Of a stretch of DNA of 64,000 bases, positions 1 to 64,000 are shown piece by piece. Position 1 is the first letter of the stretch. Each line of letters opens with the position of its first letter. Source of the DNA: a virus; IMG/VR virus record IMGVR_UViG_3300032132_000004, positions 1 to 64,000 of that record, one strand, 5' to 3'. The position numbers were made by a program, and so were the translations under genes. A model generated the notes under the pieces. It saw nothing but the letters and a program-made list of their open reading frames with translations, was not told where the DNA came from and made no database searches.

Positions 1-329
1 TCGTAGATATTGGTTAGAAGATCATCTGTATCATAGTGTACTGCTTTCCCGAATTCTTTAGCTTTTCCAATAATCCTAGCGGTGTAGTTTCCACCGAAGT
101 TGGAGAGGTTTTGCGTGAACACGATGTCTGCCCACTTCATGTCCTCAAACGTCCAGCCCTCCTGCCAAGCCCCTGTCTTCTCGTCAATGCCGAGAGGGTT
201 CTTGTTCCATCTAACCTCTACTCGGTCAGGGTAAAGCTCCTCTAGCTTCTTGATGGGAGCTATGATGCGATAGTATGAGCAGCCACCCTCGTTAGCTGGC
301 ACAGCAAGGATTTTGATTTTCTTGGACAT
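1..329 (-). CDS. Glycosyltransferase-like protein, N-terminal part (runs off the window)
   Basis: An open frame on the minus strand starts at ATG 329 and has no stop before the window edge, so about 109 N-terminal residues are visible. They begin MSKKIKILAVPANEGGCSYY and contain an R-x5-P segment soon after, then an acidic 'HYDTDDLL' stretch near residue 100. This look (a short beta strand, a Gly/Cys/Tyr/Tyr loop, later an Asp-rich D-x-D-D motif) is one I associate with phage-encoded GT-B type glycosyltransferases, which modify DNA or surface sugars. The catalytic half lies outside the window, so the assignment is tentative. The start has no Shine-Dalgarno; a TATAAT box sits 5 bases upstream (335-340), as at six other starts here. 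It lies downstream of the tRNA-like RNA at 354-430. Confidence 0.55.
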   Translation of the reverse strand, partial: MSKKIKILAVPANEGGCSYYRIIAPIKKLEELYPDRVEVRWNKNPLGIDEKTGAWQEGWTFEDMKWADIVFTQNLSNFGGNYTARIIGKAKEFGKAVHYDTDDLLTNIY

Positions 330-334
330 GATTT

Positions 335-340
335 ATTATA
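335..340 (-). promoter_or_regulatory. TATAAT box 5 nt before the ATG at 329 (possible leaderless promoter)
   Basis: On the minus strand the sequence reads CTATAATAAATC and then ATG. TATAAT is the bacterial -10 consensus, yet only 5 bases separate it from the start codon, so transcription should begin at or next to the ATG. No Shine-Dalgarno is visible. The same arrangement recurs at 2257, 14543, 14558, 15639, 15656 and 18872. Confidence 0.5.
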
Positions 341-353
341 GTGTAAAAAGAAA

Positions 354-430
354 GAGGGGGCCAATAGGAATTGAACCTATTCCTCAATGGTATTAACCAG
401 ACGATCCTGTCCGAAGACGCTCGCCCCCTC
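354..430 (-). tRNA. tRNA-like cloverleaf RNA, non-canonical; isotype not assignable
   Basis: Read on the minus strand, an 8-bp closing stem (GAGGGGGC with GCCCCCUC) encloses three hairpins in 77 bases. The last hairpin is a textbook T arm: stem AUAGG/CCUAU with loop UUCAAUU, which fits the T-loop consensus UUCRANY. The first is a tiny GUC-UUCG-GAC hairpin with a stable UUCG tetraloop in the place of a D arm. The middle one is UGGU-UAAU-ACCA, a 4-bp stem with a 4-base loop. I could not find a 5-bp anticodon stem with a 7-base loop and U33, so no anticodon can be named. CCA is not encoded. It may be a degenerate tRNA or a tRNA mimic. It lies between the lipoprotein terminator and the glycosyltransferase-like gene. 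Confidence 0.4.
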
Positions 431-465
431 TCCCTTAAATATTATAGAGAATATTTTGTGTAGAT

Positions 466-499
466 AAAAAAAGGGAGAAGAAATATTACTTCTTCTCCC
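466..499 (-). terminator. Rho-independent terminator
   Basis: On the minus strand GGGAGAAG pairs with CTTCTCCC around a short loop and is followed by a run of T. It lies directly after the lipoprotein gene (stop at 512) and would end the transcript of the replication operon before the tRNA-like RNA. Confidence 0.8.
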
Positions 500-511
500 T
501 ATAGATAGATA

Positions 512-1054
512 TTACTCTTCGGCTTCTACTTCAAGCTCTTCTGCGAAGGTTTCTTTAGTAGTTTCAGAAGAGTGGCTTGCTCCTATAGCAGATACTACGC
601 TAGCAAGTGCCCCACCCAGGTCAACGTTCTTATCAGTAGGAACGATGGCTTTAACAGCTTTGACATAGTGCTGACGCTTACGCTGGCTGAACAGAGTTAG
701 CACGCCTTCCCACGCCACAAGGGAGGGAACGAACGCTTTAGCAATACCAAAGACAGCACCTACAGCACCATCAAACGTGGAACCATCCGTAACGCCCCCA
801 GCAGCTACGAAAGCAGCACCATCTTTAAGCTGGGATTTATTGGCGATAACAACTACTGTGTCCTCACCAACCTTTTCCTTAACGGAAGCAGGAAGGTCTG
901 CGGTAGGAACAACAACTCCTACCTCTCCTTCAGCTAGTTGATCTTGTGTAGTAAAGACTGTGCCTTCTGCGAAAAACCCTCCTAGGGCCTTGCAGGACAT
1001 GAAACCAAAGCCTAGTGCGGCAGTGGCTAGTAGTGTAATAAGAATATTTTTCAT
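512..1054 (-). CDS. Small membrane lipoprotein of unknown function
   Basis: A 180-residue protein with an N-terminal lysine, a hydrophobic stretch and a likely lipobox ending at Cys21 (FMSC). This is slightly off the usual L-[AST]-[GA]-C pattern but fits a lipoprotein signal. Residue +2 is Lys rather than Asp, so outer-membrane sorting would be expected if the host uses the Lol rule. A second hydrophobic segment lies near residues 95-120 (AVGAVFGIAKAFVPSLVAW), and the C-terminus is strongly acidic. I recognise no family. It is the last gene before the terminator at 466-499, preceded by AAGG 9 bases before the ATG, directly downstream of the gp32-like gene. Phage lipoproteins in such positions can act in superinfection exclusion or lysis; either is inference only. 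Confidence 0.7.
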   Translation of the reverse strand: MKNILITLLATAALGFGFMSCKALGGFFAEGTVFTTQDQLAEGEVGVVVPTADLPASVKEKVGEDTVVVIANKSQLKDGAAFVAAGGVTDGSTFDGAVGAVFGIAKAFVPSLVAWEGVLTLFSQRKRQHYVKAVKAIVPTDKNVDLGGALASVVSAIGASHSSETTKETFAEELEVEAEE

Positions 1055-1060
1055 AAGTAA

Positions 1061-1807
1061 TTAACCTTGTAGTTTTTTGAGGTAATCATCGTCTGAGACA
1101 TCCTCTTTAGGTGCCTCAGATTCCTGAGTAGTCTCAAGGGGAACACCAATAAGGTTGCTCACCATCTTCTTCACTTCCTCATAGTCTTCTAGCTTAACAA
1201 GCTCATGAATTTCATGAAGACTATCCATTGCGGTAGCGATTTCCTTCTTCGTACCAAGAACAGTTTCTTTGGGACGAGGTTGGGACTGATCGTATTTAGG
1301 CCACTCACCTTCCATCATCTTCACAATTTTAAAATCGTGACCTGTTTCTACGTCTGTAATATCACCATAATCATCGTCTAGGATGGCTCCAATGATACTA
1401 TTGAAGAGCATTACGCCGATGGAAAGAATCTTTACTTCCTCAGTTTCTCGGTCTAGAATGTTCATGTAGTAGCGTGCGCGGGGCTTGATGACCCGTGCAA
1501 GAACTTCGTCTTCCTGCTTACCAGTCTTCCAAAGACCGAAGTAAAGGTCACACATGGGACATGCTTCCCCGTGAACCTTACGGCAGTGTACGTTCCTAAC
1601 TTCCTTAAGATTGTCAAGTGATTTAGGAACCCTGTGAATCTTAGTCTCTGCATAGAACTGAGACTCTTCATCCTTCCAAGGCATGATGCGGACGAGGTTA
1701 GATCCTTCAGGGATCTTGTAAAAGTTATTGATGAAATCCCCACCACCTTCGGCGGGTTTATTAAGTTGTTCGTGCTTTGCTCTTAGAGCGTCGAGGTCGA
1801 TAGCCAT
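1061..1807 (-). CDS. gp32: Single-stranded DNA-binding protein, gp32-like
   Basis: A 248-residue protein that coats single-stranded DNA at the replication fork and recombination intermediates. The evidence is the gp32 layout: a short basic N-terminus, an OB-fold core starting near residue 30 (NFYKIPEGSNLVRIMPW), a zinc-binding insert with His58/His74, Cys75, Cys83 and Cys86 (HC ... CPMC), and an acidic C-terminal tail (EDVSDDDYLKKLQG), which in T4 docks partner proteins. T4 gp32 is about 300 residues, so this one is compact. The start at ATG 1807 has AAGGA upstream. It sits next to the UvsY-like mediator, the natural partner that loads recombinase on gp32-covered DNA. Confidence 0.9.
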   Translation of the reverse strand: MAIDLDALRAKHEQLNKPAEGGGDFINNFYKIPEGSNLVRIMPWKDEESQFYAETKIHRVPKSLDNLKEVRNVHCRKVHGEACPMCDLYFGLWKTGKQEDEVLARVIKPRARYYMNILDRETEEVKILSIGVMLFNSIIGAILDDDYGDITDVETGHDFKIVKMMEGEWPKYDQSQPRPKETVLGTKKEIATAMDSLHEIHELVKLEDYEEVKKMVSNLIGVPLETTQESEAPKEDVSDDDYLKKLQG

Positions 1808-1825
1808 GTTTAGTTTCCTTAGTTA

Positions 1826-2257
1826 TTAGTTGTATAGTTTAGTTTCGGCTCGTTTATTAGAAGACAATTGCACCAGCATGTCTCGTTTATGTTCAAGGGA
1901 ACGAACCAATCCTTTGAGCATCTCGTATTTGAACGTAGCTTCGTTCAAGTATAATTGTTTTGTGTTGTATCTCTCGTCTGAGAAGACAAGATCATCCAAG
2001 TCTTTAGCGGTTAGCTTGACACTAGAATTACCCTTAGCTGTCTTACGGAACAGGGATGAATACTCATCAAGCTGTGTGCTCCTGTCGTTGACCATCTTTT
2101 TAGCTAGGCTCATGAGTCCGTAGTAATACGAATAAATGGAAGCCTGCTTAGACATCTCCTCCTCTACCCTATTCTCATCAAATAAAGTGAGGGCATCTGT
2201 GATGCCTTTGTAGTTGTCCCAGGTGAAATCATCTAGTGATTCTGTTAGTGTTACCAT
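1826..2257 (-). CDS. UvsY-like recombination mediator (tentative)
   Basis: A 143-residue, mostly helical protein rich in Lys, Asp and Glu, with a central YYYGLMSLAKKMVNDR helix and a C-terminal helix GLVRSLEHKRDMLVQL. Length, helical pattern and position beside the gp32-like gene match T4 UvsY (137 residues), which helps the UvsX recombinase displace gp32. Similarity is structural in flavour rather than residue by residue, so I hold it as tentative. No UvsX is visible in the window. The start lacks a Shine-Dalgarno; a TATAAT box is 5 bases upstream. Confidence 0.5.
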   Translation of the reverse strand: MVTLTESLDDFTWDNYKGITDALTLFDENRVEEEMSKQASIYSYYYGLMSLAKKMVNDRSTQLDEYSSLFRKTAKGNSSVKLTAKDLDDLVFSDERYNTKQLYLNEATFKYEMLKGLVRSLEHKRDMLVQLSSNKRAETKLYN

Positions 2258-2262
2258 GCTGT

Positions 2263-2268
2263 ATTATA
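2263..2268 (-). promoter_or_regulatory. TATAAT box 5 nt before the ATG at 2257 (possible leaderless promoter)
   Basis: The minus strand reads CTATAATACAGC and then ATG. The box-to-start distance is 5 bases and there is no Shine-Dalgarno. This would drive the UvsY-like, gp32-like and lipoprotein genes as a short operon ending at the terminator at 466-499. Confidence 0.5.
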
Positions 2269-2271
2269 GGT

Positions 2272-2655
2272 CTAGGTCTTAGATTGTTTGTTAATATTAG
2301 TTATAAATTTAGGGTCTTTTAGCTGATCTGAGTTGTTAGAAGACTTTGGGGGATTCGGGTTGGGGGCTGGGAATAGCTGCTTAAACTGTTCTGCTGTGAC
2401 CAGACAATAGGTTCCTGTTTGATCCCTTGCAACGTAGTCCCCAGGGGCTCCCTTTATCGTAGTTATTTTAGGGTCTTGGGTGCCTTGCTTTACCAAGCCA
2501 AAAGGTACACTGATTAGGAAAAAGTCCTGTTGGTCCTTGGTTTTCACTACCTCTGTAGGATAGGTGAATACCCACCTTCCTCCGATGTATACGGAAAGGG
2601 CTGTTAATGATCTGTTCCTCCTGAGGAGGATATCTTTACTGTTTATGTCTTTCAT
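2272..2655 (-). CDS. Hypothetical protein (PGDYV-type small domain)
   Basis: A 127-residue protein I cannot name. Its middle contains 'GAPGDYVARDQTG' followed by 'YCLVTAEQFKQLF'. This resembles a small domain found in many phage and bacterial proteins, in which a PGD-[YW] turn is followed by a ligand-like beta hairpin and a helix ending in F-x-x-x-Y/F. The C-terminal 30 residues are Pro/Asn/Ser-rich and probably unstructured. There are no membrane segments. It lies between the metalloprotease-like gene and the UvsY-like gene, in the same direction, so it is transcribed with the replication genes. Confidence 0.6.
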   Translation of the reverse strand: MKDINSKDILLRRNRSLTALSVYIGGRWVFTYPTEVVKTKDQQDFFLISVPFGLVKQGTQDPKITTIKGAPGDYVARDQTGTYCLVTAEQFKQLFPAPNPNPPKSSNNSDQLKDPKFITNINKQSKT

Positions 2656-2662
2656 ATATTAT

Positions 2663-3007
2663 TTAGTCTTTACTGAAGATAAACTCAAAGAGTTCTTGAT
2701 TCATAGACGCCAGGAGCATAATAGTATTAGTTGACACAGTTACAAGGAATTCGTTGGTATATTTAGGCATGTCCTCTTCCTCCTCTGGGTCCATCCCCAC
2801 TAGCTCATAAACAATATGCAGTAGCTCATGTAAAAGAGTCTGCTTGTACAGGCTTATAGTCTGCTGATTAGGGTTAAGGTACATTATACTTTCGTCAAAC
2901 TCTAACTTACCGTCTGCACCTTCCATAACCTTATGCTTAATCTCAAAGGTTCTTAGGTTAGAATGTACTACCATAGGGTGCTCAGGAATAGTTAGTTTTT
3001 TAGCCAT
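2663..3007 (-). CDS. HELLH-motif zinc metallopeptidase-like protein
   Basis: A 114-residue protein with the motif LLHELLHIVYELVG in its middle. The H-E-x-x-H pattern binds zinc in metallopeptidases, the Glu serving as general base. Around it are a predicted beta sheet before the motif and helices after it, which fits a minimal zincin-like fold. The substrate is unknown. I choose the ATG at 3007 rather than a longer frame reaching 3034. It has GGAG 6 bases upstream and lies 1 base after the helicase stop, the tight spacing seen elsewhere in this operon. Its N-terminus is then MAKKLTIPEHPM. The place among replication genes does not reveal its role. Confidence 0.7.
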   Translation of the reverse strand: MAKKLTIPEHPMVVHSNLRTFEIKHKVMEGADGKLEFDESIMYLNPNQQTISLYKQTLLHELLHIVYELVGMDPEEEEDMPKYTNEFLVTVSTNTIMLLASMNQELFEFIFSKD

Positions 3008-3008
3008 A

Positions 3009-4313
3009 TTATTCTCCAGGCAGAGGGGACTCACCTTGTTCCATCCTAAGTGTTCCGTAATCTATATCCATGTGAACGATAAAACGGGGGCGTCCGTTGC
3101 GAGACTTGATAACATAAGCTCTCATCTTACCATTATCGTACTCTTCTTCTGTTTGGTTCAGAGAGATAGCGAAATCACAAGTTCTAATCTTACCGTAGGA
3201 GTCTCCTAGTTCGGCGTCTGTAATAACCTTAACCAAGCGTCCTTGCCTGTTGGTCTGGGTAGCAGTCCATACGAGCGTCTTGTGCTCCATGCCTACCCCT
3301 CTAAGCTCCTCTGCGATGCGCTGCTGAGCAAGATACTCCTGTTGGATCTCTCGAACGGGGCGTAGGAGTTCCAGATAGTCTACGATCAGGAGGTCAGGGG
3401 TGAAGTCCTCGTAGTTCTCAAGCTGAACCAGCAGGCTACGAATGGTATTGACCGAGGCCTGTCCAGTAGGCATCTCCTTGATAACCAATTCACTACCAGG
3501 GAACTGCTCTCGGAAGAGGTCCAAGCGTTCCTTGACGGTCAGTTGGTTAGAGGATTCTTTGAGCTTCTGCTGAGGAACCAAGGTCATAACAGAATCAAAT
3601 CTCTGTGCGATCTTATCCTCGCTCATCTCCAAGGACAGGTACAGTACCTTCTTACCCTCGGTCATAGCATGAACACCCTGGTTAACAAGGTACAATGATT
3701 TACCAGTACCAGGGGGAGCGACCACCATGGCTAGTTCTCCATTCCCAAGCCCACCTTCCAGTGATTTATCAAGAGCAGGAAGGATAGTCTTGTGCTTCAT
3801 CTCTGTCTTAAGATTGAAGACTCTATCCCAACGATCTTTCACACTATTGAAGTAGTTCTGTCCTACGTTGATATCCCTGCTAACAAGGAGAGCTTTGCGA
3901 ACGAGGTCTTCTACCTCCTCTGTCCTCTCTTCCTTGATTAGCGAAATACTTTCAGCAATGGCAATTTTCATCGCCTCCTTTTTGGCGAACCCCTCGACTA
4001 GATCAAGCAGGTACTCAGGGTTGCCTACGGTGGAGGCGTCGATGTTATTGACGAGGAGTAGCTCATCCTCATAATCAGATGCGTTCTCCCTACGACCTAA
4101 AGATGATTTAACATCTTGGGTAATAAAATCATCAGTGGGAAGTTTTCCGTACTCTTTATAGTGCTCCTCTACGACACTGAAAATCTTAGAGTGAGCAGGG
4201 TACTCAAAATAATCAGCCTTAACTAGGTTTATAATCTGATGATAGAAATCCTTATTGGATTTCAATAGGTAGAGAATACCCCGTTGGATATTGTCTGAAA
4301 AATCGTAGGCCAT
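3009..4313 (-). CDS. dnaB: Replicative DNA helicase, DnaB/gp41 family
   Basis: A 434-residue hexameric 5'-3' helicase that unwinds DNA at the phage fork. Residues 1-130 form the helical N-terminal domain (typical DnaB wording such as VKADYFEYPAHSKIF). The RecA-like motor has Walker A APPGTGKS at about 199-206, Walker B LLIVDYLELL near 307, and a later arginine-finger region (AYVIKSRNGRPRFIVH). The length is close to DnaB/gp41. The gene is flanked by a zinc-ribbon protein upstream (stop and start 1 base apart) and the metalloprotease-like gene downstream. No separate primase is visible in the window. Confidence 0.93.
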   Translation of the reverse strand: MAYDFSDNIQRGILYLLKSNKDFYHQIINLVKADYFEYPAHSKIFSVVEEHYKEYGKLPTDDFITQDVKSSLGRRENASDYEDELLLVNNIDASTVGNPEYLLDLVEGFAKKEAMKIAIAESISLIKEERTEEVEDLVRKALLVSRDINVGQNYFNSVKDRWDRVFNLKTEMKHKTILPALDKSLEGGLGNGELAMVVAPPGTGKSLYLVNQGVHAMTEGKKVLYLSLEMSEDKIAQRFDSVMTLVPQQKLKESSNQLTVKERLDLFREQFPGSELVIKEMPTGQASVNTIRSLLVQLENYEDFTPDLLIVDYLELLRPVREIQQEYLAQQRIAEELRGVGMEHKTLVWTATQTNRQGRLVKVITDAELGDSYGKIRTCDFAISLNQTEEEYDNGKMRAYVIKSRNGRPRFIVHMDIDYGTLRMEQGESPLPGE

Positions 4314-4314
4314 A

Positions 4315-4836
4315 TTACTGCTGCTTTTGGGGTTTAGAAATGTCTAAAGTCTCGCTACCAATGTCCTTGTAGCCCATCTTGTTAGCTTTATCATAGGCGT
4401 CCATGGTCAATTTTTTAGACCTTTCTACCTTTTCTGAGGCCTCTTTATCTGATAGCTTACGAACCTTACCATCTTCCGCTAGCTTTTCATAATTAATAGT
4501 AGCAGATTTGTAGCGGAAAGACTCATCATCCATAGCCTCTTTAGCTTTTTTAATTTCTCGCCTTAGGAAACGATCTCCAGACTGCTTATCATACCCCTCC
4601 TCTGCGTGCTTCTGATAGCGTCTCTTAATTGTATGGAAATCATTAGCTCCTGGGTTGCTAGAGTTACCAGCACCATCATCCTTGAAGGAGATACCAATGC
4701 CTGAGTTCCTCCAGTAGCGTTCGCTAAGCTTTTTACACTTAGGACACTTGGTTTTTTGCGGAGCCTTACCTAGCTTACACTCTCTGTCCCAGAAGATACT
4801 ACAAGGCTCACAGATCCATTCATATAATGTTAACAT
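4315..4836 (-). CDS. FmdB-like zinc-ribbon protein
   Basis: A 173-residue protein beginning MLTLYEWICEPC. Four cysteines in two pairs (ICEPC and CPKC, about 22 residues apart) form a zinc ribbon like that of FmdB-type small regulatory proteins. The remaining 120 residues are charged and probably helical. The function is unknown. Its position immediately before the helicase gene is where T4-type phages often keep a helicase loader or an accessory factor. That role is conjecture, since the sequence shows no gp59-like features. Confidence 0.6.
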   Translation of the reverse strand: MLTLYEWICEPCSIFWDRECKLGKAPQKTKCPKCKKLSERYWRNSGIGISFKDDGAGNSSNPGANDFHTIKRRYQKHAEEGYDKQSGDRFLRREIKKAKEAMDDESFRYKSATINYEKLAEDGKVRKLSDKEASEKVERSKKLTMDAYDKANKMGYKDIGSETLDISKPQKQQ

Positions 4837-6867
4837 TTAAAGAATATTAAGAATACCTGTTCCTTCCAACGCATTAAGAGTTGGGGTAGATGCTCGATAA
4901 TTTAAATCACAGCTAAGGCTTGAGTTCCAAGGCAAAAGCATCCTATCTGCTACCATACCTAATGCCACAGCAGCAAAACCTCTAGCTCTTTCTGTATGTG
5001 TATCATCGTTTAGTAGTTCAACCAAAGGATCAACAGATCTTGAGTCTCCAATAAAGGCTAGAGACATTACAATAGAAGCTTGCGTAGCAGTACTCCTAGA
5101 TTCTTTGAGCATCATAACCAAGTCTGGGACTAGGGAGTAGTCTCCCATGAGCCCAAGACTTATAGCTGCCTGTTGTATTAGTGCGGGTCGGAACTTAGAC
5201 TTACCTATAATTTCTTTAATGGGTTCGATAGCTTCACGCTCATTAAGTAATCCTAAACCCACACAAATGTAGCCCTTAGTAGGACCATCACTTGTTTTGC
5301 TGAGCTTTTTTAAGAGAAGACCCTCTACATCAAAAACTCCTGCTAGTCCAGTTGCTATACAAGCAGCACCTACTCTATTAGGAGATTTTTCAGACTCCAC
5401 TCCATCTAGAAGTACTTTAGAAATAATATCAGGAACAGGTAACTGCGCCTCCCTTAAGCGATTTGATAAAACACCCAAGGAAATGTAAGCCCATGGTTTC
5501 GCAAAACTCTTACCTTTTTGAACCTGGGTGATCAGGTACTTTTGGACCTCACCAGTGCCTGCCAAGCCATCAGGCCCAGTCCCTTGCTTGCTTCCTAGTG
5601 TAGCCAATGCAATCAAGGTAAACGATCTAGTCTGCTGGTCTGACACATTAACAGGAATCTTAAATAGAGCTTTCCTAATCTTCTTATCTATCTCATCATT
5701 GTCAGCGTCACCAAGTAACCCTAAGCCTATAACACAACTCTGCTGAACTTCTCTTTTCTCAGAGCTAGTGTACGTTAGTCTGCTGAGGAACTCATTGCAT
5801 ATAACCTCTTTGTAGAGTGCGTACTCCTCTTCATTAGCGTTAGCTATAGAAAAGCTTAAGGCCTCTGGTATGTGGGCACGGACCAAGTGATTATTTCTCT
5901 CGTTCTTAAAGTAATCTAGCAAAAATCTTACCTGCTCAACCCTAGCCTCTGTATCAAGGTTAAGCAACCCTAGGGAAACTACAGCAGCAATCTTTACATC
6001 TTTGTAGCTAGATTTATCCTCTACAATAATACCTCTTAACTCTGTAGAGATACTTGCTACAACTGCTGGGTTGTCTGATTCGCTAGCGATCAACCCTAAC
6101 GCATAAACAGCAAAGGTTCTAGTACGGAATGGAACCTCGTTGGTTCTCCCTACTGCCACCCTTCCTTCTCTAGTATCTAATACCAAAGCAGTTAGCAGGG
6201 GAATACTCTCTTCCGATCCTAAAATACCTAGAGCTAAGGCAGCAGTCTCTGAAATCTCTTGATTACTATCCTTTAGAAAAGGAATAATAACAGGTACAAA
6301 ACTATCCTGCACAGTTTGATTACCTATTTTAGCTAAGGACATAAGACATCCTGTGATAATGTCATTATTGTTTTGAGTCTCTAATGAATCTAAAAGAGCA
6401 GGAATAATTTTATCTCGTATAATTAAAGGACTAACTCCAATAATATCAGATGATTGATCCTTCTCACCATGACCTAAGAAGAAATCATCTCCACCAGTAC
6501 GTGGACCTCCTTTATGGATCTTATTCTTAAGAGCTAAGTAAGGATCTTTATTAAACTCCCACCAAAAAGACCACTGAGTTAGGTCTGGGCCTCCTAAACC
6601 TGCGGGAGAGGTAGGTTTGGCAGGACCTCCTCCTGGCTGTCCTGCGGGAGAGCCAGGAGAGGCAGGACTAGGGGAGCTAGGACCAGGGGATTTAGGACCA
6701 TTAGGAGTGGGTGTAGGACCAGGGGAGTTAGGACCTCCTCCACCTCCTCCTCCACCCCCTCCAGGGGGAACGGTATCTCCAGGCCCTCTATAGGTCCCTC
6801 CATGTCCGTAAAGAGAAGGACAACATACTAACACGAAAAAAACTACTAAACTTAAAAACTTACTCAT
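4837..6867 (-). CDS. Secreted Gly/Pro-rich HEAT-repeat protein of planctomycete type
   Basis: A 676-residue protein with a signal peptide (SKFLSLVVFFVLVCCPSLYG), then HGGTYRGPGDTVPPG and a Gly/Pro/Ser-rich linker of about 80 residues. Next comes a segment with QWSFWWEFNKDPYLALK, and then HEAT-like helical repeats from about residue 150 to the end (recurring AAxxLGxLG and IPLLxxLL patterns). HEAT solenoids are protein-binding scaffolds. I remember almost the same N-terminal wording in families of secreted HEAT proteins of Planctomycetes, and know of no classical phage counterpart, so acquisition from a planctomycete host is my inference. I chose ATG 6867 because AGGAGGTGAG lies 7 bases upstream; a longer frame to 6900 would overlap the ribonucleotide reductase gene and hide the signal peptide. 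It sits inside the replication operon. Confidence 0.75.
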   Translation of the reverse strand: MSKFLSLVVFFVLVCCPSLYGHGGTYRGPGDTVPPGGGGGGGGGGPNSPGPTPTPNGPKSPGPSSPSPASPGSPAGQPGGGPAKPTSPAGLGGPDLTQWSFWWEFNKDPYLALKNKIHKGGPRTGGDDFFLGHGEKDQSSDIIGVSPLIIRDKIIPALLDSLETQNNNDIITGCLMSLAKIGNQTVQDSFVPVIIPFLKDSNQEISETAALALGILGSEESIPLLTALVLDTREGRVAVGRTNEVPFRTRTFAVYALGLIASESDNPAVVASISTELRGIIVEDKSSYKDVKIAAVVSLGLLNLDTEARVEQVRFLLDYFKNERNNHLVRAHIPEALSFSIANANEEEYALYKEVICNEFLSRLTYTSSEKREVQQSCVIGLGLLGDADNDEIDKKIRKALFKIPVNVSDQQTRSFTLIALATLGSKQGTGPDGLAGTGEVQKYLITQVQKGKSFAKPWAYISLGVLSNRLREAQLPVPDIISKVLLDGVESEKSPNRVGAACIATGLAGVFDVEGLLLKKLSKTSDGPTKGYICVGLGLLNEREAIEPIKEIIGKSKFRPALIQQAAISLGLMGDYSLVPDLVMMLKESRSTATQASIVMSLAFIGDSRSVDPLVELLNDDTHTERARGFAAVALGMVADRMLLPWNSSLSCDLNYRASTPTLNALEGTGILNIL
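6622..6648. repeat. 27-bp exact repeat, copy 1 (second copy at 40610-40636)
   Basis: The 27 bases encode PAGQPGGGP in the linker of the HEAT-repeat protein. An identical stretch, in the same reading frame, occurs in the 915-residue virion protein 34 kb away. Confidence 0.9.
6753..6774. repeat. 22-bp exact repeat, copy 1 (second copy at 40441-40462)
   Basis: The 22 bases encode TVPPGGG just after the signal peptide of the HEAT-repeat protein. An identical stretch in the 915-residue virion protein encodes the same peptide. Confidence 0.9.
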
Positions 6868-6868
6868 T

Positions 6869-8755
6869 CTAACACTCACCTCCTGCAAGGGAACAAACAT
6901 CCCCTGCTTGTACTGCTGCCTCTACTGGTTGAACCATGTATTTATCAATGTTCTCTTGAGTTAACTCGATAGCTGCCAAGGGTTCCCCCTCCTTTGCTCC
7001 TGCTTTATACACTGTTAATCCTTTAAGATAAGGAGCATAGTCCAGAGCTTCTTTAGAAAACGATTCAGAGGTAGCGGTAGAGGGAAGATTAATTGTTTTT
7101 GAAATACAGGAGTCGATGAACTTCTGGATGGTTGCTTGTACCTTGATGTGGTCTTCTGGGGCAACGTCAAAAGCGCCGACGAATGGATCCAGCGGTTTCT
7201 TCTGATCATAATATTCTTGGAACAAAGGATCAACAACTAGGGTTTCTTTCCAAATATTGTTGCTCCTATAACGACGGGAATACATAGCAGAAAAGATAGG
7301 CTCAATACCTGAACTAACCCCGTGCAACATACTGATAGTGCCACAAGGAGGGATAGTAAGCATAACAGCGTTGCGAATGCCGTGTCGTTTGATAAGCATC
7401 CTAATACGAGCGGGGAGAGTTTTTGCAAAATCTTCATCTAGGTACTTCTTGTAATCAAACTCAGGGAAGGGCTTCTTATCCCGTGATAGGTATATAGACA
7501 TCTTATAAGACTCATCTCGAATAGTACTGAATAATCTTTCAAGAAACTCCAAGCAAGACTCACTTCCATACCGTAGGCCCAACTTGATGAGCATATAATG
7601 TAGCCCTGTGACCCCTAGACCTATGCGTCTTGATCTTTCCCCTACCTTTTTGCACTCTTCAGTTGGAAAAGTGTTAACTGTAAGAACATTGTCAAGAAAT
7701 CTTACACCCGTCCTAACAGTTCTAGCCAAGCGTTTCCAATCAAGGTCGCTACCGTCATCCAAAACCATATTACTGAGGTTAATATTGCCGAGACAACAAT
7801 TACCATAACTAGGTAATGAGATTTCTCCGCAAGGGTTCGTTGCATCCAGGCTTTCAAAGTATGAAACATTAGTATAACTATTCGCTAAATCAATGTTATA
7901 TATACCAGGATCGCCAGACTCAACGGAATTCTTCCAGATGATATCCCAAAGCTCATTTGCTTTGATATCATCTATCATTACCACTTCAAAAACATCGGTG
8001 CTTGCTAATTTGTTGAAGTTATTAGCTCTGTTGAGAGCATCCTCTTCACTCATACCAATCACCCAGATAAGATCTTCACCATTCCTGCAAAGCTGATACC
8101 TGTGGTACTCTTTGTTGTTAAACGTGAAGAACCAGTCCTCTCCCAACTCTACTGCCTCTAGGAATCTATTAGTGATAGCTACGGAGATGTTGAAGTTGTT
8201 TAGTTCTCCCTGGTCTAGCTTCACACTCAAGAACTCTAGGAGGTCTGGGTGAGTGATGTTGAGGATCCCTATGAGAGCCGTCCTGCGGTTCTTTCCTGCT
8301 CGGACATGCTCACCTACCTCATTGATCATTTTGAGCACAGAGACGCTCCCAGGGGCTGAGTTGGGGACGCTGCCGATATCATCCCCTTTAGGACGGAGCT
8401 TGGATACGTTGAAGCCTACTCCTCCTCCTGCACAGGAAATCCTGTACATATCCTTAATAGTTTTGCCAATTGAATCAACGTTATCATCAGGAATAATAAC
8501 ATAACAATTAAGCAGGTTATGATTCCCCCTGTTACGCCCAGCACCGTAAATGATACGACCCCCAGGAATGAAATCACCTGAGCCCACAGCATCATAAAAA
8601 GATTTCTCAATTTTCTCTTTCTGCTCATCCCTCTCAGCGGAAGCTACTACCTTAGCTATTACCTTCGCCCTGTCTGCCCACTTAGTCTCGCCTGGGTAAG
8701 CGTATCTTGCTTCGAAAATCTCTTGTCCTAGCTTACCTAAAGTTGCATTTGCCAT
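6869..8755 (-). CDS. nrdJ: Class II (adenosylcobalamin-dependent) ribonucleotide reductase
   Basis: A 628-residue enzyme reducing ribonucleotides to deoxyribonucleotides for phage DNA synthesis. Visible landmarks are IPGGRIIYGAG near residue 60, the first redox cysteine in LLNCYVI near 83, GGGVGFN near 110, NPCGEISLPSYGNCCLGNINLS near 305-325 with the radical cysteine, PPCGTISMLHG near 470, and a C-terminal CSLAGGEC pair that regenerates the active site. GGGVG and the PCGT loop fit the B12-dependent class rather than NrdA. No NrdB or activase gene is near, in agreement. At 628 residues it is shorter than many NrdJ. It depends on cobalamin from the host. Confidence 0.88.
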   Translation of the reverse strand: MANATLGKLGQEIFEARYAYPGETKWADRAKVIAKVVASAERDEQKEKIEKSFYDAVGSGDFIPGGRIIYGAGRNRGNHNLLNCYVIIPDDNVDSIGKTIKDMYRISCAGGGVGFNVSKLRPKGDDIGSVPNSAPGSVSVLKMINEVGEHVRAGKNRRTALIGILNITHPDLLEFLSVKLDQGELNNFNISVAITNRFLEAVELGEDWFFTFNNKEYHRYQLCRNGEDLIWVIGMSEEDALNRANNFNKLASTDVFEVVMIDDIKANELWDIIWKNSVESGDPGIYNIDLANSYTNVSYFESLDATNPCGEISLPSYGNCCLGNINLSNMVLDDGSDLDWKRLARTVRTGVRFLDNVLTVNTFPTEECKKVGERSRRIGLGVTGLHYMLIKLGLRYGSESCLEFLERLFSTIRDESYKMSIYLSRDKKPFPEFDYKKYLDEDFAKTLPARIRMLIKRHGIRNAVMLTIPPCGTISMLHGVSSGIEPIFSAMYSRRYRSNNIWKETLVVDPLFQEYYDQKKPLDPFVGAFDVAPEDHIKVQATIQKFIDSCISKTINLPSTATSESFSKEALDYAPYLKGLTVYKAGAKEGEPLAAIELTQENIDKYMVQPVEAAVQAGDVCSLAGGEC

Positions 8756-8757
8756 AG

Positions 8758-10311
8758 TTATTTACCCACTACCTTTGTAATTCCATTAGACTTTATCATA
8801 GTAATAGTCCTGCTGTTATCCATTAGAGATTTAAGATAATTATTGTGGGTAATTACGAACAAAGTCTTGTCTTTCTTTAGCTCAGACAGCAGAGTATATA
8901 GTCCGTCCAACCCTTCGTTGTCAAGAGATTCAGCAACTTCATCCAAAAACATCAGATTGTTTTTCTCTTTGTGGGAGATCTTCAAAAGCTCCTGCAACCC
9001 AAGCATCACAGCTAGGTTTACTTTCTTCTTCTCTCCTCCTGATAAGGACACGAAGGGAATAACATTCTTACGGTGAGTGACCGTCTCCTTAAGTTGTTCG
9101 TCAAACTCAATGATGAACTTGCCTTGAGAGAGGTGGGCTAGGTAGAAGTTCACCTTGGAGTTGAAATATGAGAGCACGTTCTTGATAATATACTTGACGA
9201 TACCCTGCTCAGAGAATGCCTTCTCCCAGAACCTCATGATCTCGTACTTACTGTTGAACTCTTGCTTGATGTCATGAGCTTCTTGGATCCTAACAAGAGT
9301 CTCCTCTTTAAGCTCAAGAAAGGTTGCCTCTTGGGACTTGAGAGTTTTGTACTCCTGTAGTTTAGAGAACTCAAGGGAGGATATAGGAACCTCAGGAGTA
9401 TAGGCCTCTAGTAACCTATGCTGTTCTCCTAGTTCTTGAAGCGTAGCTTCGCTTTCCTGCTTCTTACGAGCGTAGTCTTCCTTAGATAATCCCTTTACCT
9501 TTGAACCGCATTTACTACACTTGTGAGAATTCATAGTTAGCTCTCGTAGTATAGAATCCTCCTGCCTAATAAGAGTATTAGACATTGCGATTCGGGAAAT
9601 ATGTAGCTCTACTTCTTTTTCCTGCACTAGGATATCACCCAAGGATAGGTCGAGAGTTCCTTCGAACGATGTATCCTCTGCCTTGTCCATCTTGCTCAGC
9701 TTGTTATCAAACTCTTTTATACTCTTCTCATGCTCTGCAATGATAGCATCCTGGCTCCTGATCTTTTGTGAGTACTCAGACTTCAGACGCTTAACGGATT
9801 CTCTGAGGGAGAATAACTCCTCCAAGTTCAGGAAATTCTTAATGATGGTGCGTTTATCATCAGGAGTAGCAGTGATGAACTCCATGTTGTTTTGCTGTCC
9901 GAACACAGAAGAGGCTAGGAACACCTTATAGTTAGTGTGTAGTGTCTCCTCGATGAATGCTTGGGTGTTCCTTACGGAGTCTCTTGTTATCTCCTTGTCT
10001 CCCTTGAAGAACTTAAGGAACCCAGGCTTCTTACTCCTATGGATGACATACTCGTCGTTAACCGTGAGCTTTACACTACAGTCCTTTCCTGCAAGGTTGT
10101 TGATGATATCATCGTTGGAAGACTTACGAATAGTACTACCGAATAGGCACCATGTTACTGCTTCAATGAGGGCACTTTTGCCTGACCCATTGGACCCCTT
10201 GGTATCTTTATTCTTCCCCTCTAGTAGGACTAAACCAGAGTACGAATCAAAGTCTACCTTAACGTCCTTAAGGGAATAGAAGTTAGTTATTTCTGTCTTG
10301 TTGATGTTCAT
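8758..10311 (-). CDS. gp46: Recombination endonuclease subunit, gp46/SbcC/Rad50 family
   Basis: A 517-residue SMC-like ATPase that with gp47 processes DNA ends for recombination-dependent replication. Residues 39-46 are the Walker A loop GSNGSGKS. A coiled coil follows, with a CSKCGSKV zinc-hook near 265-275 that joins two molecules, then a returning coil. The ABC signature LSGGEKKK is near 422, Walker B LMFLDE near 455, and a C-terminal THNNYL switch histidine follows. Its start lies 29 bases inside the end of the gp47 gene, so the two subunits are translationally coupled. The length is close to T4 gp46 (560). Confidence 0.95.
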   Translation of the reverse strand: MNINKTEITNFYSLKDVKVDFDSYSGLVLLEGKNKDTKGSNGSGKSALIEAVTWCLFGSTIRKSSNDDIINNLAGKDCSVKLTVNDEYVIHRSKKPGFLKFFKGDKEITRDSVRNTQAFIEETLHTNYKVFLASSVFGQQNNMEFITATPDDKRTIIKNFLNLEELFSLRESVKRLKSEYSQKIRSQDAIIAEHEKSIKEFDNKLSKMDKAEDTSFEGTLDLSLGDILVQEKEVELHISRIAMSNTLIRQEDSILRELTMNSHKCSKCGSKVKGLSKEDYARKKQESEATLQELGEQHRLLEAYTPEVPISSLEFSKLQEYKTLKSQEATFLELKEETLVRIQEAHDIKQEFNSKYEIMRFWEKAFSEQGIVKYIIKNVLSYFNSKVNFYLAHLSQGKFIIEFDEQLKETVTHRKNVIPFVSLSGGEKKKVNLAVMLGLQELLKISHKEKNNLMFLDEVAESLDNEGLDGLYTLLSELKKDKTLFVITHNNYLKSLMDNSRTITMIKSNGITKVVGK

Positions 10312-11329
10312 GAATTAGTTTCAATCCGCCAAGAAGTTCGTCCTTATTTATCTTTGCGTTGCTCTGGTTGATGTAGTGATCAAACAACTCGTCGTTAATA
10401 GCGGTAGTAAATACCCTATCGTCCGTCTCAAACTCATCCCTCTCGTCTAGTAGGGGTTTGTATCTAACCTGTACGAAGGGAGCAGTAATCTTATCACACA
10501 AAGCAGCAATGTCCTCTTGGTCCTCACTAACAGTATTGATATTGATTCTCAGTAGAGTGTAGCCATACTCTCCATCATCATTGATGAAGTCTAGGTTATC
10601 CTCTACATCCTCATAATCCATTACGATATGTCTTGGTCCCCACGTTGACGGGATTTTTTTAAGGTTGAAAGAGCCTGTGCTGCTGCTGGTAGATCTGGGA
10701 TATTCATCATCAAGGATACCATAGTAGCAGTCTTTGCTTCGGTCCCCGAAGTTGATAGTGTAGGGCGTTCCGAGGACGGAGACGTTTCCGTTAGTGCCTT
10801 CTTTATGAATGTGTCCCAGGATAGTAGGGTTTTTAAAATCAGATAAGGCAAGACCAAAATCAGCGTCCCCGGCAGAATTAAGAACACCGTGATAACCAAA
10901 GTGACCGAAAACAGTATACCCCTCAGGGACATTAGCAAGAGCTTCTTTAATGATTTGTTCATCTTCATAGTGTGGAATGAATACCATTCTCCTTTTGTGA
11001 TCTGTGTATGTGTGAGTAATTATGTTTGTACTCCACCGCTCATTCTCAAACAAACTTAAGGCAGTAACACCATCATCTGCCTTGCTAACGCTATCATGGT
11101 TGCCTCTAAGCACAAACACATGCTTGTGTTGTATAGTATCAAACACTTCTTTCAAAGCTAAGAGTACTGCTGGGCGAGGATGTCTGTGCATCATTAGGTC
11201 GCCAAGGAATACAATAGTATCACAATGATCAGCTTCTTCGCAAATCTTTAGGACAGCATTCTTCTGAGCTTCTAGAAGACCAGGGGGCTTATCGACAAAA
11301 TGCAAATCGCCTATTATGAGTGTTGACAT
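10283..11329 (-). CDS. gp47: Recombination endonuclease subunit, gp47/SbcD/Mre11 family
   Basis: A 348-residue calcineurin-type metallophosphoesterase, the nuclease half of the gp46/gp47 complex. Metal-binding motifs are GDLH at 7-10, GDLMMHR at 43-49, GNHD at 76-79, then FGHFGYHG and GHIHK further on, in the right order and spacing. It ends inside gp46 (29-base overlap) and begins 16 bases before the end of thyX, with a GGAAAG ribosome site. The length matches T4 gp47 (339). Confidence 0.95.
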   Translation of the reverse strand: MSTLIIGDLHFVDKPPGLLEAQKNAVLKICEEADHCDTIVFLGDLMMHRHPRPAVLLALKEVFDTIQHKHVFVLRGNHDSVSKADDGVTALSLFENERWSTNIITHTYTDHKRRMVFIPHYEDEQIIKEALANVPEGYTVFGHFGYHGVLNSAGDADFGLALSDFKNPTILGHIHKEGTNGNVSVLGTPYTINFGDRSKDCYYGILDDEYPRSTSSSTGSFNLKKIPSTWGPRHIVMDYEDVEDNLDFINDDGEYGYTLLRININTVSEDQEDIAALCDKITAPFVQVRYKPLLDERDEFETDDRVFTTAINDELFDHYINQSNAKINKDELLGGLKLIHEHQQDRNN

Positions 11330-11985
11330 AAAGCTTTCCAGCTAACAGGGAATAGTTCTTCCATAATCTTACCTATAGCTTTAGCATACTCCTGGGTTTC
11401 AAGCTGAGTGTGAGGGTCTGTTCTTTGTGTGAACATATGGTGCCAACCTAGTAGTGTTCCCGTTGTAACTGTTGTGGTGTACATAGATTGGGGCAGGACC
11501 ATACGAGCTTGCTCTGGGCAAACCCCCATCTCTAATAAATTTGAATACTCTTGCAAAGCATATTTGTTTGCTATACCAACGCGAACTCTAGCATTGGTAT
11601 TCCCTCCCTTTGGTTCTTCATTAATAGATCCCTGTTTCACATTATTTGGTCTAGCTCTAAACTTCCAAGGAATATAAAACTCAGGCTCTGATTTAATGTA
11701 CCTACGAGATACCTCACTCCAACTGAACCCCACTTGATGCTTGCCTATCTGTCTTAGTACGAACAGAGGAGCGACGATTCTAATAGTAGCACTAGGATGA
11801 CGGAAGGGAAGTAAATGCTTATGCTTTGCCAAGTAATTAATAAGCTTTGCATCTTTGTCATTCTCAAATATCTCATGTGCTTTATCAAAGGAACACCTAG
11901 CAGCATTTACTACAAGTAGATCACCTTTACAGGTGCTACTTATTAACTCCACTGATCCCCTGTCTAGTACTTTAATATTTACCAA
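11314..11985 (-). CDS. thyX: Flavin-dependent thymidylate synthase
   Basis: A 223-residue enzyme making dTMP from dUMP with FAD, NADPH and methylene-tetrahydrofolate. The signature region at 79-96 reads RQIGKHQVGFSWSEVSRRY. The classical R-H-R triad of the ThyX motif is here K-H-Q, a variant I recall from other phage ThyX proteins. The downstream ARMVLPQSMYTTT segment (usually LP ... T) and the flanking helices also fit. The start codon appears to be TTG at 11985 inside the end of the polymerase gene (7-base overlap), with AAGGAAG upstream. The neighbouring NrdJ and ThyX point to phage control of deoxynucleotide supply. Confidence 0.9.
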   Translation of the reverse strand: MVNIKVLDRGSVELISSTCKGDLLVVNAARCSFDKAHEIFENDKDAKLINYLAKHKHLLPFRHPSATIRIVAPLFVLRQIGKHQVGFSWSEVSRRYIKSEPEFYIPWKFRARPNNVKQGSINEEPKGGNTNARVRVGIANKYALQEYSNLLEMGVCPEQARMVLPQSMYTTTVTTGTLLGWHHMFTQRTDPHTQLETQEYAKAIGKIMEELFPVSWKALCQHS

Positions 11986-13046
11986 GCTGTCACTTCCTTA
12001 CAGTTACCAAAATTGGTACCTACTTCGATGTCGATGTCCAAGGGAATGTCGAAGTGGATGTTGAAGATCTCTTTCACAAGAGGGTAGTGTACCATTTCAT
12101 GATAGATGATGTCGAGCATTTGTTTCTCCTCTTCTTTGGGACAAACTGCTTCGATGCTGTCATGCACCGTAGCGACTGCGTATCCTTGCAGCCCTTCCTC
12201 CTCGATTCGTCTATCAATACCAAGTAGAACGGTCATTAGGATATCAGACGCAGGACTTTGGATGGTGAAGTTCAACCCTTGTCTCAGGGATCTGTTAACT
12301 ACCTTGAAGTCTCTACTGCATACGTTGGGAAGGTTCCTTGTGCGACCGAAAATAGAGTAGGCGTATCCGTTCTCTTTGATATAATTATTTACGAACTCCA
12401 TGTAAGAGAAGATGCCTGGGTAGACGTTCTCGTAATCCGCGATAATCTTTTTAGCTCTGGGTAGAGAGATCCCCATAGTCTCACTAAGGTTGAACGCTCC
12501 TCCTCCGTACACGATCAAGAAGGATACTGTCTTGGCGATCTGTCTCTCTGTCTTTGTGATCTCCTTCTTGTTGAACAGGAGCTTACCAGTATATGTGTGG
12601 AGGTCAGCACCTTGGTTGAAGGCAAGCTGCATGTTACCCTCCTTCGCAATGTGTGCTAGGATTCTAAGCTCCATAGCCTTGTAGTCGGCAGCAATAAAAG
12701 ACCAATTTCCAGGGGCTTTATACAGGCTACGAATGTTATTCTCTTTCTCCCTGGGTAGAGTGTGAAAAGAAACACCCATAGCTTCCTTAGCTTTGTAAGA
12801 AGCACAGGACAGTCGCCCAGTAGCAGTACCGTCGAAGTTATATACCATGTACACCTTATTGTGTCCGTTGTATGCAATAGCCTTCTTTGTACCAGTGATA
12901 TAAGTTTTGGTTAGCTTCTCAGACTTACGAAGATCCAACAAGCCTTGCAGGAACTTCTTTGTGTTGCGTAGATCATCCGTACTCTTACCAGCTAGGACTT
13001 CCTTACTGATTCTCTTTCCTTCGTCTCTGTATTTCCAGTTAACCAC
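11979..13046 (-). CDS. DNA polymerase family A, polymerase domain (third piece of a split enzyme)
   Basis: A 355-residue protein carrying the palm and fingers of a Pol I-type polymerase. TGRLS is at 76-80. Motif A has Asp121 (AADYKAMELR). The fingers O-helix RQIAKTVSFLIVYGG lies at 168-182, with Phe at the position of E. coli F762. Motif C is VHDS at 294-297, where the usual second acidic residue (Glu883 in E. coli) is replaced by Ser. The exonuclease and UDG-like parts are encoded by two separate genes upstream. It starts at GTG 13046, overlapping the previous stop by 8 bases, and a GAGGAG site lies upstream. The +1 offset relative to the middle piece is described in the findings. Confidence 0.88.
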   Translation of the reverse strand: MVNWKYRDEGKRISKEVLAGKSTDDLRNTKKFLQGLLDLRKSEKLTKTYITGTKKAIAYNGHNKVYMVYNFDGTATGRLSCASYKAKEAMGVSFHTLPREKENNIRSLYKAPGNWSFIAADYKAMELRILAHIAKEGNMQLAFNQGADLHTYTGKLLFNKKEITKTERQIAKTVSFLIVYGGGAFNLSETMGISLPRAKKIIADYENVYPGIFSYMEFVNNYIKENGYAYSIFGRTRNLPNVCSRDFKVVNRSLRQGLNFTIQSPASDILMTVLLGIDRRIEEEGLQGYAVATVHDSIEAVCPKEEEKQMLDIIYHEMVHYPLVKEIFNIHFDIPLDIDIEVGTNFGNCKEVTAW

Positions 13047-13515
13047 GTTTCTCTAGCTCCTCATTAGTTTGTTCCAGAAGGATCTTCAAAGTGGGGGCAG
13101 ACACTGAGGGCTTTCCTTTAGTTGTCCTGTCGGGAGGATACAACTCCAAACCTCCTTCTCTGGTGTACAGGATATCCATAAGGTCACCACCTGAAAGGTT
13201 ATCTGTTTTTAACACACCATCGCACTCATAAAGAAGGTCTTCATCTTCAATATTCTTAGTCTTCAAATGCCTACCCACAGAGTCTAGGTTCTCCGTAGCA
13301 ACATCCAAGCCTACGAACTCCTTCTGTGCGAAGGTATTAAGGGAAGGCATAAGGACATGCTCAATGAGCTTCATAACAGGTTTGCCCTCAAGCTTCTCCA
13401 TTACCAGATCAAACAGCTTGAGTGTGAAGTATGTGTCGAAGGCATTTCCTTCTGCACAATCAGACAGGGACATCTCATCCCATTTGAAAGTTTTAGGATT
13501 AGAAATCGTAAGCAT
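13039..13515 (-). CDS. DNA polymerase family A, middle piece (exo III and thumb region)
   Basis: A 158-residue protein that looks like the link between exonuclease and polymerase domains of Pol I. It begins MLTISNPKTFKWDEM. Asp27 in EGNAFDTYFTLKLF matches the third exonuclease metal ligand. The tyrosine normally 4 residues before it is Gly here. Then come helices of the polymerase thumb (LIEHVLMPSLNTFAQKEFVGLDV). It ends GVLKTDNLSGG ... SVSAPTLKILLEQ, typical of the thumb tip before the palm. On its own it would lack catalytic residues, so it must assemble with its neighbours or be joined to them by frameshifting. Its ATG overlaps the preceding stop as TAATG, with GGAG 8 bases upstream. Confidence 0.8.
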   Translation of the reverse strand: MLTISNPKTFKWDEMSLSDCAEGNAFDTYFTLKLFDLVMEKLEGKPVMKLIEHVLMPSLNTFAQKEFVGLDVATENLDSVGRHLKTKNIEDEDLLYECDGVLKTDNLSGGDLMDILYTREGGLELYPPDRTTKGKPSVSAPTLKILLEQTNEELEKRG

Positions 13516-14543
13516 TAAAGACTCTCCAACTCTCCAGCAAAGTATAGTTTAACAAGATCCATCAGGCTTCCAGGCATGTTCTCATCTAATTGATGGTGCA
13601 TAACCTTAGTGTCCCAAGGGTTGGTTACTTTGATTCCGTAGTTCAGAAGGAACTTCAGGTCAAACTTAGCGTTGTGAAATACTTTCCTTGCAGGACTCCT
13701 CATAATAATCCTAAGGAAATCTCTTAGACTAAGCCACTTAGAATTTAATACCTCCCCCTTTTTAAAAGGACTATCTTTGTGGTCAACAGGAATAACCCAT
13801 GTCTCTTCTCTGCATGAGATAGAGATGGTCATGATCTTATCCGTAAGGAAGTTCAGTCCTGTAGTCTCAAGGTCTACAGCGAGGTCATCAGTGTAGTTTT
13901 GAAGCTTCTCAGCAAGAGCAGAAACCTCCTCCAAATTCATCAACACAGAGTAGTTAAAGTTACCCTCGGTCTTCTTGCCTAGGATATACTTCTCGTAGGC
14001 ATTCTGAATGTCTCTCTGGAAGAGAGGAAGGTGAGCAGGCTCTTTGATACAAGCATAAGGATGGAAGAGCGGAACTACAGTGCAGGTATTCCCATTTTCA
14101 GTTGTGTATTGGTAGGCCTTACCTCGCTTACTTGTAATTCCACTCTTTTTGATCAACATTTTCATAGCCATGTTACCACAGGGGAACACTAGCTTAGGCT
14201 TCACCTTATCTATAGTAGCCTCTAGGTGTACCCGACAGATCTTCATATCGTTAGAGGTCATGTCTGCCTCTCTAACGTCAGGGCACTTGACAGAGGCTGC
14301 TGTTACGAAGTCCTCTGAATAACTCTCCTTGATGAGCTTGAGGGACTGGGGCATAAAAGCTACGGTCGAACCATGCTTGTAACTTAGAGAATCAGATAGG
14401 AATAGGACAGGAGACTCCCTAAGTTCTTCGTAATCCATGTGAGAATGGCACGGTTTGTTTTTACTTAGGATGGTACAGCCTTCGCAGAGAGGGTTATCCC
14501 CCTGCATCTTACTGTCACTATATAAATTGTTAAGATCAAACAT
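13515..14543 (-). CDS. UDG-like Fe-S domain fused to 3'-5' exonuclease (first polymerase piece)
   Basis: A 342-residue protein with two domains. Residues 1-190 resemble family 4/5 uracil-DNA glycosylases: Cys20, Cys23, Cys87 and Cys103 have the spacing of their 4Fe-4S ligands, VFPCGNMAMKML follows, and a late HP motif is at 161-162. The family's catalytic G-E-A-P-G loop is replaced by FLSDSLSYKHGS, so glycosylase activity is doubtful. Residues 220-342 are the DnaQ-type proofreading domain of Pol I, with exo I Asp224 and Glu226 (AVDLETTGL) and exo II near Asp295 (FHNAKFDLKFL). Exo III is in the next gene. Such UDG-polymerase fusions occur in other phages. The start has no Shine-Dalgarno but a TATTAT box 4 bases upstream. 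Confidence 0.85.
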   Translation of the reverse strand: MFDLNNLYSDSKMQGDNPLCEGCTILSKNKPCHSHMDYEELRESPVLFLSDSLSYKHGSTVAFMPQSLKLIKESYSEDFVTAASVKCPDVREADMTSNDMKICRVHLEATIDKVKPKLVFPCGNMAMKMLIKKSGITSKRGKAYQYTTENGNTCTVVPLFHPYACIKEPAHLPLFQRDIQNAYEKYILGKKTEGNFNYSVLMNLEEVSALAEKLQNYTDDLAVDLETTGLNFLTDKIMTISISCREETWVIPVDHKDSPFKKGEVLNSKWLSLRDFLRIIMRSPARKVFHNAKFDLKFLLNYGIKVTNPWDTKVMHHQLDENMPGSLMDLVKLYFAGELESL

Positions 14544-14546
14544 GGC

Positions 14547-14552
14547 TATAAT
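14547..14552 (+). promoter_or_regulatory. TATAAT box 5 nt before the ATG at 14558
   Basis: The plus strand reads CTATAATATGGT and then ATG of the sigma-like gene; no Shine-Dalgarno is present. It shares its core with the divergent box at 14548-14553. Confidence 0.5.
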
Positions 14553-14553
14553 A
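14548..14553 (-). promoter_or_regulatory. TATTAT box 4 nt before the ATG at 14543
   Basis: The minus strand reads TATTATAGCC and then ATG; no Shine-Dalgarno is present. The box overlaps the oppositely directed TATAAT of the sigma-like gene (14547-14552), so one AT core would serve both divergent starts. Confidence 0.45.
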
Positions 14554-14557
14554 TGGT

Positions 14558-14899
14558 ATGAAGAACCACTACATCGACAACGATAGGTTTGAGGAGATCA
14601 TCCTATCATACCAACGGGACCCAGAAACTTACGAGGAAGATCTAGTATCTTTATTCGATGTGCTTATTACCAACATCATAGAATCTTTTAAGTTCAAGGT
14701 AGACTCGGGAGACGCCAAGCAGGAATGCTTCATTCTGGTTCTTAAGACAGTTAAGAATTTCAAACCTAGAAAGGGCACAGCCTTCAACTACTTCACCACT
14801 ATCATTATTAATAACTTGAAGCTTCTCTACACTAGAGAGAAGAAGTACAACAAGAAGATAGAGAACTACATTGAAAGAAAGAAGGATGATTTTATTTAA
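14558..14899 (+). CDS. gp55: Late-transcription sigma factor, gp55-like
   Basis: A 113-residue protein, the only small regulator type I recognise here. Its C-terminal half has the sigma region 2 pattern: KQECFILVLKTVKNFKPRKG, then FNYFTTIIINNLKLLYTREKK, corresponding to the F-N-P-x(n)-F-F-T-x-I stretch of T4 gp55, which binds RNA polymerase core and reads the AT-rich late promoter TATAAATA. It lacks region 4, as gp55 does; T4 gp55 is about 185 residues, so this one is smaller. It is on the plus strand, divergent from the polymerase genes, and its end overlaps the convergent thioredoxin-like gene by 8 bases. It may be what reads the TATAAT-like boxes in this window. Confidence 0.75.
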   Translation: MKNHYIDNDRFEEIILSYQRDPETYEEDLVSLFDVLITNIIESFKFKVDSGDAKQECFILVLKTVKNFKPRKGTAFNYFTTIIINNLKLLYTREKKYNKKIENYIERKKDDFI

Positions 14900-15227
14900 G
14901 GCCCAGCTTATCTATCACTAAGGATAGGTAATCAAGAGACTGTACTTTATTGTTGGTTACTCGTACCAAGTGGGGAAGCTTTGTGGTATTGTAAATAACA
15001 AAGCTGTGAGGCATGTGGTAACTATCCACAATGTAAAGAGGTTGCAGCATATCAGACTCAGAACAAAGCGCACCCTCGTACTGCTCCTTAAGCTGGTCGA
15101 TCAGCTTATTACAGTACTCATCCCACAAGGATACAAAGAGTACTGTAAAAGGCTTCCTATTAGCCTTGTTAGATTTTATGATCTTGTTCAGATCATTTTC
15201 CTTCTTAAGGAAGTGTAATTTGTACAT
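14892..15227 (-). CDS. Thioredoxin-fold protein without the CxxC motif (tentative)
   Basis: A 111-residue protein whose order of elements looks like thioredoxin. A beta strand FTVLFVSLW is followed by DEYCNKLIDQLKEQY (the helix that normally carries W-C-x-x-C, here with one Cys), then a LYIVDSY strand and a cis-proline-like MPHSFVIY, then LPHLVRV. With a single cysteine at the active site it would not be a dithiol reductase. It could be a structural or binding version, like the processivity partner in T7, but nothing here shows that. It is adjacent to the sigma-like gene (8-base convergent overlap) and follows the next small gene by 1 base. Confidence 0.4.
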   Translation of the reverse strand: MYKLHFLKKENDLNKIIKSNKANRKPFTVLFVSLWDEYCNKLIDQLKEQYEGALCSESDMLQPLYIVDSYHMPHSFVIYNTTKLPHLVRVTNNKVQSLDYLSLVIDKLGLK

Positions 15228-15228
15228 T

Positions 15229-15639
15229 CTAAGCTTCGTGTTTAGAGATGTCTTCGGATGTAATAACGCTTTCTTCTATAATAGGAGCACCAGACAGTTC
15301 TGATTCAATCAGATTTGTGTCTGCGAGTTTAACGTTTCCGTCCTCGTCCTCAATAACAGTGATACCTGAGGCAGCAAGCTCTTCCTTGTTTTCAGAAGCG
15401 TACTTCTGCATCAAGCCTGCAAGCTGCTGGTTCATGGCTTCAATGCCAGTAACAAAAACAACTCTAATGAACTCTTCTGAGGAAGTTCCCTCGGGCTTTA
15501 CTACAGCCTCAAAGTTCTTAAAAGAGGTTGCCTCGTCCTTCGATAGTTTAATTGATAATTTCATACGTCCCTTACTCCGTTCATCTGATCTAATTTTCCA
15601 AGTACTTACGTCTAGTTTAATTGAGTTCTCGGGTTCCAT
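15229..15639 (-). CDS. Hypothetical protein
   Basis: A 136-residue acidic protein of no family I recognise. The first half is charged with basic patches (KIRSDERSKGRMKLSIKLSK); the second half is acidic and Glu/Ser-rich, probably unstructured, ending ITSEDISKHEA. There are no membrane segments or cysteines. It is transcribed with the thioredoxin-like gene. Its start has no Shine-Dalgarno and a TATAAT box 6 bases upstream, facing the divergent nuclease gene. Charged small proteins near the sigma gene in T4 include gp33-type co-activators, but I see no motif for that. Confidence 0.6.
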   Translation of the reverse strand: MEPENSIKLDVSTWKIRSDERSKGRMKLSIKLSKDEATSFKNFEAVVKPEGTSSEEFIRVVFVTGIEAMNQQLAGLMQKYASENKEELAASGITVIEDEDGNVKLADTNLIESELSGAPIIEESVITSEDISKHEA

Positions 15640-15644
15640 CTTGC

Positions 15645-15650
15645 TATTAT
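15645..15650 (+). promoter_or_regulatory. TATTAT box 5 nt before the ATG at 15656
   Basis: The plus strand reads CTATTATAGTAT and then ATG; no Shine-Dalgarno is present. It is divergent with the box at 15646-15651. Confidence 0.45.
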
Positions 15651-15651
15651 A
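15646..15651 (-). promoter_or_regulatory. TATAAT box 6 nt before the ATG at 15639
   Basis: The minus strand reads CTATAATAGCAAG and then ATG. It shares its core with the plus-strand TATTAT box (15645-15650) that precedes the nuclease gene. Confidence 0.45.
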
Positions 15652-15655
15652 GTAT

Positions 15656-16183
15656 ATGTCTACAGAAATTAATGATGATTATGATATTTCTTCACTAAAG
15701 AAGAAAAAGAAAAAGAATAGTAGAGCCAAGGGCAGCACCTTTGAAAGGGATATTGCTAAGCTACTTAATAAAAGATTCAATACATCCACCTTTGCAAGAA
15801 CACCTGGGTCAGGAGCCTTTGCTTCTACCCATACCTTACCAGAGCACCTACAAATCCATGGAGATCTAATCACTCCTGCTAACTTCAAGTATTGTCTAGA
15901 GTGTAAGAAGGGGTACAACAAAGAGAGCCTATACAGTCTATTCAATTATAGCTCAGACACATGGAAGTTCATTGAGCAAGCTGGGAAAGATGCGAAGAGA
16001 GCAGGAAAAGTACCCATGGTAATATTTAAACAAGATAGACGAGAAATATTAGCAATCGTGCCCTCTTATATTATATACTTAAATAACTTAAAGAGTATAG
16101 AGATACAAAAAGAAGACAGTAAGTATAGAATATACCTTCTAAAGGATCTACTTAAAGAGGAAGACTATGCTTGGATTGATTGA
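15656..16183 (+). CDS. PD-(D/E)XK nuclease, putative Holliday-junction resolvase
   Basis: A 175-residue basic protein. After a lysine-rich N-terminus it shows KGSTFERDIAKLLNKRF, ARTPGSGAF, HGDLITP and YCLECKKGY. The Glu of FERD, the Asp of HGDLI and the E-x-K of LECKKG in this order are the catalytic pattern of PD-(D/E)XK nucleases, and the G-S-G-A-F element is typical of phage resolvase-like members of the family. It likely cuts branched recombination or replication intermediates before packaging. It is on the plus strand, and its 3' end overlaps the convergent 906-residue gene by 32 bases. Confidence 0.75.
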   Translation: MSTEINDDYDISSLKKKKKKNSRAKGSTFERDIAKLLNKRFNTSTFARTPGSGAFASTHTLPEHLQIHGDLITPANFKYCLECKKGYNKESLYSLFNYSSDTWKFIEQAGKDAKRAGKVPMVIFKQDRREILAIVPSYIIYLNNLKSIEIQKEDSKYRIYLLKDLLKEEDYAWID

Positions 16184-18872
16184 GAATAGATTCTAATAGA
16201 TTCATCTGTCCTCTAAGGAATTGATGGAGTGTGCTCTCTTCTTGCTCCTTTTCAAAGGTCTTCGCATGTTCTACTTTCTTAGCAATTTTAGAAGCCTGAT
16301 CCTTTCTAATTTTCCCTGACATAGTTGCATTACCTTTAGATCTTTCTAGATTAACTTGGTATTCAATATCTTGCATCGTGCCAGTAGCATCCTTACATTT
16401 AAACTTAAACACATAGGTTAGTCCTCTAGGTTCAATTACTAATGGATTACCCTTACTCGTCCTGGCTTTTCCTATAGCCCTAAGAATATCATTCTGGTTA
16501 AGAACCATAGTATGACCTTCTACTGATTCTTGGGTTACTATCTGCCCAAGTTCAGACTGCTCCATGATAGTAGCCCCAGCCATCTTACAAAGAGCATCTC
16601 TAGCTCCTTTCTTTTTAACAGGATCATCGCTTTTTAAATCTGTTGAAAGTGTGTGTCGTATGTAATCTCGTTTTAAAGCTTCTTCAGCTTTCTTTCTAAG
16701 CTTTTTTGCTTTTGGAGTATCTCCTTCAAGAGATACTCTCTCTCTTATAGTTTTAGGGTTATCATCACTTACCTCAGAGGTAGGATCGTAGTTCTTGTTA
16801 GGGACTTCTTTTGTACATATCTTATAAAAAAGGGAACCTTTTTGTCCATACTCAAAGTTAGCAATAGCGAACTTGGCAACAGCGGTTGCGGCTAGGGATG
16901 GATCAGTGACCTGAAGAGTTCCATTCTCATCTACATACCTTGCTCTTTCTGATATAGAATCAAGAGTATTATAAGTAGTTTGAATATCTCTAAGGTAGTC
17001 AGAAACAGATGTATCATCTTCAGCAAAACCTAAAGAGGAAACGTTGAGCTTTTCGTAAAAATCTTTCTGATTAGGAGGTAGGCTTGCGCCTGTTAGTACA
17101 TCTCCCATAGCTATACTAATAGCTCTGTCAAGGGAAAGATCTCCAAACTTAATAGTATTACCTCTAGATAATTTATTCCCTGCATTTAATAGATGTATTT
17201 CTATTTCATTATTATCAATACTAATCCCTAGATTATTTAAAGATGCTTCTATATTAGGTTTGAGTGTTTTTGATGCATTATAATACCAGCCCGAAGGAGA
17301 TAGGGACGTAACATTATCTTTTGTCAAAAGAAGCTGTCCCGCATTCTTCTTAGCACGCCCCAAACCTTCTTCTCCTTCATAAACGAAAAAGTTATCTACT
17401 TTACCTGCAAGCGTTTGTGCTCTACCTCCCGCGACAATCTCATCAGCTTCCAGCGCATGTATTAATGACGCAGTTTGCACCATCATATTTTGGAATAGAG
17501 TTTTGACTTTTTGGATATCTGATAAAGCAGTAAGTTGCTTGTTTACTTCCGACACAGTAGGATATGCTTTAATATCAATAGCCATATCTGCCATAGGAGT
17601 GTTCCCAGCAAATGTTGTTAGTTCTTTTTTAGTTTCCTTTAGCTCATTACTGAATGAGTCTAATGCCTGTTCCAGAATTTCCTTTTTGTTTGTTCTTAGA
17701 GAAGATAGCACACGCACCATTACTCCCATAAACGATTCGTTGAAGCGTCCCTTTGTTTCGTTTTCTGCATTAGTTCCTGGGAACTTATGCTGCTCAAGAT
17801 CACAGTTAAAACTGTCCAGCATAGCTTTATGAAAGCTTCCCTTTTCTAAAACAACACCTTCAACACCAAACTCTTCATCGTTATTAAGATTTTCAGCACG
17901 ATCAGTAAAAAGAACTATCTTGTTACTACCAACTAATCCCACTCTTTTCTTTACTTCATCGCAATTAGCATTTCCTTTTGGATCTAAACTAGTAGTCATT
18001 AACTCCAAAAGTTCGAGATTAGTCTTGAAGACATCAAGGTACATCTCTTCCCCAATATCTTCTTTAATCATATTACCTGATGCATCAAAACCAGCAAAAC
18101 CTACCCCATGAAATAGTTTTGATTCTATACTCTTTTTATTAGAGCCTCCAATATACTGAAGCATATTGACATCGCCCTTGCAGATATAATCTGGTAGACC
18201 TCGCACTGAGCCTTCTTCATCCTCAGTATCATCGCCGCACAACTCTTTCAGCTTTCTCATAGCTTCTTGCTGTACCCCTATTATATCATTAGCCAATGAA
18301 GCTAACTCAGGTTTACTATTTATTAAAGACCCTAGGGTATTTAATCTTTTCTGAAGGAGTTCTTCCTCACGTTCCTGTCTGATATGTTCAGTAACGTCCG
18401 CATCTATATCTGCTTGCCCCTCCATAAAGTATTTAATTAATTGCTTCCATCCCTTAGAATCCGTAATCGGAGTTCCATCTGCCTTAGCTAGTGCCATAGG
18501 CCGTTGAGCACCAAAGACTAGACTTATACTTGCAGCTACTATAGGTTGTTGGGGATCTTCTTGGTCAGTCTTAGCCTGATCGGCGTCACCAGTCACAATC
18601 TTATTCCCCACCACTCTTCCCTTTTGGCTAGGGTGCCTTATAGGGGTTTCATAAGCATATGGCTCTCCACCCTTTACTGCAAACTCGACAACATCAGCAT
18701 AACTTTTGCCCTCACCATCAGCAATAACTTTTTTAGCCTGTTCCTCAGCGGCAGCCAGCTTCTCTGGGTCTTCCCCAGACTTCTCCTTATCTTCCTCACT
18801 AAGATAAGTAAGCTTAAACTTCCTTTTCTTAAGTCTATCGTAGCTCTCTAGTAGTTCTGAGAAGTAGTCCAT
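16152..18872 (-). CDS. Large protein of unknown function (possible virion-internal protein)
   Basis: A 906-residue, soluble, Lys/Glu-rich and mainly helical protein with no motif I recognise, no signal peptide and no membrane segments. It has an N-terminal charged part (SEEDKEKSGEDPEKLAAAEE), a middle region with short Ala/Leu-rich helices, and a C-terminal tail of basic helices (KIRKDQASKIAKKVEHAK). It stands alone after the tail-tube gene and its terminator, with its own TATAAT box 5 bases before the ATG, so it is expressed as a separate unit. Size and position recall virion-internal or ejected proteins of large phages, but that is inference. Its end overlaps the convergent nuclease gene. 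Confidence 0.65.
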   Translation of the reverse strand: MDYFSELLESYDRLKKRKFKLTYLSEEDKEKSGEDPEKLAAAEEQAKKVIADGEGKSYADVVEFAVKGGEPYAYETPIRHPSQKGRVVGNKIVTGDADQAKTDQEDPQQPIVAASISLVFGAQRPMALAKADGTPITDSKGWKQLIKYFMEGQADIDADVTEHIRQEREEELLQKRLNTLGSLINSKPELASLANDIIGVQQEAMRKLKELCGDDTEDEEGSVRGLPDYICKGDVNMLQYIGGSNKKSIESKLFHGVGFAGFDASGNMIKEDIGEEMYLDVFKTNLELLELMTTSLDPKGNANCDEVKKRVGLVGSNKIVLFTDRAENLNNDEEFGVEGVVLEKGSFHKAMLDSFNCDLEQHKFPGTNAENETKGRFNESFMGVMVRVLSSLRTNKKEILEQALDSFSNELKETKKELTTFAGNTPMADMAIDIKAYPTVSEVNKQLTALSDIQKVKTLFQNMMVQTASLIHALEADEIVAGGRAQTLAGKVDNFFVYEGEEGLGRAKKNAGQLLLTKDNVTSLSPSGWYYNASKTLKPNIEASLNNLGISIDNNEIEIHLLNAGNKLSRGNTIKFGDLSLDRAISIAMGDVLTGASLPPNQKDFYEKLNVSSLGFAEDDTSVSDYLRDIQTTYNTLDSISERARYVDENGTLQVTDPSLAATAVAKFAIANFEYGQKGSLFYKICTKEVPNKNYDPTSEVSDDNPKTIRERVSLEGDTPKAKKLRKKAEEALKRDYIRHTLSTDLKSDDPVKKKGARDALCKMAGATIMEQSELGQIVTQESVEGHTMVLNQNDILRAIGKARTSKGNPLVIEPRGLTYVFKFKCKDATGTMQDIEYQVNLERSKGNATMSGKIRKDQASKIAKKVEHAKTFEKEQEESTLHQFLRGQMNLLESILNQSKHSLPL

Positions 18873-18877
18873 AGTAC

Positions 18878-18883
18878 ATTATA
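18878..18883 (-). promoter_or_regulatory. TATAAT box 5 nt before the ATG at 18872
   Basis: The minus strand reads CTATAATGTACT and then ATG of the 906-residue gene; no Shine-Dalgarno is present. It lies directly downstream of a strong hairpin (18897-18928), so this is the clearest isolated promoter of the series. Confidence 0.5.
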
Positions 18884-18896
18884 GCTAAGTACAACA

Positions 18897-18928
18897 GGCT
18901 CAGTCTGATCTAAATAACAGACTGAGCC
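18897..18928 (-). terminator. Probable terminator after the tail-tube gene
   Basis: An 11-bp perfect stem (GGCTCAGTCTG with CAGACTGAGCC) around a 10-base loop, followed on the minus strand by a moderately T-rich stretch. It lies between the tail-tube stop (18953) and the promoter of the 906-residue gene. The weak T tract leaves room for it being an RNA-processing hairpin. Confidence 0.6.
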
Positions 18929-18952
18929 CAAGTAGATGCATCCTGATTCTAA

Positions 18953-19546
18953 TTAGGATGGGTTAGAGTAGTTGAACGAATTCATGAAATCGTACTTGAA
19001 GTTCACAGTAAGTTGGTGGAACTGGTTGGTAGAGTAATTGAATTCAGAAGCAGACCAAGATGTGGGGTACACTCCGTAAAGTTCTACAACAGAGTGTGGG
19101 ACTAGAGTGTTGTCTAGTTGAACAACCTCAACCTTGTCTGCTTTAAAAGATGTTCCTGCAAGACCTCCTGGCTGAGAGTTCTTAGTCATTTGTCCCGTGA
19201 TAGGATCGTAAACACTTCGGAAGTAACGGAAGAGATCAGATGCTGTTTCCCTAAGATAAAGGTTGTCGAAGTCTACGGACAGTTCACCTGGGGTAGTCTT
19301 ACCAGGGTAATGAACTTTGTCGTTAACTCTATCAATTACGATAGCTTCGTTCTTAATCTCAAGACCCGTAATCTTTTTAGCAGCTAGAGTTAGATCAGTT
19401 TCGTTAGTAACATCAGCAGGTAGCCCGTGAAAATGAATTTCGAATTGATAAGCTCTTACTGAATCTAGATCAGTAGAGATAGTAGGAAGGCCTTGACCAG
19501 GGGTGAACTGCCGTCCATATTTATCCTTGTAGTATGATTTTGCCAT
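18953..19546 (-). CDS. gp19: Tail tube protein, gp19-like
   Basis: A 197-residue protein that stacks as hexameric rings to form the inner tail tube. The recognisable tube features are an N-terminal arm (DLDSVRAYQFEIHFHG), a central FKADKVEVVQLDN strand pair and VELYGVYPTSWSASEFN followed by QLTVNFKYDF, the hallmark end of T4-type tail tube proteins. The length is close to T4 gp19 (163). It follows the sheath gene by 11 bases, with an AAGGG ribosome site. The hairpin at 18897-18928 ends the transcript. Confidence 0.9.
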   Translation of the reverse strand: MAKSYYKDKYGRQFTPGQGLPTISTDLDSVRAYQFEIHFHGLPADVTNETDLTLAAKKITGLEIKNEAIVIDRVNDKVHYPGKTTPGELSVDFDNLYLRETASDLFRYFRSVYDPITGQMTKNSQPGGLAGTSFKADKVEVVQLDNTLVPHSVVELYGVYPTSWSASEFNYSTNQFHQLTVNFKYDFMNSFNYSNPS

Positions 19547-19557
19547 TTATATTACCC

Positions 19558-21747
19558 TTATAGGTTTCCTAGTTGAGCACTCTGGTTTGTAAGATTGACC
19601 TCAAAGATGAGCATCTCAGCAGTTTTAGTAGGCTTGATTAGAACCTTAGTCCAAAGCTCGTTTCGATCCACTCTAACAGGAGTGTTAGTTGTTTCATCAC
19701 AAACTACACGGAACTCAGTGATACCCCTTCTTCTTCGAATGTTATCAAGGAAGGGATTAAGTACGCCTTCTATTTGTGCCCAAGTAAATTCATCGTTAGC
19801 TTCGAACACAAATCTTTGAGTTGCAGCTAGGATAATTTTTCTTATGTAGATCATTAGTCTACGGATATTGATTCTATCCAGGGCTGAAGCAGAACGTTGA
19901 GTAGTTCTTTGTCCGAAGATAGTAATACCTTGTTGAGGGAAGGCTACGATTGGGTTAACCACATTGCCTCCGCTGTAAAGGCTATCACGATCACCTTGGT
20001 TAAGTTTGACTTCTACCTCGGTAGGCTTAGTGAGTCTACCTCTTCGGAATCCAGCAGGAGCAGCCCAGCTATCAGCTACGGCATCAGTTAGTGCCATCTG
20101 ACGAGCAGCAAAGATGGAAGGATCATACCAGCGGTCCTTACCATCGAAGGTGCTGAATACTTTTACCCAAGGCCAGTGAATAGCTGCATATGAACTATTA
20201 ATAGAAGCGGTTCTAGAACCACCCGTAGTCGAGGATCTACCGTTACTCCAATCAATAGCATCTTGAACAGTTCCTACTGCGACAGGAGGAGACACAAGAG
20301 CTAAGAAGTTTTGTGTAGTTTCCGCCAAAGTAATGAGATTATTCTGTACATTTTGAGTCTGGATGCCTGGGACTAGTGCGATACCGATGTTGAGGATATC
20401 GTCATCTAAAGCTTGCATACCTGTTTTAGGCTCAACAGCATTAGAACCGATGAGAGCAGTATCCTGAGCAGTGCCGCCAGGATCTCCATTAGTCCCTCCT
20501 GCTAAGCTAGTAGCTGCGGCAGGAAGTAGTTTAAGGAAGATAGGTCCGTTAAGAACGGATCTAGATACAGGAGTTACGGACAGGGTATTATCTACAGAAG
20601 GAATATTCCACTGAGAAGTAGTCAAAAATCCAGTATCTCCTAGTAGAGTTCCTAAGTGTCCTGTGAAACTTGCAAGCTCAGCAGCAGTAGCATCAGCACC
20701 ATCTTTAACCAAGTTACCTTTGATAATGTCAGAAGTAGTATTAGTTTCCCCTGTATTAATTACAGTTTCAAGGAAATTACCTGATCCAACAAAGCTTGTT
20801 TTAAATGTTTCCGCTGCTGTGCCGTTTTGATTAACAACCACATTACAATTTTTAGAACCTAAGGAATTTAATGTAATACTGTTTCCACTTGTGCTTCCAT
20901 CTGATTTAGTACCACCATTATATCCTGCTCCAGGGTGGAGAGATTCAATCACATAAGCAGCAGAGTCTGTGCCTGTAGAAAGAATAGTACTTCCGTATAC
21001 TCGCACGGCAGAAGCAATAGCACCAGAAGCTCCAAAAGAACTATTAGATCCTGAACCTGCGTAGACTGCGTGAAGAGCAGACACGCCATTGACTGCTGAG
21101 AAAGTAGTTGAACTACAAGCTGACATGCTCATAGATGCCCCTGAGCCAGCAAAAGACCCGACTACTGCTCCAGATAGACCTAAAGCAGTAGCGCCTGTTC
21201 CTGCTTCTCCGTCATAAAAAACTCCAACCTTATCAGAATCAAGACCTCCACCAATAATCTTACGTAATGCTTCTGCTTGGCTAACCGCTGTACCCGCAGG
21301 GATAGAAAAGTCTTTACCTTGGCTAGAGTTATCTGTAAATTGTGCTATACCATCATTATTGTATACCTGAATACGCAAGGTAAGAGGAGTAGCTACTCCA
21401 TGTCCTTCGCTCACTGAAGCAGCACCAGAAACAATAACTGCTGGGCAGGATCCAATACTCATAGTAGCAGAAGCATCAAGAGCACCATCAGCGGCTCTTA
21501 CATAATAAACAGAGTTAGTCTGCTCTAGAATTTCTAGAGCACCCTCAATACCTTGGCCTGTAAGGTTTTCGCTAGGTTCCCCGAAAGTAGAAACGAGGTT
21601 GTTTTGGCTAGTAATTAAAGTAGCTTTGTTTGTAGGACCTTTGGATGCAAAGCCTACTATACCAACAATAGACGTATTAATAGAGGGTGCATACTCTGAG
21701 ATATCTTTTTCAATAACGTAAACACCGGGACTAACAAAATTAACCAT
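19558..21747 (-). CDS. gp18: Tail sheath protein, gp18-like
   Basis: A 729-residue contractile sheath subunit. It starts MVNFVSPGVYVIEKDIS, the typical sheath opening, with a GIVGFASKGP segment soon after. The C-terminal core has FGQRTTQ and INIRRLMIYIRKIILAATQRFVF, then a final beta-rich domain. The Gly/Ser/Ala-rich middle (about 160-460) is an inserted protruding domain and shows many repeats of small residues. The length is similar to T4 gp18 (659). It is transcribed just ahead of the tube gene. Confidence 0.93.
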   Translation of the reverse strand: MVNFVSPGVYVIEKDISEYAPSINTSIVGIVGFASKGPTNKATLITSQNNLVSTFGEPSENLTGQGIEGALEILEQTNSVYYVRAADGALDASATMSIGSCPAVIVSGAASVSEGHGVATPLTLRIQVYNNDGIAQFTDNSSQGKDFSIPAGTAVSQAEALRKIIGGGLDSDKVGVFYDGEAGTGATALGLSGAVVGSFAGSGASMSMSACSSTTFSAVNGVSALHAVYAGSGSNSSFGASGAIASAVRVYGSTILSTGTDSAAYVIESLHPGAGYNGGTKSDGSTSGNSITLNSLGSKNCNVVVNQNGTAAETFKTSFVGSGNFLETVINTGETNTTSDIIKGNLVKDGADATAAELASFTGHLGTLLGDTGFLTTSQWNIPSVDNTLSVTPVSRSVLNGPIFLKLLPAAATSLAGGTNGDPGGTAQDTALIGSNAVEPKTGMQALDDDILNIGIALVPGIQTQNVQNNLITLAETTQNFLALVSPPVAVGTVQDAIDWSNGRSSTTGGSRTASINSSYAAIHWPWVKVFSTFDGKDRWYDPSIFAARQMALTDAVADSWAAPAGFRRGRLTKPTEVEVKLNQGDRDSLYSGGNVVNPIVAFPQQGITIFGQRTTQRSASALDRINIRRLMIYIRKIILAATQRFVFEANDEFTWAQIEGVLNPFLDNIRRRRGITEFRVVCDETTNTPVRVDRNELWTKVLIKPTKTAEMLIFEVNLTNQSAQLGNL

Positions 21748-21757
21748 AATTTAACTC

Positions 21758-21934
21758 CTATGCGTTGGAAATCTTAAACTGCCTTCTGCGGTGAAGGGTC
21801 TTAATCTGCTCTGTGATGTAAGGTTCAGGAACTACAATACTTTCTCCTGGCTTCATATTACGTTCTTTGCATCCTTTTTCTGTGTTAAAGTATACGGTAA
21901 TAGATTGGAGACTATCGTTTTTTACAACTTTCAT
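21758..21934 (-). CDS. Small hypothetical protein upstream of the sheath gene
   Basis: A 58-residue protein beginning MKVVKNDSLQSITVYFN, with a central MKPGESIVVPEPYITEQIK segment and a basic C-terminus. The P-G-E-S-I-V-V-P wording looks like a small beta-hairpin and helix unit seen near tail genes. I chose the ATG at 21934, because AGGAAAG lies just upstream, over a longer frame that begins at 22000. A TATTAT box (21950-21955) precedes it by 15 bases, so unlike the leaderless starts this mRNA would have a short leader. Its function is unknown; the position suggests a minor tail component. Confidence 0.55.
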   Translation of the reverse strand: MKVVKNDSLQSITVYFNTEKGCKERNMKPGESIVVPEPYITEQIKTLHRRRQFKISNA

Positions 21935-21949
21935 AAGTAATTCTTTCCT

Positions 21950-21955
21950 ATAATA
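21950..21955 (-). promoter_or_regulatory. TATTAT box ahead of the small tail gene and sheath (possible promoter)
   Basis: The minus strand reads TATTATAGGAAAG, then 8 bases, then ATG at 21934. The box resembles the other AT boxes, but a Shine-Dalgarno follows it, so this is a weaker promoter candidate. Confidence 0.35.
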
Positions 21956-21990
21956 TGTACTACAGAGAATAGTGTTTTTTGAAAACTTTT

Positions 21991-22806
21991 TTATCCACAC
22001 CCATTATTGATTGTAACCCTAATGGTATGGGTGCTGTTGTTCTCATCAGGCTCTGTAGTGGTGTTGTGGATATCAGCATAGATTCCAAACACATACTCTT
22101 CTTGGTCTACTTGGTATAAATCATTATACTCAAAGACTCCTGATATCTCTTGACCTGGGGCTAGACCAGCCACATCATGCTGTGCTACTAGCTCAGAAGG
22201 GGGGTTAAAAGGTATGGAAGCTACGGTTAGGACAGCAGTAGCAGGAGCATCCTCTGGGTTTAGGAATCTCCAAAAGCCTACTACAAAAGGCTGTGCTGCA
22301 TCGTTCCCTGTGTTCCTAACAGTGTAGGAATACTGTACAGTGTCAGGCCTTTCCAAGCTAATATTAGCTAGCTGAATAGGGTTTGTTCCTTCCCAGCAAT
22401 GAAAACGTGCTGCGGGCATATTGATAGGAGGGTAATGACCTTGCCCAGAGGCGGCTAAGAGCAGCTTGTCAGCAGCAAAGGTGGTCACCTGTAGGTCTGC
22501 CTTAGGAGCCTCTCCAGTGGTGTTAGAATCGCCTGCAAAGCCTGTACCCGCTGTGACCCTCGTTTGGCCTGCGATGGTCCTAGGGGCCGCGTGAGGGCTC
22601 TTACCGTGCGAGGTAATGGCATCCCCCTGTAGGGACACTTTCATACCCTCTACAAAGACGTTCTGAGAGCCAGGACCAATAATCAAACCCCCTGCTGTGT
22701 CATTCTCGACACGGCTAACCCCTTTTCCTTCTATAGTAACTCTACTACTTCCAGTTTGAGGATGCCCACACGAAGCAGGGGTTCCTTGTACACTAATATC
22801 AGGCAT
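21991..22806 (-). CDS. PAAR-type spike tip protein with CARDB-like domain
   Basis: A 271-residue protein. The first about 95 residues show the short-strand repeats of a PAAR cone (TPASCGHPQTG, then VFVEGMKVSLQGDAITSH), including Cys13 and His15 candidates for the metal site at the tip. Residues about 105-271 resemble a CARDB/Ig-like domain (VQYSYTVRNTGND, then GFWRFLNPE), a beta-sandwich used for adhesion. Together this would cap the tail spike and carry an exposed binding domain. It is the last gene before the two large adhesin or fibre genes. Confidence 0.6.
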   Translation of the reverse strand: MPDISVQGTPASCGHPQTGSSRVTIEGKGVSRVENDTAGGLIIGPGSQNVFVEGMKVSLQGDAITSHGKSPHAAPRTIAGQTRVTAGTGFAGDSNTTGEAPKADLQVTTFAADKLLLAASGQGHYPPINMPAARFHCWEGTNPIQLANISLERPDTVQYSYTVRNTGNDAAQPFVVGFWRFLNPEDAPATAVLTVASIPFNPPSELVAQHDVAGLAPGQEISGVFEYNDLYQVDQEEYVFGIYADIHNTTTEPDENNSTHTIRVTINNGCG

Positions 22807-22812
22807 TATTGA

Positions 22813-25116
22813 TTAAATACTAACCATTGCTTGTTCTGATTGAACCCCTTCGGCTGTAGAAGAGTTAGCAGATATTGCATAGTAGTATGTACCTCCCCCA
22901 GGAGGTGTATCGTTGTTTATGAAAGTATCTGTTGTTGTTCCTACGAAGACCATTTCTTTAGCGAAACTTACAGGGTCATCATTACGACCATCCCCACCAC
23001 CAATAGCGGGTAGAAGGTGCCCAGGAGTAATCAAATCACTAACTGCTTGGGCACCAGTAGCGGATCTCCAATTGCTATTTACTACAGTGGGATTTGTAAT
23101 AGAACGATATAGGTTGTAAGAAGTGGCTGCTTCAGAAGTAGTAGCTGTGGATGCTACCACAGCATCCCATGTAAGATTAACTGTACCATTTCCATTATCG
23201 GTAGCTTGTACATTTTCCGGGGCTGGGATCCAACCATCCCAAGCCTGAGAATCAAACTCTCCTCGACCAGCAGTACTTGTACTATTTTCAAAACCATCTT
23301 GATTTCTGAAGTACTTAAAGAACCAAGATTTATGGTGATTTTTCATAAAGCGGCTAGCCCTTACGTTATAAGGATCCTCATTACGAGGGAACAAGGCCCA
23401 TAAAGCAGTAGCTCCTCTATTTTCAAGGTGAGGATAAAACGTGGAAAAGCCCGCCGATCCACCATCATCAGAGCATAAGCATCCAAAAGGAGACACATCA
23501 GTATTGGAACCAGTAAAAGGCCCATCACTTCCGACATGCCAAAGACCTCCTTCAATAGAAGGAGTAGTAGATAGGCCTAAAAGAGCCCTAGCCCAAATGG
23601 AATAACCCCAAGTAGCTAATCTGTGACTACCCTTCCCAAAATAAGTATTGCCAGGACCTCCCCACGATGGGTTCCCTCCTGGCTGTATAGGAGTCCCACA
23701 AGTCTTACCAAATCCAGGGTTATCATTGTCCTCTTGTTCTCCGTTATGGAGGTATAGACTGTATCCAAGATCCCTTAAGTATTTATGATAAAAAGGAGCA
23801 CCATTGATATGGGTACCTCCAACATAAGTACATGTAGTCCCTGGTCCGTTAGCGTATTGGAAAGCAGCAGTGTGTGGGCTAGCTTGGTCTACTGCCTGTG
23901 CCATAGATGCTAACATATGATGAAGTGGTTCCCAGCTAGGATCCTTACCCAAAGCAGCGGCAGATATTATCAAAGACATGCGGGCACCGTACTCATAAGG
24001 AGCGTACCTACCATAACCGTGTGCAAGCCAATCCCTTTGGCCCATATTCTCATGACCATGCATTCCCCAGTGCTGAGGAACATTAAAAGCAAACTCAAGT
24101 ATGCGTTGAGTTATTTCCTCATCGTCATCACTCCAAGCATTATTGGGATCAATTAGCCCAAAACCATTAGCAAGTTTTGCGTGAGCACGATAAAGAACAA
24201 TCTTTTCCAACTGTAAAGCTTGATTAGAAGCAGATCCACCTGAGGTCCATTGGAAATCAGTTGGTAGATTAGTAGCAGCGGCAACAGATGTGATACCATC
24301 ATAAGTAGTTCCTCCCCATCCTGTTACCTTATCTATGGCTATGTTTTTAAAGTGTTCCCACAAGGCTACATTGTAAGAAGGAGAATCAGTACTAGCCCAC
24401 ATCCCTGATCTGTATTCAGGTTGCGAAGAACATTTAATAATCGTACCGTCTGAGCCTACAGCTTTAGCTAAATTCAAAAATCCTTCGGGTAGAGTGTCTG
24501 CATCAGCACCTATAGAGGTAATAGCTCCACTCTTAGGAGTTCCATTGCTCCAATGAACACCATAGGGATTTCCAAGCGTAATTGGATTATTTGGATATGT
24601 AACCTGATCCATACTTACAAAACCGTACCAAGGATTTCCATACGCTACCTGAAGAGAATCACCTTCTTGAAGAGTTACTGTTGCGGTAGCTAGTTGGTTA
24701 GGAAGCATACTCCCACCTTGTTGCACAGAACCATAGGTAGGCGCATCTGTATAAAGCCATGAGAAGGTGGGATCAAAAGTTGGGTACGTAGCAGTTACAT
24801 AATCCATCGTCTGTGAGTGGACTCTATAATAAACCGTAGCAAACTGTCTCGTAACTCCTGTGTGGCGACCATCGAAACCACTATGAATCCCAGGAGGGTT
24901 GACAGCTATAACATAATCTCCAGGCGTAACCCAACCGCCAGGGTATTCTTGATACCCTCCAACAGCCCACACACTCTGAATGGCTGGATTTACTGCTGTT
25001 ACTTTAACACCCATTAGATCCAAAGATCCATTAGGTTTTGGGAAAGCAGCAACAGTTAATGGTGGTGCTTCTTCTGGGGTTGCATAAGCTTCTAAACTGT
25101 AGGGTGATTCTTGCAT
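22813..25116 (-). CDS. Large tail fibre or receptor-binding protein with C-terminal FN3 domain
   Basis: A 767-residue protein rich in Trp, Tyr, Gly and His. Residues about 1-210 are beta-rich. A central region (about 300-560) has helical patches with HWGMHGHENMG and a GKGSHRLATWGYSIWARALLG helix. The last about 150 residues form an FN3-like domain (APENVQATDNGNGTVNLTWDA, then YYYAISANSS). The central fold could be an alpha/alpha glycoside-hydrolase or lyase-like barrel that cleaves host surface sugars, but I see no catalytic motif that proves it. The gene lies between the PAAR protein and the giant fibre, as expected for a host-recognition module. Confidence 0.6.
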   Translation of the reverse strand: MQESPYSLEAYATPEEAPPLTVAAFPKPNGSLDLMGVKVTAVNPAIQSVWAVGGYQEYPGGWVTPGDYVIAVNPPGIHSGFDGRHTGVTRQFATVYYRVHSQTMDYVTATYPTFDPTFSWLYTDAPTYGSVQQGGSMLPNQLATATVTLQEGDSLQVAYGNPWYGFVSMDQVTYPNNPITLGNPYGVHWSNGTPKSGAITSIGADADTLPEGFLNLAKAVGSDGTIIKCSSQPEYRSGMWASTDSPSYNVALWEHFKNIAIDKVTGWGGTTYDGITSVAAATNLPTDFQWTSGGSASNQALQLEKIVLYRAHAKLANGFGLIDPNNAWSDDDEEITQRILEFAFNVPQHWGMHGHENMGQRDWLAHGYGRYAPYEYGARMSLIISAAALGKDPSWEPLHHMLASMAQAVDQASPHTAAFQYANGPGTTCTYVGGTHINGAPFYHKYLRDLGYSLYLHNGEQEDNDNPGFGKTCGTPIQPGGNPSWGGPGNTYFGKGSHRLATWGYSIWARALLGLSTTPSIEGGLWHVGSDGPFTGSNTDVSPFGCLCSDDGGSAGFSTFYPHLENRGATALWALFPRNEDPYNVRASRFMKNHHKSWFFKYFRNQDGFENSTSTAGRGEFDSQAWDGWIPAPENVQATDNGNGTVNLTWDAVVASTATTSEAATSYNLYRSITNPTVVNSNWRSATGAQAVSDLITPGHLLPAIGGGDGRNDDPVSFAKEMVFVGTTTDTFINNDTPPGGGTYYYAISANSSTAEGVQSEQAMVSI

Positions 25117-25119
25117 AAT

Positions 25120-28100
25120 TTAATCCGTTAAAGCTGTTACTACATAATAGTACGTAACCCCGTTAGTTAGACCAGTGTGTAAAAAGTTACTAAGAGTAAG
25201 AATAGAACCATTTACCTGTGTATAAGGTCCTCCTTGATTAGTAGATTGATAAACGTTGTAGCCAAGGAGGTTACTTTCAGTATTATCATTCCAATAAAGA
25301 TTTACAAACTCATCCCCTGGGACTGCTGTAAGGCCTGTGGGTGCTACTACTGGAGGAGGAATATTTGGAATGCCCGCTACTTCAGCACTTTGTGGGGATT
25401 GGAACGATCCAAAGCTATCCCTAATAGTAGAAGGAAAAGCAGTTACTACATAATAGTACGTAACCCCGTTAGTAAGTCCTGTATCTACATAGGAGTTAGT
25501 ACCTAAATAACGAGGCACTACTTGCTCATAAGGTCCTCCTGAAATTAAAGATCTCCAAAGTAGATAAAATACAGGATCTGTATTATCAGTCCAAGTAAGA
25601 CTAAGAGTTCCATCGTTAGGAGTTACCGTTAGCCCCGTAGGTGCTGCTGGTATGGAGTCTACATACCAGCCAGGATTAATAAGAGGTTCTGTAAAAGATA
25701 CAATCCCAGCAGTTTGTATACTATCATGAAGCCATACGTTGTTAGAAACAGTAGGATTGCCTTGAAGTGAAACCCCTAAAGGAGTATCAACTTGGTAACC
25801 TCTAAGAATTCTATTATTTTTAAAAACTACATTCTTGGGAATATTATCAGAGTTACCATCATCAGGTTCTCTGCCTGTAATATTAAGAAATCTTATACCT
25901 GCATTGATCCAGTTATCTTCAATAAGAACGTCCTTAATACCTCCCTGGGGGACATTACCCCCAAGACCAATCTGCAAAGCAACACCATCTCCCCAAGGAT
26001 TCCCAGGTCCAGCATGTTCACCAAGTACTTCCATGGCTTGATGATGAGGAATATCAAAGAAGTTTCCTTTAATATCTATACCATTTCCTTTTCGTACTTC
26101 TAAAGCATTAAAAATTTCTGTATTGTAACCTAAGTGGTGAATCCAGTTTGCTTCAATAGTAGTACCAATACTATTTAATGGAGTCTTAGCATCTACTACA
26201 ATACCATCCTGCCCCATAGAATGAAGCTCACAGTATCGTAGATTAAAATCATAGCCTATTATCCCTGCTTTTGCAAAGTTTTTAATTTCTGCATTCTCAA
26301 TAGTAACTCCTCCAAAGAATCTATTAGGAGAAAGACCATCAAGAGGAGCATTGCATATAATACCATAGTCTGGTCCGTCTGTAGGGGAGACAGTTGATCC
26401 TACAACACTGAAGTTTCTAAGAGTTACAGGTATAGTAGTGGCACACCATATTGGACCGTCATGAGAGAAGTTTTCAAATACCGTTGCCTCCGTAGTCTCC
26501 CCAGTTACAGGATCATAATTGCTAAAGTTCTGTGCAACAGCGTCATCATTAATAACAAGTACACCATCCTGATTAATAGCAAAAGAATATGAGTCAGAAG
26601 CTGGTACTAAACTCCCTGCCCATCCTGTATTTCCTGCACCTGGGGTAAGGTCTATAGGGGGTGGTGCTCCTTCGCCTGAGGCTAAAGCTGTTATCTGCTC
26701 TTGCGTAAGAGCTTGAGCAAACAGACGAACATCATCAATACGCCCATGGAATGATTTGTCAGAGGGTCCACCTGGGGGCTGGTTTCCTATTGCTACAGGA
26801 ATGCCAGCGTTAACTGCAACGCTCCCTGTTTTAGGAGTGCTGCCAACCTCAAGTCCATCTAGGAACAACTTCATTGTTGTTCCATCATATAAAGCAACAG
26901 CATGATGCCATGTATTAGTTTGCAATGCTCCTTGAGAAGCTATAAGAGTAGAAGTTGTAGTACCAGTCTTTAGACGGAAGCGTAAGCGAGTTTCTCCTTG
27001 CTCAGTAATAGTACTTAGCATCCAATGATGTTCTTGCTCTTGCACTCCTACAGCTTTGGACATTATTCTAGCATCAGTAATACCAAAGGAATCAGCATTA
27101 AACCAAGTGGCTAAAGTAAAAGCACTTCCAGGGACATCTACATTCCCAACATCTACACGATCCTCTTCTCCATCAAAAACTAAGGACCAAAGGGAGGACT
27201 GCTCAGGAGAGGGATCTCCCCAAGTCGCACCTACTATAGTTCCATCATTAAATCCATACCCTGAGTCTACTGTTGTAAGACCTGTTCCTTCTTCGAAAGA
27301 CCAGTGGCCCAAAGGAGGACCAAGTGGAGGAGGTGGCGCAGGAGTGGCAGTAACTCCAGAACTCTGTGGAGACTCCTCTGCATCTGCGTTTACAGCAGTT
27401 ACAACATAGTAGTACTGAGTACCATTTTCTACAAGATCGTCTAAGTAAGAAGTACCAGTAATTAAACCAGCGTTTTGTAAAACAAAGCTACCCCTTGGAG
27501 ACTCTGAACGGAAAACATTATACCCATCAATGTTTGATTCTGAGTTAGCGTCCCAAGTAAGGGTTACAAGTTCGTCCCCTGGGTTTGCATTTAGACCTGT
27601 AGGTGCTGCTGGTGGGCCTGTGGGGGGAGCAGTTCCTGCTCCGTTAAAAAAACAAAGCTCTCCAAACAAAGGTGAGGAAGGAGGAGAGGTAAATCCATTA
27701 ATAATACTTCTTTCCGGGGGATAGTGCTCATCGTCGAATACAGTAGCATACATATCTGTATCTTCTATACCGCACCACCTATTTCCTGTAACTACAGTAG
27801 GATTAGCTCCTCCTTGGTCAAGAGAGATAGGACCAAACGCATATAAATCACCAAATATATTATCTCTAACAAAACAATTTTGAGGGAAAGGATAAGAGGC
27901 ATTCTTTCTTTCAACGTATACAATATTATTACCACCGTTCATCCAATTGTTATCAATACGAAGACCTTCAGGTCCTCCATCTATTCCGTGGGTATCATTA
28001 CTAGATTGAATAATTACAGCAGCATTAGATTTATAAATCCAGCTACCTCCTAAAGTGTAAGGAGCAGTATGTGTAGCGGCTCCTGCTATTGCAGCTAAGG

Positions 28101-29142
28101 TATCATAAGGAGCTTCGGGTCCAAGATTGTTATAATCATTAGGCCAAACAGGATTTGGGTCGCTTGGGTTTTTTGGAGGGGGGTTTGGCCCAAACCCTTC
28201 TAAAGATTGCGTCCACCTACCAGCCCCCGCAAGCACAGGTGATCCATTAAGCATTACGGTTTCCCCTGTTACATTACCATTAACAGCCCATGGATAACTG
28301 CCTCCTTGTATAGATCCCATAGGAGCTAGATTCGGAGTTTGTAAATTTCCTGTAACACCTCCCTTAGGGACTGATAGTGGATCTACCGCAGGAGTATGCG
28401 TGCCAGGGTGATTAGGATGGGGCATATCACAAAAGTTATGGTGAAAATTAACATCCCTACCTAGATTTCTAATCTGAAGTGCATCACAATGAGAGTGTAT
28501 CCCGCGACCGTTGTGATGAATCCAGTTATTATTTATCTCAGACCTCATAAGACTAAGCATAGAATCAGCACCAGCATCATGCATATTATTATGGTGCCAA
28601 TGATTTCTAGTCCCCTCTTCTACACCCCCATTACATATAATATGCTGGCTAATAGGATTAAGCATTTCACAAAAACGAATCTCCGTGGAGGAGTGTAAAG
28701 TATTGGCAGAAGGTATATTAACACATTGAGAATTAGAAAATGCTGCATCAATCCAACAATCTTCAATCAATATGTTATTGGCTTTTTGAGCTTCCGTACC
28801 TTTAATTAATATGCTACGTAGATCACACTTCTTTATAGTACAATTACTATGCCTGATTTCTATATAAGAAGTAGCAATAACATTTTCTATAATTTGATTA
28901 TCTGCTGTTGTTTTTATACGTGTTCCATTCCATAAGGGGTGATTTTCTTGAGAGATAAAAGTAATATCAGTCTTCTCTACTGGTGTATGTCCTATAACAA
29001 TAGCCCCAGGTCCAGTGTTGGTAGGTCCTGGCTTTTCTACTCCTCCAATAATATTTTGAGTTGGAACTCCGGTATCTCGTACAGTAACAATACGACCTTC
29101 TTTTCTAACTTTCTTATAATAACGATCTCTACGTTGTGCCAT
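25120..29142 (-). CDS. Giant tail fibre or adhesin with two beta-helices, LamG and three FN3 domains
   Basis: A 1,340-residue protein. After a basic tag (MAQRRDRYYKKVRKEGRIVTV) come, in order: a right-handed beta-helix (about 80-500, with N/H/G-rich coils such as WIHHNGRGIHSH), FN3 (about 514-600), a LamG/concanavalin-like domain (about 610-817, WSFEEGTGLTT, then WSLVFDGEEDRVDVG), a second beta-helix (about 847-1150, again with WIHH-type rungs), and two more FN3 domains (about 1164-1250 and 1266-1340). Beta-helices in phage tails bind or cut polysaccharide; LamG and FN3 modules bind glycans or act as spacers. The paired halves suggest internal duplication. It starts at ATG 29142 with AAGGAAG upstream. 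Confidence 0.7.
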   Translation of the reverse strand: MAQRRDRYYKKVRKEGRIVTVRDTGVPTQNIIGGVEKPGPTNTGPGAIVIGHTPVEKTDITFISQENHPLWNGTRIKTTADNQIIENVIATSYIEIRHSNCTIKKCDLRSILIKGTEAQKANNILIEDCWIDAAFSNSQCVNIPSANTLHSSTEIRFCEMLNPISQHIICNGGVEEGTRNHWHHNNMHDAGADSMLSLMRSEINNNWIHHNGRGIHSHCDALQIRNLGRDVNFHHNFCDMPHPNHPGTHTPAVDPLSVPKGGVTGNLQTPNLAPMGSIQGGSYPWAVNGNVTGETVMLNGSPVLAGAGRWTQSLEGFGPNPPPKNPSDPNPVWPNDYNNLGPEAPYDTLAAIAGAATHTAPYTLGGSWIYKSNAAVIIQSSNDTHGIDGGPEGLRIDNNWMNGGNNIVYVERKNASYPFPQNCFVRDNIFGDLYAFGPISLDQGGANPTVVTGNRWCGIEDTDMYATVFDDEHYPPERSIINGFTSPPSSPLFGELCFFNGAGTAPPTGPPAAPTGLNANPGDELVTLTWDANSESNIDGYNVFRSESPRGSFVLQNAGLITGTSYLDDLVENGTQYYYVVTAVNADAEESPQSSGVTATPAPPPPLGPPLGHWSFEEGTGLTTVDSGYGFNDGTIVGATWGDPSPEQSSLWSLVFDGEEDRVDVGNVDVPGSAFTLATWFNADSFGITDARIMSKAVGVQEQEHHWMLSTITEQGETRLRFRLKTGTTTSTLIASQGALQTNTWHHAVALYDGTTMKLFLDGLEVGSTPKTGSVAVNAGIPVAIGNQPPGGPSDKSFHGRIDDVRLFAQALTQEQITALASGEGAPPPIDLTPGAGNTGWAGSLVPASDSYSFAINQDGVLVINDDAVAQNFSNYDPVTGETTEATVFENFSHDGPIWCATTIPVTLRNFSVVGSTVSPTDGPDYGIICNAPLDGLSPNRFFGGVTIENAEIKNFAKAGIIGYDFNLRYCELHSMGQDGIVVDAKTPLNSIGTTIEANWIHHLGYNTEIFNALEVRKGNGIDIKGNFFDIPHHQAMEVLGEHAGPGNPWGDGVALQIGLGGNVPQGGIKDVLIEDNWINAGIRFLNITGREPDDGNSDNIPKNVVFKNNRILRGYQVDTPLGVSLQGNPTVSNNVWLHDSIQTAGIVSFTEPLINPGWYVDSIPAAPTGLTVTPNDGTLSLTWTDNTDPVFYLLWRSLISGGPYEQVVPRYLGTNSYVDTGLTNGVTYYYVVTAFPSTIRDSFGSFQSPQSAEVAGIPNIPPPVVAPTGLTAVPGDEFVNLYWNDNTESNLLGYNVYQSTNQGGPYTQVNGSILTLSNFLHTGLTNGVTYYYVVTALTD
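25136..25167. repeat. 32-bp direct repeat, copy 1 (FN3 coding)
   Basis: A 32-base stretch encoding TNGVTYYYVVT of an FN3 domain is identical to 25442-25473. A looser third version lies near 27395-27430. The exact match at DNA level indicates a recent FN3 duplication or gene conversion. Confidence 0.9.
25442..25473. repeat. 32-bp direct repeat, copy 2 (FN3 coding)
   Basis: Identical to 25136-25167, in the same frame, in the neighbouring FN3 domain of the giant fibre. Confidence 0.9.
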
Positions 29143-29147
29143 TGGAG

Positions 29148-29864
29148 TTATTCTTCCTTAAGTTCTTCTATTTCCCCTGTAGAAGTTACTAGAAATTTAG
29201 GGTTAGGAATGTAGGTTCTGAATACTATATTAAATGTCTTCTTCAAAATCCTATCTTCTTTGTCAGTAGCTGTAACTTGACCAGCATCTTCTTCACTTGT
29301 TATGTATGCTTTTGCTAAGGTAGAGAAGCTTGTTGGTACATTCATTTCTGGATTAAATTTTAGTCTAACTTGTTCTGCTATTTGATCCATATCAGAAGCA
29401 TACTTAGACCATACATTTAACTGATAGGTAATGTTTACTGCTTTAGGAGCAAAGCTAAGGACTCTAATAGCTCTATGCTTACTCTCATCCCAGTACTTCT
29501 CATGCACAAGGATACTCTCTGATCTCTGTCGTTCTGTATCGTCCTCTGATATTGTCTGGGATACTGAGAGGATAGGAAGTATGATATTATTCTCTTGGAA
29601 GAGCTTGGCTACACTACGTTCTGCGTTAGCGTATATACATTTTATGTCATTGAACTTCTCTTCGGAATCAATATAACCTACATCGTTAAAAGATGCGATC
29701 ATAGCTCTTAAAGATTCCTTGTAGACAAAGGATATATTGTGCTTAGCCTTTGTCATCTTAGCTATCTTCTTTTTGATATCACCTTCTCTAGTAGGAAAAT
29801 ACCTGTTCCTACTCTCAAAAGAAGAGGTGTCTAGCTCGTTGCTTATGTAATATTCAAAAGGCAT
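29148..29864 (-). CDS. gp15: Tail sheath stabiliser/completion protein, gp15-like
   Basis: A 238-residue protein. A segment reading ITYQLNVWSKYASDMDQIAEQ, then VRLKFNPE, matches closely the corresponding part of T4 gp15 (tail terminator; YELSIFTRYEDDMFQIVEQ), and the size is close (272). It caps the tail tube and sheath so the tail can join the head. It lies next to the gp14- and gp13-like neck genes, although the giant fibre gene has slipped in between it and the sheath. Confidence 0.75.
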   Translation of the reverse strand: MPFEYYISNELDTSSFESRNRYFPTREGDIKKKIAKMTKAKHNISFVYKESLRAMIASFNDVGYIDSEEKFNDIKCIYANAERSVAKLFQENNIILPILSVSQTISEDDTERQRSESILVHEKYWDESKHRAIRVLSFAPKAVNITYQLNVWSKYASDMDQIAEQVRLKFNPEMNVPTSFSTLAKAYITSEEDAGQVTATDKEDRILKKTFNIVFRTYIPNPKFLVTSTGEIEELKEE

Positions 29865-29866
29865 GG

Positions 29867-30589
29867 TTAGTTATCTGTAGCCACACAGCAATCAGTATTT
29901 CTATAAGTATTATCACAGATTAGCATTTTATTATAAAAGTCGGTCATAGCTCCAATAAGATCGTTTTCAAACTCATCATTTGCTTCTTTACGCCCATCCA
30001 TATTACAATACATTTCAAATGCTTGTAGATAACATTGCCTCCTTCGGTGTAGGTTCTGGTGCGTGCTATCACATATTCCCTGTGCGGTAGTAAGTCGTCT
30101 CCCTGCCTCCATATAAAGAGGACTAAAGTATTTAAACATAGCACTATCTAAATCAGCAGCTAAACCATTTTGCGCTGATAGCAGACAAAGAATCCAAGCT
30201 GCTCTTGCCGCAGCCTCACATGCTGCATCTAGAACGAAGCCAGGGGGACAAGTTTTCTTTGGAGGAGAAGGATAATTAGAGGCCTCTCTTATAAGATCCA
30301 TAACTGATTCAGTTATAGAGTCTGGGCTCCTCCAACAATCTGAGGGAGGCTGTATTCCCCCTGAGCTTTGAGCAGCATACTGTATTTCGTCCTCTCTCTT
30401 TTCCCTTCTCCTAATTAGATTTAATTTTTTAGCATAGGCTAAAGGGTCCTCCCCCACCTTAGCCGCTGGAACTGTTCTTGTGTTAGCAGTAACAGGAGTA
30501 GTTGTTACATTAGCGTCTGCAACAGGAACGGTAACTAGCTTTCCATCTTTCCTAATAGTTACAAATTCTTTATCTCTTCGTTTTGGCAT
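29867..30589 (-). CDS. Cysteine-rich structural protein with fibre-like N-terminal tag
   Basis: A 240-residue protein. It begins MPKRRDKEFVTIRKDGKLVTV, which resembles the first residues of the giant fibre (basic RRD, then VRKxGxxVTV). The C-terminal part has at least eleven cysteines, including CLLSAQN, GICDSTHQN and CCVATDN. A cysteine-rich domain like this is usual for extracellular proteins, but there is no signal peptide, so export would be by virion assembly only. No family is recognised. It lies between the gp15- and gp14-like genes. The shared tag could dock both proteins on the same virion site. Confidence 0.55.
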   Translation of the reverse strand: MPKRRDKEFVTIRKDGKLVTVPVADANVTTTPVTANTRTVPAAKVGEDPLAYAKKLNLIRRREKREDEIQYAAQSSGGIQPPSDCWRSPDSITESVMDLIREASNYPSPPKKTCPPGFVLDAACEAAARAAWILCLLSAQNGLAADLDSAMFKYFSPLYMEAGRRLTTAQGICDSTHQNLHRRRQCYLQAFEMYCNMDGRKEANDEFENDLIGAMTDFYNKMLICDNTYRNTDCCVATDN

Positions 30590-31168
30590 TTAATTATCTC
30601 CTATCCCTGTATAACCACCAAGGTCATCACTTATCTGAGTAAGGTTTGTATCCTGCGTATCAGGAGCATCACGAAGAAGTTTAGCAGAGCATACTAGGTG
30701 GTAAACACCATAAGACTCAAAGCCATCCTCAACTACCTCAAAGATCTCATACTTCTGATCCTGAAAGAAAGGTTTGAGTATATCCCCAGGCATTACTGGG
30801 CGACCTAGCTTCCTTTCAATATAACTCTTATTGAACGTGAACAACTGATCGTTAGTTAATTCAATACCGAACTGTGTAAGCTCTTCGCTCATGGAGATAG
30901 GATCGTAGTGCCCATGTACTGTAATGGGGGTATTAGAGATAGGCTTGTTCCTAGACTCCATGTACACAGGATCGTACTCTTGTGATTGAAGGTACTTATA
31001 GAAATGAAACTTAGAACCAGCAAGCTTAATCAATTCGTCATCTACTAGGTTAAATAGATTAATATCAGCATTCTCCTGATCGAAAAGATTTAATAGACTA
31101 TCTCCATCCCCGTCAATATCTCTAAGTTCGGGAGGTTTAGTCGTAGCTTTGTAGTTCTTCTTTGCCAT
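30590..31168 (-). CDS. gp14: Neck protein, gp14-like
   Basis: A 192-residue protein placed between the gp13-like and gp15-like genes, as in T4. The middle and end hold KLGRPVMPGDILKPFF, then KYEIFEVVEDGF, then YGVYHLVCSAKLLRDA. This is the barrel pattern of head-closure proteins in the gp14 group, which seal the portal exit. It is shorter than T4 gp14 (256). Assignment rests on this pattern and on synteny. Confidence 0.6.
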   Translation of the reverse strand: MAKKNYKATTKPPELRDIDGDGDSLLNLFDQENADINLFNLVDDELIKLAGSKFHFYKYLQSQEYDPVYMESRNKPISNTPITVHGHYDPISMSEELTQFGIELTNDQLFTFNKSYIERKLGRPVMPGDILKPFFQDQKYEIFEVVEDGFESYGVYHLVCSAKLLRDAPDTQDTNLTQISDDLGGYTGIGDN

Positions 31169-31831
31169 TTACCTATCCCCAGGAGCCGCCCTTCTTTCCT
31201 TATCGGCCCTGAAATCCGCTTTCCTATCGTTTGGATTCTCTGGTCCTAGGCCTACCTTCCTGTTCTTATTCCTTGCTCTATTTGTCTTCTGTGCCTGAGC
31301 CACTAAATTGGGAGTATCTGCCCCAGGCCCAACCTTTGTACGTATCCTTTTCTCTATTTTATTAACTGCCTTAGTAACGTCCCTCTTAACTTTACCATCT
31401 CCAATGTTTTTCCTTTTTACACCAGTATAGTGTTTAGCTATAGGCCCAGTTGGTAGACCAGCATTTTCATAGATAGTTTTTCCTAGTCTACGATAAAAGG
31501 AAAAAGCTTCTGATACTTCGTCTTCGTCAGTAGTAGTCAAGCTGACCTTATTGCGCTTATTGTTAATCATATTTGTTACCTTATCTGTTGCCATATCTGT
31601 TCCCTTATCTATTGCCATATCTGTTGCCTTCTTCTTAACCCCTCTACCGACAGCCTTAGATCCTTGTACGGCACCTTTACCAGCAGCAGACAAGCCCCTA
31701 CCTCCAGCCTTCGCAGCCCCTACGGCACCTCTACCAGCAACAGCCAAGCCCCTAGCAGCGACTGAACCTACCTTAGCTAGCCCAGCAATAATAGGGGCAA
31801 TCTCGTCAATTCTTTCTTGTTCTGTTTTCAT
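31169..31831 (-). CDS. Basic Gly/Ala-rich virion-associated protein (hypothetical)
   Basis: A 220-residue, very basic protein when started at ATG 31831; longer frames reach 31936 but would overlap the gp13-like gene. The first half has GRGAVGAAKAGGRGLSAAGK-type repeats, then MAIDKGTDMATDKVTNM repeats; the second half is Arg/Lys-rich (KNRKVGLGPENPNDRK). It has the look of a DNA-neutralising or scaffold-associated protein. No family is recognised. It lies between the gp13- and gp14-like neck genes, which suggests a minor head or neck component. Confidence 0.55.
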   Translation of the reverse strand: MKTEQERIDEIAPIIAGLAKVGSVAARGLAVAGRGAVGAAKAGGRGLSAAGKGAVQGSKAVGRGVKKKATDMAIDKGTDMATDKVTNMINNKRNKVSLTTTDEDEVSEAFSFYRRLGKTIYENAGLPTGPIAKHYTGVKRKNIGDGKVKRDVTKAVNKIEKRIRTKVGPGADTPNLVAQAQKTNRARNKNRKVGLGPENPNDRKADFRADKERRAAPGDR

Positions 31832-31835
31832 AATA

Positions 31836-32720
31836 TTAAAATAGTGTGAAGGCCGGAGGCTCTTCAATCTCAAGTAGAAGCTCTTCTTTGAGCTTTTCTT
31901 TCTCTTCGGTACTCTGAGCAGTAAGCTCAGGACCATTCAGAACAGCACCACCTCCTGGGGATGGTAGAGATTTATACTTACCTCTAATCTCCCCAAGGAT
32001 ACCTTTAGCAACAGCTAAAGCATATCGTTGGATCCAGTTCTTGTAATAAGGGTGCATTGTATAGGAATCTAAAGCCCTATAAATAACGATAACAGGCTCA
32101 CCAGTTCTTACAGGAGTCGGATACACTTGAAGTACGTTACCGTTAATAAGATCAAAGGTCCCCTCCTGGCTTAGGACTTTCCTCATGGTTTCCATATGTG
32201 TTTGGAGAAGGTAGTAATCTGAGATAGAGAAGTTACTAAAGAGGAAGTTGTCTTGGAAGTACTTGATAAAGAAATCGTACTCTAGTGTTCCAGCCATGTT
32301 CTGAATGCTTAGTAAGGACTTCTTATAGGCCACATAAGAGAGGTTGTAGGCGATATGTCTTGGTAGGACATAAGCGTTTACTCCTGCTAAGGTAGCGAAG
32401 GTTGCTACTTGTGTGCAACCAAAGGGAGCATGATAATCAAGATTAGAAATAGCCTCATCTATTGCTATCTTAATTTGAAAATCTGTTAGTTCTACGCGAA
32501 CTACAGGATGTCCTAACCTGCCGAGAATGTAATCTCTAACAGTTTGCTCAAGAGGGTTTAACTCTACACCACTATCAAGTAGATTAGTATTAAGCTTAGA
32601 ACTATCTATTGCTGTGTTGTAGATATCAGTGTCCCCTAAATGCGTACCCGCATATGTTCCAAAGGTATCTCCATACCCTAATAAAATAGGGTCAACTCTA
32701 GGGGCTGCTGGTCCTGGCAT
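31836..32720 (-). CDS. gp13: Neck protein, gp13-like
   Basis: A 294-residue protein resembling the T4 head-completion protein gp13 (309 residues). A conserved core runs from PLEQTVRDYILGRLG through QIKIAIDEAISNLDYHAPFG to WIQRYALAVAKGILGEIRGKYKSLPSPGG, and the C-terminus is a charged helix (EEKEKLKEELLLEI). It binds the portal exit and, with gp14, closes the filled head. It begins 23 bases inside the preceding small gene. Confidence 0.8.
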   Translation of the reverse strand: MPGPAAPRVDPILLGYGDTFGTYAGTHLGDTDIYNTAIDSSKLNTNLLDSGVELNPLEQTVRDYILGRLGHPVVRVELTDFQIKIAIDEAISNLDYHAPFGCTQVATFATLAGVNAYVLPRHIAYNLSYVAYKKSLLSIQNMAGTLEYDFFIKYFQDNFLFSNFSISDYYLLQTHMETMRKVLSQEGTFDLINGNVLQVYPTPVRTGEPVIVIYRALDSYTMHPYYKNWIQRYALAVAKGILGEIRGKYKSLPSPGGGAVLNGPELTAQSTEEKEKLKEELLLEIEEPPAFTLF

Positions 32721-32922
32721 TAGTAGGTTCCTCTTTTTTAGGGGGGTTAGGGAGTTTTTCTTTCCCCTTGAGCTTTCTTTCCTTAGGTTCCTTAAGAAGC
32801 TCTAAGTATCTAGAGCTAACTAAGCTTTTAGATTCAAATAATTCTGAAGGTCTTATTTCTACAACTTCTTCATCTATATGAAGAAGCATATTCCATCTAC
32901 ATTTGCTTCTATACTTATACAT
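32698..32922 (-). CDS. Small hypothetical protein
   Basis: A 74-residue protein with a Lys/Glu-rich, Pro-rich C-terminus (KGKEKLPNPPKKEEP), no motif and no known relative. The start at ATG 32922 has GGAGC just upstream and follows the terminator at 32949-32983, so it is the first gene of the neck transcript. It overlaps the gp13-like gene by 23 bases. Confidence 0.55.
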   Translation of the reverse strand: MYKYRSKCRWNMLLHIDEEVVEIRPSELFESKSLVSSRYLELLKEPKERKLKGKEKLPNPPKKEEPTNARTSSP

Positions 32923-32948
32923 TATGCTCCATAGTATATAGGACTGAA

Positions 32949-32983
32949 AAGAGGGCTAGAGGAAAAAAACCTCTAGCCCTCTT
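32949..32983 (-). terminator. Rho-independent terminator after the major capsid gene
   Basis: A 14-bp perfect stem (AAGAGGGCTAGAGG with its complement) around a 7-T loop on the minus strand, followed by T-rich sequence. It ends the capsid transcript and isolates the neck and tail genes downstream, allowing the very high capsid expression expected. Confidence 0.85.
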
Positions 32984-33004
32984 GTATTAAGTAATTACTA
33001 ACTA

Positions 33005-34666
33005 CTAGGAAACAGAAACACCGCTGACCGTAGTGTTACGAGAGAACGGGCTGAATAGGTAGTTAGATGTTGGGCCAATCACGCGGATTACTCTGTAGAA
33101 TCTACTGTATGGCTCAATCTGTACCTTACCATAACGAGTAAGGATACCCTTCCTTGGTTGGAAGGACTCTGGATCCACAATGGTTGGCAACTGCTGTAGT
33201 GGGATGTAGGGTGCATAAATGAACCCAGAATCCATAGCGTTGGAACCTTTATAACCCATAAGAATTTCATCTTGTGGGTACATTGGATCTACGTAGAGGT
33301 CATAACGACCCATAAACTTACCTTTGTATTCAATGGAGTTCTTACCGAAGTTGGTAGGACCATCTCCACTCTGAATACCACCTTCAAGCTTAGTAGCACT
33401 CTCAAGAAGAGAAGCCATAAGAGGAGAAGTTAGTAGCCAGTTGCCTGGACCGCGCATAGTTGTGCGGTAGATATCTTGCGAAGCAAGGTTAATCAAGGCA
33501 AGTAGGTTAGCGTATACCTCGCCAACGTGACGAGGAGCCAAACCGTCCTCCATTCCAAAATCAATAACAAAGACGTTAGAGCCTACACCAGAACCATCTC
33601 CTGGCATCTCAGTCGAAGTTCCTGTGCCTTGAGCACCATTAAAATCATAAGTAAACTGTGCTGGGATAAAGGTTCCTGCGCTAGCAGAATCAACGATACC
33701 TGGGCTACCACCCATGTTAATGTAGCTACTGTCCATAAGGTTTTGATTAACTCCACCCATGTTTCGTCCACGGAAACCATAACCAATCATGCGAAGATCT
33801 TCAATGAGTTCACGGTCGATCTCAAGTTGAAGTTCCTTCGAAAGAAGATCAGTAAGTTCGCGCTCAAGATCAAGGTTATGGTATGCTTTAAGATCTTGAG
33901 AAGCCTCAAGAGTCCAAAGAGCACGCATCTTACGAGTGTTGGCAACAACTGCCTCTTGCTCGATATGGAAGGTCATCTCTGGGATGCCCGTTCCTGTTAG
34001 ACGCTCACCAGCCGAAAGCTGATAACCCATTACTGAACTTGTGTTGGGCCATGCACCAATTTGACCACCCATGGTACCAGAACCAGCACCTGCACCTTGA
34101 ATTGAAGTACCTGAACCAGCCAAGACATTGGAGAGGTCGAAGCCACTCTGGGCATCATCACCGTCAAGACCAGGACCAGAAGTTCCGAACTGGCCTCCGC
34201 CCGCAGTAGTAAGTGATCCCCCAACACCAGCAGCAAGACCAGTCTCCAATGAACCAACACGCTGTGCAACATTACCTTGGTAGGTAAGGTTGAACTTACT
34301 GTAAACAGCTTGGATATCACCAGTACCAGCACCACCATTTCTGGCTCTAGAGTTACCTAGGTAGAAGACCTGTGAGACAGGACCCTGCATAGGCTGCACT
34401 CCGCAAAGGGAGTGGGCTAGAAGTTTTGGGTAAACCCGACGAACGAGAGGGAAAGCAAACTTTTGGAAGGTACCAAGCTGACCAGTTGTGGTGGCAGCAG
34501 CGGAGATAGCTTCATCAAGGTTTCTTGATTTCTCTTCAACAATGGATTTTGCTTGGTTCTCAAGCAATTGCGCTGTTACGCGCCGAACATAGTCATTGTC
34601 GATGCCCTCAAGGACAGGCTCCCACCTCTGGACTAATTTTTCATCTGTTTGATGCATAAATTCCAT
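33005..34666 (-). CDS. gp23: Major capsid protein, gp23-like
   Basis: A 553-residue protein forming the head hexamers. The strongest match is in residues about 65-110: GQLGTFQKFAFPLVRRVYP, followed by LCGVQPMQGPVSQVFYL, virtually the standard T4-type capsid text. Later parts include LEASQDLKAYHNLDLERELT and the E-loop-like region. The Gly/Ser-rich loop at 150-220 is an inserted surface loop. The length is close to T4 gp23 (521). It lies directly downstream of the scaffold gene, with an AAGGA site, and is followed by a strong terminator. Confidence 0.95.
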   Translation of the reverse strand: MEFMHQTDEKLVQRWEPVLEGIDNDYVRRVTAQLLENQAKSIVEEKSRNLDEAISAAATTTGQLGTFQKFAFPLVRRVYPKLLAHSLCGVQPMQGPVSQVFYLGNSRARNGGAGTGDIQAVYSKFNLTYQGNVAQRVGSLETGLAAGVGGSLTTAGGGQFGTSGPGLDGDDAQSGFDLSNVLAGSGTSIQGAGAGSGTMGGQIGAWPNTSSVMGYQLSAGERLTGTGIPEMTFHIEQEAVVANTRKMRALWTLEASQDLKAYHNLDLERELTDLLSKELQLEIDRELIEDLRMIGYGFRGRNMGGVNQNLMDSSYINMGGSPGIVDSASAGTFIPAQFTYDFNGAQGTGTSTEMPGDGSGVGSNVFVIDFGMEDGLAPRHVGEVYANLLALINLASQDIYRTTMRGPGNWLLTSPLMASLLESATKLEGGIQSGDGPTNFGKNSIEYKGKFMGRYDLYVDPMYPQDEILMGYKGSNAMDSGFIYAPYIPLQQLPTIVDPESFQPRKGILTRYGKVQIEPYSRFYRVIRVIGPTSNYLFSPFSRNTTVSGVSVS

Positions 34667-34685
34667 AATAATAAATCCTTAAAGA

Positions 34686-35327
34686 TTAATTCTGGGAGGA
34701 GGGCATGAATCTCATGACCTCATTGTTAAGGAACTCATTCTGAAAGGGAGCTTGTTCCTCGTTTATCTCTTTATCTGCTAGAGAGATAACTAGTGCTTGT
34801 TCTGAGGAGACAAATTTCTCCTCATTAACAGCTTCCAAATTAGCAACTTCTTCAATAAGCTGCTCTTTTTGATCTTCTAGTTCCTTAGTAGTTTCTTCTT
34901 GAATAGAAGCTTTGCTACTTAGAACTTTAATTGTGCTTTGTAGTTTTTCATTCTCTATAGCTAGTAAGCCTACTTGCTCAGAGATAGTATCGAACTCTTC
35001 TTGGAGTTCTCCATGAGAGGTAGCGATCTCAGAAACAGCAGAGTCTTCATCTGCACCAGTAAGCTCTAAGGTCATCAGAGTTCGGACTGATTCAAAAAGA
35101 CGAGCGTTCCTAAAAACCTCGTTCTCTTCTGATAGCTCTGTTAAAGCTTGTTCTTTTAGTTGGTCAACCTTGGTGCGTAAATAGGCATTAACCTTAGCCT
35201 CCAAAAGACCGATCTTCTCAGAGACTTGTTCATTAATAGTAGAATCCACCAGTTCGAAAATAGTTTCGACAGTGGATTCATCAAGTCCTTCGGGAAGAAT
35301 ATTTGCAATATCCTTTAAATTATCCAT
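34686..35327 (-). CDS. gp22: Prohead core scaffolding protein, gp22-like
   Basis: A 213-residue, acidic, largely coiled-coil protein (ELQEEFDTISEQVGLLAIEN and further heptads). Its place between the protease and the capsid gene is that of T4 gp22, the main scaffold that shapes the prohead and is then digested by gp21. Sequence similarity is mostly compositional, so I rely on position and fold type. It starts at ATG 35327 with TAGGAG upstream. Confidence 0.8.
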   Translation of the reverse strand: MDNLKDIANILPEGLDESTVETIFELVDSTINEQVSEKIGLLEAKVNAYLRTKVDQLKEQALTELSEENEVFRNARLFESVRTLMTLELTGADEDSAVSEIATSHGELQEEFDTISEQVGLLAIENEKLQSTIKVLSSKASIQEETTKELEDQKEQLIEEVANLEAVNEEKFVSSEQALVISLADKEINEEQAPFQNEFLNNEVMRFMPSSQN

Positions 35328-35413
35328 ACGTATACGTCTCCTAGGTTACAATATCTATAACCCTCAGAATAAATTTTTATTTTTATTTAAAAAATGTATG
35401 TTTAAACTAAGGC

Positions 35414-36796
35414 TTACTTTACATTAAGCATCTCAGCGATTATGTTACCAATTCTCTTGTAGGCAACAGCCTCGTGAGTCCCGTGTTCTTTCTTAAATCT
35501 ATCTTTACTTTGGGTTGCGGCTCCTCTAGCTCCCCCTATGTATTTTTTCCTTTTAGCTTTATCGTCGTTTGGGTTATTTTTTCTTGCCTTAGTCAGTCTT
35601 GCTTTAAGCTGTTTGGCTAATTTATTCCTATCGGCCTGAAGCTCTACGGTTCTAGTTTCGCCTGGTTTTCTACCCGCTACTGTCCTTTTAGAGTCTTTAG
35701 GTTTAAGGGCATCAGCCTTCTTTTGGAGCATAGCCTTACTCTTATCGGAATAGTCTGCTGACCCTGGGCCTCCAGCGCCAAGTTTAGCTCTTAAACCTAC
35801 ATCGCCTCCAGCTTCGCCCCTTGCTCTGATTCGAGATGCCTGAACATCGCCCACAGCTTCTGCCCTTTTACCTGCTTTTATCCTCAAACGATCCCTAAAG
35901 CCAGGACCACTTTTGCCGCTACCACTAGGTTGCCTAGATATTAGTTCTTTAGCAAGGTCCCTATTTTCTTTATCCTTTTTTTGGGAATCTAACTCACTAC
36001 TAATATCTTCTCTAAGAATAGAAGCAAGAGCATGTGCTATTGGGATATAAGAATCTTGAACATAGCGCATCATTTGATTCGAGGGCCTCTTCTTCTTCTT
36101 CTTCTCAGGCTTCTTAGGCTTCTCAGGCTTCTCAGGCTTCTCAGGCTTCTCAGGCTTCTCAGGCTTCTCAGGCTTCTTAACCTCCTCAATCCAAGGCTGA
36201 TATGCTTCACGAAGTTTAGACTGTAGCATGGTAACTAGGTTACCCTCTTTCTTAAGCTTGCTCTGAGACTCTCTAACAAACTGGTTTTCTGTAGACTCAC
36301 ACATGCCTGGGAAAGCTCCTCTAGTTGATGGATCTGCAACTAGGTCGAAGGTAACTAGCTTGTAGTCTTCGTTGACGATCTTGTTTCCTTCAGAATCTTC
36401 TGAAAGAGTTCCCATGCCTCTGCTTGAAATACCAATCTTAACTCCACCTTCTACAAGAGCTTTAGCTGTAAGACCAGCAGGAGTGTTCAGGAGTTCTGCT
36501 TCTCCAATATAATCGTTGCCTACTAGGTCTAAAGTTGTGATTAGGTGGGAAGCGTTAGAGAGCTTTACAGTGTCGTTCTGGGGGTGGTCGAGTTCTCCGC
36601 ACAGTCTGCGCTCTGCAATCAAAGGCTGAACCTGCTTTAGCTGTCCTTCTAGAACATTACGTGGGTAGATTCTACCGTTGTTGTTCTTCTCATTACAACG
36701 ACCAAAGACGCCCTTAATCTTAGTTGGGCCTTTACCTTTACTTTCAGAAATAATCTGTAGGTTCTCAATTATAAAAACATCTTGGAGTAATTGCAT
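35414..36796 (-). CDS. gp21: Prohead core protease, gp21-like, with long basic C-terminal extension
   Basis: A 460-residue protein. Residues 1-190 are the gp21-type serine protease that digests the scaffold: CGELDHP with His71 and SSRGMG with Ser124/125 at the expected places, then FDLVADPSTRGAFPGM. After residue about 200 comes an EKP repeat (36102-36173), a Lys-rich stretch, and about 220 basic, Arg/Gly-rich residues ending EMLNVK. T4 gp21 is 212 residues, so the second half is an extension, possibly a DNA- or scaffold-binding tail or a fused core protein. I chose ATG 36796, with AAGGA upstream, rather than a longer frame to 36838. Confidence 0.88.
   Translation of the reverse strand: MQLLQDVFIIENLQIISESKGKGPTKIKGVFGRCNEKNNNGRIYPRNVLEGQLKQVQPLIAERRLCGELDHPQNDTVKLSNASHLITTLDLVGNDYIGEAELLNTPAGLTAKALVEGGVKIGISSRGMGTLSEDSEGNKIVNEDYKLVTFDLVADPSTRGAFPGMCESTENQFVRESQSKLKKEGNLVTMLQSKLREAYQPWIEEVKKPEKPEKPEKPEKPEKPEKPKKPEKKKKKRPSNQMMRYVQDSYIPIAHALASILREDISSELDSQKKDKENRDLAKELISRQPSGSGKSGPGFRDRLRIKAGKRAEAVGDVQASRIRARGEAGGDVGLRAKLGAGGPGSADYSDKSKAMLQKKADALKPKDSKRTVAGRKPGETRTVELQADRNKLAKQLKARLTKARKNNPNDDKAKRKKYIGGARGAATQSKDRFKKEHGTHEAVAYKRIGNIIAEMLNVK
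36102..36173. repeat. Nine-base tandem repeat coding for Pro-Glu-Lys
   Basis: Eight tandem copies of a 9-base unit (plus strand TTCTCAGGC; the second copy has one change) encode PEK/KPE triplets inside the prohead protease gene. Copies this uniform are prone to replication slippage, so length variation between isolates is likely. Confidence 0.95.
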
Positions 36797-36797
36797 A

Positions 36798-37205
36798 TTA
36801 TTTATCCTTCTTATCTTCTCTTCCGTCCTTGCCACCAATACCGCGTTCCTTCTTGATGGATCTACTACCGTACTTCTGAGCTAACTTGTCTGAGCCTTTG
36901 CCGTACCTTAGGAGAGTACGTGCAGCGTGCTTCTTAACGCTAGGAAACTTAGCGGAGGGGGTAGCACTTCCAGGCGTGAAGCCTTTAGCGATCTTTCCTC
37001 TACCACTCTTCTTGCCCCACTTACCTTTAGATACAACGTATATCCTACCAGCAGCTTTAGTTGTAAACATACTACCATAAGCCCCATCAGAGAGAGCAGA
37101 CTTAATACTATCGTAAGTCTTAACTCTTCCTTTGAATGCTTTCTTCTTTTCCTTAGGCTCTTCTTTGCCTTCGGAAAGTGTGGTTAGTAGGTCAGTAAAT
37201 TTCAT
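36798..37205 (-). CDS. Basic prohead-core-type protein (hypothetical)
   Basis: A 135-residue, very basic protein with repeated Lys/Gly/Ser patches (GKWGKKSGRGKIAKGF, KPSVK-type stretches) and a charged C-terminus. I recognise no family. T4 has small basic or acidic core proteins (gp67, gp68) beside gp21; position and composition suggest a similar internal core protein. It overlaps its upstream neighbour by 4 bases and is followed 1 base later by gp21. Confidence 0.55.
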   Translation of the reverse strand: MKFTDLLTTLSEGKEEPKEKKKAFKGRVKTYDSIKSALSDGAYGSMFTTKAAGRIYVVSKGKWGKKSGRGKIAKGFTPGSATPSAKFPSVKKHAARTLLRYGKGSDKLAQKYGSRSIKKERGIGGKDGREDKKDK

Positions 37206-37693
37206 TTGCGTCTTGAAACAAGTCTAGCTCTAATAGAATCTTTTCGCTTTTCTTTTTTGCTATTTTTAGGTTTCTTATAAGTAGCCTCTGGTGAGGGGTT
37301 AGATTGCTCAGGACCAGCTAGGTTACATCCAATGTGCCCTGTGCCAGTAGTAGCTGCCGTCATCTCTTTAAGGAGATTCCGTACTTCCTCTAGCAAAGGT
37401 ACAAGCTGTTGGGCTGTACTCTCTGTTAGAGTTTCTAAAGAAGGCTTCTCTTCCAGCTTATCATCCGTCCAGACTACTTCTGGCATAGCTTCATCTGCTG
37501 GCTCTTCCTGTGAGTGGAAGCTCTCCCCTAGAAGAGACTTCATAAAAGAATCAGGAACCCTAGTCTCGGAGATATCAATGCCAGCAGGAGCTAACCCAGA
37601 TCCCTTTGAATTAGGGGGTAGAGCTTTCCCTTGCTTAACATCGGCAACACTCTCAAGAATTAGCTTCTCTGCGAAATCGCCTATGCTATCCAT
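37202..37693 (-). CDS. Small hypothetical protein (possible prohead core component)
   Basis: A 163-residue protein with an acidic N-terminal half, a short amphipathic helix (LVPLLEEVRNLLKEM) and a basic C-terminal end (KKEKRKDSIRARLVSRRK). No relatives are recognised. It overlaps both neighbours by 1-4 bases, which marks it as part of the head operon. A mixed acidic and basic composition is common in core proteins that are later digested by the protease. Confidence 0.55.
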   Translation of the reverse strand: MDSIGDFAEKLILESVADVKQGKALPPNSKGSGLAPAGIDISETRVPDSFMKSLLGESFHSQEEPADEAMPEVVWTDDKLEEKPSLETLTESTAQQLVPLLEEVRNLLKEMTAATTGTGHIGCNLAGPEQSNPSPEATYKKPKNSKKEKRKDSIRARLVSRRK

Positions 37694-38058
37694 TACTCTT
37701 CTTCAGTTACATCTTGAAGAAGGATTTCTTTAATAGTTGCGTCTATGACAGCATCAACATCCTCTTCGCTCTCATCAAGCTGAGAGAGACGATCTACAAG
37801 ACCGACAACTACTTCAAGGTGCTCTAGAATACGATCTTCTTCGATAGCCTCTGAAAGCTCAGAAGTGCAAAGAGGGCATACGTGTGCTTCCTCGATAGTA
37901 TCTTCTTCAGCCTCTACGGCTGGAGCTTCTTCTTCTTTCTCAACTACCTCCGAGGTAGCCTCATCAACTCGCTCTACTGGAGTGATGCCTACTTTGCCCC
38001 ATGCTGCTGATTCTAGTAGCTGGTTGCGAAGCTCGTCCGTTAATTTAATGTGATCCAT
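37693..38058 (-). CDS. Acidic hypothetical protein with CPLC motif
   Basis: A 121-residue acidic protein: a basic-poor N-terminus, a long Glu-rich middle, a single CPLC pair and further acidic helices (ILEHLEVVVGLVDRL). A zinc site would need two more ligands, which are not obvious. I chose ATG 38058, with GGA 7 bases upstream, over a TTG at 38070. It is the first gene of the head operon after a 90-base gap. Confidence 0.55.
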   Translation of the reverse strand: MDHIKLTDELRNQLLESAAWGKVGITPVERVDEATSEVVEKEEEAPAVEAEEDTIEEAHVCPLCTSELSEAIEEDRILEHLEVVVGLVDRLSQLDESEEDVDAVIDATIKEILLQDVTEEE

Positions 38059-38146
38059 TGTATTATCCAATTTTGGTTAAGATTTTCATCTCTACACATA
38101 TTTAGCTTAGTTGCATATAATCTCTAGTTTTATTTTGAAAAATGAC

Positions 38147-40894
38147 CTAGCGTGGAGTAGAACGCTTTGTTGGGGGTTCTGTGGTCGTTGGAGGCACAAC
38201 CTGCTCTCCTGTGTTGAGGGACTTGATGGGTTGGAAGGTGTCAGTTGTTGCAGCAGCTTTAGCCTTTCTCTGCACTAGTAGAGACTTGAAGAAGTTGATC
38301 CTTTTGTCTGCACTTTTAATAGGAGGTACCACCTTTACATCGCTAAAAATACCATTTCTAATAGAGTCCCTTATGAGGGGGAAATTCTCTAAACCAAGTA
38401 GTCTATTGAACTGATGAAAGTATAACCTACTAAACACATCATGCTCTGTAACTGATTTTCCAATACCGTTAAAACCTAGGAGGTAGTTATCATCCATCTC
38501 AGTGATAATCTCTTTCAACAACCGTAAGCCTGTCTTCTTTCTAGCTGGGGTAAAGGTGGAGGCTGAGACTAAATCATTACCTTCCCTATATCCTGTAGTG
38601 AATATCTTATCCCCAGGGGTGATTTGAGTAATCCTAGCTTGGGTATTAGGGTTCCCCCAAACGTCTGTTCCATCCCTTCCATTGGTTTGCAAACGTACAA
38701 ATTTGTTTGTTTGTTCTTTATTTAGGTTTGGAACTATACTAGTCCTACACCTTAGCTGTCTGATCACTGTGCCAGAAGTCTCCATAGACACGATCTGAGA
38801 CTTACTATTGAAGACGTTTAGATCGCTTCTGTTAGTGGGATATACTATTATGTACCAAGGGATTTGCCTAGTTAGGAGAGGTATTGTTTTGTTTACCTTA
38901 GGGGAATCAAACAGAATGTCTGTCTGCTTCATAGTAAGAGAGGAGGTATCCTCTATATAATCCAGAATAATATCCTCATCATCCAAGAGGAATACCCTGT
39001 TATTTGCTTTGTATTTTATATAAGCGTTCACTTCTGCAAGACCAGCATCAGTAACGGTGTCTGCAAGCTCGTATCTTGCCGTAGTATCTTTAAGTAAGAA
39101 GGATCCAGTAGGGCTTGGTTTGGTTGTAATAGAGCTTAGTACACAACTAAGCATGTAGTACGGTTGTCTGGTAGCAGTTAAAGAGTAGTTGAACTCTATG
39201 TTCGATAGGATACTTGCGCTAACCTCCAGTGTTCTCCCTGAGTCCCCCCCTAGGAGGTTGATAGCTTTTTGCCTTGTCCTCTCTGGGATTAGGAATGCGT
39301 GATCCTTCTCAGACTTAACAAAAAGATCGTAAGTCTTATCCCCTCTCTTCACCTTGAAACAATCTCCGTCGTGAATAGAAAGGGAACTTCTCTCAATGAA
39401 AGTATCATCATCGTTAAGGTAGAACTGTCGTATCTCTCCGTCAATCTTACAATCAATCCTCTTGTCTGTGTCAGAGGCTAGAGTCTTCCAGTTAGGAAGA
39501 ATATTCTGCATGTTACCCTTAGCGTTGGAGACATCTAAGCTGAACATATCCCGCTCAATTAAAGACACTGCTGCAATTTCGTTAACCTTATCATGCACAC
39601 TTCGTTTAATAAGAACTGGTTCCCTACTCTTACTGTCTTCTGCTAAGGTTCTAAGTAGGCGTAGAGGAATAGCATCTAAAGTTCCATCCAAAACTCTAGA
39701 ACCAATCATAGAGAATATTTGATTCTTATTTAAAGGAGTACCGTCGTAGTTTCTTATCTCCTCTAGGAGAGTCCTTACTTCTGGCTTCAAGCTTCTGTAC
39801 AAGGAATCAGGGGTTACCCCTGCTGTGTAGTTACTATTCCAATTTCCTGTATTATCTTGGTTAGACAAAACATACTCTATATTACTGTCAATCTCCTTGT
39901 TAAATAGCTCAGTGTGTCTGGAAGTATTCCTAGCTATGGTAGGAGCAGGAGGAGTTAAATCAAAGGCAAGGTCTGCATCCTCTAGTCCCATAGGATTTTC
40001 TTCTAATAAAGTTCCTATGATAGTAGGATCGTTTAGATCAATTTCTCCTGTTTCCATTGCTGCATTAACTAAAGAATCTACATTCGTACCTACGTTCCCA
40101 TTTCCTATAGGAGGAGTAGAAGGTTCAATTAAACCTCCTCCTATACTAGGAGTTAAAGTATCTGCTAGAGTTCCTACATTACCTCCTAAATCATTGTCGC
40201 CTGGATCAAGTAAGCCTTCCCCTGGATTTGGGGCTAGGTTATCTTCAAACGTTCCTACGTTCCCACCGAAAACGTCTCCACCCCCAGGGGTTACGGTACC
40301 TCCTCCAGGGAAGGGGTTTTGAGGTCCAACGGGAATTCCTCCACCTCCTCCTCCTGGGGCTGGTCCTGGGATATCATCGTTTGGGCTTTCTGGGGGGGGC
40401 CTATTACAGTTATTTTCACAGTCTGCCTGGGTCCTATAAGCACCCCCTCCAGGGGGAACGGTTATATCTTGTGTAAAAGAAGTACACTTATAATCAGGGA
40501 AGCCTGAGCACTTCCAGTATGTTACTAGGGTTCCGCCGCCTCCGCCTCCTCCTCCCCCACCTGGGGCTGCTGGGGAAGGTGGGCCAGGGGAAGTTGGTCT
40601 AGGGGCCTGAGGACCTCCTCCTGGCTGTCCTGCGGGTCCTCCTCCTGTGCCTGGGACTACTGCGGGTGGTGGGGGATTGCCTGGAGGGGGCACAGGACCA
40701 GGAGTGCTAGGTCCAGGCTGCACTGGTCCTGTGGGTACTTCAGGGGGAGATGGCTCTAAAGGAGGTATACTAGGCCCAGGCCCAGGATCACCTCCTCCGC
40801 TATCAATAGTTCCCCCGCCATCAAATTCAGGAAAGTTGCCGGGACCAAATCCAGGGAGAAAAGTCCCGCAACCGAATGTGGGATTCTCGGCCAT
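38147..40894 (-). CDS. Large virion structural protein with Gly/Pro-rich head
   Basis: A 915-residue protein. Residues 1-330 are Gly/Pro-rich and low-complexity, including ten Gly in a row, TVPPGGG, PAGQPGGGP and a cysteine-rich island (WKCSGFPDYKC, then CENNC). Residues 330-880 are a folded part with KDTTARYELADT and TRQIPWYIIVYPTNRSD, which I take as T4-type virion structural text although I cannot name a T4 equivalent. The C-terminus is Pro/Thr/Lys-rich. It is not a portal protein, as no portal features are seen. It lies between the small core-type genes and the large DNxPL proteins. Confidence 0.55.
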   Translation of the reverse strand: MAENPTFGCGTFLPGFGPGNFPEFDGGGTIDSGGGDPGPGPSIPPLEPSPPEVPTGPVQPGPSTPGPVPPPGNPPPPAVVPGTGGGPAGQPGGGPQAPRPTSPGPPSPAAPGGGGGGGGGGTLVTYWKCSGFPDYKCTSFTQDITVPPGGGAYRTQADCENNCNRPPPESPNDDIPGPAPGGGGGGIPVGPQNPFPGGGTVTPGGGDVFGGNVGTFEDNLAPNPGEGLLDPGDNDLGGNVGTLADTLTPSIGGGLIEPSTPPIGNGNVGTNVDSLVNAAMETGEIDLNDPTIIGTLLEENPMGLEDADLAFDLTPPAPTIARNTSRHTELFNKEIDSNIEYVLSNQDNTGNWNSNYTAGVTPDSLYRSLKPEVRTLLEEIRNYDGTPLNKNQIFSMIGSRVLDGTLDAIPLRLLRTLAEDSKSREPVLIKRSVHDKVNEIAAVSLIERDMFSLDVSNAKGNMQNILPNWKTLASDTDKRIDCKIDGEIRQFYLNDDDTFIERSSLSIHDGDCFKVKRGDKTYDLFVKSEKDHAFLIPERTRQKAINLLGGDSGRTLEVSASILSNIEFNYSLTATRQPYYMLSCVLSSITTKPSPTGSFLLKDTTARYELADTVTDAGLAEVNAYIKYKANNRVFLLDDEDIILDYIEDTSSLTMKQTDILFDSPKVNKTIPLLTRQIPWYIIVYPTNRSDLNVFNSKSQIVSMETSGTVIRQLRCRTSIVPNLNKEQTNKFVRLQTNGRDGTDVWGNPNTQARITQITPGDKIFTTGYREGNDLVSASTFTPARKKTGLRLLKEIITEMDDNYLLGFNGIGKSVTEHDVFSRLYFHQFNRLLGLENFPLIRDSIRNGIFSDVKVVPPIKSADKRINFFKSLLVQRKAKAAATTDTFQPIKSLNTGEQVVPPTTTEPPTKRSTPR
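40441..40462. repeat. 22-bp exact repeat, copy 2 (see 6753-6774)
   Basis: Identical 22 bases encoding TVPPGGG in the 915-residue protein and in the HEAT-repeat protein. Confidence 0.9.
40610..40636. repeat. 27-bp exact repeat, copy 2 (see 6622-6648)
   Basis: Identical 27 bases encoding PAGQPGGGP. The two modules appear in the opposite order in the two proteins. Confidence 0.9.
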
Positions 40895-43411
40895 TTAATT
40901 CTTAAGCGTGATAGTTGGGTTAGTACCGTTTAGGTTACCGTAGAGGTAAGGAGCATCTGAAAGATAGATTCCTGTGAGGGACCACATAACGGTTGGGTAT
41001 GTACATTTTGCCATACGAGGGTTACCAACATACCCCCTACCGTTTCCTGCGGCAATAGGCTCTGTGTTAGAGTAGAGGATATCTCCTACAGGAACGACAA
41101 AGCCACTAAATCTTTCTCCATCCCTCTGCGATACGGTTAGAGGGTTTGCAGCAGTAGATACTTTGCCAGGAACATTCGTTACTGAGTGAGGTGCTGGGAA
41201 AGGCACTGCATTCCCAAGAACATTATTATTATCATTTGCTACAAACGCAACGTAGATAGTAAACTCATCAAATCCCTTCTCTACCCAGTGACCAGCATAG
41301 CTTCCTGTATCTAGTTCTGAGTGATGACCATGAGAACCTGCTAGAGTACCTCCTATACAGTTAACCAAACTAACATCTACTTTGTAGTCAGCTAGGTCTG
41401 GGTGTGTGGTCCTATCAAATTTAATCTTCTTAGATACATAGTGGAAGTTTATCATTCCAAGAGGACTTCCTGTTAGGTACTTATCAATATTTACATTAGT
41501 AAAGTTCTGAAGCCTAGTAGGATCACCCCCACCCGTAGTAGTTCCGTCAGTATTAACTAATTGGTTATAGCTTCCTCCTACAATGCTAGGATCGCTTCCA
41601 ACTGTTGTTTGAGCGGAGATAAAGGTATTGATGTAATCATTAGGATAAAGCCCTTTCGAATCAATATCCTGCTGAATACACCACTGAGCTAAATCCCAGT
41701 CTGGGTAGGTTGGAACATTGATGGAAGCTCCTGCGCTGCCAATACCATACTTAGATCGAATGTGCTGCTTGATATACGCATCGGCATTAGTATCAGTACT
41801 ACCATCATCTGCAAAGGATGCTTGGTAGAAATCATACATAGCTCCTTCTGGGCCGAAGTTCCAACCTCCGAAGACATAGCCCATAGCCAGTTGGTTAATA
41901 CCATCTTGCGATGTAACACCATCAAGAACAGTAATACGACCAGCAAGCTCATCGTAAGCTCTCTTGATCTCGTAATCCATCTGACCCTTGCCTACTGCTG
42001 GGTTAGCTAGGGATAGCTGTGGGAAGGCTGCACCGATACCTGCTCTCTCGTTGTATGCCAATTCGGCAGTACGGAATAAAGGTCTGATATCAATAACATC
42101 TGTGCTTAGGACTACCTGGGAACCACTCTGTACCCACACATAAGCTACTGGAAGAATAGACTGTCCGACAAGCTCGTATGCATCATCCTCTAGCTTCTCT
42201 GAGATTAGTGGAGCTAGGTTAAGAATATCATCAGGAGCAGGGAAACTTCCTTTTACCGTTTCTGCTATATCATTAGCAGAAGTGGAAAGAAAACCCATGG
42301 ATGTGTTCATCTGATCTCCTGGGTGAGCAGCAATGCCATGGTCATCATTGAGGTTTTTTATGTAGTCTTTGGTAAAGTCTGAGGTTTCTTGGAAGTTTGT
42401 CTTGATTCCTGCTCCTCTTACAATACCCAAAGCGGGCTTGGTGATTACCTCTTTGCCTGTTGGCTTAAGAATAGTAGTAGCACTAGCATCAATAGGCTTA
42501 CTGTAAATGAATACTAAATCAATACGACTCTCTACGCCAGTAACAGGAGTAGTAGTGCCAGCGGAATTAGTGTAAGCAAAATCGTCAGCATCAAACTGAG
42601 GAACTTCAATAGTAATTTCATCATCTACATCTACAATTGCTAATCTGGAAACACCACGCCAACGCTTAATAAAGTAATTCTCTGTTCTTGGGAACTTAGC
42701 CCAACCATTGTTAGTGTTTGTAGTTTCAAAGCTAGGAAGGATATAGGAGTCTACTGCTGAGTCTTGAGACTTAGCCCAAAGAAGGGCTTGGGAAATTACC
42801 ATAGGGGAGTACGGTACTCCTACCCCAGGGTAGTTTATGTTAATAAGGTCGTTCCCTGCATAGCTGAGTACCCCCTCTTCTAACTTAACTCCAGTAAAAT
42901 TGATAGGAGTGTCTGAGTTTAGGACAGGCCAAGTGAAAGCTCGTTCCGCTAAGCCGTTCATACCCATAGCGGATTCAGCCGCATGAGTTTGAAAAGTATC
43001 TAAAGCAGCCTGTAGGATAGCGTTCTTTCCATCCTCAAAGTTTCCTGGGTTGGGAAGGGCTGTAGACCAAGCATCTACATCTCCTACTGCTTCTCCCATA
43101 ACTTTACGAAGGTATGCTAGGGGAGCTTTAGTAGCCGCATCGTTTATCCTAGCAGTGAAGCGTCCTGGCTTTACACGGAGTACTCTATCTCCTCCAGAAG
43201 CAAAGGGGCGTAATTCGTCAAGGTCACTTCTTTTAACACCTAGAAGAGTATTAGTATCCTTACGAACTTGGTCACGAAGCCACAAGCAGTTCTCTTGTAG
43301 CTGCTTAAGAGGAATGTTATCTACCTCAAAGTAGTAAGGGTCGTTAGCCTTAAAGAACCTTGGAGGATCAGTAAACCTGTAATTGCTATCTTGATAAGTC
43401 CGTTCAGCCAT
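40895..43411 (-). CDS. Large virion structural protein with DNxPL motif
   Basis: An 838-residue, beta-rich protein. Near its start is YYFEVDNIPLKQLQENCLWLRDQV; the first third and the end are mostly beta strands with Gly/Asn turns. The next gene upstream carries a similar DNLPLYDLEE ... LWEQ motif. Proteins with this opening are common structural genes next to the baseplate in T4-type marine phages, in my recollection, and probably attach fibres to the baseplate. It overlaps its upstream neighbour by 1 base. Confidence 0.6.
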   Translation of the reverse strand: MAERTYQDSNYRFTDPPRFFKANDPYYFEVDNIPLKQLQENCLWLRDQVRKDTNTLLGVKRSDLDELRPFASGGDRVLRVKPGRFTARINDAATKAPLAYLRKVMGEAVGDVDAWSTALPNPGNFEDGKNAILQAALDTFQTHAAESAMGMNGLAERAFTWPVLNSDTPINFTGVKLEEGVLSYAGNDLININYPGVGVPYSPMVISQALLWAKSQDSAVDSYILPSFETTNTNNGWAKFPRTENYFIKRWRGVSRLAIVDVDDEITIEVPQFDADDFAYTNSAGTTTPVTGVESRIDLVFIYSKPIDASATTILKPTGKEVITKPALGIVRGAGIKTNFQETSDFTKDYIKNLNDDHGIAAHPGDQMNTSMGFLSTSANDIAETVKGSFPAPDDILNLAPLISEKLEDDAYELVGQSILPVAYVWVQSGSQVVLSTDVIDIRPLFRTAELAYNERAGIGAAFPQLSLANPAVGKGQMDYEIKRAYDELAGRITVLDGVTSQDGINQLAMGYVFGGWNFGPEGAMYDFYQASFADDGSTDTNADAYIKQHIRSKYGIGSAGASINVPTYPDWDLAQWCIQQDIDSKGLYPNDYINTFISAQTTVGSDPSIVGGSYNQLVNTDGTTTGGGDPTRLQNFTNVNIDKYLTGSPLGMINFHYVSKKIKFDRTTHPDLADYKVDVSLVNCIGGTLAGSHGHHSELDTGSYAGHWVEKGFDEFTIYVAFVANDNNNVLGNAVPFPAPHSVTNVPGKVSTAANPLTVSQRDGERFSGFVVPVGDILYSNTEPIAAGNGRGYVGNPRMAKCTYPTVMWSLTGIYLSDAPYLYGNLNGTNPTITLKN

Positions 43412-46400
43412 TAGTTATCCCTCGAAAGATCGAAAATTGAAGCAGATTTAAAGCCAACAGAACCGGAAGTGTCCCCTGGATATGCCTCTGCGTCTCTGTT
43501 AGCATCTGATTTAGCCCTATAAAGAGTTACCTTTTTAGGTCTGCCCGCCATACCCACACTAGCATTCTTCGCATTCGCAAAAGTATCTCCTGCTGATTCC
43601 TCTAACATACATTGTGTTGGATTCTCCTCAAGCATCTCTGAGCAGTAGTAGAACCCATAAGTATCTAAGGTATCAAGAATACCGTCACTATTAGAATCAA
43701 CTAACTTTAGAAGATCAGGATAAGCAGCACTTGCATTTATTTCTCCCGCAGGACTAGTTGGGATAATAGCGGAAAGAGGTGCTGAGCAATTGTATCCTTG
43801 AGCAAAGATTTGATATGCAGGTCCTACTACTCCACTAAAGTTTCCAGTGTGCGGCCATGCCCCATGATTATACCCACTCAAGTCACTTTGTAGTACCTTA
43901 GCACTTGCTTTAGGCGTCCAGTAAATTCTAAATATTCCCTGGTTCTCGCTAGTATGTTCTGTGGCTCCCCACTTATAAGTAGTGTTTCCACTTACATGAA
44001 TACCAGCTTGAGATAGCAAAACTTTCTTAGCATTAGAGGCACCCGCCTCTAATGGATAAGATCTTCCAAAAGGAGAGTTGAAAGCAACACCTGATGGTGG
44101 AAGCCATACAGAACTTCCCGCTCCAAAAGCATCTAAAACGCTTAGTGATCCCGTATCAGGGGTTCCTGAAGGTGCTCCATGAGCTATAGCGTCCGTAGCA
44201 GAAAGCCAAATAGCACTAGGCCCGTGCCATTGCGTGTCCCCTGGGTGCATACCGCTTACGGACAAGTAAGAAGCGTTTAGCCTAGAGGTATCCGCTATGT
44301 TCCAGATACCAAACCTGTCACACTGACTACCGCTAGCATTATAATAAAAACCATCAAGAGGACTTAGGTTTGTTGCAGCAGGGAAGTGAACGTCTCTAAC
44401 ATTAACCACACTGCCTTGGGTTGCTCGTACACAAGTTCCCCCTTGAGTAATACTACCTAGATCATCTGATCCTGCGGTATCAATAATCTGAGATGTTTTA
44501 AAGAACCTGTTAATTCCAACAAGACTTGTGAATACTGGGATCGTAGGGATAGTGATTGCTCCTGTGATATTATCCAAGTCTAGGTCCCCTATTGCGGTAT
44601 CGTCTTGTGGGTTAGGATAGAATTGAAGGGAACCAGAAGCAGTATAGGTACTTGTATCGAAAACACTTGTGGGATAATCAACCCCAAGTCCTAGTGCAGC
44701 TACACCAACAGCAGCCCTAGGCCAATTGGCACCATATGATCCTAAATCAGCCAAGTTAAGGACAGAGTTTTTATTAACAACTAGGCAAGCTCTTGTTGAA
44801 TGAAGCTCTACCGAAGTATGGTTACCTCCTGAGCTTAGGTCAAAAGCACTAACCTCAAGACCAAAGGAGTCCCTAGTGCGAGCAGGTTCAATATTGATTG
44901 TAGAATTATTCTCAGCTAAAACATCAACCCCGAAGTGACCAATAGCTGTGGGGCCGTGTAAGTTGATCTCAGAGGAGTTGTTAGCATATAGGCCTGCCAT
45001 CTTTTGTTGGTAAGTAAGACCAGCAGGACCGAAGACAAAGGTGCAGCCAGACCCTGTACCAAACAGGCTTACTTTAGAATTATTAGTAGCTCTAATTCCT
45101 CGACCGTAGCAAGGAACCCCAACAACTGATTCATCAAGTCCATCAAGCCTAAGGTCAGCATGAATAAGATCTAGATTAGAACCATCATCTACCGAAATTG
45201 CTGGGAGAGAGAACTTGTTTACTCCTCCCCACTTAATTACTCCATGGGCTGTTTGGAACTTACAGTTTCCATAAGTAGTAGGCATATTATTCTTTCTCTC
45301 AACAGTAAAGGTACTGTTGCTGAGTAGGTTTATATGCTGCCCGTTAGCGGACATATCTAACTGTTTACGGTCGCTTTGTCCAGCAGATTGTGGAGAGGCT
45401 GGGGAATCAAAAATGAACAAGGAGTTCCTAGCCTTGATTGCTTCGTTAGAATGAGCGTCCGCACACAAGTTCTCGAATACTACCTTAGAGTTGTCAGCCT
45501 GAATACCAACACTGTTTCCGTAGACATCTAAAAGCCCTTTGGCTTTTATTTGAGAGTTAGTAAGTAAGAATCCGAAACCAGTATTTAGTTCTGAACTAAT
45601 AATACTTCCCTCTAAAGAAACTGTTGGAAGAGTTCTTCTTATTCCACCAGTAAGCTTTGAGTTGTCTAGGACGAAGCCTGCGTAGTTTCTAGAAGCAATA
45701 ATAGCACAGTCTACACCTGATGCGCCGTTATCCCCTACAGCAGTACTTCCTATTGCTACAGGAAGGGAGCTAACAGTTACTTCACTATTGACAGCGTGGA
45801 ATCCGTATCCCTTTTCTGCCTCTCTTGTAGTGGTAGTAAGTAGATTGTAGTTTCTATATGCTGCTGCGAATCTAGAAAGAACGATCTTAGAGTTATTAAA
45901 CTTGAACCCAGCTTCCTGTGCTCTAGTAGCTGTGCAGTTTTCTAGTAGCACATCAGAGTTAGTTATTTCGACTGCTATCTTCCCCGTAGTAGCTCCATCA
46001 ACAAAGAAGTTTCTAACAAAGATTGGCCCATCGCAGTTCTTAACACTAATCTTGGAGCATTTATTAAAGTAAATGCTACCTCCAATATTCTCGTCAGCAG
46101 CAATATCATCTCTGGTTACTTGAGCATCACCGTCTGCTTGGTTAACAGCACTAATGTCTAGAGAGGGCAAGGAAGCATCAAGAGCATCTGCGGCAACCTC
46201 ATAAGGACTAAAATCAAACCTATCGGCTGTTCCCGCTGGGATAATTGTCTGCCCTAATCCAACAGAAAGAGGAGCGGATCTTAGAATGTGCTTAGGGTAA
46301 ATAGCAATATTAGAATTATTAGCCGCTCTGATATCCCCTCCACCACTCAATACGTTTGTTGAAATGTGAACACAAGAAGTATCCGTCAAAGCATTACTTA

Positions 46401-46911
46401 GGTCCAAAGAGCTTAGTTGGTTTACAATATTATGAGAAGAGTTTAATGCTGGAGAAACGGTGGTTTTAGCCACCGAGGATAGGTTAATAGATCTGCCGAA
46501 GTTACGATTTACAATCTCTATGGACCCACTCTCTTCGATTCGGAAATTATGTAGCTCTAACTTTCCTAGATCTCCAAAATTTCCTACTTCTACAAGTACG
46601 GGAAATCTAACCACCTTTGGGATGGATGCGATGCAAGAGCTAAGGTCTGTAAATATAGTATTGTCTGCCAACAACGTTGCTGCTGGAGTATCAGCAGATA
46701 CCGTAAGAGCTAGTCCTGGGACTGCTGATGTAGGGTATCCTGCCTGCTCCCATAGCTCGTAGGTTCTTTCCTCTAGGTCATATAGGGGAAGGTTATCCTG
46801 CTCCCAGTTATAGAAACTGGAAGTGTCGTGTTTACTAACGTATGGTGTCCAGGCGTTCCATAGCTGTACGCTTCCGCTAGTGGAGTAGTGATCGTGTTGG
46901 TTAAAAGGCAT
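43411..46911 (-). CDS. Very large beta-helical virion protein with DNxPL motif
   Basis: A 1,166-residue protein. After NWEQDNLPLYDLEERTYELW near residue 35 comes a long stretch of short beta coils with Asn/Ser ladders (repeated N-N-S-x-I/V pattern, e.g. ITNSDVLLENC, KFNNSKIVLSRF), the classical right-handed beta-helix look of receptor-binding fibres. The C-terminal part contains further beta-rich domains (SVWLPPSGVAFNSPFGRS). It probably binds a host surface polymer. The gene follows the two related structural genes at 46911-48637. Confidence 0.65.
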   Translation of the reverse strand: MPFNQHDHYSTSGSVQLWNAWTPYVSKHDTSSFYNWEQDNLPLYDLEERTYELWEQAGYPTSAVPGLALTVSADTPAATLLADNTIFTDLSSCIASIPKVVRFPVLVEVGNFGDLGKLELHNFRIEESGSIEIVNRNFGRSINLSSVAKTTVSPALNSSHNIVNQLSSLDLSNALTDTSCVHISTNVLSGGGDIRAANNSNIAIYPKHILRSAPLSVGLGQTIIPAGTADRFDFSPYEVAADALDASLPSLDISAVNQADGDAQVTRDDIAADENIGGSIYFNKCSKISVKNCDGPIFVRNFFVDGATTGKIAVEITNSDVLLENCTATRAQEAGFKFNNSKIVLSRFAAAYRNYNLLTTTTREAEKGYGFHAVNSEVTVSSLPVAIGSTAVGDNGASGVDCAIIASRNYAGFVLDNSKLTGGIRRTLPTVSLEGSIISSELNTGFGFLLTNSQIKAKGLLDVYGNSVGIQADNSKVVFENLCADAHSNEAIKARNSLFIFDSPASPQSAGQSDRKQLDMSANGQHINLLSNSTFTVERKNNMPTTYGNCKFQTAHGVIKWGGVNKFSLPAISVDDGSNLDLIHADLRLDGLDESVVGVPCYGRGIRATNNSKVSLFGTGSGCTFVFGPAGLTYQQKMAGLYANNSSEINLHGPTAIGHFGVDVLAENNSTINIEPARTRDSFGLEVSAFDLSSGGNHTSVELHSTRACLVVNKNSVLNLADLGSYGANWPRAAVGVAALGLGVDYPTSVFDTSTYTASGSLQFYPNPQDDTAIGDLDLDNITGAITIPTIPVFTSLVGINRFFKTSQIIDTAGSDDLGSITQGGTCVRATQGSVVNVRDVHFPAATNLSPLDGFYYNASGSQCDRFGIWNIADTSRLNASYLSVSGMHPGDTQWHGPSAIWLSATDAIAHGAPSGTPDTGSLSVLDAFGAGSSVWLPPSGVAFNSPFGRSYPLEAGASNAKKVLLSQAGIHVSGNTTYKWGATEHTSENQGIFRIYWTPKASAKVLQSDLSGYNHGAWPHTGNFSGVVGPAYQIFAQGYNCSAPLSAIIPTSPAGEINASAAYPDLLKLVDSNSDGILDTLDTYGFYYCSEMLEENPTQCMLEESAGDTFANAKNASVGMAGRPKKVTLYRAKSDANRDAEAYPGDTSGSVGFKSASIFDLSRDN

Positions 46912-47513
46912 TAGAAGTTAATTGTCCACCTAAATATTAAGCTGAAGTCGCTCGTTTTGTAGATATTAGAGAAGGTTCTATATGCTACTAGGATGGGCCT
47001 ATCGTCAGCATTTCCAGTAGGATTCTTCATAAGCAATCCTACCTCGTTTATATTAGCATCAAGAGAGTCTCTCTCTAAACCATTACAGGCTTCTTCATCT
47101 ACAACCAAAGTGTATCTAACAGAAGCTTCTCCTATCTTTGTACGTTTACTTGCAGGAATAAGAGCGGCATAAGTCTCTGTTAAGGTAGTATTTGTTAACT
47201 GATCTTTCACATCAATGAAAAGGTTACTACCAGCACCCCATTCATCAACAGACGTTAAAGACCCAGAAAGCTCATAAATAGCACTAGTAGCCCCTCCTGT
47301 GGGAGGACCAGATACGCCTACTTGAAACCTATCAATCTGGTAGTCTAGGACAGAGTTTGATCCTGAGCCTGTAAACATATAGGTTAGGCCTACACCCATA
47401 CCTGAAACAATTATGTTGTGGTCATCGAATACAACTTCTTCCTGACCATCTGTATATCGCTTAGAGATGGTTAGGTGTCCGTTAATACCCAATTCTTCTG
47501 TAAAGTTTTTCAT
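46911..47513 (-). CDS. Virion structural protein, paralogue of the following gene product
   Basis: A 200-residue beta-rich protein. The N-terminus (NGHLTISKRYTDGQEEVV, then DHNIIVSGMG) resembles the start of the neighbouring protein (RGEVEIWRGDTLVSREPNMLVDGAG), and both end in a hydrophobic strand with a final W-[TR]-[IL]-[NH]-F-type motif. They are likely duplicates acting as trimeric baseplate or fibre attachment proteins. I choose ATG 47513, whose ATGA overlaps the previous stop; a GTG start at 47531 would add 6 residues. Confidence 0.55.
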   Translation of the reverse strand: MKNFTEELGINGHLTISKRYTDGQEEVVFDDHNIIVSGMGVGLTYMFTGSGSNSVLDYQIDRFQVGVSGPPTGGATSAIYELSGSLTSVDEWGAGSNLFIDVKDQLTNTTLTETYAALIPASKRTKIGEASVRYTLVVDEEACNGLERDSLDANINEVGLLMKNPTGNADDRPILVAYRTFSNIYKTSDFSLIFRWTINF

Positions 47514-48637
47514 AGGAAGTGCAGTCTCCACTTAATTGTTAAGTCTGTGTATTGTCTTTGTCCTGAGATGGATCCATTATCATTTATGTAACATAGATTC
47601 TTGGATAAGCCTTTGCGGGCAAAAAGTTTGTATTTCCTAGGATTATTTAGTACACTAAACGAGAAGGGTGGAGTATTTCCGTTTAGAAGAGATTGCTTAA
47701 TATTAATAGCCCAAAGACCTAAATGATATATTCCCCCAAAAGCATTAGCGTAGCCTACATCTCCTGCTGCCAAAGTAACACTGTACTCCACAATACCATC
47801 AGTAGCGAAAGTAGAGTTAGCCGACATACAGAGCCCACTATAAGTGCTAGACATAGAGTAAGAGGCGTCTGGGACACTAGACATTATCATATTTACAAAC
47901 CCAGAGACATCCATAGAGCTTACTTCATTAAACACCCCAGCCCGAAATTGGGGAGAATACAAAGCAGTTGGGTTGCCGTCTACAAACACAAAATGCCTGT
48001 TTGTATTTCCAAACAAACCACTACTTCCATCAGGAAAAGCCCCCATAAGTATACCTACAGCAACAGCAGAGGTAGTACTTGAAAAAACAGTAGGCTCCAT
48101 CAAAGCACTTAATATAGCAGAAGGCATGAAATTAGTTAACTGTCCGTTGCCTGGAAATATGGAACTTACTGCCGTTCCTCCTACTACAGAAGAGATAGAA
48201 GTGTCTTCTTCTAGAACTGTTAGCATAGGATCAGGAGGAACAGGCAACCCAACCACAGGATGATAAGATTTTCCCTCTACAATATTATTATTCCCGCTTA
48301 AATCATCAATACTGGATAACCAAACAATGGAAGGTAGAGCGTTTGCTGCCGTGACTGTAACGGAAGGGATAGCTTCATCAACTAAGTAGTTTTCTTTATA
48401 TTGGTCTAATGCATGAGCATTAGATAAGAAGGCATCCTTACCTGTACCGAAGGAAATAGCTTGGATAGTGTAGTTAGAGGAATCTAATATAGAGGAGGTA
48501 GCTGTATCTGTAATACCAGATAAGGAAGGAGAGACTGTCATAATGTCAGCCAATAGCTCACCAGCACCATCAACAAGCATGTTAGGTTCTCTTGATACTA
48601 AAGTATCTCCTCTCCAAATTTCTACTTCACCTCTCAT
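47510..48637 (-). CDS. Virion structural protein
   Basis: A 375-residue beta-rich protein. Its opening (RGEVEIWRGDTLVSREPN, then MLVDGAGELLADIM) and its end (YTDLTIKWRLHFL) are shared with the next gene product. In between it has a larger insert with Ser/Ala/Gly-rich strands. No enzyme motifs. It overlaps the gp7-like gene by 1 base and the downstream gene by 4 bases. A role in baseplate decoration or fibre attachment is inferred from position. Confidence 0.55.
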   Translation of the reverse strand: MRGEVEIWRGDTLVSREPNMLVDGAGELLADIMTVSPSLSGITDTATSSILDSSNYTIQAISFGTGKDAFLSNAHALDQYKENYLVDEAIPSVTVTAANALPSIVWLSSIDDLSGNNNIVEGKSYHPVVGLPVPPDPMLTVLEEDTSISSVVGGTAVSSIFPGNGQLTNFMPSAILSALMEPTVFSSTTSAVAVGILMGAFPDGSSGLFGNTNRHFVFVDGNPTALYSPQFRAGVFNEVSSMDVSGFVNMIMSSVPDASYSMSSTYSGLCMSANSTFATDGIVEYSVTLAAGDVGYANAFGGIYHLGLWAINIKQSLLNGNTPPFSFSVLNNPRKYKLFARKGLSKNLCYINDNGSISGQRQYTDLTIKWRLHFL

Positions 48638-51600
48638 TAGTTATCAAACTCCAAGCTCTCATAATTATTGTAACTTGGTTGTTTTACATACCCAGCAGTC
48701 CAATCAGGAGCAGTTCTGTAATTCAATCTACTTCCTCCGCTAACCTCTAAAGTACCTGAGGTAAGTGTAGCGTCTCTAGAGGCTAAGCTAGTAGCGTATA
48801 CCCCAGTCCCTAGTCCTGCTAATCCATTATAGAACTTTAAAATATCTCTAAGTTGGTCTTTATCTAGGTAAAGTTTATCCTCTTTAACAAAGGGGCGTAA
48901 AGGTATTCCGCTAGTCTGTACTCCATGTCCTGCTCCTATAGCAGCATTCTCTCTCTGAGTAACATCTTGGAATTCTATAGAGTCTATAAGAAGATATTTA
49001 CGTGAATTATTATTTGGGAGGAAAAAGATCTCAATAATGTAATTAGTATCGTCTCTATTTACTTGCTCCCTCAACTTGTAAAAATCATCCTTCATAGGAA
49101 TAATATCCAAGTACTCAAAGTTATTGTTGATAGTAAAGTTCCTAGTATCGAACTCTACCGTAAAGTTTTCAAAATACTTATCCTTTATATTATTAAGAGA
49201 GGTATCATTAATATCTTGGAAGGAATCGGAGGTATTTCCTAAGCAGTACTCTTTGGTAGAAACATCAGGAGTTTTTATATCAAAGGTGTACTTATGAGCT
49301 AGACTATCCTTCACTAAGGGGAGAGAAAGTCTGGACTCTTCTGTTATTTCCCACTTCTGCTTAGGTGTCCATGACCATACAAACCCGTCAGTAGGCTGGG
49401 TGTGAATCCAAACTCCTATCTTGCCTCCTCCTAGGATGGGCTCATTCTCATCAGCCACAAGAGATTTAATGTCTAACTTGAACTTGTGATCCTTGATAAA
49501 GTAGTTTCTTCTGTCCCCGTAAGAGGAAAGATCAAACCTGATTCTAGGTAACCCTCCTACAGACTTACACTTTATTACTGTATTGTTTATTAGGAAGTTG
49601 TCTTTCTCAGGTACAAGGAAGGATGGATCTAATTTAAAGATAGTGAACTGGTTACCAGAAGGAGCACCAGAGAGATCACAGAACTCTAACCCACTAAGGA
49701 TATGAGGATTCCTATAGTCTGCGTTATTAATATTACCAGATACCCAAGAGCCAGATAAGGGGATAACTGACTGGCCTGCATCACTAGCGATGAAGGTTCC
49801 ATTAGCTGTACTGTTCCACACGTTAGAGGCATTAATTGCACTAGCCCCTATAGTGCTAGAGGTGATCATATTACCAACAGCAGAGCCTGCTAGTGCAAAA
49901 TCACAATTGTATAACCCAGTACCGAAGACTTGTGCGAATATATTTCCTCCAGTCTTCTCAACCTCATTCAACCCAAGGACATGCTTACTAAAATATTTAC
50001 AGTAATCCCTATGAGTTTCCTGCAAGCCTGTACCAAAACTAAAATTCTCATAATCCGCAAAAGAGTTTAGGACAAAACCACTAGCTATAGCTTCGTTGGC
50101 AAAGCTTTGCCTGTTGTTCTTCCAATAGGCGTCCTCTTCAACAGAGCTTGGGTTCATATTAATCTGTTCGTTAGCGTAGTCTAGGGCTTTAGCCTCAAAC
50201 AACTTATGCATAGTTGCGTAAAGAGTAGGAACCTGTCCTCTATCAATATACCTAGCTGTGGCAGAAGCCTCCTCAGACATCTTACTGTTTGAGCCTAGAG
50301 CGGATAAGCCCCTATAAGGAAAAGTAGCACTAGTATACACTCCTGAAAACTGCCGTGTAGAAGTGAGTTTTTCACACTCATGCCACACTCCAGAAGGATT
50401 TACATGATCTTCGATTGGGAAAAACTTACCTGCCGAGGCCACGTAACCCAGAGTTAATTCTCCTAAGGAGGAGGGCATGGAATTCTCAAGTGTAGAGGGA
50501 TCATAACTAACAGGCCCATTAAACCCTGTCCTGTCGTAGTAGCCTTCATGAGGGAGAAGGTACTTAAGGTTACGTCTCCGCATAGCTCTCCTTGCTACAC
50601 TCCCTAAAGAAGCTACAGAAGCGGTAGAGGAAACCATAGGATCAAGGATAGCATCAACACTGGCTCTCTTAAAAGTGTTAGCCCCGTTTCTACCACCGCT
50701 AGAATCTGTGTTGTTATCTCCCCCACCAGAATCAAATGTCATTGGTACACCGCTGTACTCAAAATTACCTAACACCGAAGCAGAAGTATAACTAGCCCTG
50801 GTATCATCATGGTCAAAACCGAGGTACTCATACTTAGTACTAGACATAGAGAAATCATCAGACGCACTGGCATTTAGGTTTACTCTAGTAATAGCATGAG
50901 CAGGGGCAAACTCACGGGCTGTTCTAGCAGCCTCGTACAGAGCATACTTTCCATCTCCCTCTAGAGTTGTCTTATTAAAATCAAAATCTGTATTATCAAA
51001 ATCAATAAAGAGATGTGAGGACTTTCCACTCCAAAGATTAAGAAGGTTCTTCTCGTAATCGGAAATGCTAAGCATTACATTATTGAAATTAGGAGCAACT
51101 TGTACGGAACTAAAGAGCATTAAGAACTCATTCAAAGATCCTATATTTGTATCATCCGTTACTGCGCTGCTAAGCACATAATCCCCAACACTATCGGCAA
51201 AGGTATCTTCTACTTTGAAGCATTTAAGACGAGACACAAGAAACTTTACTAAGTCTGCGGTAACAGTACAGTCTCTATAGTACTTGATCTCCTCAAAAGG
51301 AGGCATTGGGTAGTTGTTTCTGTTTCTGTAATTGAATAAAAACTCAATAGACCCAGAAGGCTTTAAGTATACTGGGCGCTCCCCTGTTTTGGGGTGGTCC
51401 GCTCCTGCCATATAAACACCGTAGCCTAAAGGTCCGTGTCCTGTAGCTGCTTCGAATGCTTTACCCTCATCGAAAAGCTTAGCATCCTGTTTGTATGCTT
51501 GGAACCCAGGATCAGTTTCTAGGTGACCATGAAAAGCTTTCATTCCAGGCTCGCCTACGATAGTATACCTTTCGACCTCACACCCATCATTATCAACAAC

Positions 51601-53052
51601 AAAAAGCTCAGGAACTTGGAACTTATCCCCGTGGAATAAGAAGTTCTCAGGGAACTCTTTGTACATATCCAATAGGATTGAATCTGTAACTATCCTAAGG
51701 TTTTCTTCTAAACTACTTGTACTGTAAGAGAATACCCCAGCTTCTGCTGCTAAGGCAGGAGTCCAAGTATTTAGATTGTGAAATAAAGGAGACTCTGTTC
51801 CTAAAGAGTACCAAATTAAGTGAGGGATGTAGGACTCCCAAAGCTCTTGAACACTACCAGACACATCAAAAACAGAATCAACAATAAGAGCATTAATAGC
51901 TGCTTGAATTGCTGCAATAGTACCTGATTGTTTGTATAAATCTAAAGCCAACCGTAGCTGGTGTCTCCACTTAGAAGAAGAGTTTCCTCTTAGCCTAAAC
52001 CCTATTAGGTCTGCAATGTACTGAAGGTGTTCTTCTTTTACATTCTCTATATCATAGATTAGACTTATGTTCTCTATCTCATCCTGCATGTCAGTAAGAG
52101 AGAAGCCAAGGATGTTAGAGAACTTTCTGTGTGGTCCTTTAGATGTGCGATCTACTAAGGACAAAGTAGAATCTATATAACTATCAAAAGAGTCTCTAAC
52201 TGTAAAGTCCTGCTGGTCTATGTACAGAGGAGAATAGACAACATCAATCATTGTCTTTAGTGCTTCTAGTCTTTGTGTGCCACTAGTATACGTTGCAACA
52301 AGGCCTGCACTAGTATCTACAATACTGTCTGCGGTTCCTGATACGAAGTCCTCTGGGATGTATCCTCCGAAAGAACAAGCAGTGTAGTTTCTCCAAAGAT
52401 ACTCAGTAAATCCTTTAACCCCATCAACGGTTTCTAGATCTTTTCCTAGGTACACGGAGTTGAGGGAATCTAAAACAAAACTTGAAGGAGAGTAGGTGAG
52501 TCCTCCATCAGCAGAAGTGTTTAGGAAGTAGAACCACCCTAAAGTATCTACTAGGTAGTTATGAACACTACTAGCATTTACATCTCCAGTTAAAGCCGAT
52601 AGGGTTGTTATATTTGCTTGTATAGGATCTACCTGAGTACTAGTAGAAGGGATTATCATCGGCAGCAAGGTGGCCGACAAGTAAGTATTAAAATCCGCAC
52701 TAGTGTCGTAGTTAGCAATAGAGGTTCCCAGGGGGATAAGTATCTTGCTTTCTAAAAGGTAGGGGTTGATCTTTGTTAGTTCGTTCTGCTTAACGAAGTA
52801 CTGAGAAATACCATTGATGGTTCCTAAGGAGCTAGTTTGGGAATTAGCTACACTTGATAAAGAAAGGACAGAGGAAATGTTATCAGCAACAAGTAGATGA
52901 GAGTTAATTACTTGTGAGATAGGATTAATCTCTGTACCGCTAAGAGTTACATCCTCACTCCTATACACCTCAGGAGTAATTAGCTCAATGAGGTCTATAA
53001 GGTTAGTCTTGAAGTACTTCCTCGGATCAGATGAATACTTATTAAATCCCAT
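48637..53052 (-). CDS. gp7: Baseplate wedge protein, gp7-like
   Basis: A 1,471-residue protein. A conserved region at about residues 300-390 (NILGFSLTDMQDEIENI, then LQYIADLIGFRLRG, then LALDLYKQSGT, then IAAIQAAI) is the tail P2 GpI-type domain found in wedge proteins such as T4 gp7. The rest is a mosaic of beta-rich insertions. T4 gp7 is 1,032 residues, so this one is larger. The order gp7, gp6, gp25 as read on the minus strand places it in the baseplate wedge cluster. It overlaps gp6 by 1 base. Confidence 0.85.
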   Translation of the reverse strand: MGFNKYSSDPRKYFKTNLIDLIELITPEVYRSEDVTLSGTEINPISQVINSHLLVADNISSVLSLSSVANSQTSSLGTINGISQYFVKQNELTKINPYLLESKILIPLGTSIANYDTSADFNTYLSATLLPMIIPSTSTQVDPIQANITTLSALTGDVNASSVHNYLVDTLGWFYFLNTSADGGLTYSPSSFVLDSLNSVYLGKDLETVDGVKGFTEYLWRNYTACSFGGYIPEDFVSGTADSIVDTSAGLVATYTSGTQRLEALKTMIDVVYSPLYIDQQDFTVRDSFDSYIDSTLSLVDRTSKGPHRKFSNILGFSLTDMQDEIENISLIYDIENVKEEHLQYIADLIGFRLRGNSSSKWRHQLRLALDLYKQSGTIAAIQAAINALIVDSVFDVSGSVQELWESYIPHLIWYSLGTESPLFHNLNTWTPALAAEAGVFSYSTSSLEENLRIVTDSILLDMYKEFPENFLFHGDKFQVPELFVVDNDGCEVERYTIVGEPGMKAFHGHLETDPGFQAYKQDAKLFDEGKAFEAATGHGPLGYGVYMAGADHPKTGERPVYLKPSGSIEFLFNYRNRNNYPMPPFEEIKYYRDCTVTADLVKFLVSRLKCFKVEDTFADSVGDYVLSSAVTDDTNIGSLNEFLMLFSSVQVAPNFNNVMLSISDYEKNLLNLWSGKSSHLFIDFDNTDFDFNKTTLEGDGKYALYEAARTAREFAPAHAITRVNLNASASDDFSMSSTKYEYLGFDHDDTRASYTSASVLGNFEYSGVPMTFDSGGGDNNTDSSGGRNGANTFKRASVDAILDPMVSSTASVASLGSVARRAMRRRNLKYLLPHEGYYDRTGFNGPVSYDPSTLENSMPSSLGELTLGYVASAGKFFPIEDHVNPSGVWHECEKLTSTRQFSGVYTSATFPYRGLSALGSNSKMSEEASATARYIDRGQVPTLYATMHKLFEAKALDYANEQINMNPSSVEEDAYWKNNRQSFANEAIASGFVLNSFADYENFSFGTGLQETHRDYCKYFSKHVLGLNEVEKTGGNIFAQVFGTGLYNCDFALAGSAVGNMITSSTIGASAINASNVWNSTANGTFIASDAGQSVIPLSGSWVSGNINNADYRNPHILSGLEFCDLSGAPSGNQFTIFKLDPSFLVPEKDNFLINNTVIKCKSVGGLPRIRFDLSSYGDRRNYFIKDHKFKLDIKSLVADENEPILGGGKIGVWIHTQPTDGFVWSWTPKQKWEITEESRLSLPLVKDSLAHKYTFDIKTPDVSTKEYCLGNTSDSFQDINDTSLNNIKDKYFENFTVEFDTRNFTINNNFEYLDIIPMKDDFYKLREQVNRDDTNYIIEIFFLPNNNSRKYLLIDSIEFQDVTQRENAAIGAGHGVQTSGIPLRPFVKEDKLYLDKDQLRDILKFYNGLAGLGTGVYATSLASRDATLTSGTLEVSGGSRLNYRTAPDWTAGYVKQPSYNNYESLEFDN

Positions 53053-54638
53053 TACTCTATTAGTTCTACATTAATCGTTAGATTGTTTAATTGAATGATC
53101 TCATTGAAATCAATTGTAATATCTTGTCCTACGTTGTCAATAGTGGAAATACGAACCTCGTCCACCTCAAAGATCTGCCTATTTATCTCTGATACTCTAA
53201 AGTCCTCACCGAACTCTTTGTTGTCAACATTCATATAGGTGAGTATCTTATCTCTTACCTTAGCTTTGATTCGATCTTGGTTCTCTTCATTCTCCCTGTC
53301 AATACGAATGGTAGTAACCAAGTCCAAGGTTCTGATAAGACCATCGACAATTACAATATCATCAGTTGCCATCTTTTTAGCGTTTATACCAGTTAGCAAC
53401 TGTGTTTTAAATGCCGTAGTAGCTCTTTGTAATTGAAAGTCCGAGGCTTTCTCTAGGACGTAGATATCAATAACATTTGCTGAGGAGTAAGCTTTCCTAG
53501 TAGCAGCAGTAGCTTTTCCTACGGTACCAAAGGTACTAATAAAAGTATTAGCGTATACTGAGTAATCCTCTAAAGTAACTAATCGGTCCTGGCGTCTAAA
53601 GTTTAGAGGAGCATATCTCTTGGCATGTTCGATTGTTTCTGCGTTAGACCCTCCTGTACCTTTGGACGTATTGGTAACTGTTGCTGTGTTAGGTAAACTG
53701 TTAGTAGTCGTAACTAGACTAGCATTGATCGAATCTCTACCAATGTTTCCTCTAGTGCCTCCACCTACTCTGTAGAATGCAGTATAATCAGAAGTGCTAT
53801 CAGGAGAGACTCCAACACTTCCATCTCCGAATACTATAGTGGCTTTGTAGTCATCATCGTATACCACTTCAAAGATTTTATCAGAGGAGCCAGAAGCAAA
53901 GAAAACACTAGGCACTTCTGTAAATGCTCCGTTCTTTGCAGCACTTGGGCCTGTGGTAAATACCTGCACGCTTCCTTCTACTACGGGTCCGTTAGTTAAC
54001 TTGATAGTCTTAACTCCCTCTGTGGCAGCGAAGGAGCCAGCATCCTGAACCAAAGCCCCTTCTTGCATTACTACGTTTTCAAAAACTATCCCACCACCAG
54101 CTTCGGACTCGGCTAGCATTAGTTCGATCTCTCCCGATTGGTTAACAAGATCAACTAAACCATTAACTACCTTATAAAGAGTAAAAGTTAAGGCTCCTCC
54201 GTCCTCAGGAGAAACAGTTTCAATTACTCTTTGAGCAGGAGTAAGCTTCATTAAACCTGTTACTGCAATATCTGAAATTATTTTAGCATCAGCGGCGGCG
54301 GAAAGAGGGCCTTTCATTCTAACACCTATAAGCTCTAAAAGCTTCTTAACACTAGAGCGTTGATTGGCTGTAGCGAGGAAGTTCTCATTAGCAAGCATGT
54401 CAGCCTTCATGGACATAACAGATCCCATATAAGAAACAAGCTCTATAAACATCATCCCTAGATCAGACTCTACAAAATATTTATAATCGTTTGGATAAAC
54501 TGCCTTGGCATAAGCTATGAGAGACTGGCGTAGTGTGGAGAAATCCGTTGCAGCAAAATTGATTAGAGAAGGCCTCTTTAGAAGAGGAACATCTGCTAAT
54601 TTCATAAAGTCTGATGTAATTGTTCCAGAAAAGTTCAT
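53052..54638 (-). CDS. gp6: Baseplate wedge protein, gp6-like (baseplate J family)
   Basis: A 528-residue protein that forms the inner ring of the wedge. Typical gp6/J signs are DFSTLRQSLIAYAKAVYPNDY, then ESDLGMMFIELVSYMGSVMSM, then ANQRSSVKKLLELIGVRM, and a C-terminal NRQIFEVDEVRISTID. The length is near that of T4 gp6 (660). It starts 4 bases inside the end of the gp25-like gene. Confidence 0.92.
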   Translation of the reverse strand: MNFSGTITSDFMKLADVPLLKRPSLINFAATDFSTLRQSLIAYAKAVYPNDYKYFVESDLGMMFIELVSYMGSVMSMKADMLANENFLATANQRSSVKKLLELIGVRMKGPLSAAADAKIISDIAVTGLMKLTPAQRVIETVSPEDGGALTFTLYKVVNGLVDLVNQSGEIELMLAESEAGGGIVFENVVMQEGALVQDAGSFAATEGVKTIKLTNGPVVEGSVQVFTTGPSAAKNGAFTEVPSVFFASGSSDKIFEVVYDDDYKATIVFGDGSVGVSPDSTSDYTAFYRVGGGTRGNIGRDSINASLVTTTNSLPNTATVTNTSKGTGGSNAETIEHAKRYAPLNFRRQDRLVTLEDYSVYANTFISTFGTVGKATAATRKAYSSANVIDIYVLEKASDFQLQRATTAFKTQLLTGINAKKMATDDIVIVDGLIRTLDLVTTIRIDRENEENQDRIKAKVRDKILTYMNVDNKEFGEDFRVSEINRQIFEVDEVRISTIDNVGQDITIDFNEIIQLNNLTINVELIE

Positions 54639-55099
54639 GATATATTTACCTCAACGTCGAATACTTGTAAATCATCCGTATCTAGTTTTAAAGATAAGAC
54701 TACGCTAAGAGTGTTGCCCCCTGATGAACCCTCTTCTCCAGACGGGAATACCGCTATCTTAGCAATCTTAGCCCCTACAATATAGTTAGAGAAGGAGTAT
54801 TGAATCTCTCTTTTAATAGACTCAAACAATTGCTCATCTAAGGGCTGGAAGAGGTACTTTCTAAGGTTGCATCCGAAGTTAGGGAGCATCAGTCTCTCAC
54901 CTTTTTCTGTTAGGAGTAATTGCTTAACAGAGTTTTTAATCATCCTAATGCCAGACTGCTTGGCAAAGAAGCCCCCTCCCTTAGACGATCCTAGTGGGAA
55001 AGACAACCCAAATACTTCTTTTCTTTGAGCTTCGGGCAGTTGCTGCATATACCTAGGAGCTATCTGTCCATGAATAGTTACTGTTTGATTTGCTGCCAT
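54635..55099 (-). CDS. gp25: Baseplate wedge protein, gp25-like
   Basis: A 154-residue protein. The core GERLMLPNFGCNLRKYLFQP followed by LDEQLFESIKREIQYSFSNY is the gp25 (lysozyme-like baseplate wedge) signature. It is translated from an ATG that overlaps the previous stop. gp25 and gp6 together make the inner wedge that fixes the sheath. The length is close to T4 gp25 (132). Confidence 0.93.
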   Translation of the reverse strand: MAANQTVTIHGQIAPRYMQQLPEAQRKEVFGLSFPLGSSKGGGFFAKQSGIRMIKNSVKQLLLTEKGERLMLPNFGCNLRKYLFQPLDEQLFESIKREIQYSFSNYIVGAKIAKIAVFPSGEEGSSGGNTLSVVLSLKLDTDDLQVFDVEVNIS

Positions 55100-57807
55100 T
55101 AGATTGAGATATTCTTAAAGAAGCCTTGTTGGGCGTTATAGTTTTTTAGAACTTCTCCATTATCTAGGGCTCTTGAGTAAAATTTCAAGCTTCCCAAGTG
55201 TCCACGAAGACCACTTGTAATACCCCCTCTATCCCCTCCTAGGAAGTTACCATAACTATACATACCATCTGTATATCCGCCCCCTACGATCCAAGGAGTG
55301 TAGAATGTGTTAAGGAGGGGACCTTGTTTTAGGACAGTGGGACCATCAACCGTGGTAGAGGAGTATTGGAAGCTATTATTCTTCTTGAAAGAAGGAAGCA
55401 TTGGAGGTACTTGTGGGTCCACTCCGAAAACATCAGAGATGGAGGAGGTTGCTACTAAGGAGCCGTCCGCAAACATCTTAATAGTGTCTGTTTTTGGATC
55501 ACACGATATGTCGATCAAAACGAACTGTGAAGACACGTTACCGAAACCTGTAGCTGATAGATCCACTTTCATCTTGTGGAACGTCTCATAATCTTGACAA
55601 TCATCATTATTGATCCAAGAAGCAGAGGACAGATCTCTAGATTGTGTAGGTGCTATAAAGAAACTAAGAGAAGATGCTGGATCGTTGTCGTAATTGTTGT
55701 TACTAAAGCTACTGGATACTTGTGTTATTCTTCTATCTCGACTAAACCCGCAAACCATACCTCTCACAAACTGCTCGCCTCTTTGATTCTCTAGGAAGTC
55801 TAAGTCTCTGATAGCCCCTGTGTGATCCAAGGCTAATAGACCAGAGGTGGCTCCTACATTCTCGCTTCCTAAGATTACCTTCGTTAGAGAGGACGCTGTA
55901 GCACTCAACCAGCCCACACCAGCGTCCATGATGTTAGGGACATAGGCCCAGCACTCTAAAGTAAAGCCTGTGGAGGAGTAAGTAAGATCCCTAAACTCCT
56001 TAGTGTCAGGAAGCTTCATAAAGGAACCTAAAGCCGAAGCTGCTACGGATGGGGCTATGCCTGTATTCTTTACAATACCTTCTAAGTAAGGAATACCTAG
56101 GCCTGAAACAAATACTGATCTTTTGGAAGCTGCTACAAGCTGAGCATTGTTGTATCTATCTTCTGTGGCACAGTTTGTTACTTGGAAATTGGTAGAAGAG
56201 GGTAGCTCTACATTACTCTCTAACATATTGTAAATAGCGAACAGGCCTTTGTTTACAATCTCATCATTTAAAGACAATACTGTTCCAGCCTGTGTCGAGG
56301 AGGGAGAGTAGATTATACCTCCCTTTCCTACAGTAGGAACTCGTAAGTGTCCGAAGGAGAAGGAAGGAGGTTTAGCAGGAGACTTTACAAATTTTGCATT
56401 CAAAGGAAGAACAATACCTACAACGTCCGCTTGGTTGAAGATTAGGGCATTCTGCTTCTCTAGGTCTACCTCTAAGTTGTAGTCCTCTAGGTAGGAGAAA
56501 TCATTAATTGGAACCTTGCCTGGAGCGAATATAGGGCCTATCGAGTCTCCGTATATCTGAGGTACTTTGATAGCTACTTCAATCTGCTTCTTTCTTCTAT
56601 TGATCTTATCATTATGGTTAGCGATCTCTGAGATAATAAGATTGCGCTGGTTAGTAACAATAGAGGAGTCTTCTCCGAACTCGGCAAGGTAGGTAACAAG
56701 GTCAGAAGATAAATCGTAAGTTAGCTTATCCCTCTGCTGCTTAAGTACCGAGAGAAAGTGATCCTCATCGTAGTACTTCTGCAAACCAATGCTATCATCA
56801 ATTCTTGTGGGATCAAAGATGTTGTCCGTGAACTTGTTTAAAGACTTAATGGAGATCGCTTGGCCCTTACCTCCTAGGTTAGGATCGTAGTCGTACTTCC
56901 ACTGATCTCCTATAGGAACTATTCCCGAAATAGCTAGGTACACTGGATCCAACCCCCCGCTCTGGGAATCGTAGTACAGACCGTCTGAGGTCAGGACGTA
57001 CTGACCAGCAACTGATGTTGGGGGTCCATAAGTAAGCCTGAAGATCTCAGCCTCATCTGCTCCTACTTCGGGATCTTCTAAGGAGTCCCTTGTGAAGGTC
57101 GTTTGGTCTAAGAAGCCATCTAACTCAGAGCTATCTAATAGGATTGGCTCAAGGGAAGGGTCTGCTTCTCTGGCTGCAAAGATATCGTTGATATCCTTTA
57201 TAGTTTTATTACAGTTAGAGATGAACTCCGAGGCAGAGGCTAGCCTTGCTTTGTCCCCTGCATACATGGAATTGAAAAGCTCTTCGGAGGAAGCAGGATC
57301 TAGCGTTGCCTTCTGGTCTGCCGAGTTTCCTGCCTGGAAGGATTGAAGATCATTGAACTTCTGTAAGCAGTTTTGTATTGCTTCTATCTCATTGTTTATA
57401 TCAGTATAGTTCTGATAGATCTGCGCTCCAAAAGAAGCTGCATATTGAAAGGCTCCTAATAGACCAGCTAGGTTATCCTTTGTTTGGCTATCGTCGCTGT
57501 CAATACCGTGCCAGGAGGTATCAGATCCAAACTTAAAGACTCCGTTCTCTGTATCAAACTCGATAATGCCCGTATTTAGCATTAGCTTCTTGAACACCTC
57601 TTTGGTAACCTCATTAGCTTTGGCTTTGCCCTCAGAAATCTTTGATTGCATGTCTGAGAGGACAGATGATGGGAGAAGGCTCATAGCTTCAGAGGCTAGA
57701 TTGAGCATACAGCTAGGCATACCAAAGGACATACCCAGTGCCTGAATTGCTCCAGTACCTGTTTGTCCTTGTACTTTTAAGAATGTTTCTAGATCAAAGC
57801 TTGCCAT
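55099..57807 (-). CDS. Large virion structural protein with LamG-like domain
   Basis: A 902-residue protein. The N-terminal 120 residues are helical (LASEAMSLLPSSVLSDM). A middle region contains YGPPTSVAGQYVLTSDGLYYDSQSGGLDP (residues about 260-290), a text I remember from T4-type marine phage structural proteins. Residues about 600-880 look like a LamG/concanavalin A-type sandwich (FTLECWAYVPN, then GSLKFYSRALDNGEVLKNY), a likely glycan-binding part. The gene lies between the gp5-type spike and the gp25-like gene, so it is part of the baseplate. Confidence 0.65.
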   Translation of the reverse strand: MASFDLETFLKVQGQTGTGAIQALGMSFGMPSCMLNLASEAMSLLPSSVLSDMQSKISEGKAKANEVTKEVFKKLMLNTGIIEFDTENGVFKFGSDTSWHGIDSDDSQTKDNLAGLLGAFQYAASFGAQIYQNYTDINNEIEAIQNCLQKFNDLQSFQAGNSADQKATLDPASSEELFNSMYAGDKARLASASEFISNCNKTIKDINDIFAAREADPSLEPILLDSSELDGFLDQTTFTRDSLEDPEVGADEAEIFRLTYGPPTSVAGQYVLTSDGLYYDSQSGGLDPVYLAISGIVPIGDQWKYDYDPNLGGKGQAISIKSLNKFTDNIFDPTRIDDSIGLQKYYDEDHFLSVLKQQRDKLTYDLSSDLVTYLAEFGEDSSIVTNQRNLIISEIANHNDKINRRKKQIEVAIKVPQIYGDSIGPIFAPGKVPINDFSYLEDYNLEVDLEKQNALIFNQADVVGIVLPLNAKFVKSPAKPPSFSFGHLRVPTVGKGGIIYSPSSTQAGTVLSLNDEIVNKGLFAIYNMLESNVELPSSTNFQVTNCATEDRYNNAQLVAASKRSVFVSGLGIPYLEGIVKNTGIAPSVAASALGSFMKLPDTKEFRDLTYSSTGFTLECWAYVPNIMDAGVGWLSATASSLTKVILGSENVGATSGLLALDHTGAIRDLDFLENQRGEQFVRGMVCGFSRDRRITQVSSSFSNNNYDNDPASSLSFFIAPTQSRDLSSASWINNDDCQDYETFHKMKVDLSATGFGNVSSQFVLIDISCDPKTDTIKMFADGSLVATSSISDVFGVDPQVPPMLPSFKKNNSFQYSSTTVDGPTVLKQGPLLNTFYTPWIVGGGYTDGMYSYGNFLGGDRGGITSGLRGHLGSLKFYSRALDNGEVLKNYNAQQGFFKNISI

Positions 57808-57808
57808 A

Positions 57809-58906
57809 TCAGTATGTAGTGATCCCTTCGCCTCCGTATGTACTTTCTACAGAGGGTGTATCTGGTGGTGTAGGAGTAGATTGGTCCCCAGCAAGATGAA
57901 TAACGCTGCCGTCTATATTAGCTACCCCTGTTGATCTAACGTCTAGTGTGGCGCAGTCGATACTAACCTTGCTTCCTGCTTTCATGTTAATACCTTCTCC
58001 TGCGTTCAGGTTAAGGTTACCCTCAGCGTTTAGAGAAATGTCTCCCCGTGTCTTTATAATAATACCCCCGCCTGTGCCTTTTGTTTCTATTTGAATAACT
58101 TGGTCGCTACCGTCTTGGTTTAGGCATTGGATAAATATCTTACCCTTTTCTGCACATGAATATACATTAATGTCTCTCCATTTGCTCTGGATATTAACAT
58201 TGCCACACTCTGCACCGTCTCCCCACTGTACTCCGTTAGCTCCATTGAGTAGTTGTAGTTCGCGTCCATCTGCACCTACTACAACGTCTGTTTGGGATCC
58301 AGAGTTAATGAACTTCTGCGGTCCTACGCTTTCTATTTGGATAGCTCTGGAGGGGAGATGATCATTCTTAGGGTCGTTCGATATAGTAATCTTACTACCG
58401 TTACCTGAATCAAGAATAAGAGAATCAACAGCAGGGCTATCGTTTAAGGTAACCTTCTTTCCTACAGTTGAGTTTAGCTCTACCTTTTTATTAATGAACT
58501 CAGGGTTGTACTCCTCAGAGATGGTCAAGCCTGCTCCGTCATTGCTCTTTAAAGCAATTTTCATAGGAACACCTCTTGCCCTGGAGATGTTAGGATCAAC
58601 TCTATCTAGAGGTGGTACGCTTGCATCAGAAAGCTTGGCTCCCTCTGCCTTGTTTTCTTCAGGTGAAAGAGTGGATCCCATATAGTACCAAGCCTGAGAT
58701 CCTACAGGACGGCATACAAGAATTTCTGTACCTTCTTCTGGAATAGCTATAAAAGCTCCTTCTCCGTTAGAAGCATAAGGAGTTACATAGTTCACTCTAA
58801 CTTCTTCGTTATTTAGGTAATCAATCCTAGCTAAAAAAGACCCAGTACCCCAAGGATCAAAAGTATCTCTTACCTCTGCTAAAGAAATTATTTGTTCATT
58901 TTTCAT
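57809..58906 (-). CDS. gp5: Baseplate central spike protein, gp5/gpV-like, without lysozyme domain
   Basis: A 365-residue protein. The first about 90 residues are the OB-fold seen in gp5 and gpV (RIDYLNNEEVRVNYVTPY). The rest (about 115-345) is a triple-stranded beta-helix, with repeated strand motifs such as GDISLNAEGNLNLNAG and EGINMKAGSKVSIDCATLDV. T4 gp5 carries a lysozyme between these parts; here there is none, so the spike would puncture without its own muramidase. The C-terminal tip is Pro/Gly-rich. It overlaps the hub-like gene by 11 bases. Confidence 0.85.
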   Translation of the reverse strand: MKNEQIISLAEVRDTFDPWGTGSFLARIDYLNNEEVRVNYVTPYASNGEGAFIAIPEEGTEILVCRPVGSQAWYYMGSTLSPEENKAEGAKLSDASVPPLDRVDPNISRARGVPMKIALKSNDGAGLTISEEYNPEFINKKVELNSTVGKKVTLNDSPAVDSLILDSGNGSKITISNDPKNDHLPSRAIQIESVGPQKFINSGSQTDVVVGADGRELQLLNGANGVQWGDGAECGNVNIQSKWRDINVYSCAEKGKIFIQCLNQDGSDQVIQIETKGTGGGIIIKTRGDISLNAEGNLNLNAGEGINMKAGSKVSIDCATLDVRSTGVANIDGSVIHLAGDQSTPTPPDTPSVESTYGGEGITTY

Positions 58907-61568
58907 CAGAAACTCCTTTCGTTGGTATTTTAACCAAACGGAACTCCGATTGCGAAGATCTAGACGTTATAGTATGTTTGAATCCGTATATACCGTAAAG
59001 ACCACTATAGAACGTGTTCATTAAAGTTTTTTCAACCTTTCTACTTTGCGTTATGTTGGCATCTTGAGCTAGAAGAATACAGGGCTGGCCGATGTGCGTT
59101 ACTATGTTTGATAAGTGAAAAGTGGGAAGCGTTTTCATGGTTACGGTATAAGTCTTTCTATACATATCCTCCATCAAATCAGCCATAATGCCGTTAGGGT
59201 TGCCTGGGAGCACTTGATCTATTTCTATGTACCCTTTATAGGTTTGATCCTTTAATTTGTCTAGAATCATAGCTATAAAATCTGCTTCTTTTTCTGCGCC
59301 AACCTCTGCTGAAAGCTCGGGGGACAATCTAGTCATCAAGTCCTGAATAAGTTTTTGTCTGTCCTTAGGAAACTCATTTAGTTTTAGGTACGCTATTGCA
59401 GCGGCTCTGGTTGTAATAGGAAGAGATCCTTTGCCCAAAGGTAAAACACCCTCCACCACTGCTGAAGATTTCCTAGTTACACCTTTACTAAATCCTATTC
59501 TCAACTGATCTAAATAAATATTGGATTTAGTTAGATTAAGAGAAAGGACATTAGGGTTCTGTATATTGAATCGGAACACTGGTATGGCTTCATTTTTGAT
59601 ATATTCCTTTTTCTCATCAGAAAATAGATTATCTGAGTACGCGAACTCGTCTGGTAGTTCTGTGATATCCCCAAAAGCCCCAACTAGTTGTTCTCTTCTA
59701 GGAAAAACTATATCTCGTACTGTCTTGTTGTACCTTACATCCCCAACAATGATTTTATCCAAAGGATGAAGAGGTATTTTTTGTACGATCTTATCTAGGC
59801 TAAGCTGAGTTTCGTTTATATCAGCCTGAAGAAGGCTAGTAAACTCTGTAGGAAGATTAGTTTTCTCTAAGTCTGACTCAGCTAAAGACTTTTGCGCTCT
59901 TAGCTTATTAATACTTTTGTATGATGGAGCCAAATCCAAGCTACCGAATAAGTAGTTATCTATCATAGCTACGTCTCCTACAATAACAGCTTCCTTGGCT
60001 TCATTGAACTTTGAGTATCCTCCAAAGGTAGAAAATTTGGACGGATTAATAGTACCGTCTCCTTTAGTCCAATAATCTAGTAATTTTGTATTGGTTTCAT
60101 TTACAATAGCCAGCCTAAAGTTGTAGGCTCCCTTAGAGTTTTTACTTATAGCATTAAATACTTTACTTAGTACTTCATTATGGTCAGGAATACGCCTATC
60201 ATGGGTTGAACTCTCTAGTATTCCATAAAACTTCCCTTCTTCGTAATACTTTTTTCTTCTATCTTCTGCTGAAGGGGCCTTCTCCTTAGAAGTGTACTTA
60301 TTTACTTTCGCGGAGGGGATAGCGCGTGGAAGCTTAGGGGGGCGCTCATGGGGCAGGCCTGCGAAGCGTTCTAGCCGTGCTAGTTCCACCTCTTCCCGAG
60401 ATGGGAGTGAATGAAAGGTTGGTTCTGGCCTTTCAATAAAATTAGCCGTGAGTGGCCTTTCAAGTGGTCTTTCGGCAAAGAAGACGGGCTTGTCAGTGGG
60501 TATTTCGGAGGATGGACTCCCTAGGCGCAAACCAAAATCCTCTAAGAGTATTTGTATTACATACTCGTATTCTCCTGCTAACTGGTACTGTGATAAAGGT
60601 GATTCTGGCCTTTCGACAAAGCCGCTGCTCCTATTGTCAGGATATGGCCCATATTTTAATATATTACTTATCTTTTCTCTACAAACAATATTGAGATCAG
60701 GAAGAAGAACTATTACATTAGGATTGTTTGTGGCGTGCTGTACGTAGCTTCTTATAGTATCTACTACTAAAGAATGAAAATCTAAGGATCCTAGGGTTCT
60801 TAAATTAAAAGACTCTAAAGTAGAAGCACCTTCCTCTCTACTATTTTGCACAGCGTCCTTATACAAATCTAGCTCTAAGTGATTTAAAGGATCATAAATT
60901 CCATGTCCTGAAGAGAAGTTGATGAGGTTTGATTCTCCAACATGCCTTAGGGTGAGGCCAGCAAGATTAAGGTTAACCTGTTCGTTAAAGTCTCCTCTTC
61001 TTCTTCTAAAGTTTAAGTCTGTAGCAGTGGGTGCAAAAGTAAGAGTAATCTTCCTAGGTCCTTTTACTTCTATATGTGCCCCCGTTAGTACACATCTATG
61101 AGGTCCAGACCATAAAGCTAAATTATTCCCTGTACCGTATGCTATATAGAAAGTATTTATCCCTATATGTTTGCTAAACTCTTCTTTAAGTTCCGAAAAA
61201 TACTTATCATTATAAAGAGACTGGCTGCTCGCCATATCTTTCGTAACCTTGCTAGCAAGAGTGCCTTCCTCTGAAGAATCTGTATAAGCACTTCCTGCTA
61301 TAGCGGGAAGCAATTTATCAGAAAATAACCTTCTCTCTAGATCCCCTTTGGGGTCAATGAGCACTAGTTTCATCTTCCATCCATCCCCCATATTACCAGT
61401 ATGCTCGAATGATATGAAACTAGGGTTAGATTCGTTATCGAAAAGAAGTGCGTCCTCTTCCTCTGAAAGTCCCTTCATAAGGTTTTTGTACGTAGCTCCT
61501 TCAGCAAAGAGACTATTCATAACATCTTTATTAAAACCTACGATAACATTAGCTACTGGAATATTCAT
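58896..61568 (-). CDS. Baseplate hub-like protein with ERP-repeat insert
   Basis: An 890-residue protein in the place of the hub gene next to the gp5-type spike. The N- and C-terminal domains are mixed alpha/beta, with strands (HIEVKGPRKITLTFAP) and a C-terminal part (TYTVTMKTLPTFHLSN, then IVTHIGQPCILLAQD). Residues about 310-430 hold several ERP pieces (FVERPESPL, AERPLERPLTANFIERPEP, LPHERPPK), which look like a flexible, Pro-rich insert. I cannot prove gp27 homology, but position and size fit a hub protein that joins tube and spike. Confidence 0.55.
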   Translation of the reverse strand: MNIPVANVIVGFNKDVMNSLFAEGATYKNLMKGLSEEEDALLFDNESNPSFISFEHTGNMGDGWKMKLVLIDPKGDLERRLFSDKLLPAIAGSAYTDSSEEGTLASKVTKDMASSQSLYNDKYFSELKEEFSKHIGINTFYIAYGTGNNLALWSGPHRCVLTGAHIEVKGPRKITLTFAPTATDLNFRRRRGDFNEQVNLNLAGLTLRHVGESNLINFSSGHGIYDPLNHLELDLYKDAVQNSREEGASTLESFNLRTLGSLDFHSLVVDTIRSYVQHATNNPNVIVLLPDLNIVCREKISNILKYGPYPDNRSSGFVERPESPLSQYQLAGEYEYVIQILLEDFGLRLGSPSSEIPTDKPVFFAERPLERPLTANFIERPEPTFHSLPSREEVELARLERFAGLPHERPPKLPRAIPSAKVNKYTSKEKAPSAEDRRKKYYEEGKFYGILESSTHDRRIPDHNEVLSKVFNAISKNSKGAYNFRLAIVNETNTKLLDYWTKGDGTINPSKFSTFGGYSKFNEAKEAVIVGDVAMIDNYLFGSLDLAPSYKSINKLRAQKSLAESDLEKTNLPTEFTSLLQADINETQLSLDKIVQKIPLHPLDKIIVGDVRYNKTVRDIVFPRREQLVGAFGDITELPDEFAYSDNLFSDEKKEYIKNEAIPVFRFNIQNPNVLSLNLTKSNIYLDQLRIGFSKGVTRKSSAVVEGVLPLGKGSLPITTRAAAIAYLKLNEFPKDRQKLIQDLMTRLSPELSAEVGAEKEADFIAMILDKLKDQTYKGYIEIDQVLPGNPNGIMADLMEDMYRKTYTVTMKTLPTFHLSNIVTHIGQPCILLAQDANITQSRKVEKTLMNTFYSGLYGIYGFKHTITSRSSQSEFRLVKIPTKGVSDEK

Positions 61569-61873
61569 TACACTTTAGGGATTAATATCCTTTGATTTGG
61601 TCTGAATCCCTCAGTAGGATCAGCTATCCCGTTTACCAGCATAAGCAACCACCAGTTCTTAGGACTTCCATAAAATACATTGGAAATCAAGTCTGGTCTA
61701 TGCTCGTAGCCTTGAGGGACATAACCTACCTCATACTCATACGCAGTATCCAAGCCTTGTAAGAGTGAATCAAACTTTGGAGAGTTCAATATAGTGGTTG
61801 TAGTTACGTTACGATGCTTCACATGGTTAACATCTAGACTATAAGGGCCTTTGTTTCCTTTTAAAAAAGCCAT
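61568..61873 (-). CDS. gp53: Baseplate wedge protein, gp53-like (LysM-like end)
   Basis: A 101-residue protein, when started at ATG 61873 (TAATG overlap). A longer frame starts at 61933 but runs inside the upstream gene. The C-terminal half, YGSPKNWWLLMLVNGIADPTEGFRPNQRILIP, is the typical end of gp53-type wedge proteins (Y-G-[ST]-P-x-x-W-W, then N-x-I-x-D-P, then P-x-Q-x-L-x-[IV]-P), resembling a LysM unit. T4 gp53 is 196 residues, so this is shorter. The place next to hub and tube genes agrees. Confidence 0.7.
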   Translation of the reverse strand: MAFLKGNKGPYSLDVNHVKHRNVTTTTILNSPKFDSLLQGLDTAYEYEVGYVPQGYEHRPDLISNVFYGSPKNWWLLMLVNGIADPTEGFRPNQRILIPKV

Positions 61874-62748
61874 TAGATGCCACCAGACCCTGGATCCATG
61901 CTGTGAGTTGATCCTAGTACAACGGCTTCCCACCCAGCGAGGTTATCTCTTTTAATTGGGTTACTCTCGTCATCTGGTTTGAATTCCCCGAAATCTCCTG
62001 TTCTAATCTCTTCTAGCTTCATGTTAATCTTTAACTGACGAGGGAGTAGAGTTTTAAGGTCATATCCCGCTTGTTCATTATACTCAATAGAATAATTAGT
62101 ACAGATGCAGGGAACATCTTGATATAAAATCCCATGCCTTAATCTTATAATAGGTGGTCCGTAAATTGGGTTCTTAGAGTAATTTGTGACGCTAGATCTA
62201 ATGATGTTAGTCCAGTAGATAATAATATCAATGATTTGGCTACTTGCCTCTTCAGCTTGCACATCCTCTTCCTCTGGAGGGGCCTCATCAATTCCTAGAT
62301 TATTTCGTACCTGTTTAGCGGATTCTTCTGCTAGTCCTTTAGTATAAGCAGTTCCTAAAATCCAAGCCAGACCCTTTGCAGGAGACTCTAATTTATGTGG
62401 ATTTTTGAACAGTTCTCTCTCAAGATCTAGGTTACTTTTGTCGTTGTCGTAAGTAATATACTTGTCTAGGGTTATGTCTGGGTGATCATCTTGAATATGA
62501 GGCAATGTTATGTTAAAAGAAAGGTTTAGCTGCCTAGAATCTGCACCTAAGTAGCTGTACAGGTTGCTAGACCTAGAAATCAAGGAATATTTCTGATATC
62601 GAGCCTTTTTACTCTCCTTAATTACTATGTTTTCAAAGAAAGGCATAGTTACTACGTAATAATTTCCATTATACTCTAAGGAAGGGAAGTAAAATCGTAG
62701 CTTAGACCTTTCTGGTAAAGCTCTGTCTATAATATGTCTATTTGTCAT
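61873..62748 (-). CDS. Baseplate/tail-tube-associated structural protein
   Basis: A 291-residue protein with RSSNLYSYLGADSRQLNLSF, then NITLPHI (residues about 55-90), and later IYGPPIIRLRHGILYQDVPCIC. I recall this text from T4-type phage baseplate and tube-initiator proteins (the gp48/gp54 kind), but cannot choose between them. Its C-terminus (GWEAVVLGSTHS) reaches the gp53-like gene, which overlaps its stop as TAATG. It overlaps the tape-measure gene by 1 base. Confidence 0.55.
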   Translation of the reverse strand: MTNRHIIDRALPERSKLRFYFPSLEYNGNYYVVTMPFFENIVIKESKKARYQKYSLISRSSNLYSYLGADSRQLNLSFNITLPHIQDDHPDITLDKYITYDNDKSNLDLERELFKNPHKLESPAKGLAWILGTAYTKGLAEESAKQVRNNLGIDEAPPEEEDVQAEEASSQIIDIIIYWTNIIRSSVTNYSKNPIYGPPIIRLRHGILYQDVPCICTNYSIEYNEQAGYDLKTLLPRQLKINMKLEEIRTGDFGEFKPDDESNPIKRDNLAGWEAVVLGSTHSMDPGSGGI

Positions 62749-64000
62749 TAGCCACCTGAGTCAGTAGGTATCGCACCGTCTGGTAAAACCAGTTCCGTTT
62801 CTTTTCCATTAAGTAGGGTTAATTGCTCTAACATTTCTTCTTGAGTAGTATTTCTGCCTACTCCAAGTATCCTCTCAATACTACTACCAAGCATATCTGC
62901 CGTTGTATCTAGGAAGGCTGGGGGAGTACTTTTGTCTGGAGTCTTCCCATCAATGCTTTCTGTAGCTCTGGCTGTTCTTCCAGCGATTCCTGTTTCGTCC
63001 GTATAAGTGTCTAATAGTTCTTGTAAAATTATAGAAATCTTGTTGTTTTCTTTGGCAATTGCTAGAAATCCTTTTTTTCCCTCTTTTGCGGCCTCTAGTC
63101 TACCTTCAAAGCTATTGTTAAAGGCTTCTTCCGCCTTTCTTTTAGCATCTTCTTTATCGTTAAACCAGCCTGCAATACTTTCAACCCAATGGTAGCCAGA
63201 CACCCACTTCAACAGAACTAAAGCACTACTCAAGCTCTTCGTTACATCACCAAGTATTTCGGCTGTTTTCCAAAGAAACTTCCCAATCATAACTAATCCT
63301 TCTTTGATTATAGGCCAGAAGAATTTAATCTGGGCTTGTACTCCGTAGAAAAAATCCGTAAAGAAATTAGAAATTTTAATAGCCCCCTTAACCAAGGCAA
63401 TGGTAACCATTTTAATATTAGCGTCAATGGTTTTAGAAGGGAACTTGCTTTTAAACCAATCAACAAGAGCTTGGGAAAACTTATTGGCAAAGCCTGAGAT
63501 AACCTCAAAGGTTTTTACGAGAGGTTCGTGCCATCTTATAAAAGCTTCTGTGAGAGGTAAAAAGGCTTCCTTCCTTAGAGTTTCTATTGTAAGCCAAAAG
63601 GAGGCGGATTTCTCGTTTGCATCCTTCTCTCGTTTGCCCATATTAGCCATTAGAGTAACAGCAAAAAGGCCTCCCTTACCGTATATACTTTTTGTAGAGT
63701 CTAGTAAATGGAACGCATTCTTTTTGGCCCCTTTTGAGAAATCTTCAACAGAAGTGCCCGCAATTACAATGGCTTCCTCTAACATTCGCGTCTGTGTTAA
63801 AACATCTTGCCCAGATATCCTCTCTCTTATGCCTCCAAGCCCCATAGCAGCTAGATGCCCTAATGTTTTGTCGCTGGTATCTACAAGCATCTTCAGAAAA
63901 CCCTCAACGGCAGCACGGTTCTTCTCTCCACCGAACTTACCAGTTAACTCTGCTACCACTCCCGTCAGATTCTCCAATCCTGCTAGCCTCATCACTGGGA
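62748..64000 (-). CDS. Tape-measure-like tail protein, C-terminal part (runs off the window)
   Basis: About 417 residues are visible; the frame stays open to the edge, with a GTG-ATG near 63990 that need not be the start. It has hydrophobic helices (ISNFFTDFFYGVQAQIKFFWPIIKEGLVMIGKFLW, residues about 205-240 in the visible part), Ala/Lys helices, and an acidic, Ser/Thr-rich C-terminus. Long, partly hydrophobic helical proteins next to baseplate genes are usually tape measures that set tail length and help form a membrane channel. The full length is unknown. Confidence 0.6.
   Translation of the reverse strand, partial: PVMRLAGLENLTGVVAELTGKFGGEKNRAAVEGFLKMLVDTSDKTLGHLAAMGLGGIRERISGQDVLTQTRMLEEAIVIAGTSVEDFSKGAKKNAFHLLDSTKSIYGKGGLFAVTLMANMGKREKDANEKSASFWLTIETLRKEAFLPLTEAFIRWHEPLVKTFEVISGFANKFSQALVDWFKSKFPSKTIDANIKMVTIALVKGAIKISNFFTDFFYGVQAQIKFFWPIIKEGLVMIGKFLWKTAEILGDVTKSLSSALVLLKWVSGYHWVESIAGWFNDKEDAKRKAEEAFNNSFEGRLEAAKEGKKGFLAIAKENNKISIILQELLDTYTDETGIAGRTARATESIDGKTPDKSTPPAFLDTTADMLGSSIERILGVGRNTTQEEMLEQLTLLNGKETELVLPDGAIPTDSGG

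Follow-up and report, generated by a model that had tools for sequence, protein, structure and literature searches.

Boxes and genes in the window

The window is a stretch of 64,000 nucleotides (positions 1 to 64,000 of IMG/VR record IMGVR_UViG_3300032132_000004), which with a further 9 kb makes up a 73-kb contig with 63 called gene starts. The boxes and the genes next to them are the following.

329, minus strand: ATG of a glycosyltransferase-like gene, which continues beyond the window edge
334..341, minus strand: box CTATAATA, whose C lies 12 nt ahead of the A of the 329 start codon
~348-435, minus strand: structured non-coding RNA, fold of -37 kcal/mol for the stretch
440..447, minus strand: box CTATAATA, upstream of the structured non-coding RNA
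1826-2257: UvsY-like gene, ATG at 2257
2262..2269, minus strand: box CTATAATA, 12 nt upstream of the ATG at 2257
14543: start of a gene for UDG plus polymerase-exonuclease
14546..14553, plus strand: box CTATAATA, 12 nt upstream of the ATG of the sigma gene
14548..14553, minus strand: TATTAT, the sigma box reversed and without the fixed C, preceding the 14543 gene
14558..14899, plus strand: 113-aa sigma-region-2 protein (Pfam, AlphaFold, Foldseek)
15229..15639, minus strand: 136-aa gene without assigned function, leaderless spacing kept in 17 relatives
15644..15652, both strands: 9-bp palindrome CTATNATAG (CTATTATAG/CTATAATAG)
15656..16183, plus strand: PDDEXK / RusA-like nuclease gene
16152..18872, minus strand: 906-aa conserved gene (MDYFSELL...) without assigned function
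18877..18884, minus strand: variant CTATAATG of the box, 12 nt ahead of the 18872 start codon

The original prediction placed a TATAAT or TATTAT hexamer 5, 5, 4, 5, 6, 5 and 5 bases before the ATGs at 329, 2257, 14543, 14558, 15639, 15656 and 18872. All seven hexamers are present at these spacings, none of the seven genes has a Shine-Dalgarno (SD) site, and CTATAAT is common to five of the boxes. The physical sites are only five, however, two of them being read on both strands; because TATAATA on the opposite strand is TATTATA, the boxes of 14543 and 14558 are not independent of each other, nor are those of 15639 and 15656. The idea that one AT core serves a divergent pair is supported by the palindrome CTATNATAG, which is the box both for 15639 on the minus strand (start codon at C+13, counted from the C of the box) and for 15656 on the plus strand (C+12). 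A second copy of this palindrome is found at 68795-68803 of the contig. The box of the 14543 gene, ATATTATA, is the weakest member, with an A in place of the fixed C and a position one base too close, and in this genome it probably does not act as a leaderless promoter. The box spacing in the family of this gene is 9-13, which implies that some members are too close for a leaderless mRNA from the box.

Two genes of this genome appear, when compared with their orthologues, to have gone from a leadered to a leaderless mRNA. Orthologues of the 329 gene have the identical box at a spacing of 26-46 nt, as compared to 12 here, which points to a switch in the 329 copy. The orthologues of the nuclease gene at 15656 have a leader, their start codons being at C+24 or further downstream; in this genome C+24 reads ATT and the start is the ATG at C+12. 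When 31 orthologues of the 906-aa gene were aligned on the ATG, the box columns were seen to be kept. This gene has many relatives within the clade, and no match to it was found in PHROG, Pfam or named phages. The structured RNA at 348-435 was considered as a tRNA and rejected, as ARAGORN and the Rfam gathering cut-off gave nothing and the tRNA-Sec match was weak (19 bits).

Enrichment and spacing of the motif

Searching the contig for TATAAT-N4-6-ATG gave 7 matches, and 5 in the reversed control. The plain count is thus barely above the control, and tests anchored on gene starts and comparative tests were used instead. TATWAT was found 4-6 nt upstream of 7 of the 63 gene starts, as compared to a mean of 0.42 and a maximum of 4 in 2000 shuffles of the upstream regions, and only 0.6% of all ATGs in the contig have the box at this distance. 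For comparison, 40 related marine contigs were used, non-redundant and together 1.12 Mb. Here the functional unit was sharpened from the hexamer to the 8-mer CTATNATA, which is 23-fold enriched between genes; the intergenic 8-mers with the strongest over-representation are CTATAATA (96 seen, 2.4 expected) and CTATTATA (88 seen, 2.8 expected). As many as 101 gene starts have CTATNATA 11-13 nt upstream, and the box-bearing gene families, about 15, are unrelated. Sixty permuted motifs of the same composition gave on average 0.4 start-adjacent matches, and at best 2, which refutes the explanation that the boxes are a chance product of AT-rich intergenic sequence, even if the plain count in the contig could be taken to favour it. 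The signal, as we read it, lies in boxes that sit at gene starts and are conserved among relatives, and not in the plain hexamer-ATG count. Families that are mostly boxless also exist, for instance UvsY with a box in 1 of 7 members, and no box was found at the capsid gene.

The boxes fall into two spacing groups, one at about 9-16 nt without SD, and one at 23 nt or more with an SD strength as in ordinary genes. The mean anti-SD energy in the 10-16 nt group is +0.7 kcal/mol, the box itself occupying much of the tested stretch. It had been claimed that most other genes have an SD site, which is overstated; in the related contigs the anti-SD energy is below -5 kcal/mol in 48% of the box-less genes, as compared to 14% of random sites.

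A purine is found at C+12 in 90% of the leadered box genes, or in 97% without the RNR family; this family was dropped from the statistic after the data had been seen, and both figures are given. The RNR-family boxes, at 38-49 nt, fall within the preceding gene and probably arose by chance. At C+11 there is a pyrimidine in 73 of the 73 leaderless genes with C+12 spacing. From the C+12 purine and the C+11 pyrimidine we infer a transcription start at about C+12; the box would then stand roughly a helical turn upstream of it, as T4 late boxes do. It is conceivable, but rather improbable, that the box is a true promoter with its start mostly upstream, or a few bases before the ATG, and that the mRNAs have short non-SD leaders. 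Start-site choice in bacteria is flexible, and spacings of 13-16 nt exist, but neither the C+12 purine nor the C+11 pyrimidine agrees with such leaders, and a start before a C+12 ATG needs an unusual closeness to the box.

That the box adjoins start codons and is palindromic in divergent pairs could also suggest an operator or a translation signal, and no promoter. This is very improbable, as the box is also found upstream of a tRNA (at 14 nt, in the relative G018), of the structured RNA and of leadered genes at 23-45 nt, and as the T4-type late box shares the geometry in HTVC008M. The motif, its enrichment, spacing and conservation are read from the sequence, and the predicted leaderless promoter class finds strong support of this kind in the 40 related contigs, namely motif enrichment, fixed spacing, spacing groups with and without SD, the +1 purine of the leadered genes and the tRNA box; the exception is probably the 14543 box.

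The sigma-region-2 protein and the proposed promoter class

The 14558 gene was originally described as a gp55-like sigma gene. It is a sigma-region-2 protein, with a Pfam Sigma70_r2 match (E 4e-5; 23.7 bits, the cut-off being 24), an AlphaFold model with pLDDT 88, and Foldseek matches to sigma region 2 (among them 7d7c_F, TM 0.65) and T4 gp55, none of them with E < 0.001. The likeness to gp55 does not include the tail, however. The hydrophobic and acidic C-terminal clamp-binding segment of the gp55 type was not found in the family, in which the relatives are 110-121 aa and end shortly after region 2. Their C-termini are not conserved across the clade, and a DDFI/DDLI-like C-terminus is found in the closest sigma relatives only. 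At the sequence level there was no PHROG match, and a PDB-sequence profile search misses gp55. Searching the relatives for the gp45 clamp gave no match, the control being equally empty. No named phage relatives were found by DNA, and the search with the sigma protein gave one relative, in a 595-kb metagenomic phage (33%). The sigma gene has a box spacing of 11-14 in 33 of 36 orthologues; of the other three, two have a spacing of 16-18 and the third is a truncated gene call. Some further sigma relatives have no box upstream.

The reader of CTATNATA is rather likely to be the host core RNA polymerase together with the phage sigma-region-2 protein, which is the leading candidate. A distinctly less likely possibility is that the host primary sigma reads the leaderless promoters as early/middle promoters, the phage sigma having another target. 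In favour of this, TATAAT is the -10 consensus of bacteria, and the regulon contains many recombination and replication genes as well as the sigma gene itself. The main sigma also serves TANNNT-adjacent starts in bacteria (PMC12340547, PMC3898074). Contrary to what a host sigma would suggest, no column is conserved in the -35 region of the CTATNATA boxes, the TGn extension is absent, almost all orthologues retain the C preceding TATNATA, and no second promoter motif assignable to the phage sigma was found. After masking of CTATNATA, the search for other late-promoter motifs gave poly-T, start-region, AT-rich and SD-like words only. The canonical T4 box TATAAATA has three intergenic matches, neither enriched nor at a fixed spacing, and was rejected as promoter here for lack of enrichment, CTATNATA standing in its place.

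We put the probability at roughly 0.8 that CTATNATA is a phage promoter class with a start at about C+12, a leaderless and a leadered gene set, and the phage sigma as its likeliest reader. The box would be a -10-type element with no -35 partner, specific to this marine T4-type lineage, and RNA synthesis would begin about 12 nt after its C. In one gene set the start codon has its A at C+12, sometimes C+13, which would imply a leaderless mRNA, necessarily translated from the 5'-terminal AUG. An RNA that begins on the start codon has no space for the usual ribosome landing site. Such mRNAs would come from the gene of the phage sigma, from genes for recombination and from conserved genes without assigned function, making the sigma gene itself a member of the regulon of its candidate box. 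In the other set CTATNATA would drive mRNAs with a leader of about 10 nt or longer, often with an SD, and the palindromic box would serve two divergent genes from one site. More tentatively, and at somewhat less than even odds, the tail-less sigma-region-2 factor and the partly bidirectional CTATNATA may form a dedicated leaderless system with a recombination/replication regulon. Leaderless promoters of the late type would in that case have recurred in marine T4-type phages, with two different boxes, and would let the infecting phage bypass Shine-Dalgarno-dependent initiation.

The sequences thus offer evidence of a fusion of promoter and start codon in ocean phages related to T4, and they give a promoter motif to an uncultured clade present in scores of IMG/VR contigs. 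The spacing to the ATG is usable as a new promoter criterion, after an earlier published search for middle/late promoters in pelagimyophages was unsuccessful (PMC7029224). The annotation of gene starts would also be corrected, as in the two apparently switched genes here.

Comparison with known systems

T4 late transcription is the textbook system, and its genes are leadered and SD-driven. The T4 late promoter TATAAATA (gp55 / gp33 / gp45; PMC2988020, PMC7892883) is, like the box here, an eight-base -10-like element without a -35, found in a T4-type phage with a sigma-region-2 protein; it lies about 12-13 nt before the transcription start, as the box here would with its predicted start. The two differ in the box itself, TATAAATA as compared to CTATNATA, and in its placement, as the T4 boxes are at least 20 nt before the ATG, with SD-containing leaders, and never at 13 nt. 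Furthermore, gp55 has a clamp-binding tail and the 14558 sigma does not.

The TANNNT genes of Deinococcus-Thermus and Mycobacterium (PMC12340547, PMC3898074) have the same arrangement, in which a -10 immediately precedes the start codon, a -35 is missing and the mRNA is leaderless. There the main sigma reads genes of the bacterium, whereas here the regulon belongs to a phage, its 8-base motif is stricter, and it includes leadered genes as well. Bidirectional bacterial promoters (PMC12825309, PMC10268837) also have a symmetric AT core for both strands, but here the genes on both sides are coding genes of the phage, at least one of them leaderless.

The arrangement was believed to be new in a T4-type phage. 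No precedent was found in the literature searched, and three cultured marine T4-type phages have the same geometry, with a T4 late box exactly 13 nt before the ATG in 8 cases in HTVC008M, 6 in Mosig and 3 in Melnitz. A comparable box-adjacent ATG class was not seen in Cr30, phiM12, S-PM2, Syn9 or P-SSM2. In the three phages the box is so placed that the A of the ATG would be +1 (T4 numbering), as it would be here, and a second gene group is leadered; the difference is the box, the canonical NATAAATA at 13 nt as compared to CTATNATA at 12-13 nt. Since a like arrangement is present in three cultured ocean phages and absent in T4, the idea is testable, and HTVC008M, Mosig and Melnitz can be used for direct testing of leaderless phage mRNA.

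The box and its gene families

The 64-kb window belongs to a 73,033-bp IMG/VR virus contig, which from its gene content is a distant T4-type myovirus. The major head protein has about 29% identity to cyanophage T4-types, other T4-type markers are a gp32-like SSB, tail tube and sheath, head protease, NrdA and SbcCD-like proteins, and one protein is weakly similar to UvsY. No DNA-level relative of a 24-kb stretch was found among 50,697 phage records. The family-A DNA polymerase is split, with the polymerase domain in a gene separate from the one at 11979-14543. A related contig (L001, 11745-12095) ends in a long gene with head-to-tail protein repeats (LSAEGTTIVDTLHVSNS type), possibly for a tail fibre.

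11979-14543, minus: uracil-DNA-glycosylase domain and 3'-5' exonuclease in one gene
16152-18872, minus: 906-aa gene
348-435, minus: structured RNA with its own CTATAATA box
contig 68803, minus: leadered box preceding the baseplate-hub gene, upstream of the capsid-tail operon

The original prediction was that seven TATAAT or TATTAT boxes lie 4-6 nt before an ATG without a Shine-Dalgarno (SD) sequence. Positions, spacings and missing SD are all confirmed, but the sites number only five, since in two cases a single site is counted twice, once per strand. The placement at gene starts is beyond chance: TATWAT lies 4-6 nt before 7 of 63 starts, as compared to a mean of 0.42 (maximum 4) in 2000 shuffles of this contig, and before 0.6% of all its ATGs. 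The box of the gene starting at 14543 is that of the sigma gene (14558) on the opposite strand, and its fixed C is missing in this genome; spacing in this family ranges from 9 to 13, and the gene is probably not leaderless here. The box at 18872 ends in G, not A.

The sigma protein has 127 relatives among IMG/VR candidates, and in most of the 80 retrieved CTATNATA is directly upstream of the start, the centre base free and the others fixed. In one (L029) box and spacing are kept although the flanking sequence is wholly different. With nine more long contigs the dataset came to 40 non-redundant sequences (1.12 Mb), with genes called by a simple longest-ORF rule that leaves some starts approximate. 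In an unbiased count the most over-represented intergenic 8-mers were CTATAATA and CTATTATA, 96 and 88 observed vs 2.4 and 2.8 expected, and intergenic DNA holds 3.06 copies of CTATNATA per kb per strand, genes 0.133. From the C of this motif to the first base of the gene the distance is 11 nt in 4 cases, 12 nt in 73 and 13 nt in 24; for 60 permuted motifs the mean at 11-13 nt was 0.4 and the maximum 2. Orthologues are not independent, so the safer number is that of about 15 unrelated families (split variants of the 906-aa family merged), including sigma (33 of 36 orthologues), the 906-aa, 127-aa and 159-aa families, UvsX (4) and a UvsW-like helicase. Judged from these comparisons, the box is a real, conserved promoter class.

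The 906-aa gene has no match in Pfam, PHROG or named phages; it is conserved across the clade, always with its own leaderless-type box. An alignment of 31 members, anchored on the ATG without reference to the motif, shows nearly invariant box columns, then variable bases, and at position -1 T or C in 30 members; the conserved protein N-terminus starts at the aligned ATG.

Spacing and the start of transcription

Spacings from box to start are bimodal, about 9-16 nt and at least 23 nt, with few in between. The long-spacing group has SD strength comparable to ordinary genes and includes:

PDDEXK nuclease, spacing 24-27
gp32, spacing 34-44
terminase, spacing 30
baseplate hub, spacing 23-40

If the RNA starts about 12 nt after the C, the short-spacing genes would have no leader, and the leader of the long-spacing genes would only just fit a ribosome site. 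Two features that do not depend on spacing indicate C+12 as the likely start. It is the most purine-rich column in leadered genes (90%; 92% as a mean over 20 families; 97% once the RNR family is left out), and a pyrimidine precedes the start codon in all 73 genes that begin at C+12, the usual bacterial initiator pattern. In the related contig G018 a tRNA-Ile begins 14 nt after the C of a box, and here the box at 447 precedes a structured non-coding RNA, which argues for a promoter rather than a translation signal. The geometry predicts leaderless mRNA.

The RNA at 348-435 is closed by a perfect 9-bp stem and includes a T arm like that of tRNAs (GGTTCAATTCC), without a clear anticodon arm; it was unrecognised by ARAGORN and Rfam. 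Another stretch, GGAAGGCATCTGTCTTGGGTG, is conserved immediately downstream of the box and ahead of a glycosyltransferase-like gene at L128 (G001, 3775, minus), L153 (G002, 22725, plus) and L133 (G018, 22600, minus); from this position it would be a leader or small RNA.

Start positions can apparently switch. Most orthologues of the nuclease at 15656 start at C+24 to C+27; here C+24 is ATT, and the predicted start, an in-frame ATG at C+12, shows a change from leadered to leaderless. The glycosyltransferase-like gene at 329 appears to be a second case.

The sigma protein and the reader of the box

The gene at 14558, proposed to encode a gp55-like sigma, does have its own box and a sigma region 2, by Pfam (E 4e-5, slightly under the curated cut-off) and by predicted structure (pLDDT 88). 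Foldseek matched the model to sigma region 2 proteins, including T4 gp55 (7d7c_F, TM 0.65), none with E <0.001. The likeness to gp55 is incomplete: the protein is shorter than the 185 aa of T4 gp55, and the conserved clamp-binding tail of gp55 (PMC2988020) is missing.

That this protein reads the box is suggested by the box on its own gene, the fixed C, the lack of a -35 element with the box, and the fact that no second promoter motif stood out in related contigs. We regard this as somewhat better than an even bet (about 0.6); that the host primary sigma reads the box instead is possible. The capsid gene, in the large capsid-tail operon, is not preceded by a box.

A 130,604-bp contig of the Prochlorococcus single-cell genome AG-409-P03 carries the same sigma relative as a clade member (L061/G010 and L204), a possible clue to the host, short of proof.

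Relation to known promoters

A published pelagimyophage study failed to find middle or late promoters (PMC7029224), and we found no description of leaderless T4-type late promoters in the literature searched, mostly outside subscription journals. The T4 late box is also 8 bp, at -13 to -6 (PMC2988020), and all T4 boxes paired with a called ATG start are at least 20 nt away from it. In the cultured Pelagibacter phage HTVC008M, by contrast, the distance from box to ATG is exactly 13 nt in 8 cases, which places the ATG at +1 in T4 numbering; five of these ATGs coincide with annotated starts, among them those of baseplate and DNA-end-protector genes. Mosig has 6 boxes of this 13-nt class and Melnitz 3; it was not found in S-PM2, Syn9, P-SSM2, Cr30 or phiM12. 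The promoter class is related to known leaderless and T4-late promoters, and is new as a variant of them.

Follow-up and report, generated by a model that had tools for sequence, protein, structure and literature searches.

A secreted HEAT-repeat protein of planctomycete ancestry, carried in full-length and truncated forms by T4-like phages

The 64,000-nt stretch of viral DNA analysed here (the window), part of a 73,033-bp IMG/VR record, carries a gene for a secreted HEAT-repeat protein that almost certainly belongs to an unnamed family of Planctomycetota, described below by its motifs as the secreted HGG-WWEF HEAT family. The simplest account of its history, in which we have high confidence, is that phages captured the gene at least twice from a single planctomycete order. 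One phage lineage has since cut it down to its N-terminal module.

The contig is a T4-like phage: it encodes a tail sheath, a major head protein and a head maturation protease (all by PHROGs), and also a gp32-like SSB, PolA, ThyX and an SbcCD-like pair. The open frame of interest runs from 6900 to 4837 on the minus strand (687 aa). The gene itself (4837-6867, 676 aa) was taken to start at the ATG at 6867 rather than at the head of the longer frame because a perfect Shine-Dalgarno sequence, AGGAGGT (6878-6884), lies 10 nt 5' of that codon; the first-pass annotation had called the same start correctly. The gene order is nrdJ, HEAT gene, a gene for a Cys-rich protein and a DnaB-type helicase gene (Table 1). 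A single base separates the nrdJ stop from the HEAT gene start (TAG A ATG), and the other junctions span 0-1 base. An earlier reading had the gene cotranscribed with NrdJ and the helicase, and from such tight packing one transcription unit is likely. The Cys-rich protein, which has no Pfam or PHROG family, also adjoins the HEAT gene in the related phage contig L003 and lies one gene away from it in L002.

Several other genes were noted. A small lipoprotein-like gene (window 512-1054) stands beside the gp32-like SSB gene and has a homologue in the same place in L002 (7020-7550). At 21991-29142 a PAAR-like protein precedes two large repeat proteins that by inspection contain FN3-like and beta-helix-like segments and probably make up a tail spike or adhesin. 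Outside the window (G000:C1 70390-71264), a lipoprotein-like gene overlaps a small membrane protein gene, and the two could be a spanin-like pair. By inspection, genes resembling IscA- and IscU-type Fe-S proteins adjoin the HEAT gene or lie close to it in three phages of the window type (L002:223-558; L003:1558-1893; L015:1214-1588 and 6606-6941).

Table 1. Coordinates of the HEAT gene, the parts of its product and its neighbours in the window.
Feature	Position	Strand	Basis
Secreted HEAT-repeat protein of the phage (676 aa; CDS including stop)	4837..6867	-	ORF; HEAT_2 E 3.9e-30; AGGAGGT
Signal peptide MSKFLSLVVFFVLVCCPSLYG, aa 1-21	6805..6867	-	By inspection; hydrophobic 11-mer before HGG
Conserved mature N-terminus HGGTYRGPGDTVPP, aa 22-35	6763..6804	-	Invariant residues; DNA-level match
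Gly/Pro linker, aa 36-94, disordered	6586..6762	-	Length kept; pLDDT about 30
DLTQWSFWWEFNKDPYLALK element, aa 95-114	6526..6585	-	Invariant core; DNA-level match
HEAT solenoid, aa 147-640	4948..6429	-	AF2 model, pLDDT mostly 80-95; Pfam
C-terminal tail LPWN...NYRA...TGILNIL, aa 642-676	4840..4944	-	Predicted disordered yet conserved
Ribonucleotide reductase, NrdJ-like (upstream neighbour)	6869..8755	-	Pfam Ribonuc_red_lgC E 3e-108
Cys-rich, zinc-ribbon-like protein, 173 aa (downstream neighbour)	4315..4836	-	ORF
DnaB-type helicase (downstream neighbour)	3009..4313	-	Pfam DnaB_C E 7.5e-19

Aligned with the relatives that a peptide scan returned, the window protein shows the family layout: signal peptide, HGGxYRGPGDxVPP, a Gly/Pro-rich tether of almost constant length, D-L-T-x-W-x-FWWEFNKD, HEAT repeats, and a terminal LPWN...NYRA...GILDIL. 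The signal peptide, Gly/Pro linker, WWEFNKDPYLALK segment and HEAT repeats described in the first-pass annotation are all present in the 676-aa protein, which shows every family feature tested (HGGx[YF], FWWEFNKD spacing, HEAT solenoid, C-terminus and nesting in the tree). HGGx[YF] is found in 24/24 phage and 68/71 host sequences, with a hydrophobic 11-mer ahead of HGG in all 24 phage members and in 67 of 68 host members. The residue just before the motif is A, G or S in 21/24 phage and 67/68 host sequences, so signal peptidase would expose the histidine as residue 1 (His1). Within the mature N-terminus, H, G, G, Y, G, P, D and P are invariant across phage and host copies, and the distance from HGG to WWEF is 77-87 aa in phages and 69-95 aa in hosts. 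The AlphaFold2 model of the window protein has a confident solenoid (147-640) between disordered N- and C-terminal arms; prediction for the short forms introduced below is confident for the HEAT helices only. The window protein ends in NYRASTPTLNALEGTGILNIL, matching the NYRA...GILDIL feature, and an ILDIL-like end is found in 5/5 full-length phage copies and 56/56 full-length host copies.

For the HEAT part, the only family matches are to generic repeats, and the N-terminal module had no match in PHROG, NCBIfam or PADLOC profile searches. A fold search with the model returned only generic HEAT/ARM solenoids from the PDB and nothing at E<=0.001 from a viral library, and sequence-level structure matches were limited to designed alphaRep and one HEAT protein. 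Phycobilin lyase-type models of the CpcE/NblB kind (NF058502, NF045915) were rejected at 24-33 bits against cut-offs of 300-330; those proteins have HEAT repeats in common with this one but are cytoplasmic and lack the N- and C-terminal motifs. Anti-phage HEAT-ARM proteins were rejected likewise (PADLOC HEAT-ARM_XIII, 23 bits across 81 of 1972 positions), and the short form and a host copy matched no PADLOC profile. A histidine-brace copper protein (LPMO or CopC type) was set aside, the N-terminal His being the sole His invariant in short and full-length forms, as was a lipoprotein of the T5 Llp type, HGG following directly on a small residue and the window protein having no consensus lipobox.

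Among cellular organisms the family is concentrated in one order. Genomes of 84,980 species were scanned for the window protein's exact peptide patterns, and the only confirmed cellular matches were two MAGs, both from the same order and one carrying the name Planctomycetota. Of 151 genomes of that order, 142 have a full-length match at E<=1e-150; in a phylum-wide sample, where the limit was much looser (E<=1e-20), 61/199 Planctomycetota genomes have a match. The impression that the protein is of planctomycete type, gained at first from its wording, is borne out. Genomes of the order are usually multi-copy for the gene, with tandem arrangements in some (the planctomycete MAG G001:C349, L162, has a run of five HEAT paralogues). 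Related sequences with an FWWENNKD variant come from planctomycete genomes that fall elsewhere than the clade containing the phage copies. One host copy is syntenic across genomes; its neighbours are an SpdS-like membrane protein and a secreted esterase, each at 17 loci, often with purM, dxr, rseP and sdhABC; this arrangement includes a single 6.9-Mb contig (G157:C1). At loci L058-L074, L014 and L172 the SpdS-like (c0) and PHB-esterase-like (c1) proteins form a conserved pair beside the host gene, and they are possible partners of the host HEAT protein. The near order-wide distribution and conserved chromosomal synteny argue that the cellular gene is old and vertically inherited, and therefore that the phages are the recipients. 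Host members such as CANEYR010000123.1 (two tandem copies) and JAUIEE010000023.1 share the architecture of the window protein at <=46% identity. They are chromosomal, syntenic and full-length, with 60-72% GC in most loci, whereas the phage copies are AT-rich and accessory and often end two to three HEAT repeats into the solenoid.

In trees of the conserved region the window-type copies form one clade (support 100/100); a host subclade A contains the copies of the window, L002, L003 and L015 (100/98), and a host subclade B contains that of L016 (100/99). A constraint to a single phage clade is rejected (p-AU 2.45e-42). It is because phage copies nest in two host subclades and monophyly is rejected that we count at least two captures. 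Both phage types are under purifying selection, with dN/dS of 0.16-0.19 for full-length copies and 0.06-0.14 for short forms. The full-length phage homologues keep 50-59% identity to the window protein over its full length along with this low dN/dS, which is more than chance would give.

All phage carriers found are IMG/VR contigs, 26 of which carry the family, most of them showing a T4-type terminase/portal region. Neither the window protein nor the short form has a match among 50,697 phage records of INPHARED, and 72,556 plasmids gave no match to the protein. The first-pass annotation had held that closest relatives in another phylum or in many unrelated phages would undo its host inference; neither was found, the confirmed cellular matches lying in one planctomycete order, INPHARED yielding none and the phage carriers being IMG/VR contigs, mostly with the T4-type region. 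Window-type phages (L001-L003, L015) have full-length copies, which in the window, L002 and L003 lie within a nucleotide-metabolism/replication operon. In a second set (L004-L011, L018-L029) most copies are only about 220-240 aa long and terminate in ...LALGKEVK or ...GIAALGK; their usual surroundings are terminase and portal genes and genes for a glycosyltransferase-like protein and a DUF1360-like membrane protein. The copy in L016 belongs to the second type although it is full-length, and that in L017 runs off its contig. In L023 (9208-10731) the short HEAT-derived gene sits among seven tRNA genes, between tRNA-Pro and tRNA-Thr.

The short forms correspond to about the first third of the protein, without the C-terminal tail and most of the solenoid; the stretch present in both forms runs from the signal peptide through the HGG motif, tether and WWEF element to the first HEAT repeats. 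Host copies lie in ORFs of >=641 aa in 48 of 49 cases (12 genomes), the exception being a broken gene (G002:C117), and on these 49 copies the intact short form appears to be phage-specific. The gene is accessory rather than essential, since a close relative with a terminase 93% identical (L077) has the DUF1360-like flanking gene and no HEAT gene at the same site.

To our knowledge few phages of Planctomycetota are known; a literature search found no planctomycete T4-like isolate and nothing relevant on planctomycete phages with HEAT proteins. The host of these phages probably belongs to the order that carries the family, which is the best candidate because the gene is nearly universal there and was captured twice from it. 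Gene phylogeny, the sole basis of this assignment, narrows the earlier suggestion of a planctomycete host to one order. Planctomycete CRISPR spacers, which the first-pass annotation had proposed as a check, gave no such support: 60 kb of phage, set against 154 genomes from the order, yielded no spacer-like match. Phage-related terminases in 392 planctomycete genomes are only distant (best E 1e-50, no close match), so support from a co-binned phage or prophage is absent. GC content also sets phages (0.38-0.46) apart from host loci (0.51-0.72). The gap is large but not disqualifying, since there are AT-rich T4-like phages with GC-rich hosts, T4-like cyanophages showing comparable gaps, and the tRNAs of L023 mostly read A-ending codons. 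When 20 kb of phage was compared with the 154 genomes at the DNA level, nearly all matches fell on the HGG and WWEF stretches of the HEAT gene, at 6731-6813 (mature N-terminus region) and 6538-6594 (the WWEF element). Matches near 36.1 kb, in a Lys/Pro/Glu repeat, were set aside as spurious; the head maturation protease encoded at 35414-36838 has such a repeat at its C-terminus (EKPEKPEKP...), a source of spurious matches to GC-rich genomes.

Very probably the site of action of the phage protein is outside the cytoplasmic membrane. The N-terminal module is all that full-length and short copies share, so their common function probably lies there, and we lean toward this module being the shared working part. 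On present sequence evidence we give an even chance to the proposal that the protein is a host-derived secreted scaffold whose N-terminal module would engage, beyond the cytoplasmic membrane, the partner of the host family, as scaffold or as decoy. The Sec pathway would export the HEAT protein during infection, and HGGxYRGPGD on its Gly/Pro tether of fixed length, together with WWEFNKD, would bind a partner of the host's own family members in the periplasm or at the surface. Full-length copies might then serve as extra scaffold, and short copies, without most of the solenoid and the conserved tail, as decoys occupying the partner. The envelope of the infected cell would be altered, most plausibly by a block to superinfection or by stabilisation or remodelling until lysis. 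Among secreted phage proteins, superinfection exclusion is the best-known role, and in this particular case we put it forward tentatively. A similarly tentative, more specific version is that phages of one planctomycete order repeatedly took an order-wide envelope scaffold and reduced it to an exported N-terminal decoy, by which a host surface assembly or phage receptor would be disarmed. Lambda Lom, which sits in the outer membrane and is of the host Ail/OmpX type, and Bor are likewise envelope proteins of a host family carried by a phage, but they differ in fold and location and come from lysogenic conversion genes in temperate phages, whereas the HEAT gene sits in T4-like phages.

The main rival to a scaffold or decoy is envelope maintenance: the full-length copy may replace the host scaffold after host expression is shut off and keep the envelope working until lysis, with no decoy or exclusion involved. 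Window-type copies, which keep the solenoid and C-terminal motif at a dN/dS of about 0.16-0.19 and in three contigs sit in the nucleotide-metabolism/replication operon, would suit such an auxiliary role. The short forms, however, are equally or more constrained with most of the solenoid and the tail gone, and close relatives manage without the gene, so we regard maintenance as rather unlikely. We think the same of receptor masking, in which a family member or partner in the host would be the phage receptor and be blocked by the phage protein as Llp blocks FhuA. Secretion, accessory status, purifying selection, two captures and a phage-only truncation all fit an exclusion gene, and there is a precedent in T5 Llp, a periplasmic superinfection exclusion lipoprotein of the phage that inactivates the receptor FhuA (PMC9586334). 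Like Llp, the HEAT protein would be exported to the periplasm to act on a host envelope partner; but Llp is a small lipoprotein of unrelated sequence, while the phage HEAT protein has no lipobox, has a HEAT solenoid and clear host ancestry, and shows no link to tail fibres.

An improbable alternative is that the N-terminal module decorates virions or aids lysis instead of meeting an envelope partner. The short-form gene does lie near terminase, portal and repeat-rich adhesin-like genes, but a Sec signal, the replication-operon setting of the window-type gene, the L023 copy inside a tRNA array, the lack of conservation in close relatives and the lack of any PHROG match all speak against it. That the planctomycete match is a chance low-complexity or HEAT resemblance, or a binning artefact, is very improbable: HEAT repeats and Gly/Pro linkers do match widely and both named genome matches are MAGs, but the non-repeat signature (HGGxY, FWWEFNKD, NYRA...ILDIL) is common to both sides, the DNA-level matches fall exactly on signature stretches, and the host genes lie in conserved chromosomal synteny, including the 6.9-Mb contig.

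The new elements are that the gene was captured repeatedly, that its truncated form appears in phages only, and that a module has been delimited for testing. Without any cultivation, the gene connects a set of T4-like contigs with one planctomycete order, and the truncation made by the phages points to the part of an order-wide family that is worth testing. If the decoy reading is true, the HGG-tether-WWEF module would be the docking part of a planctomycete envelope system, and the gene would be a sequence marker for phages of that order.
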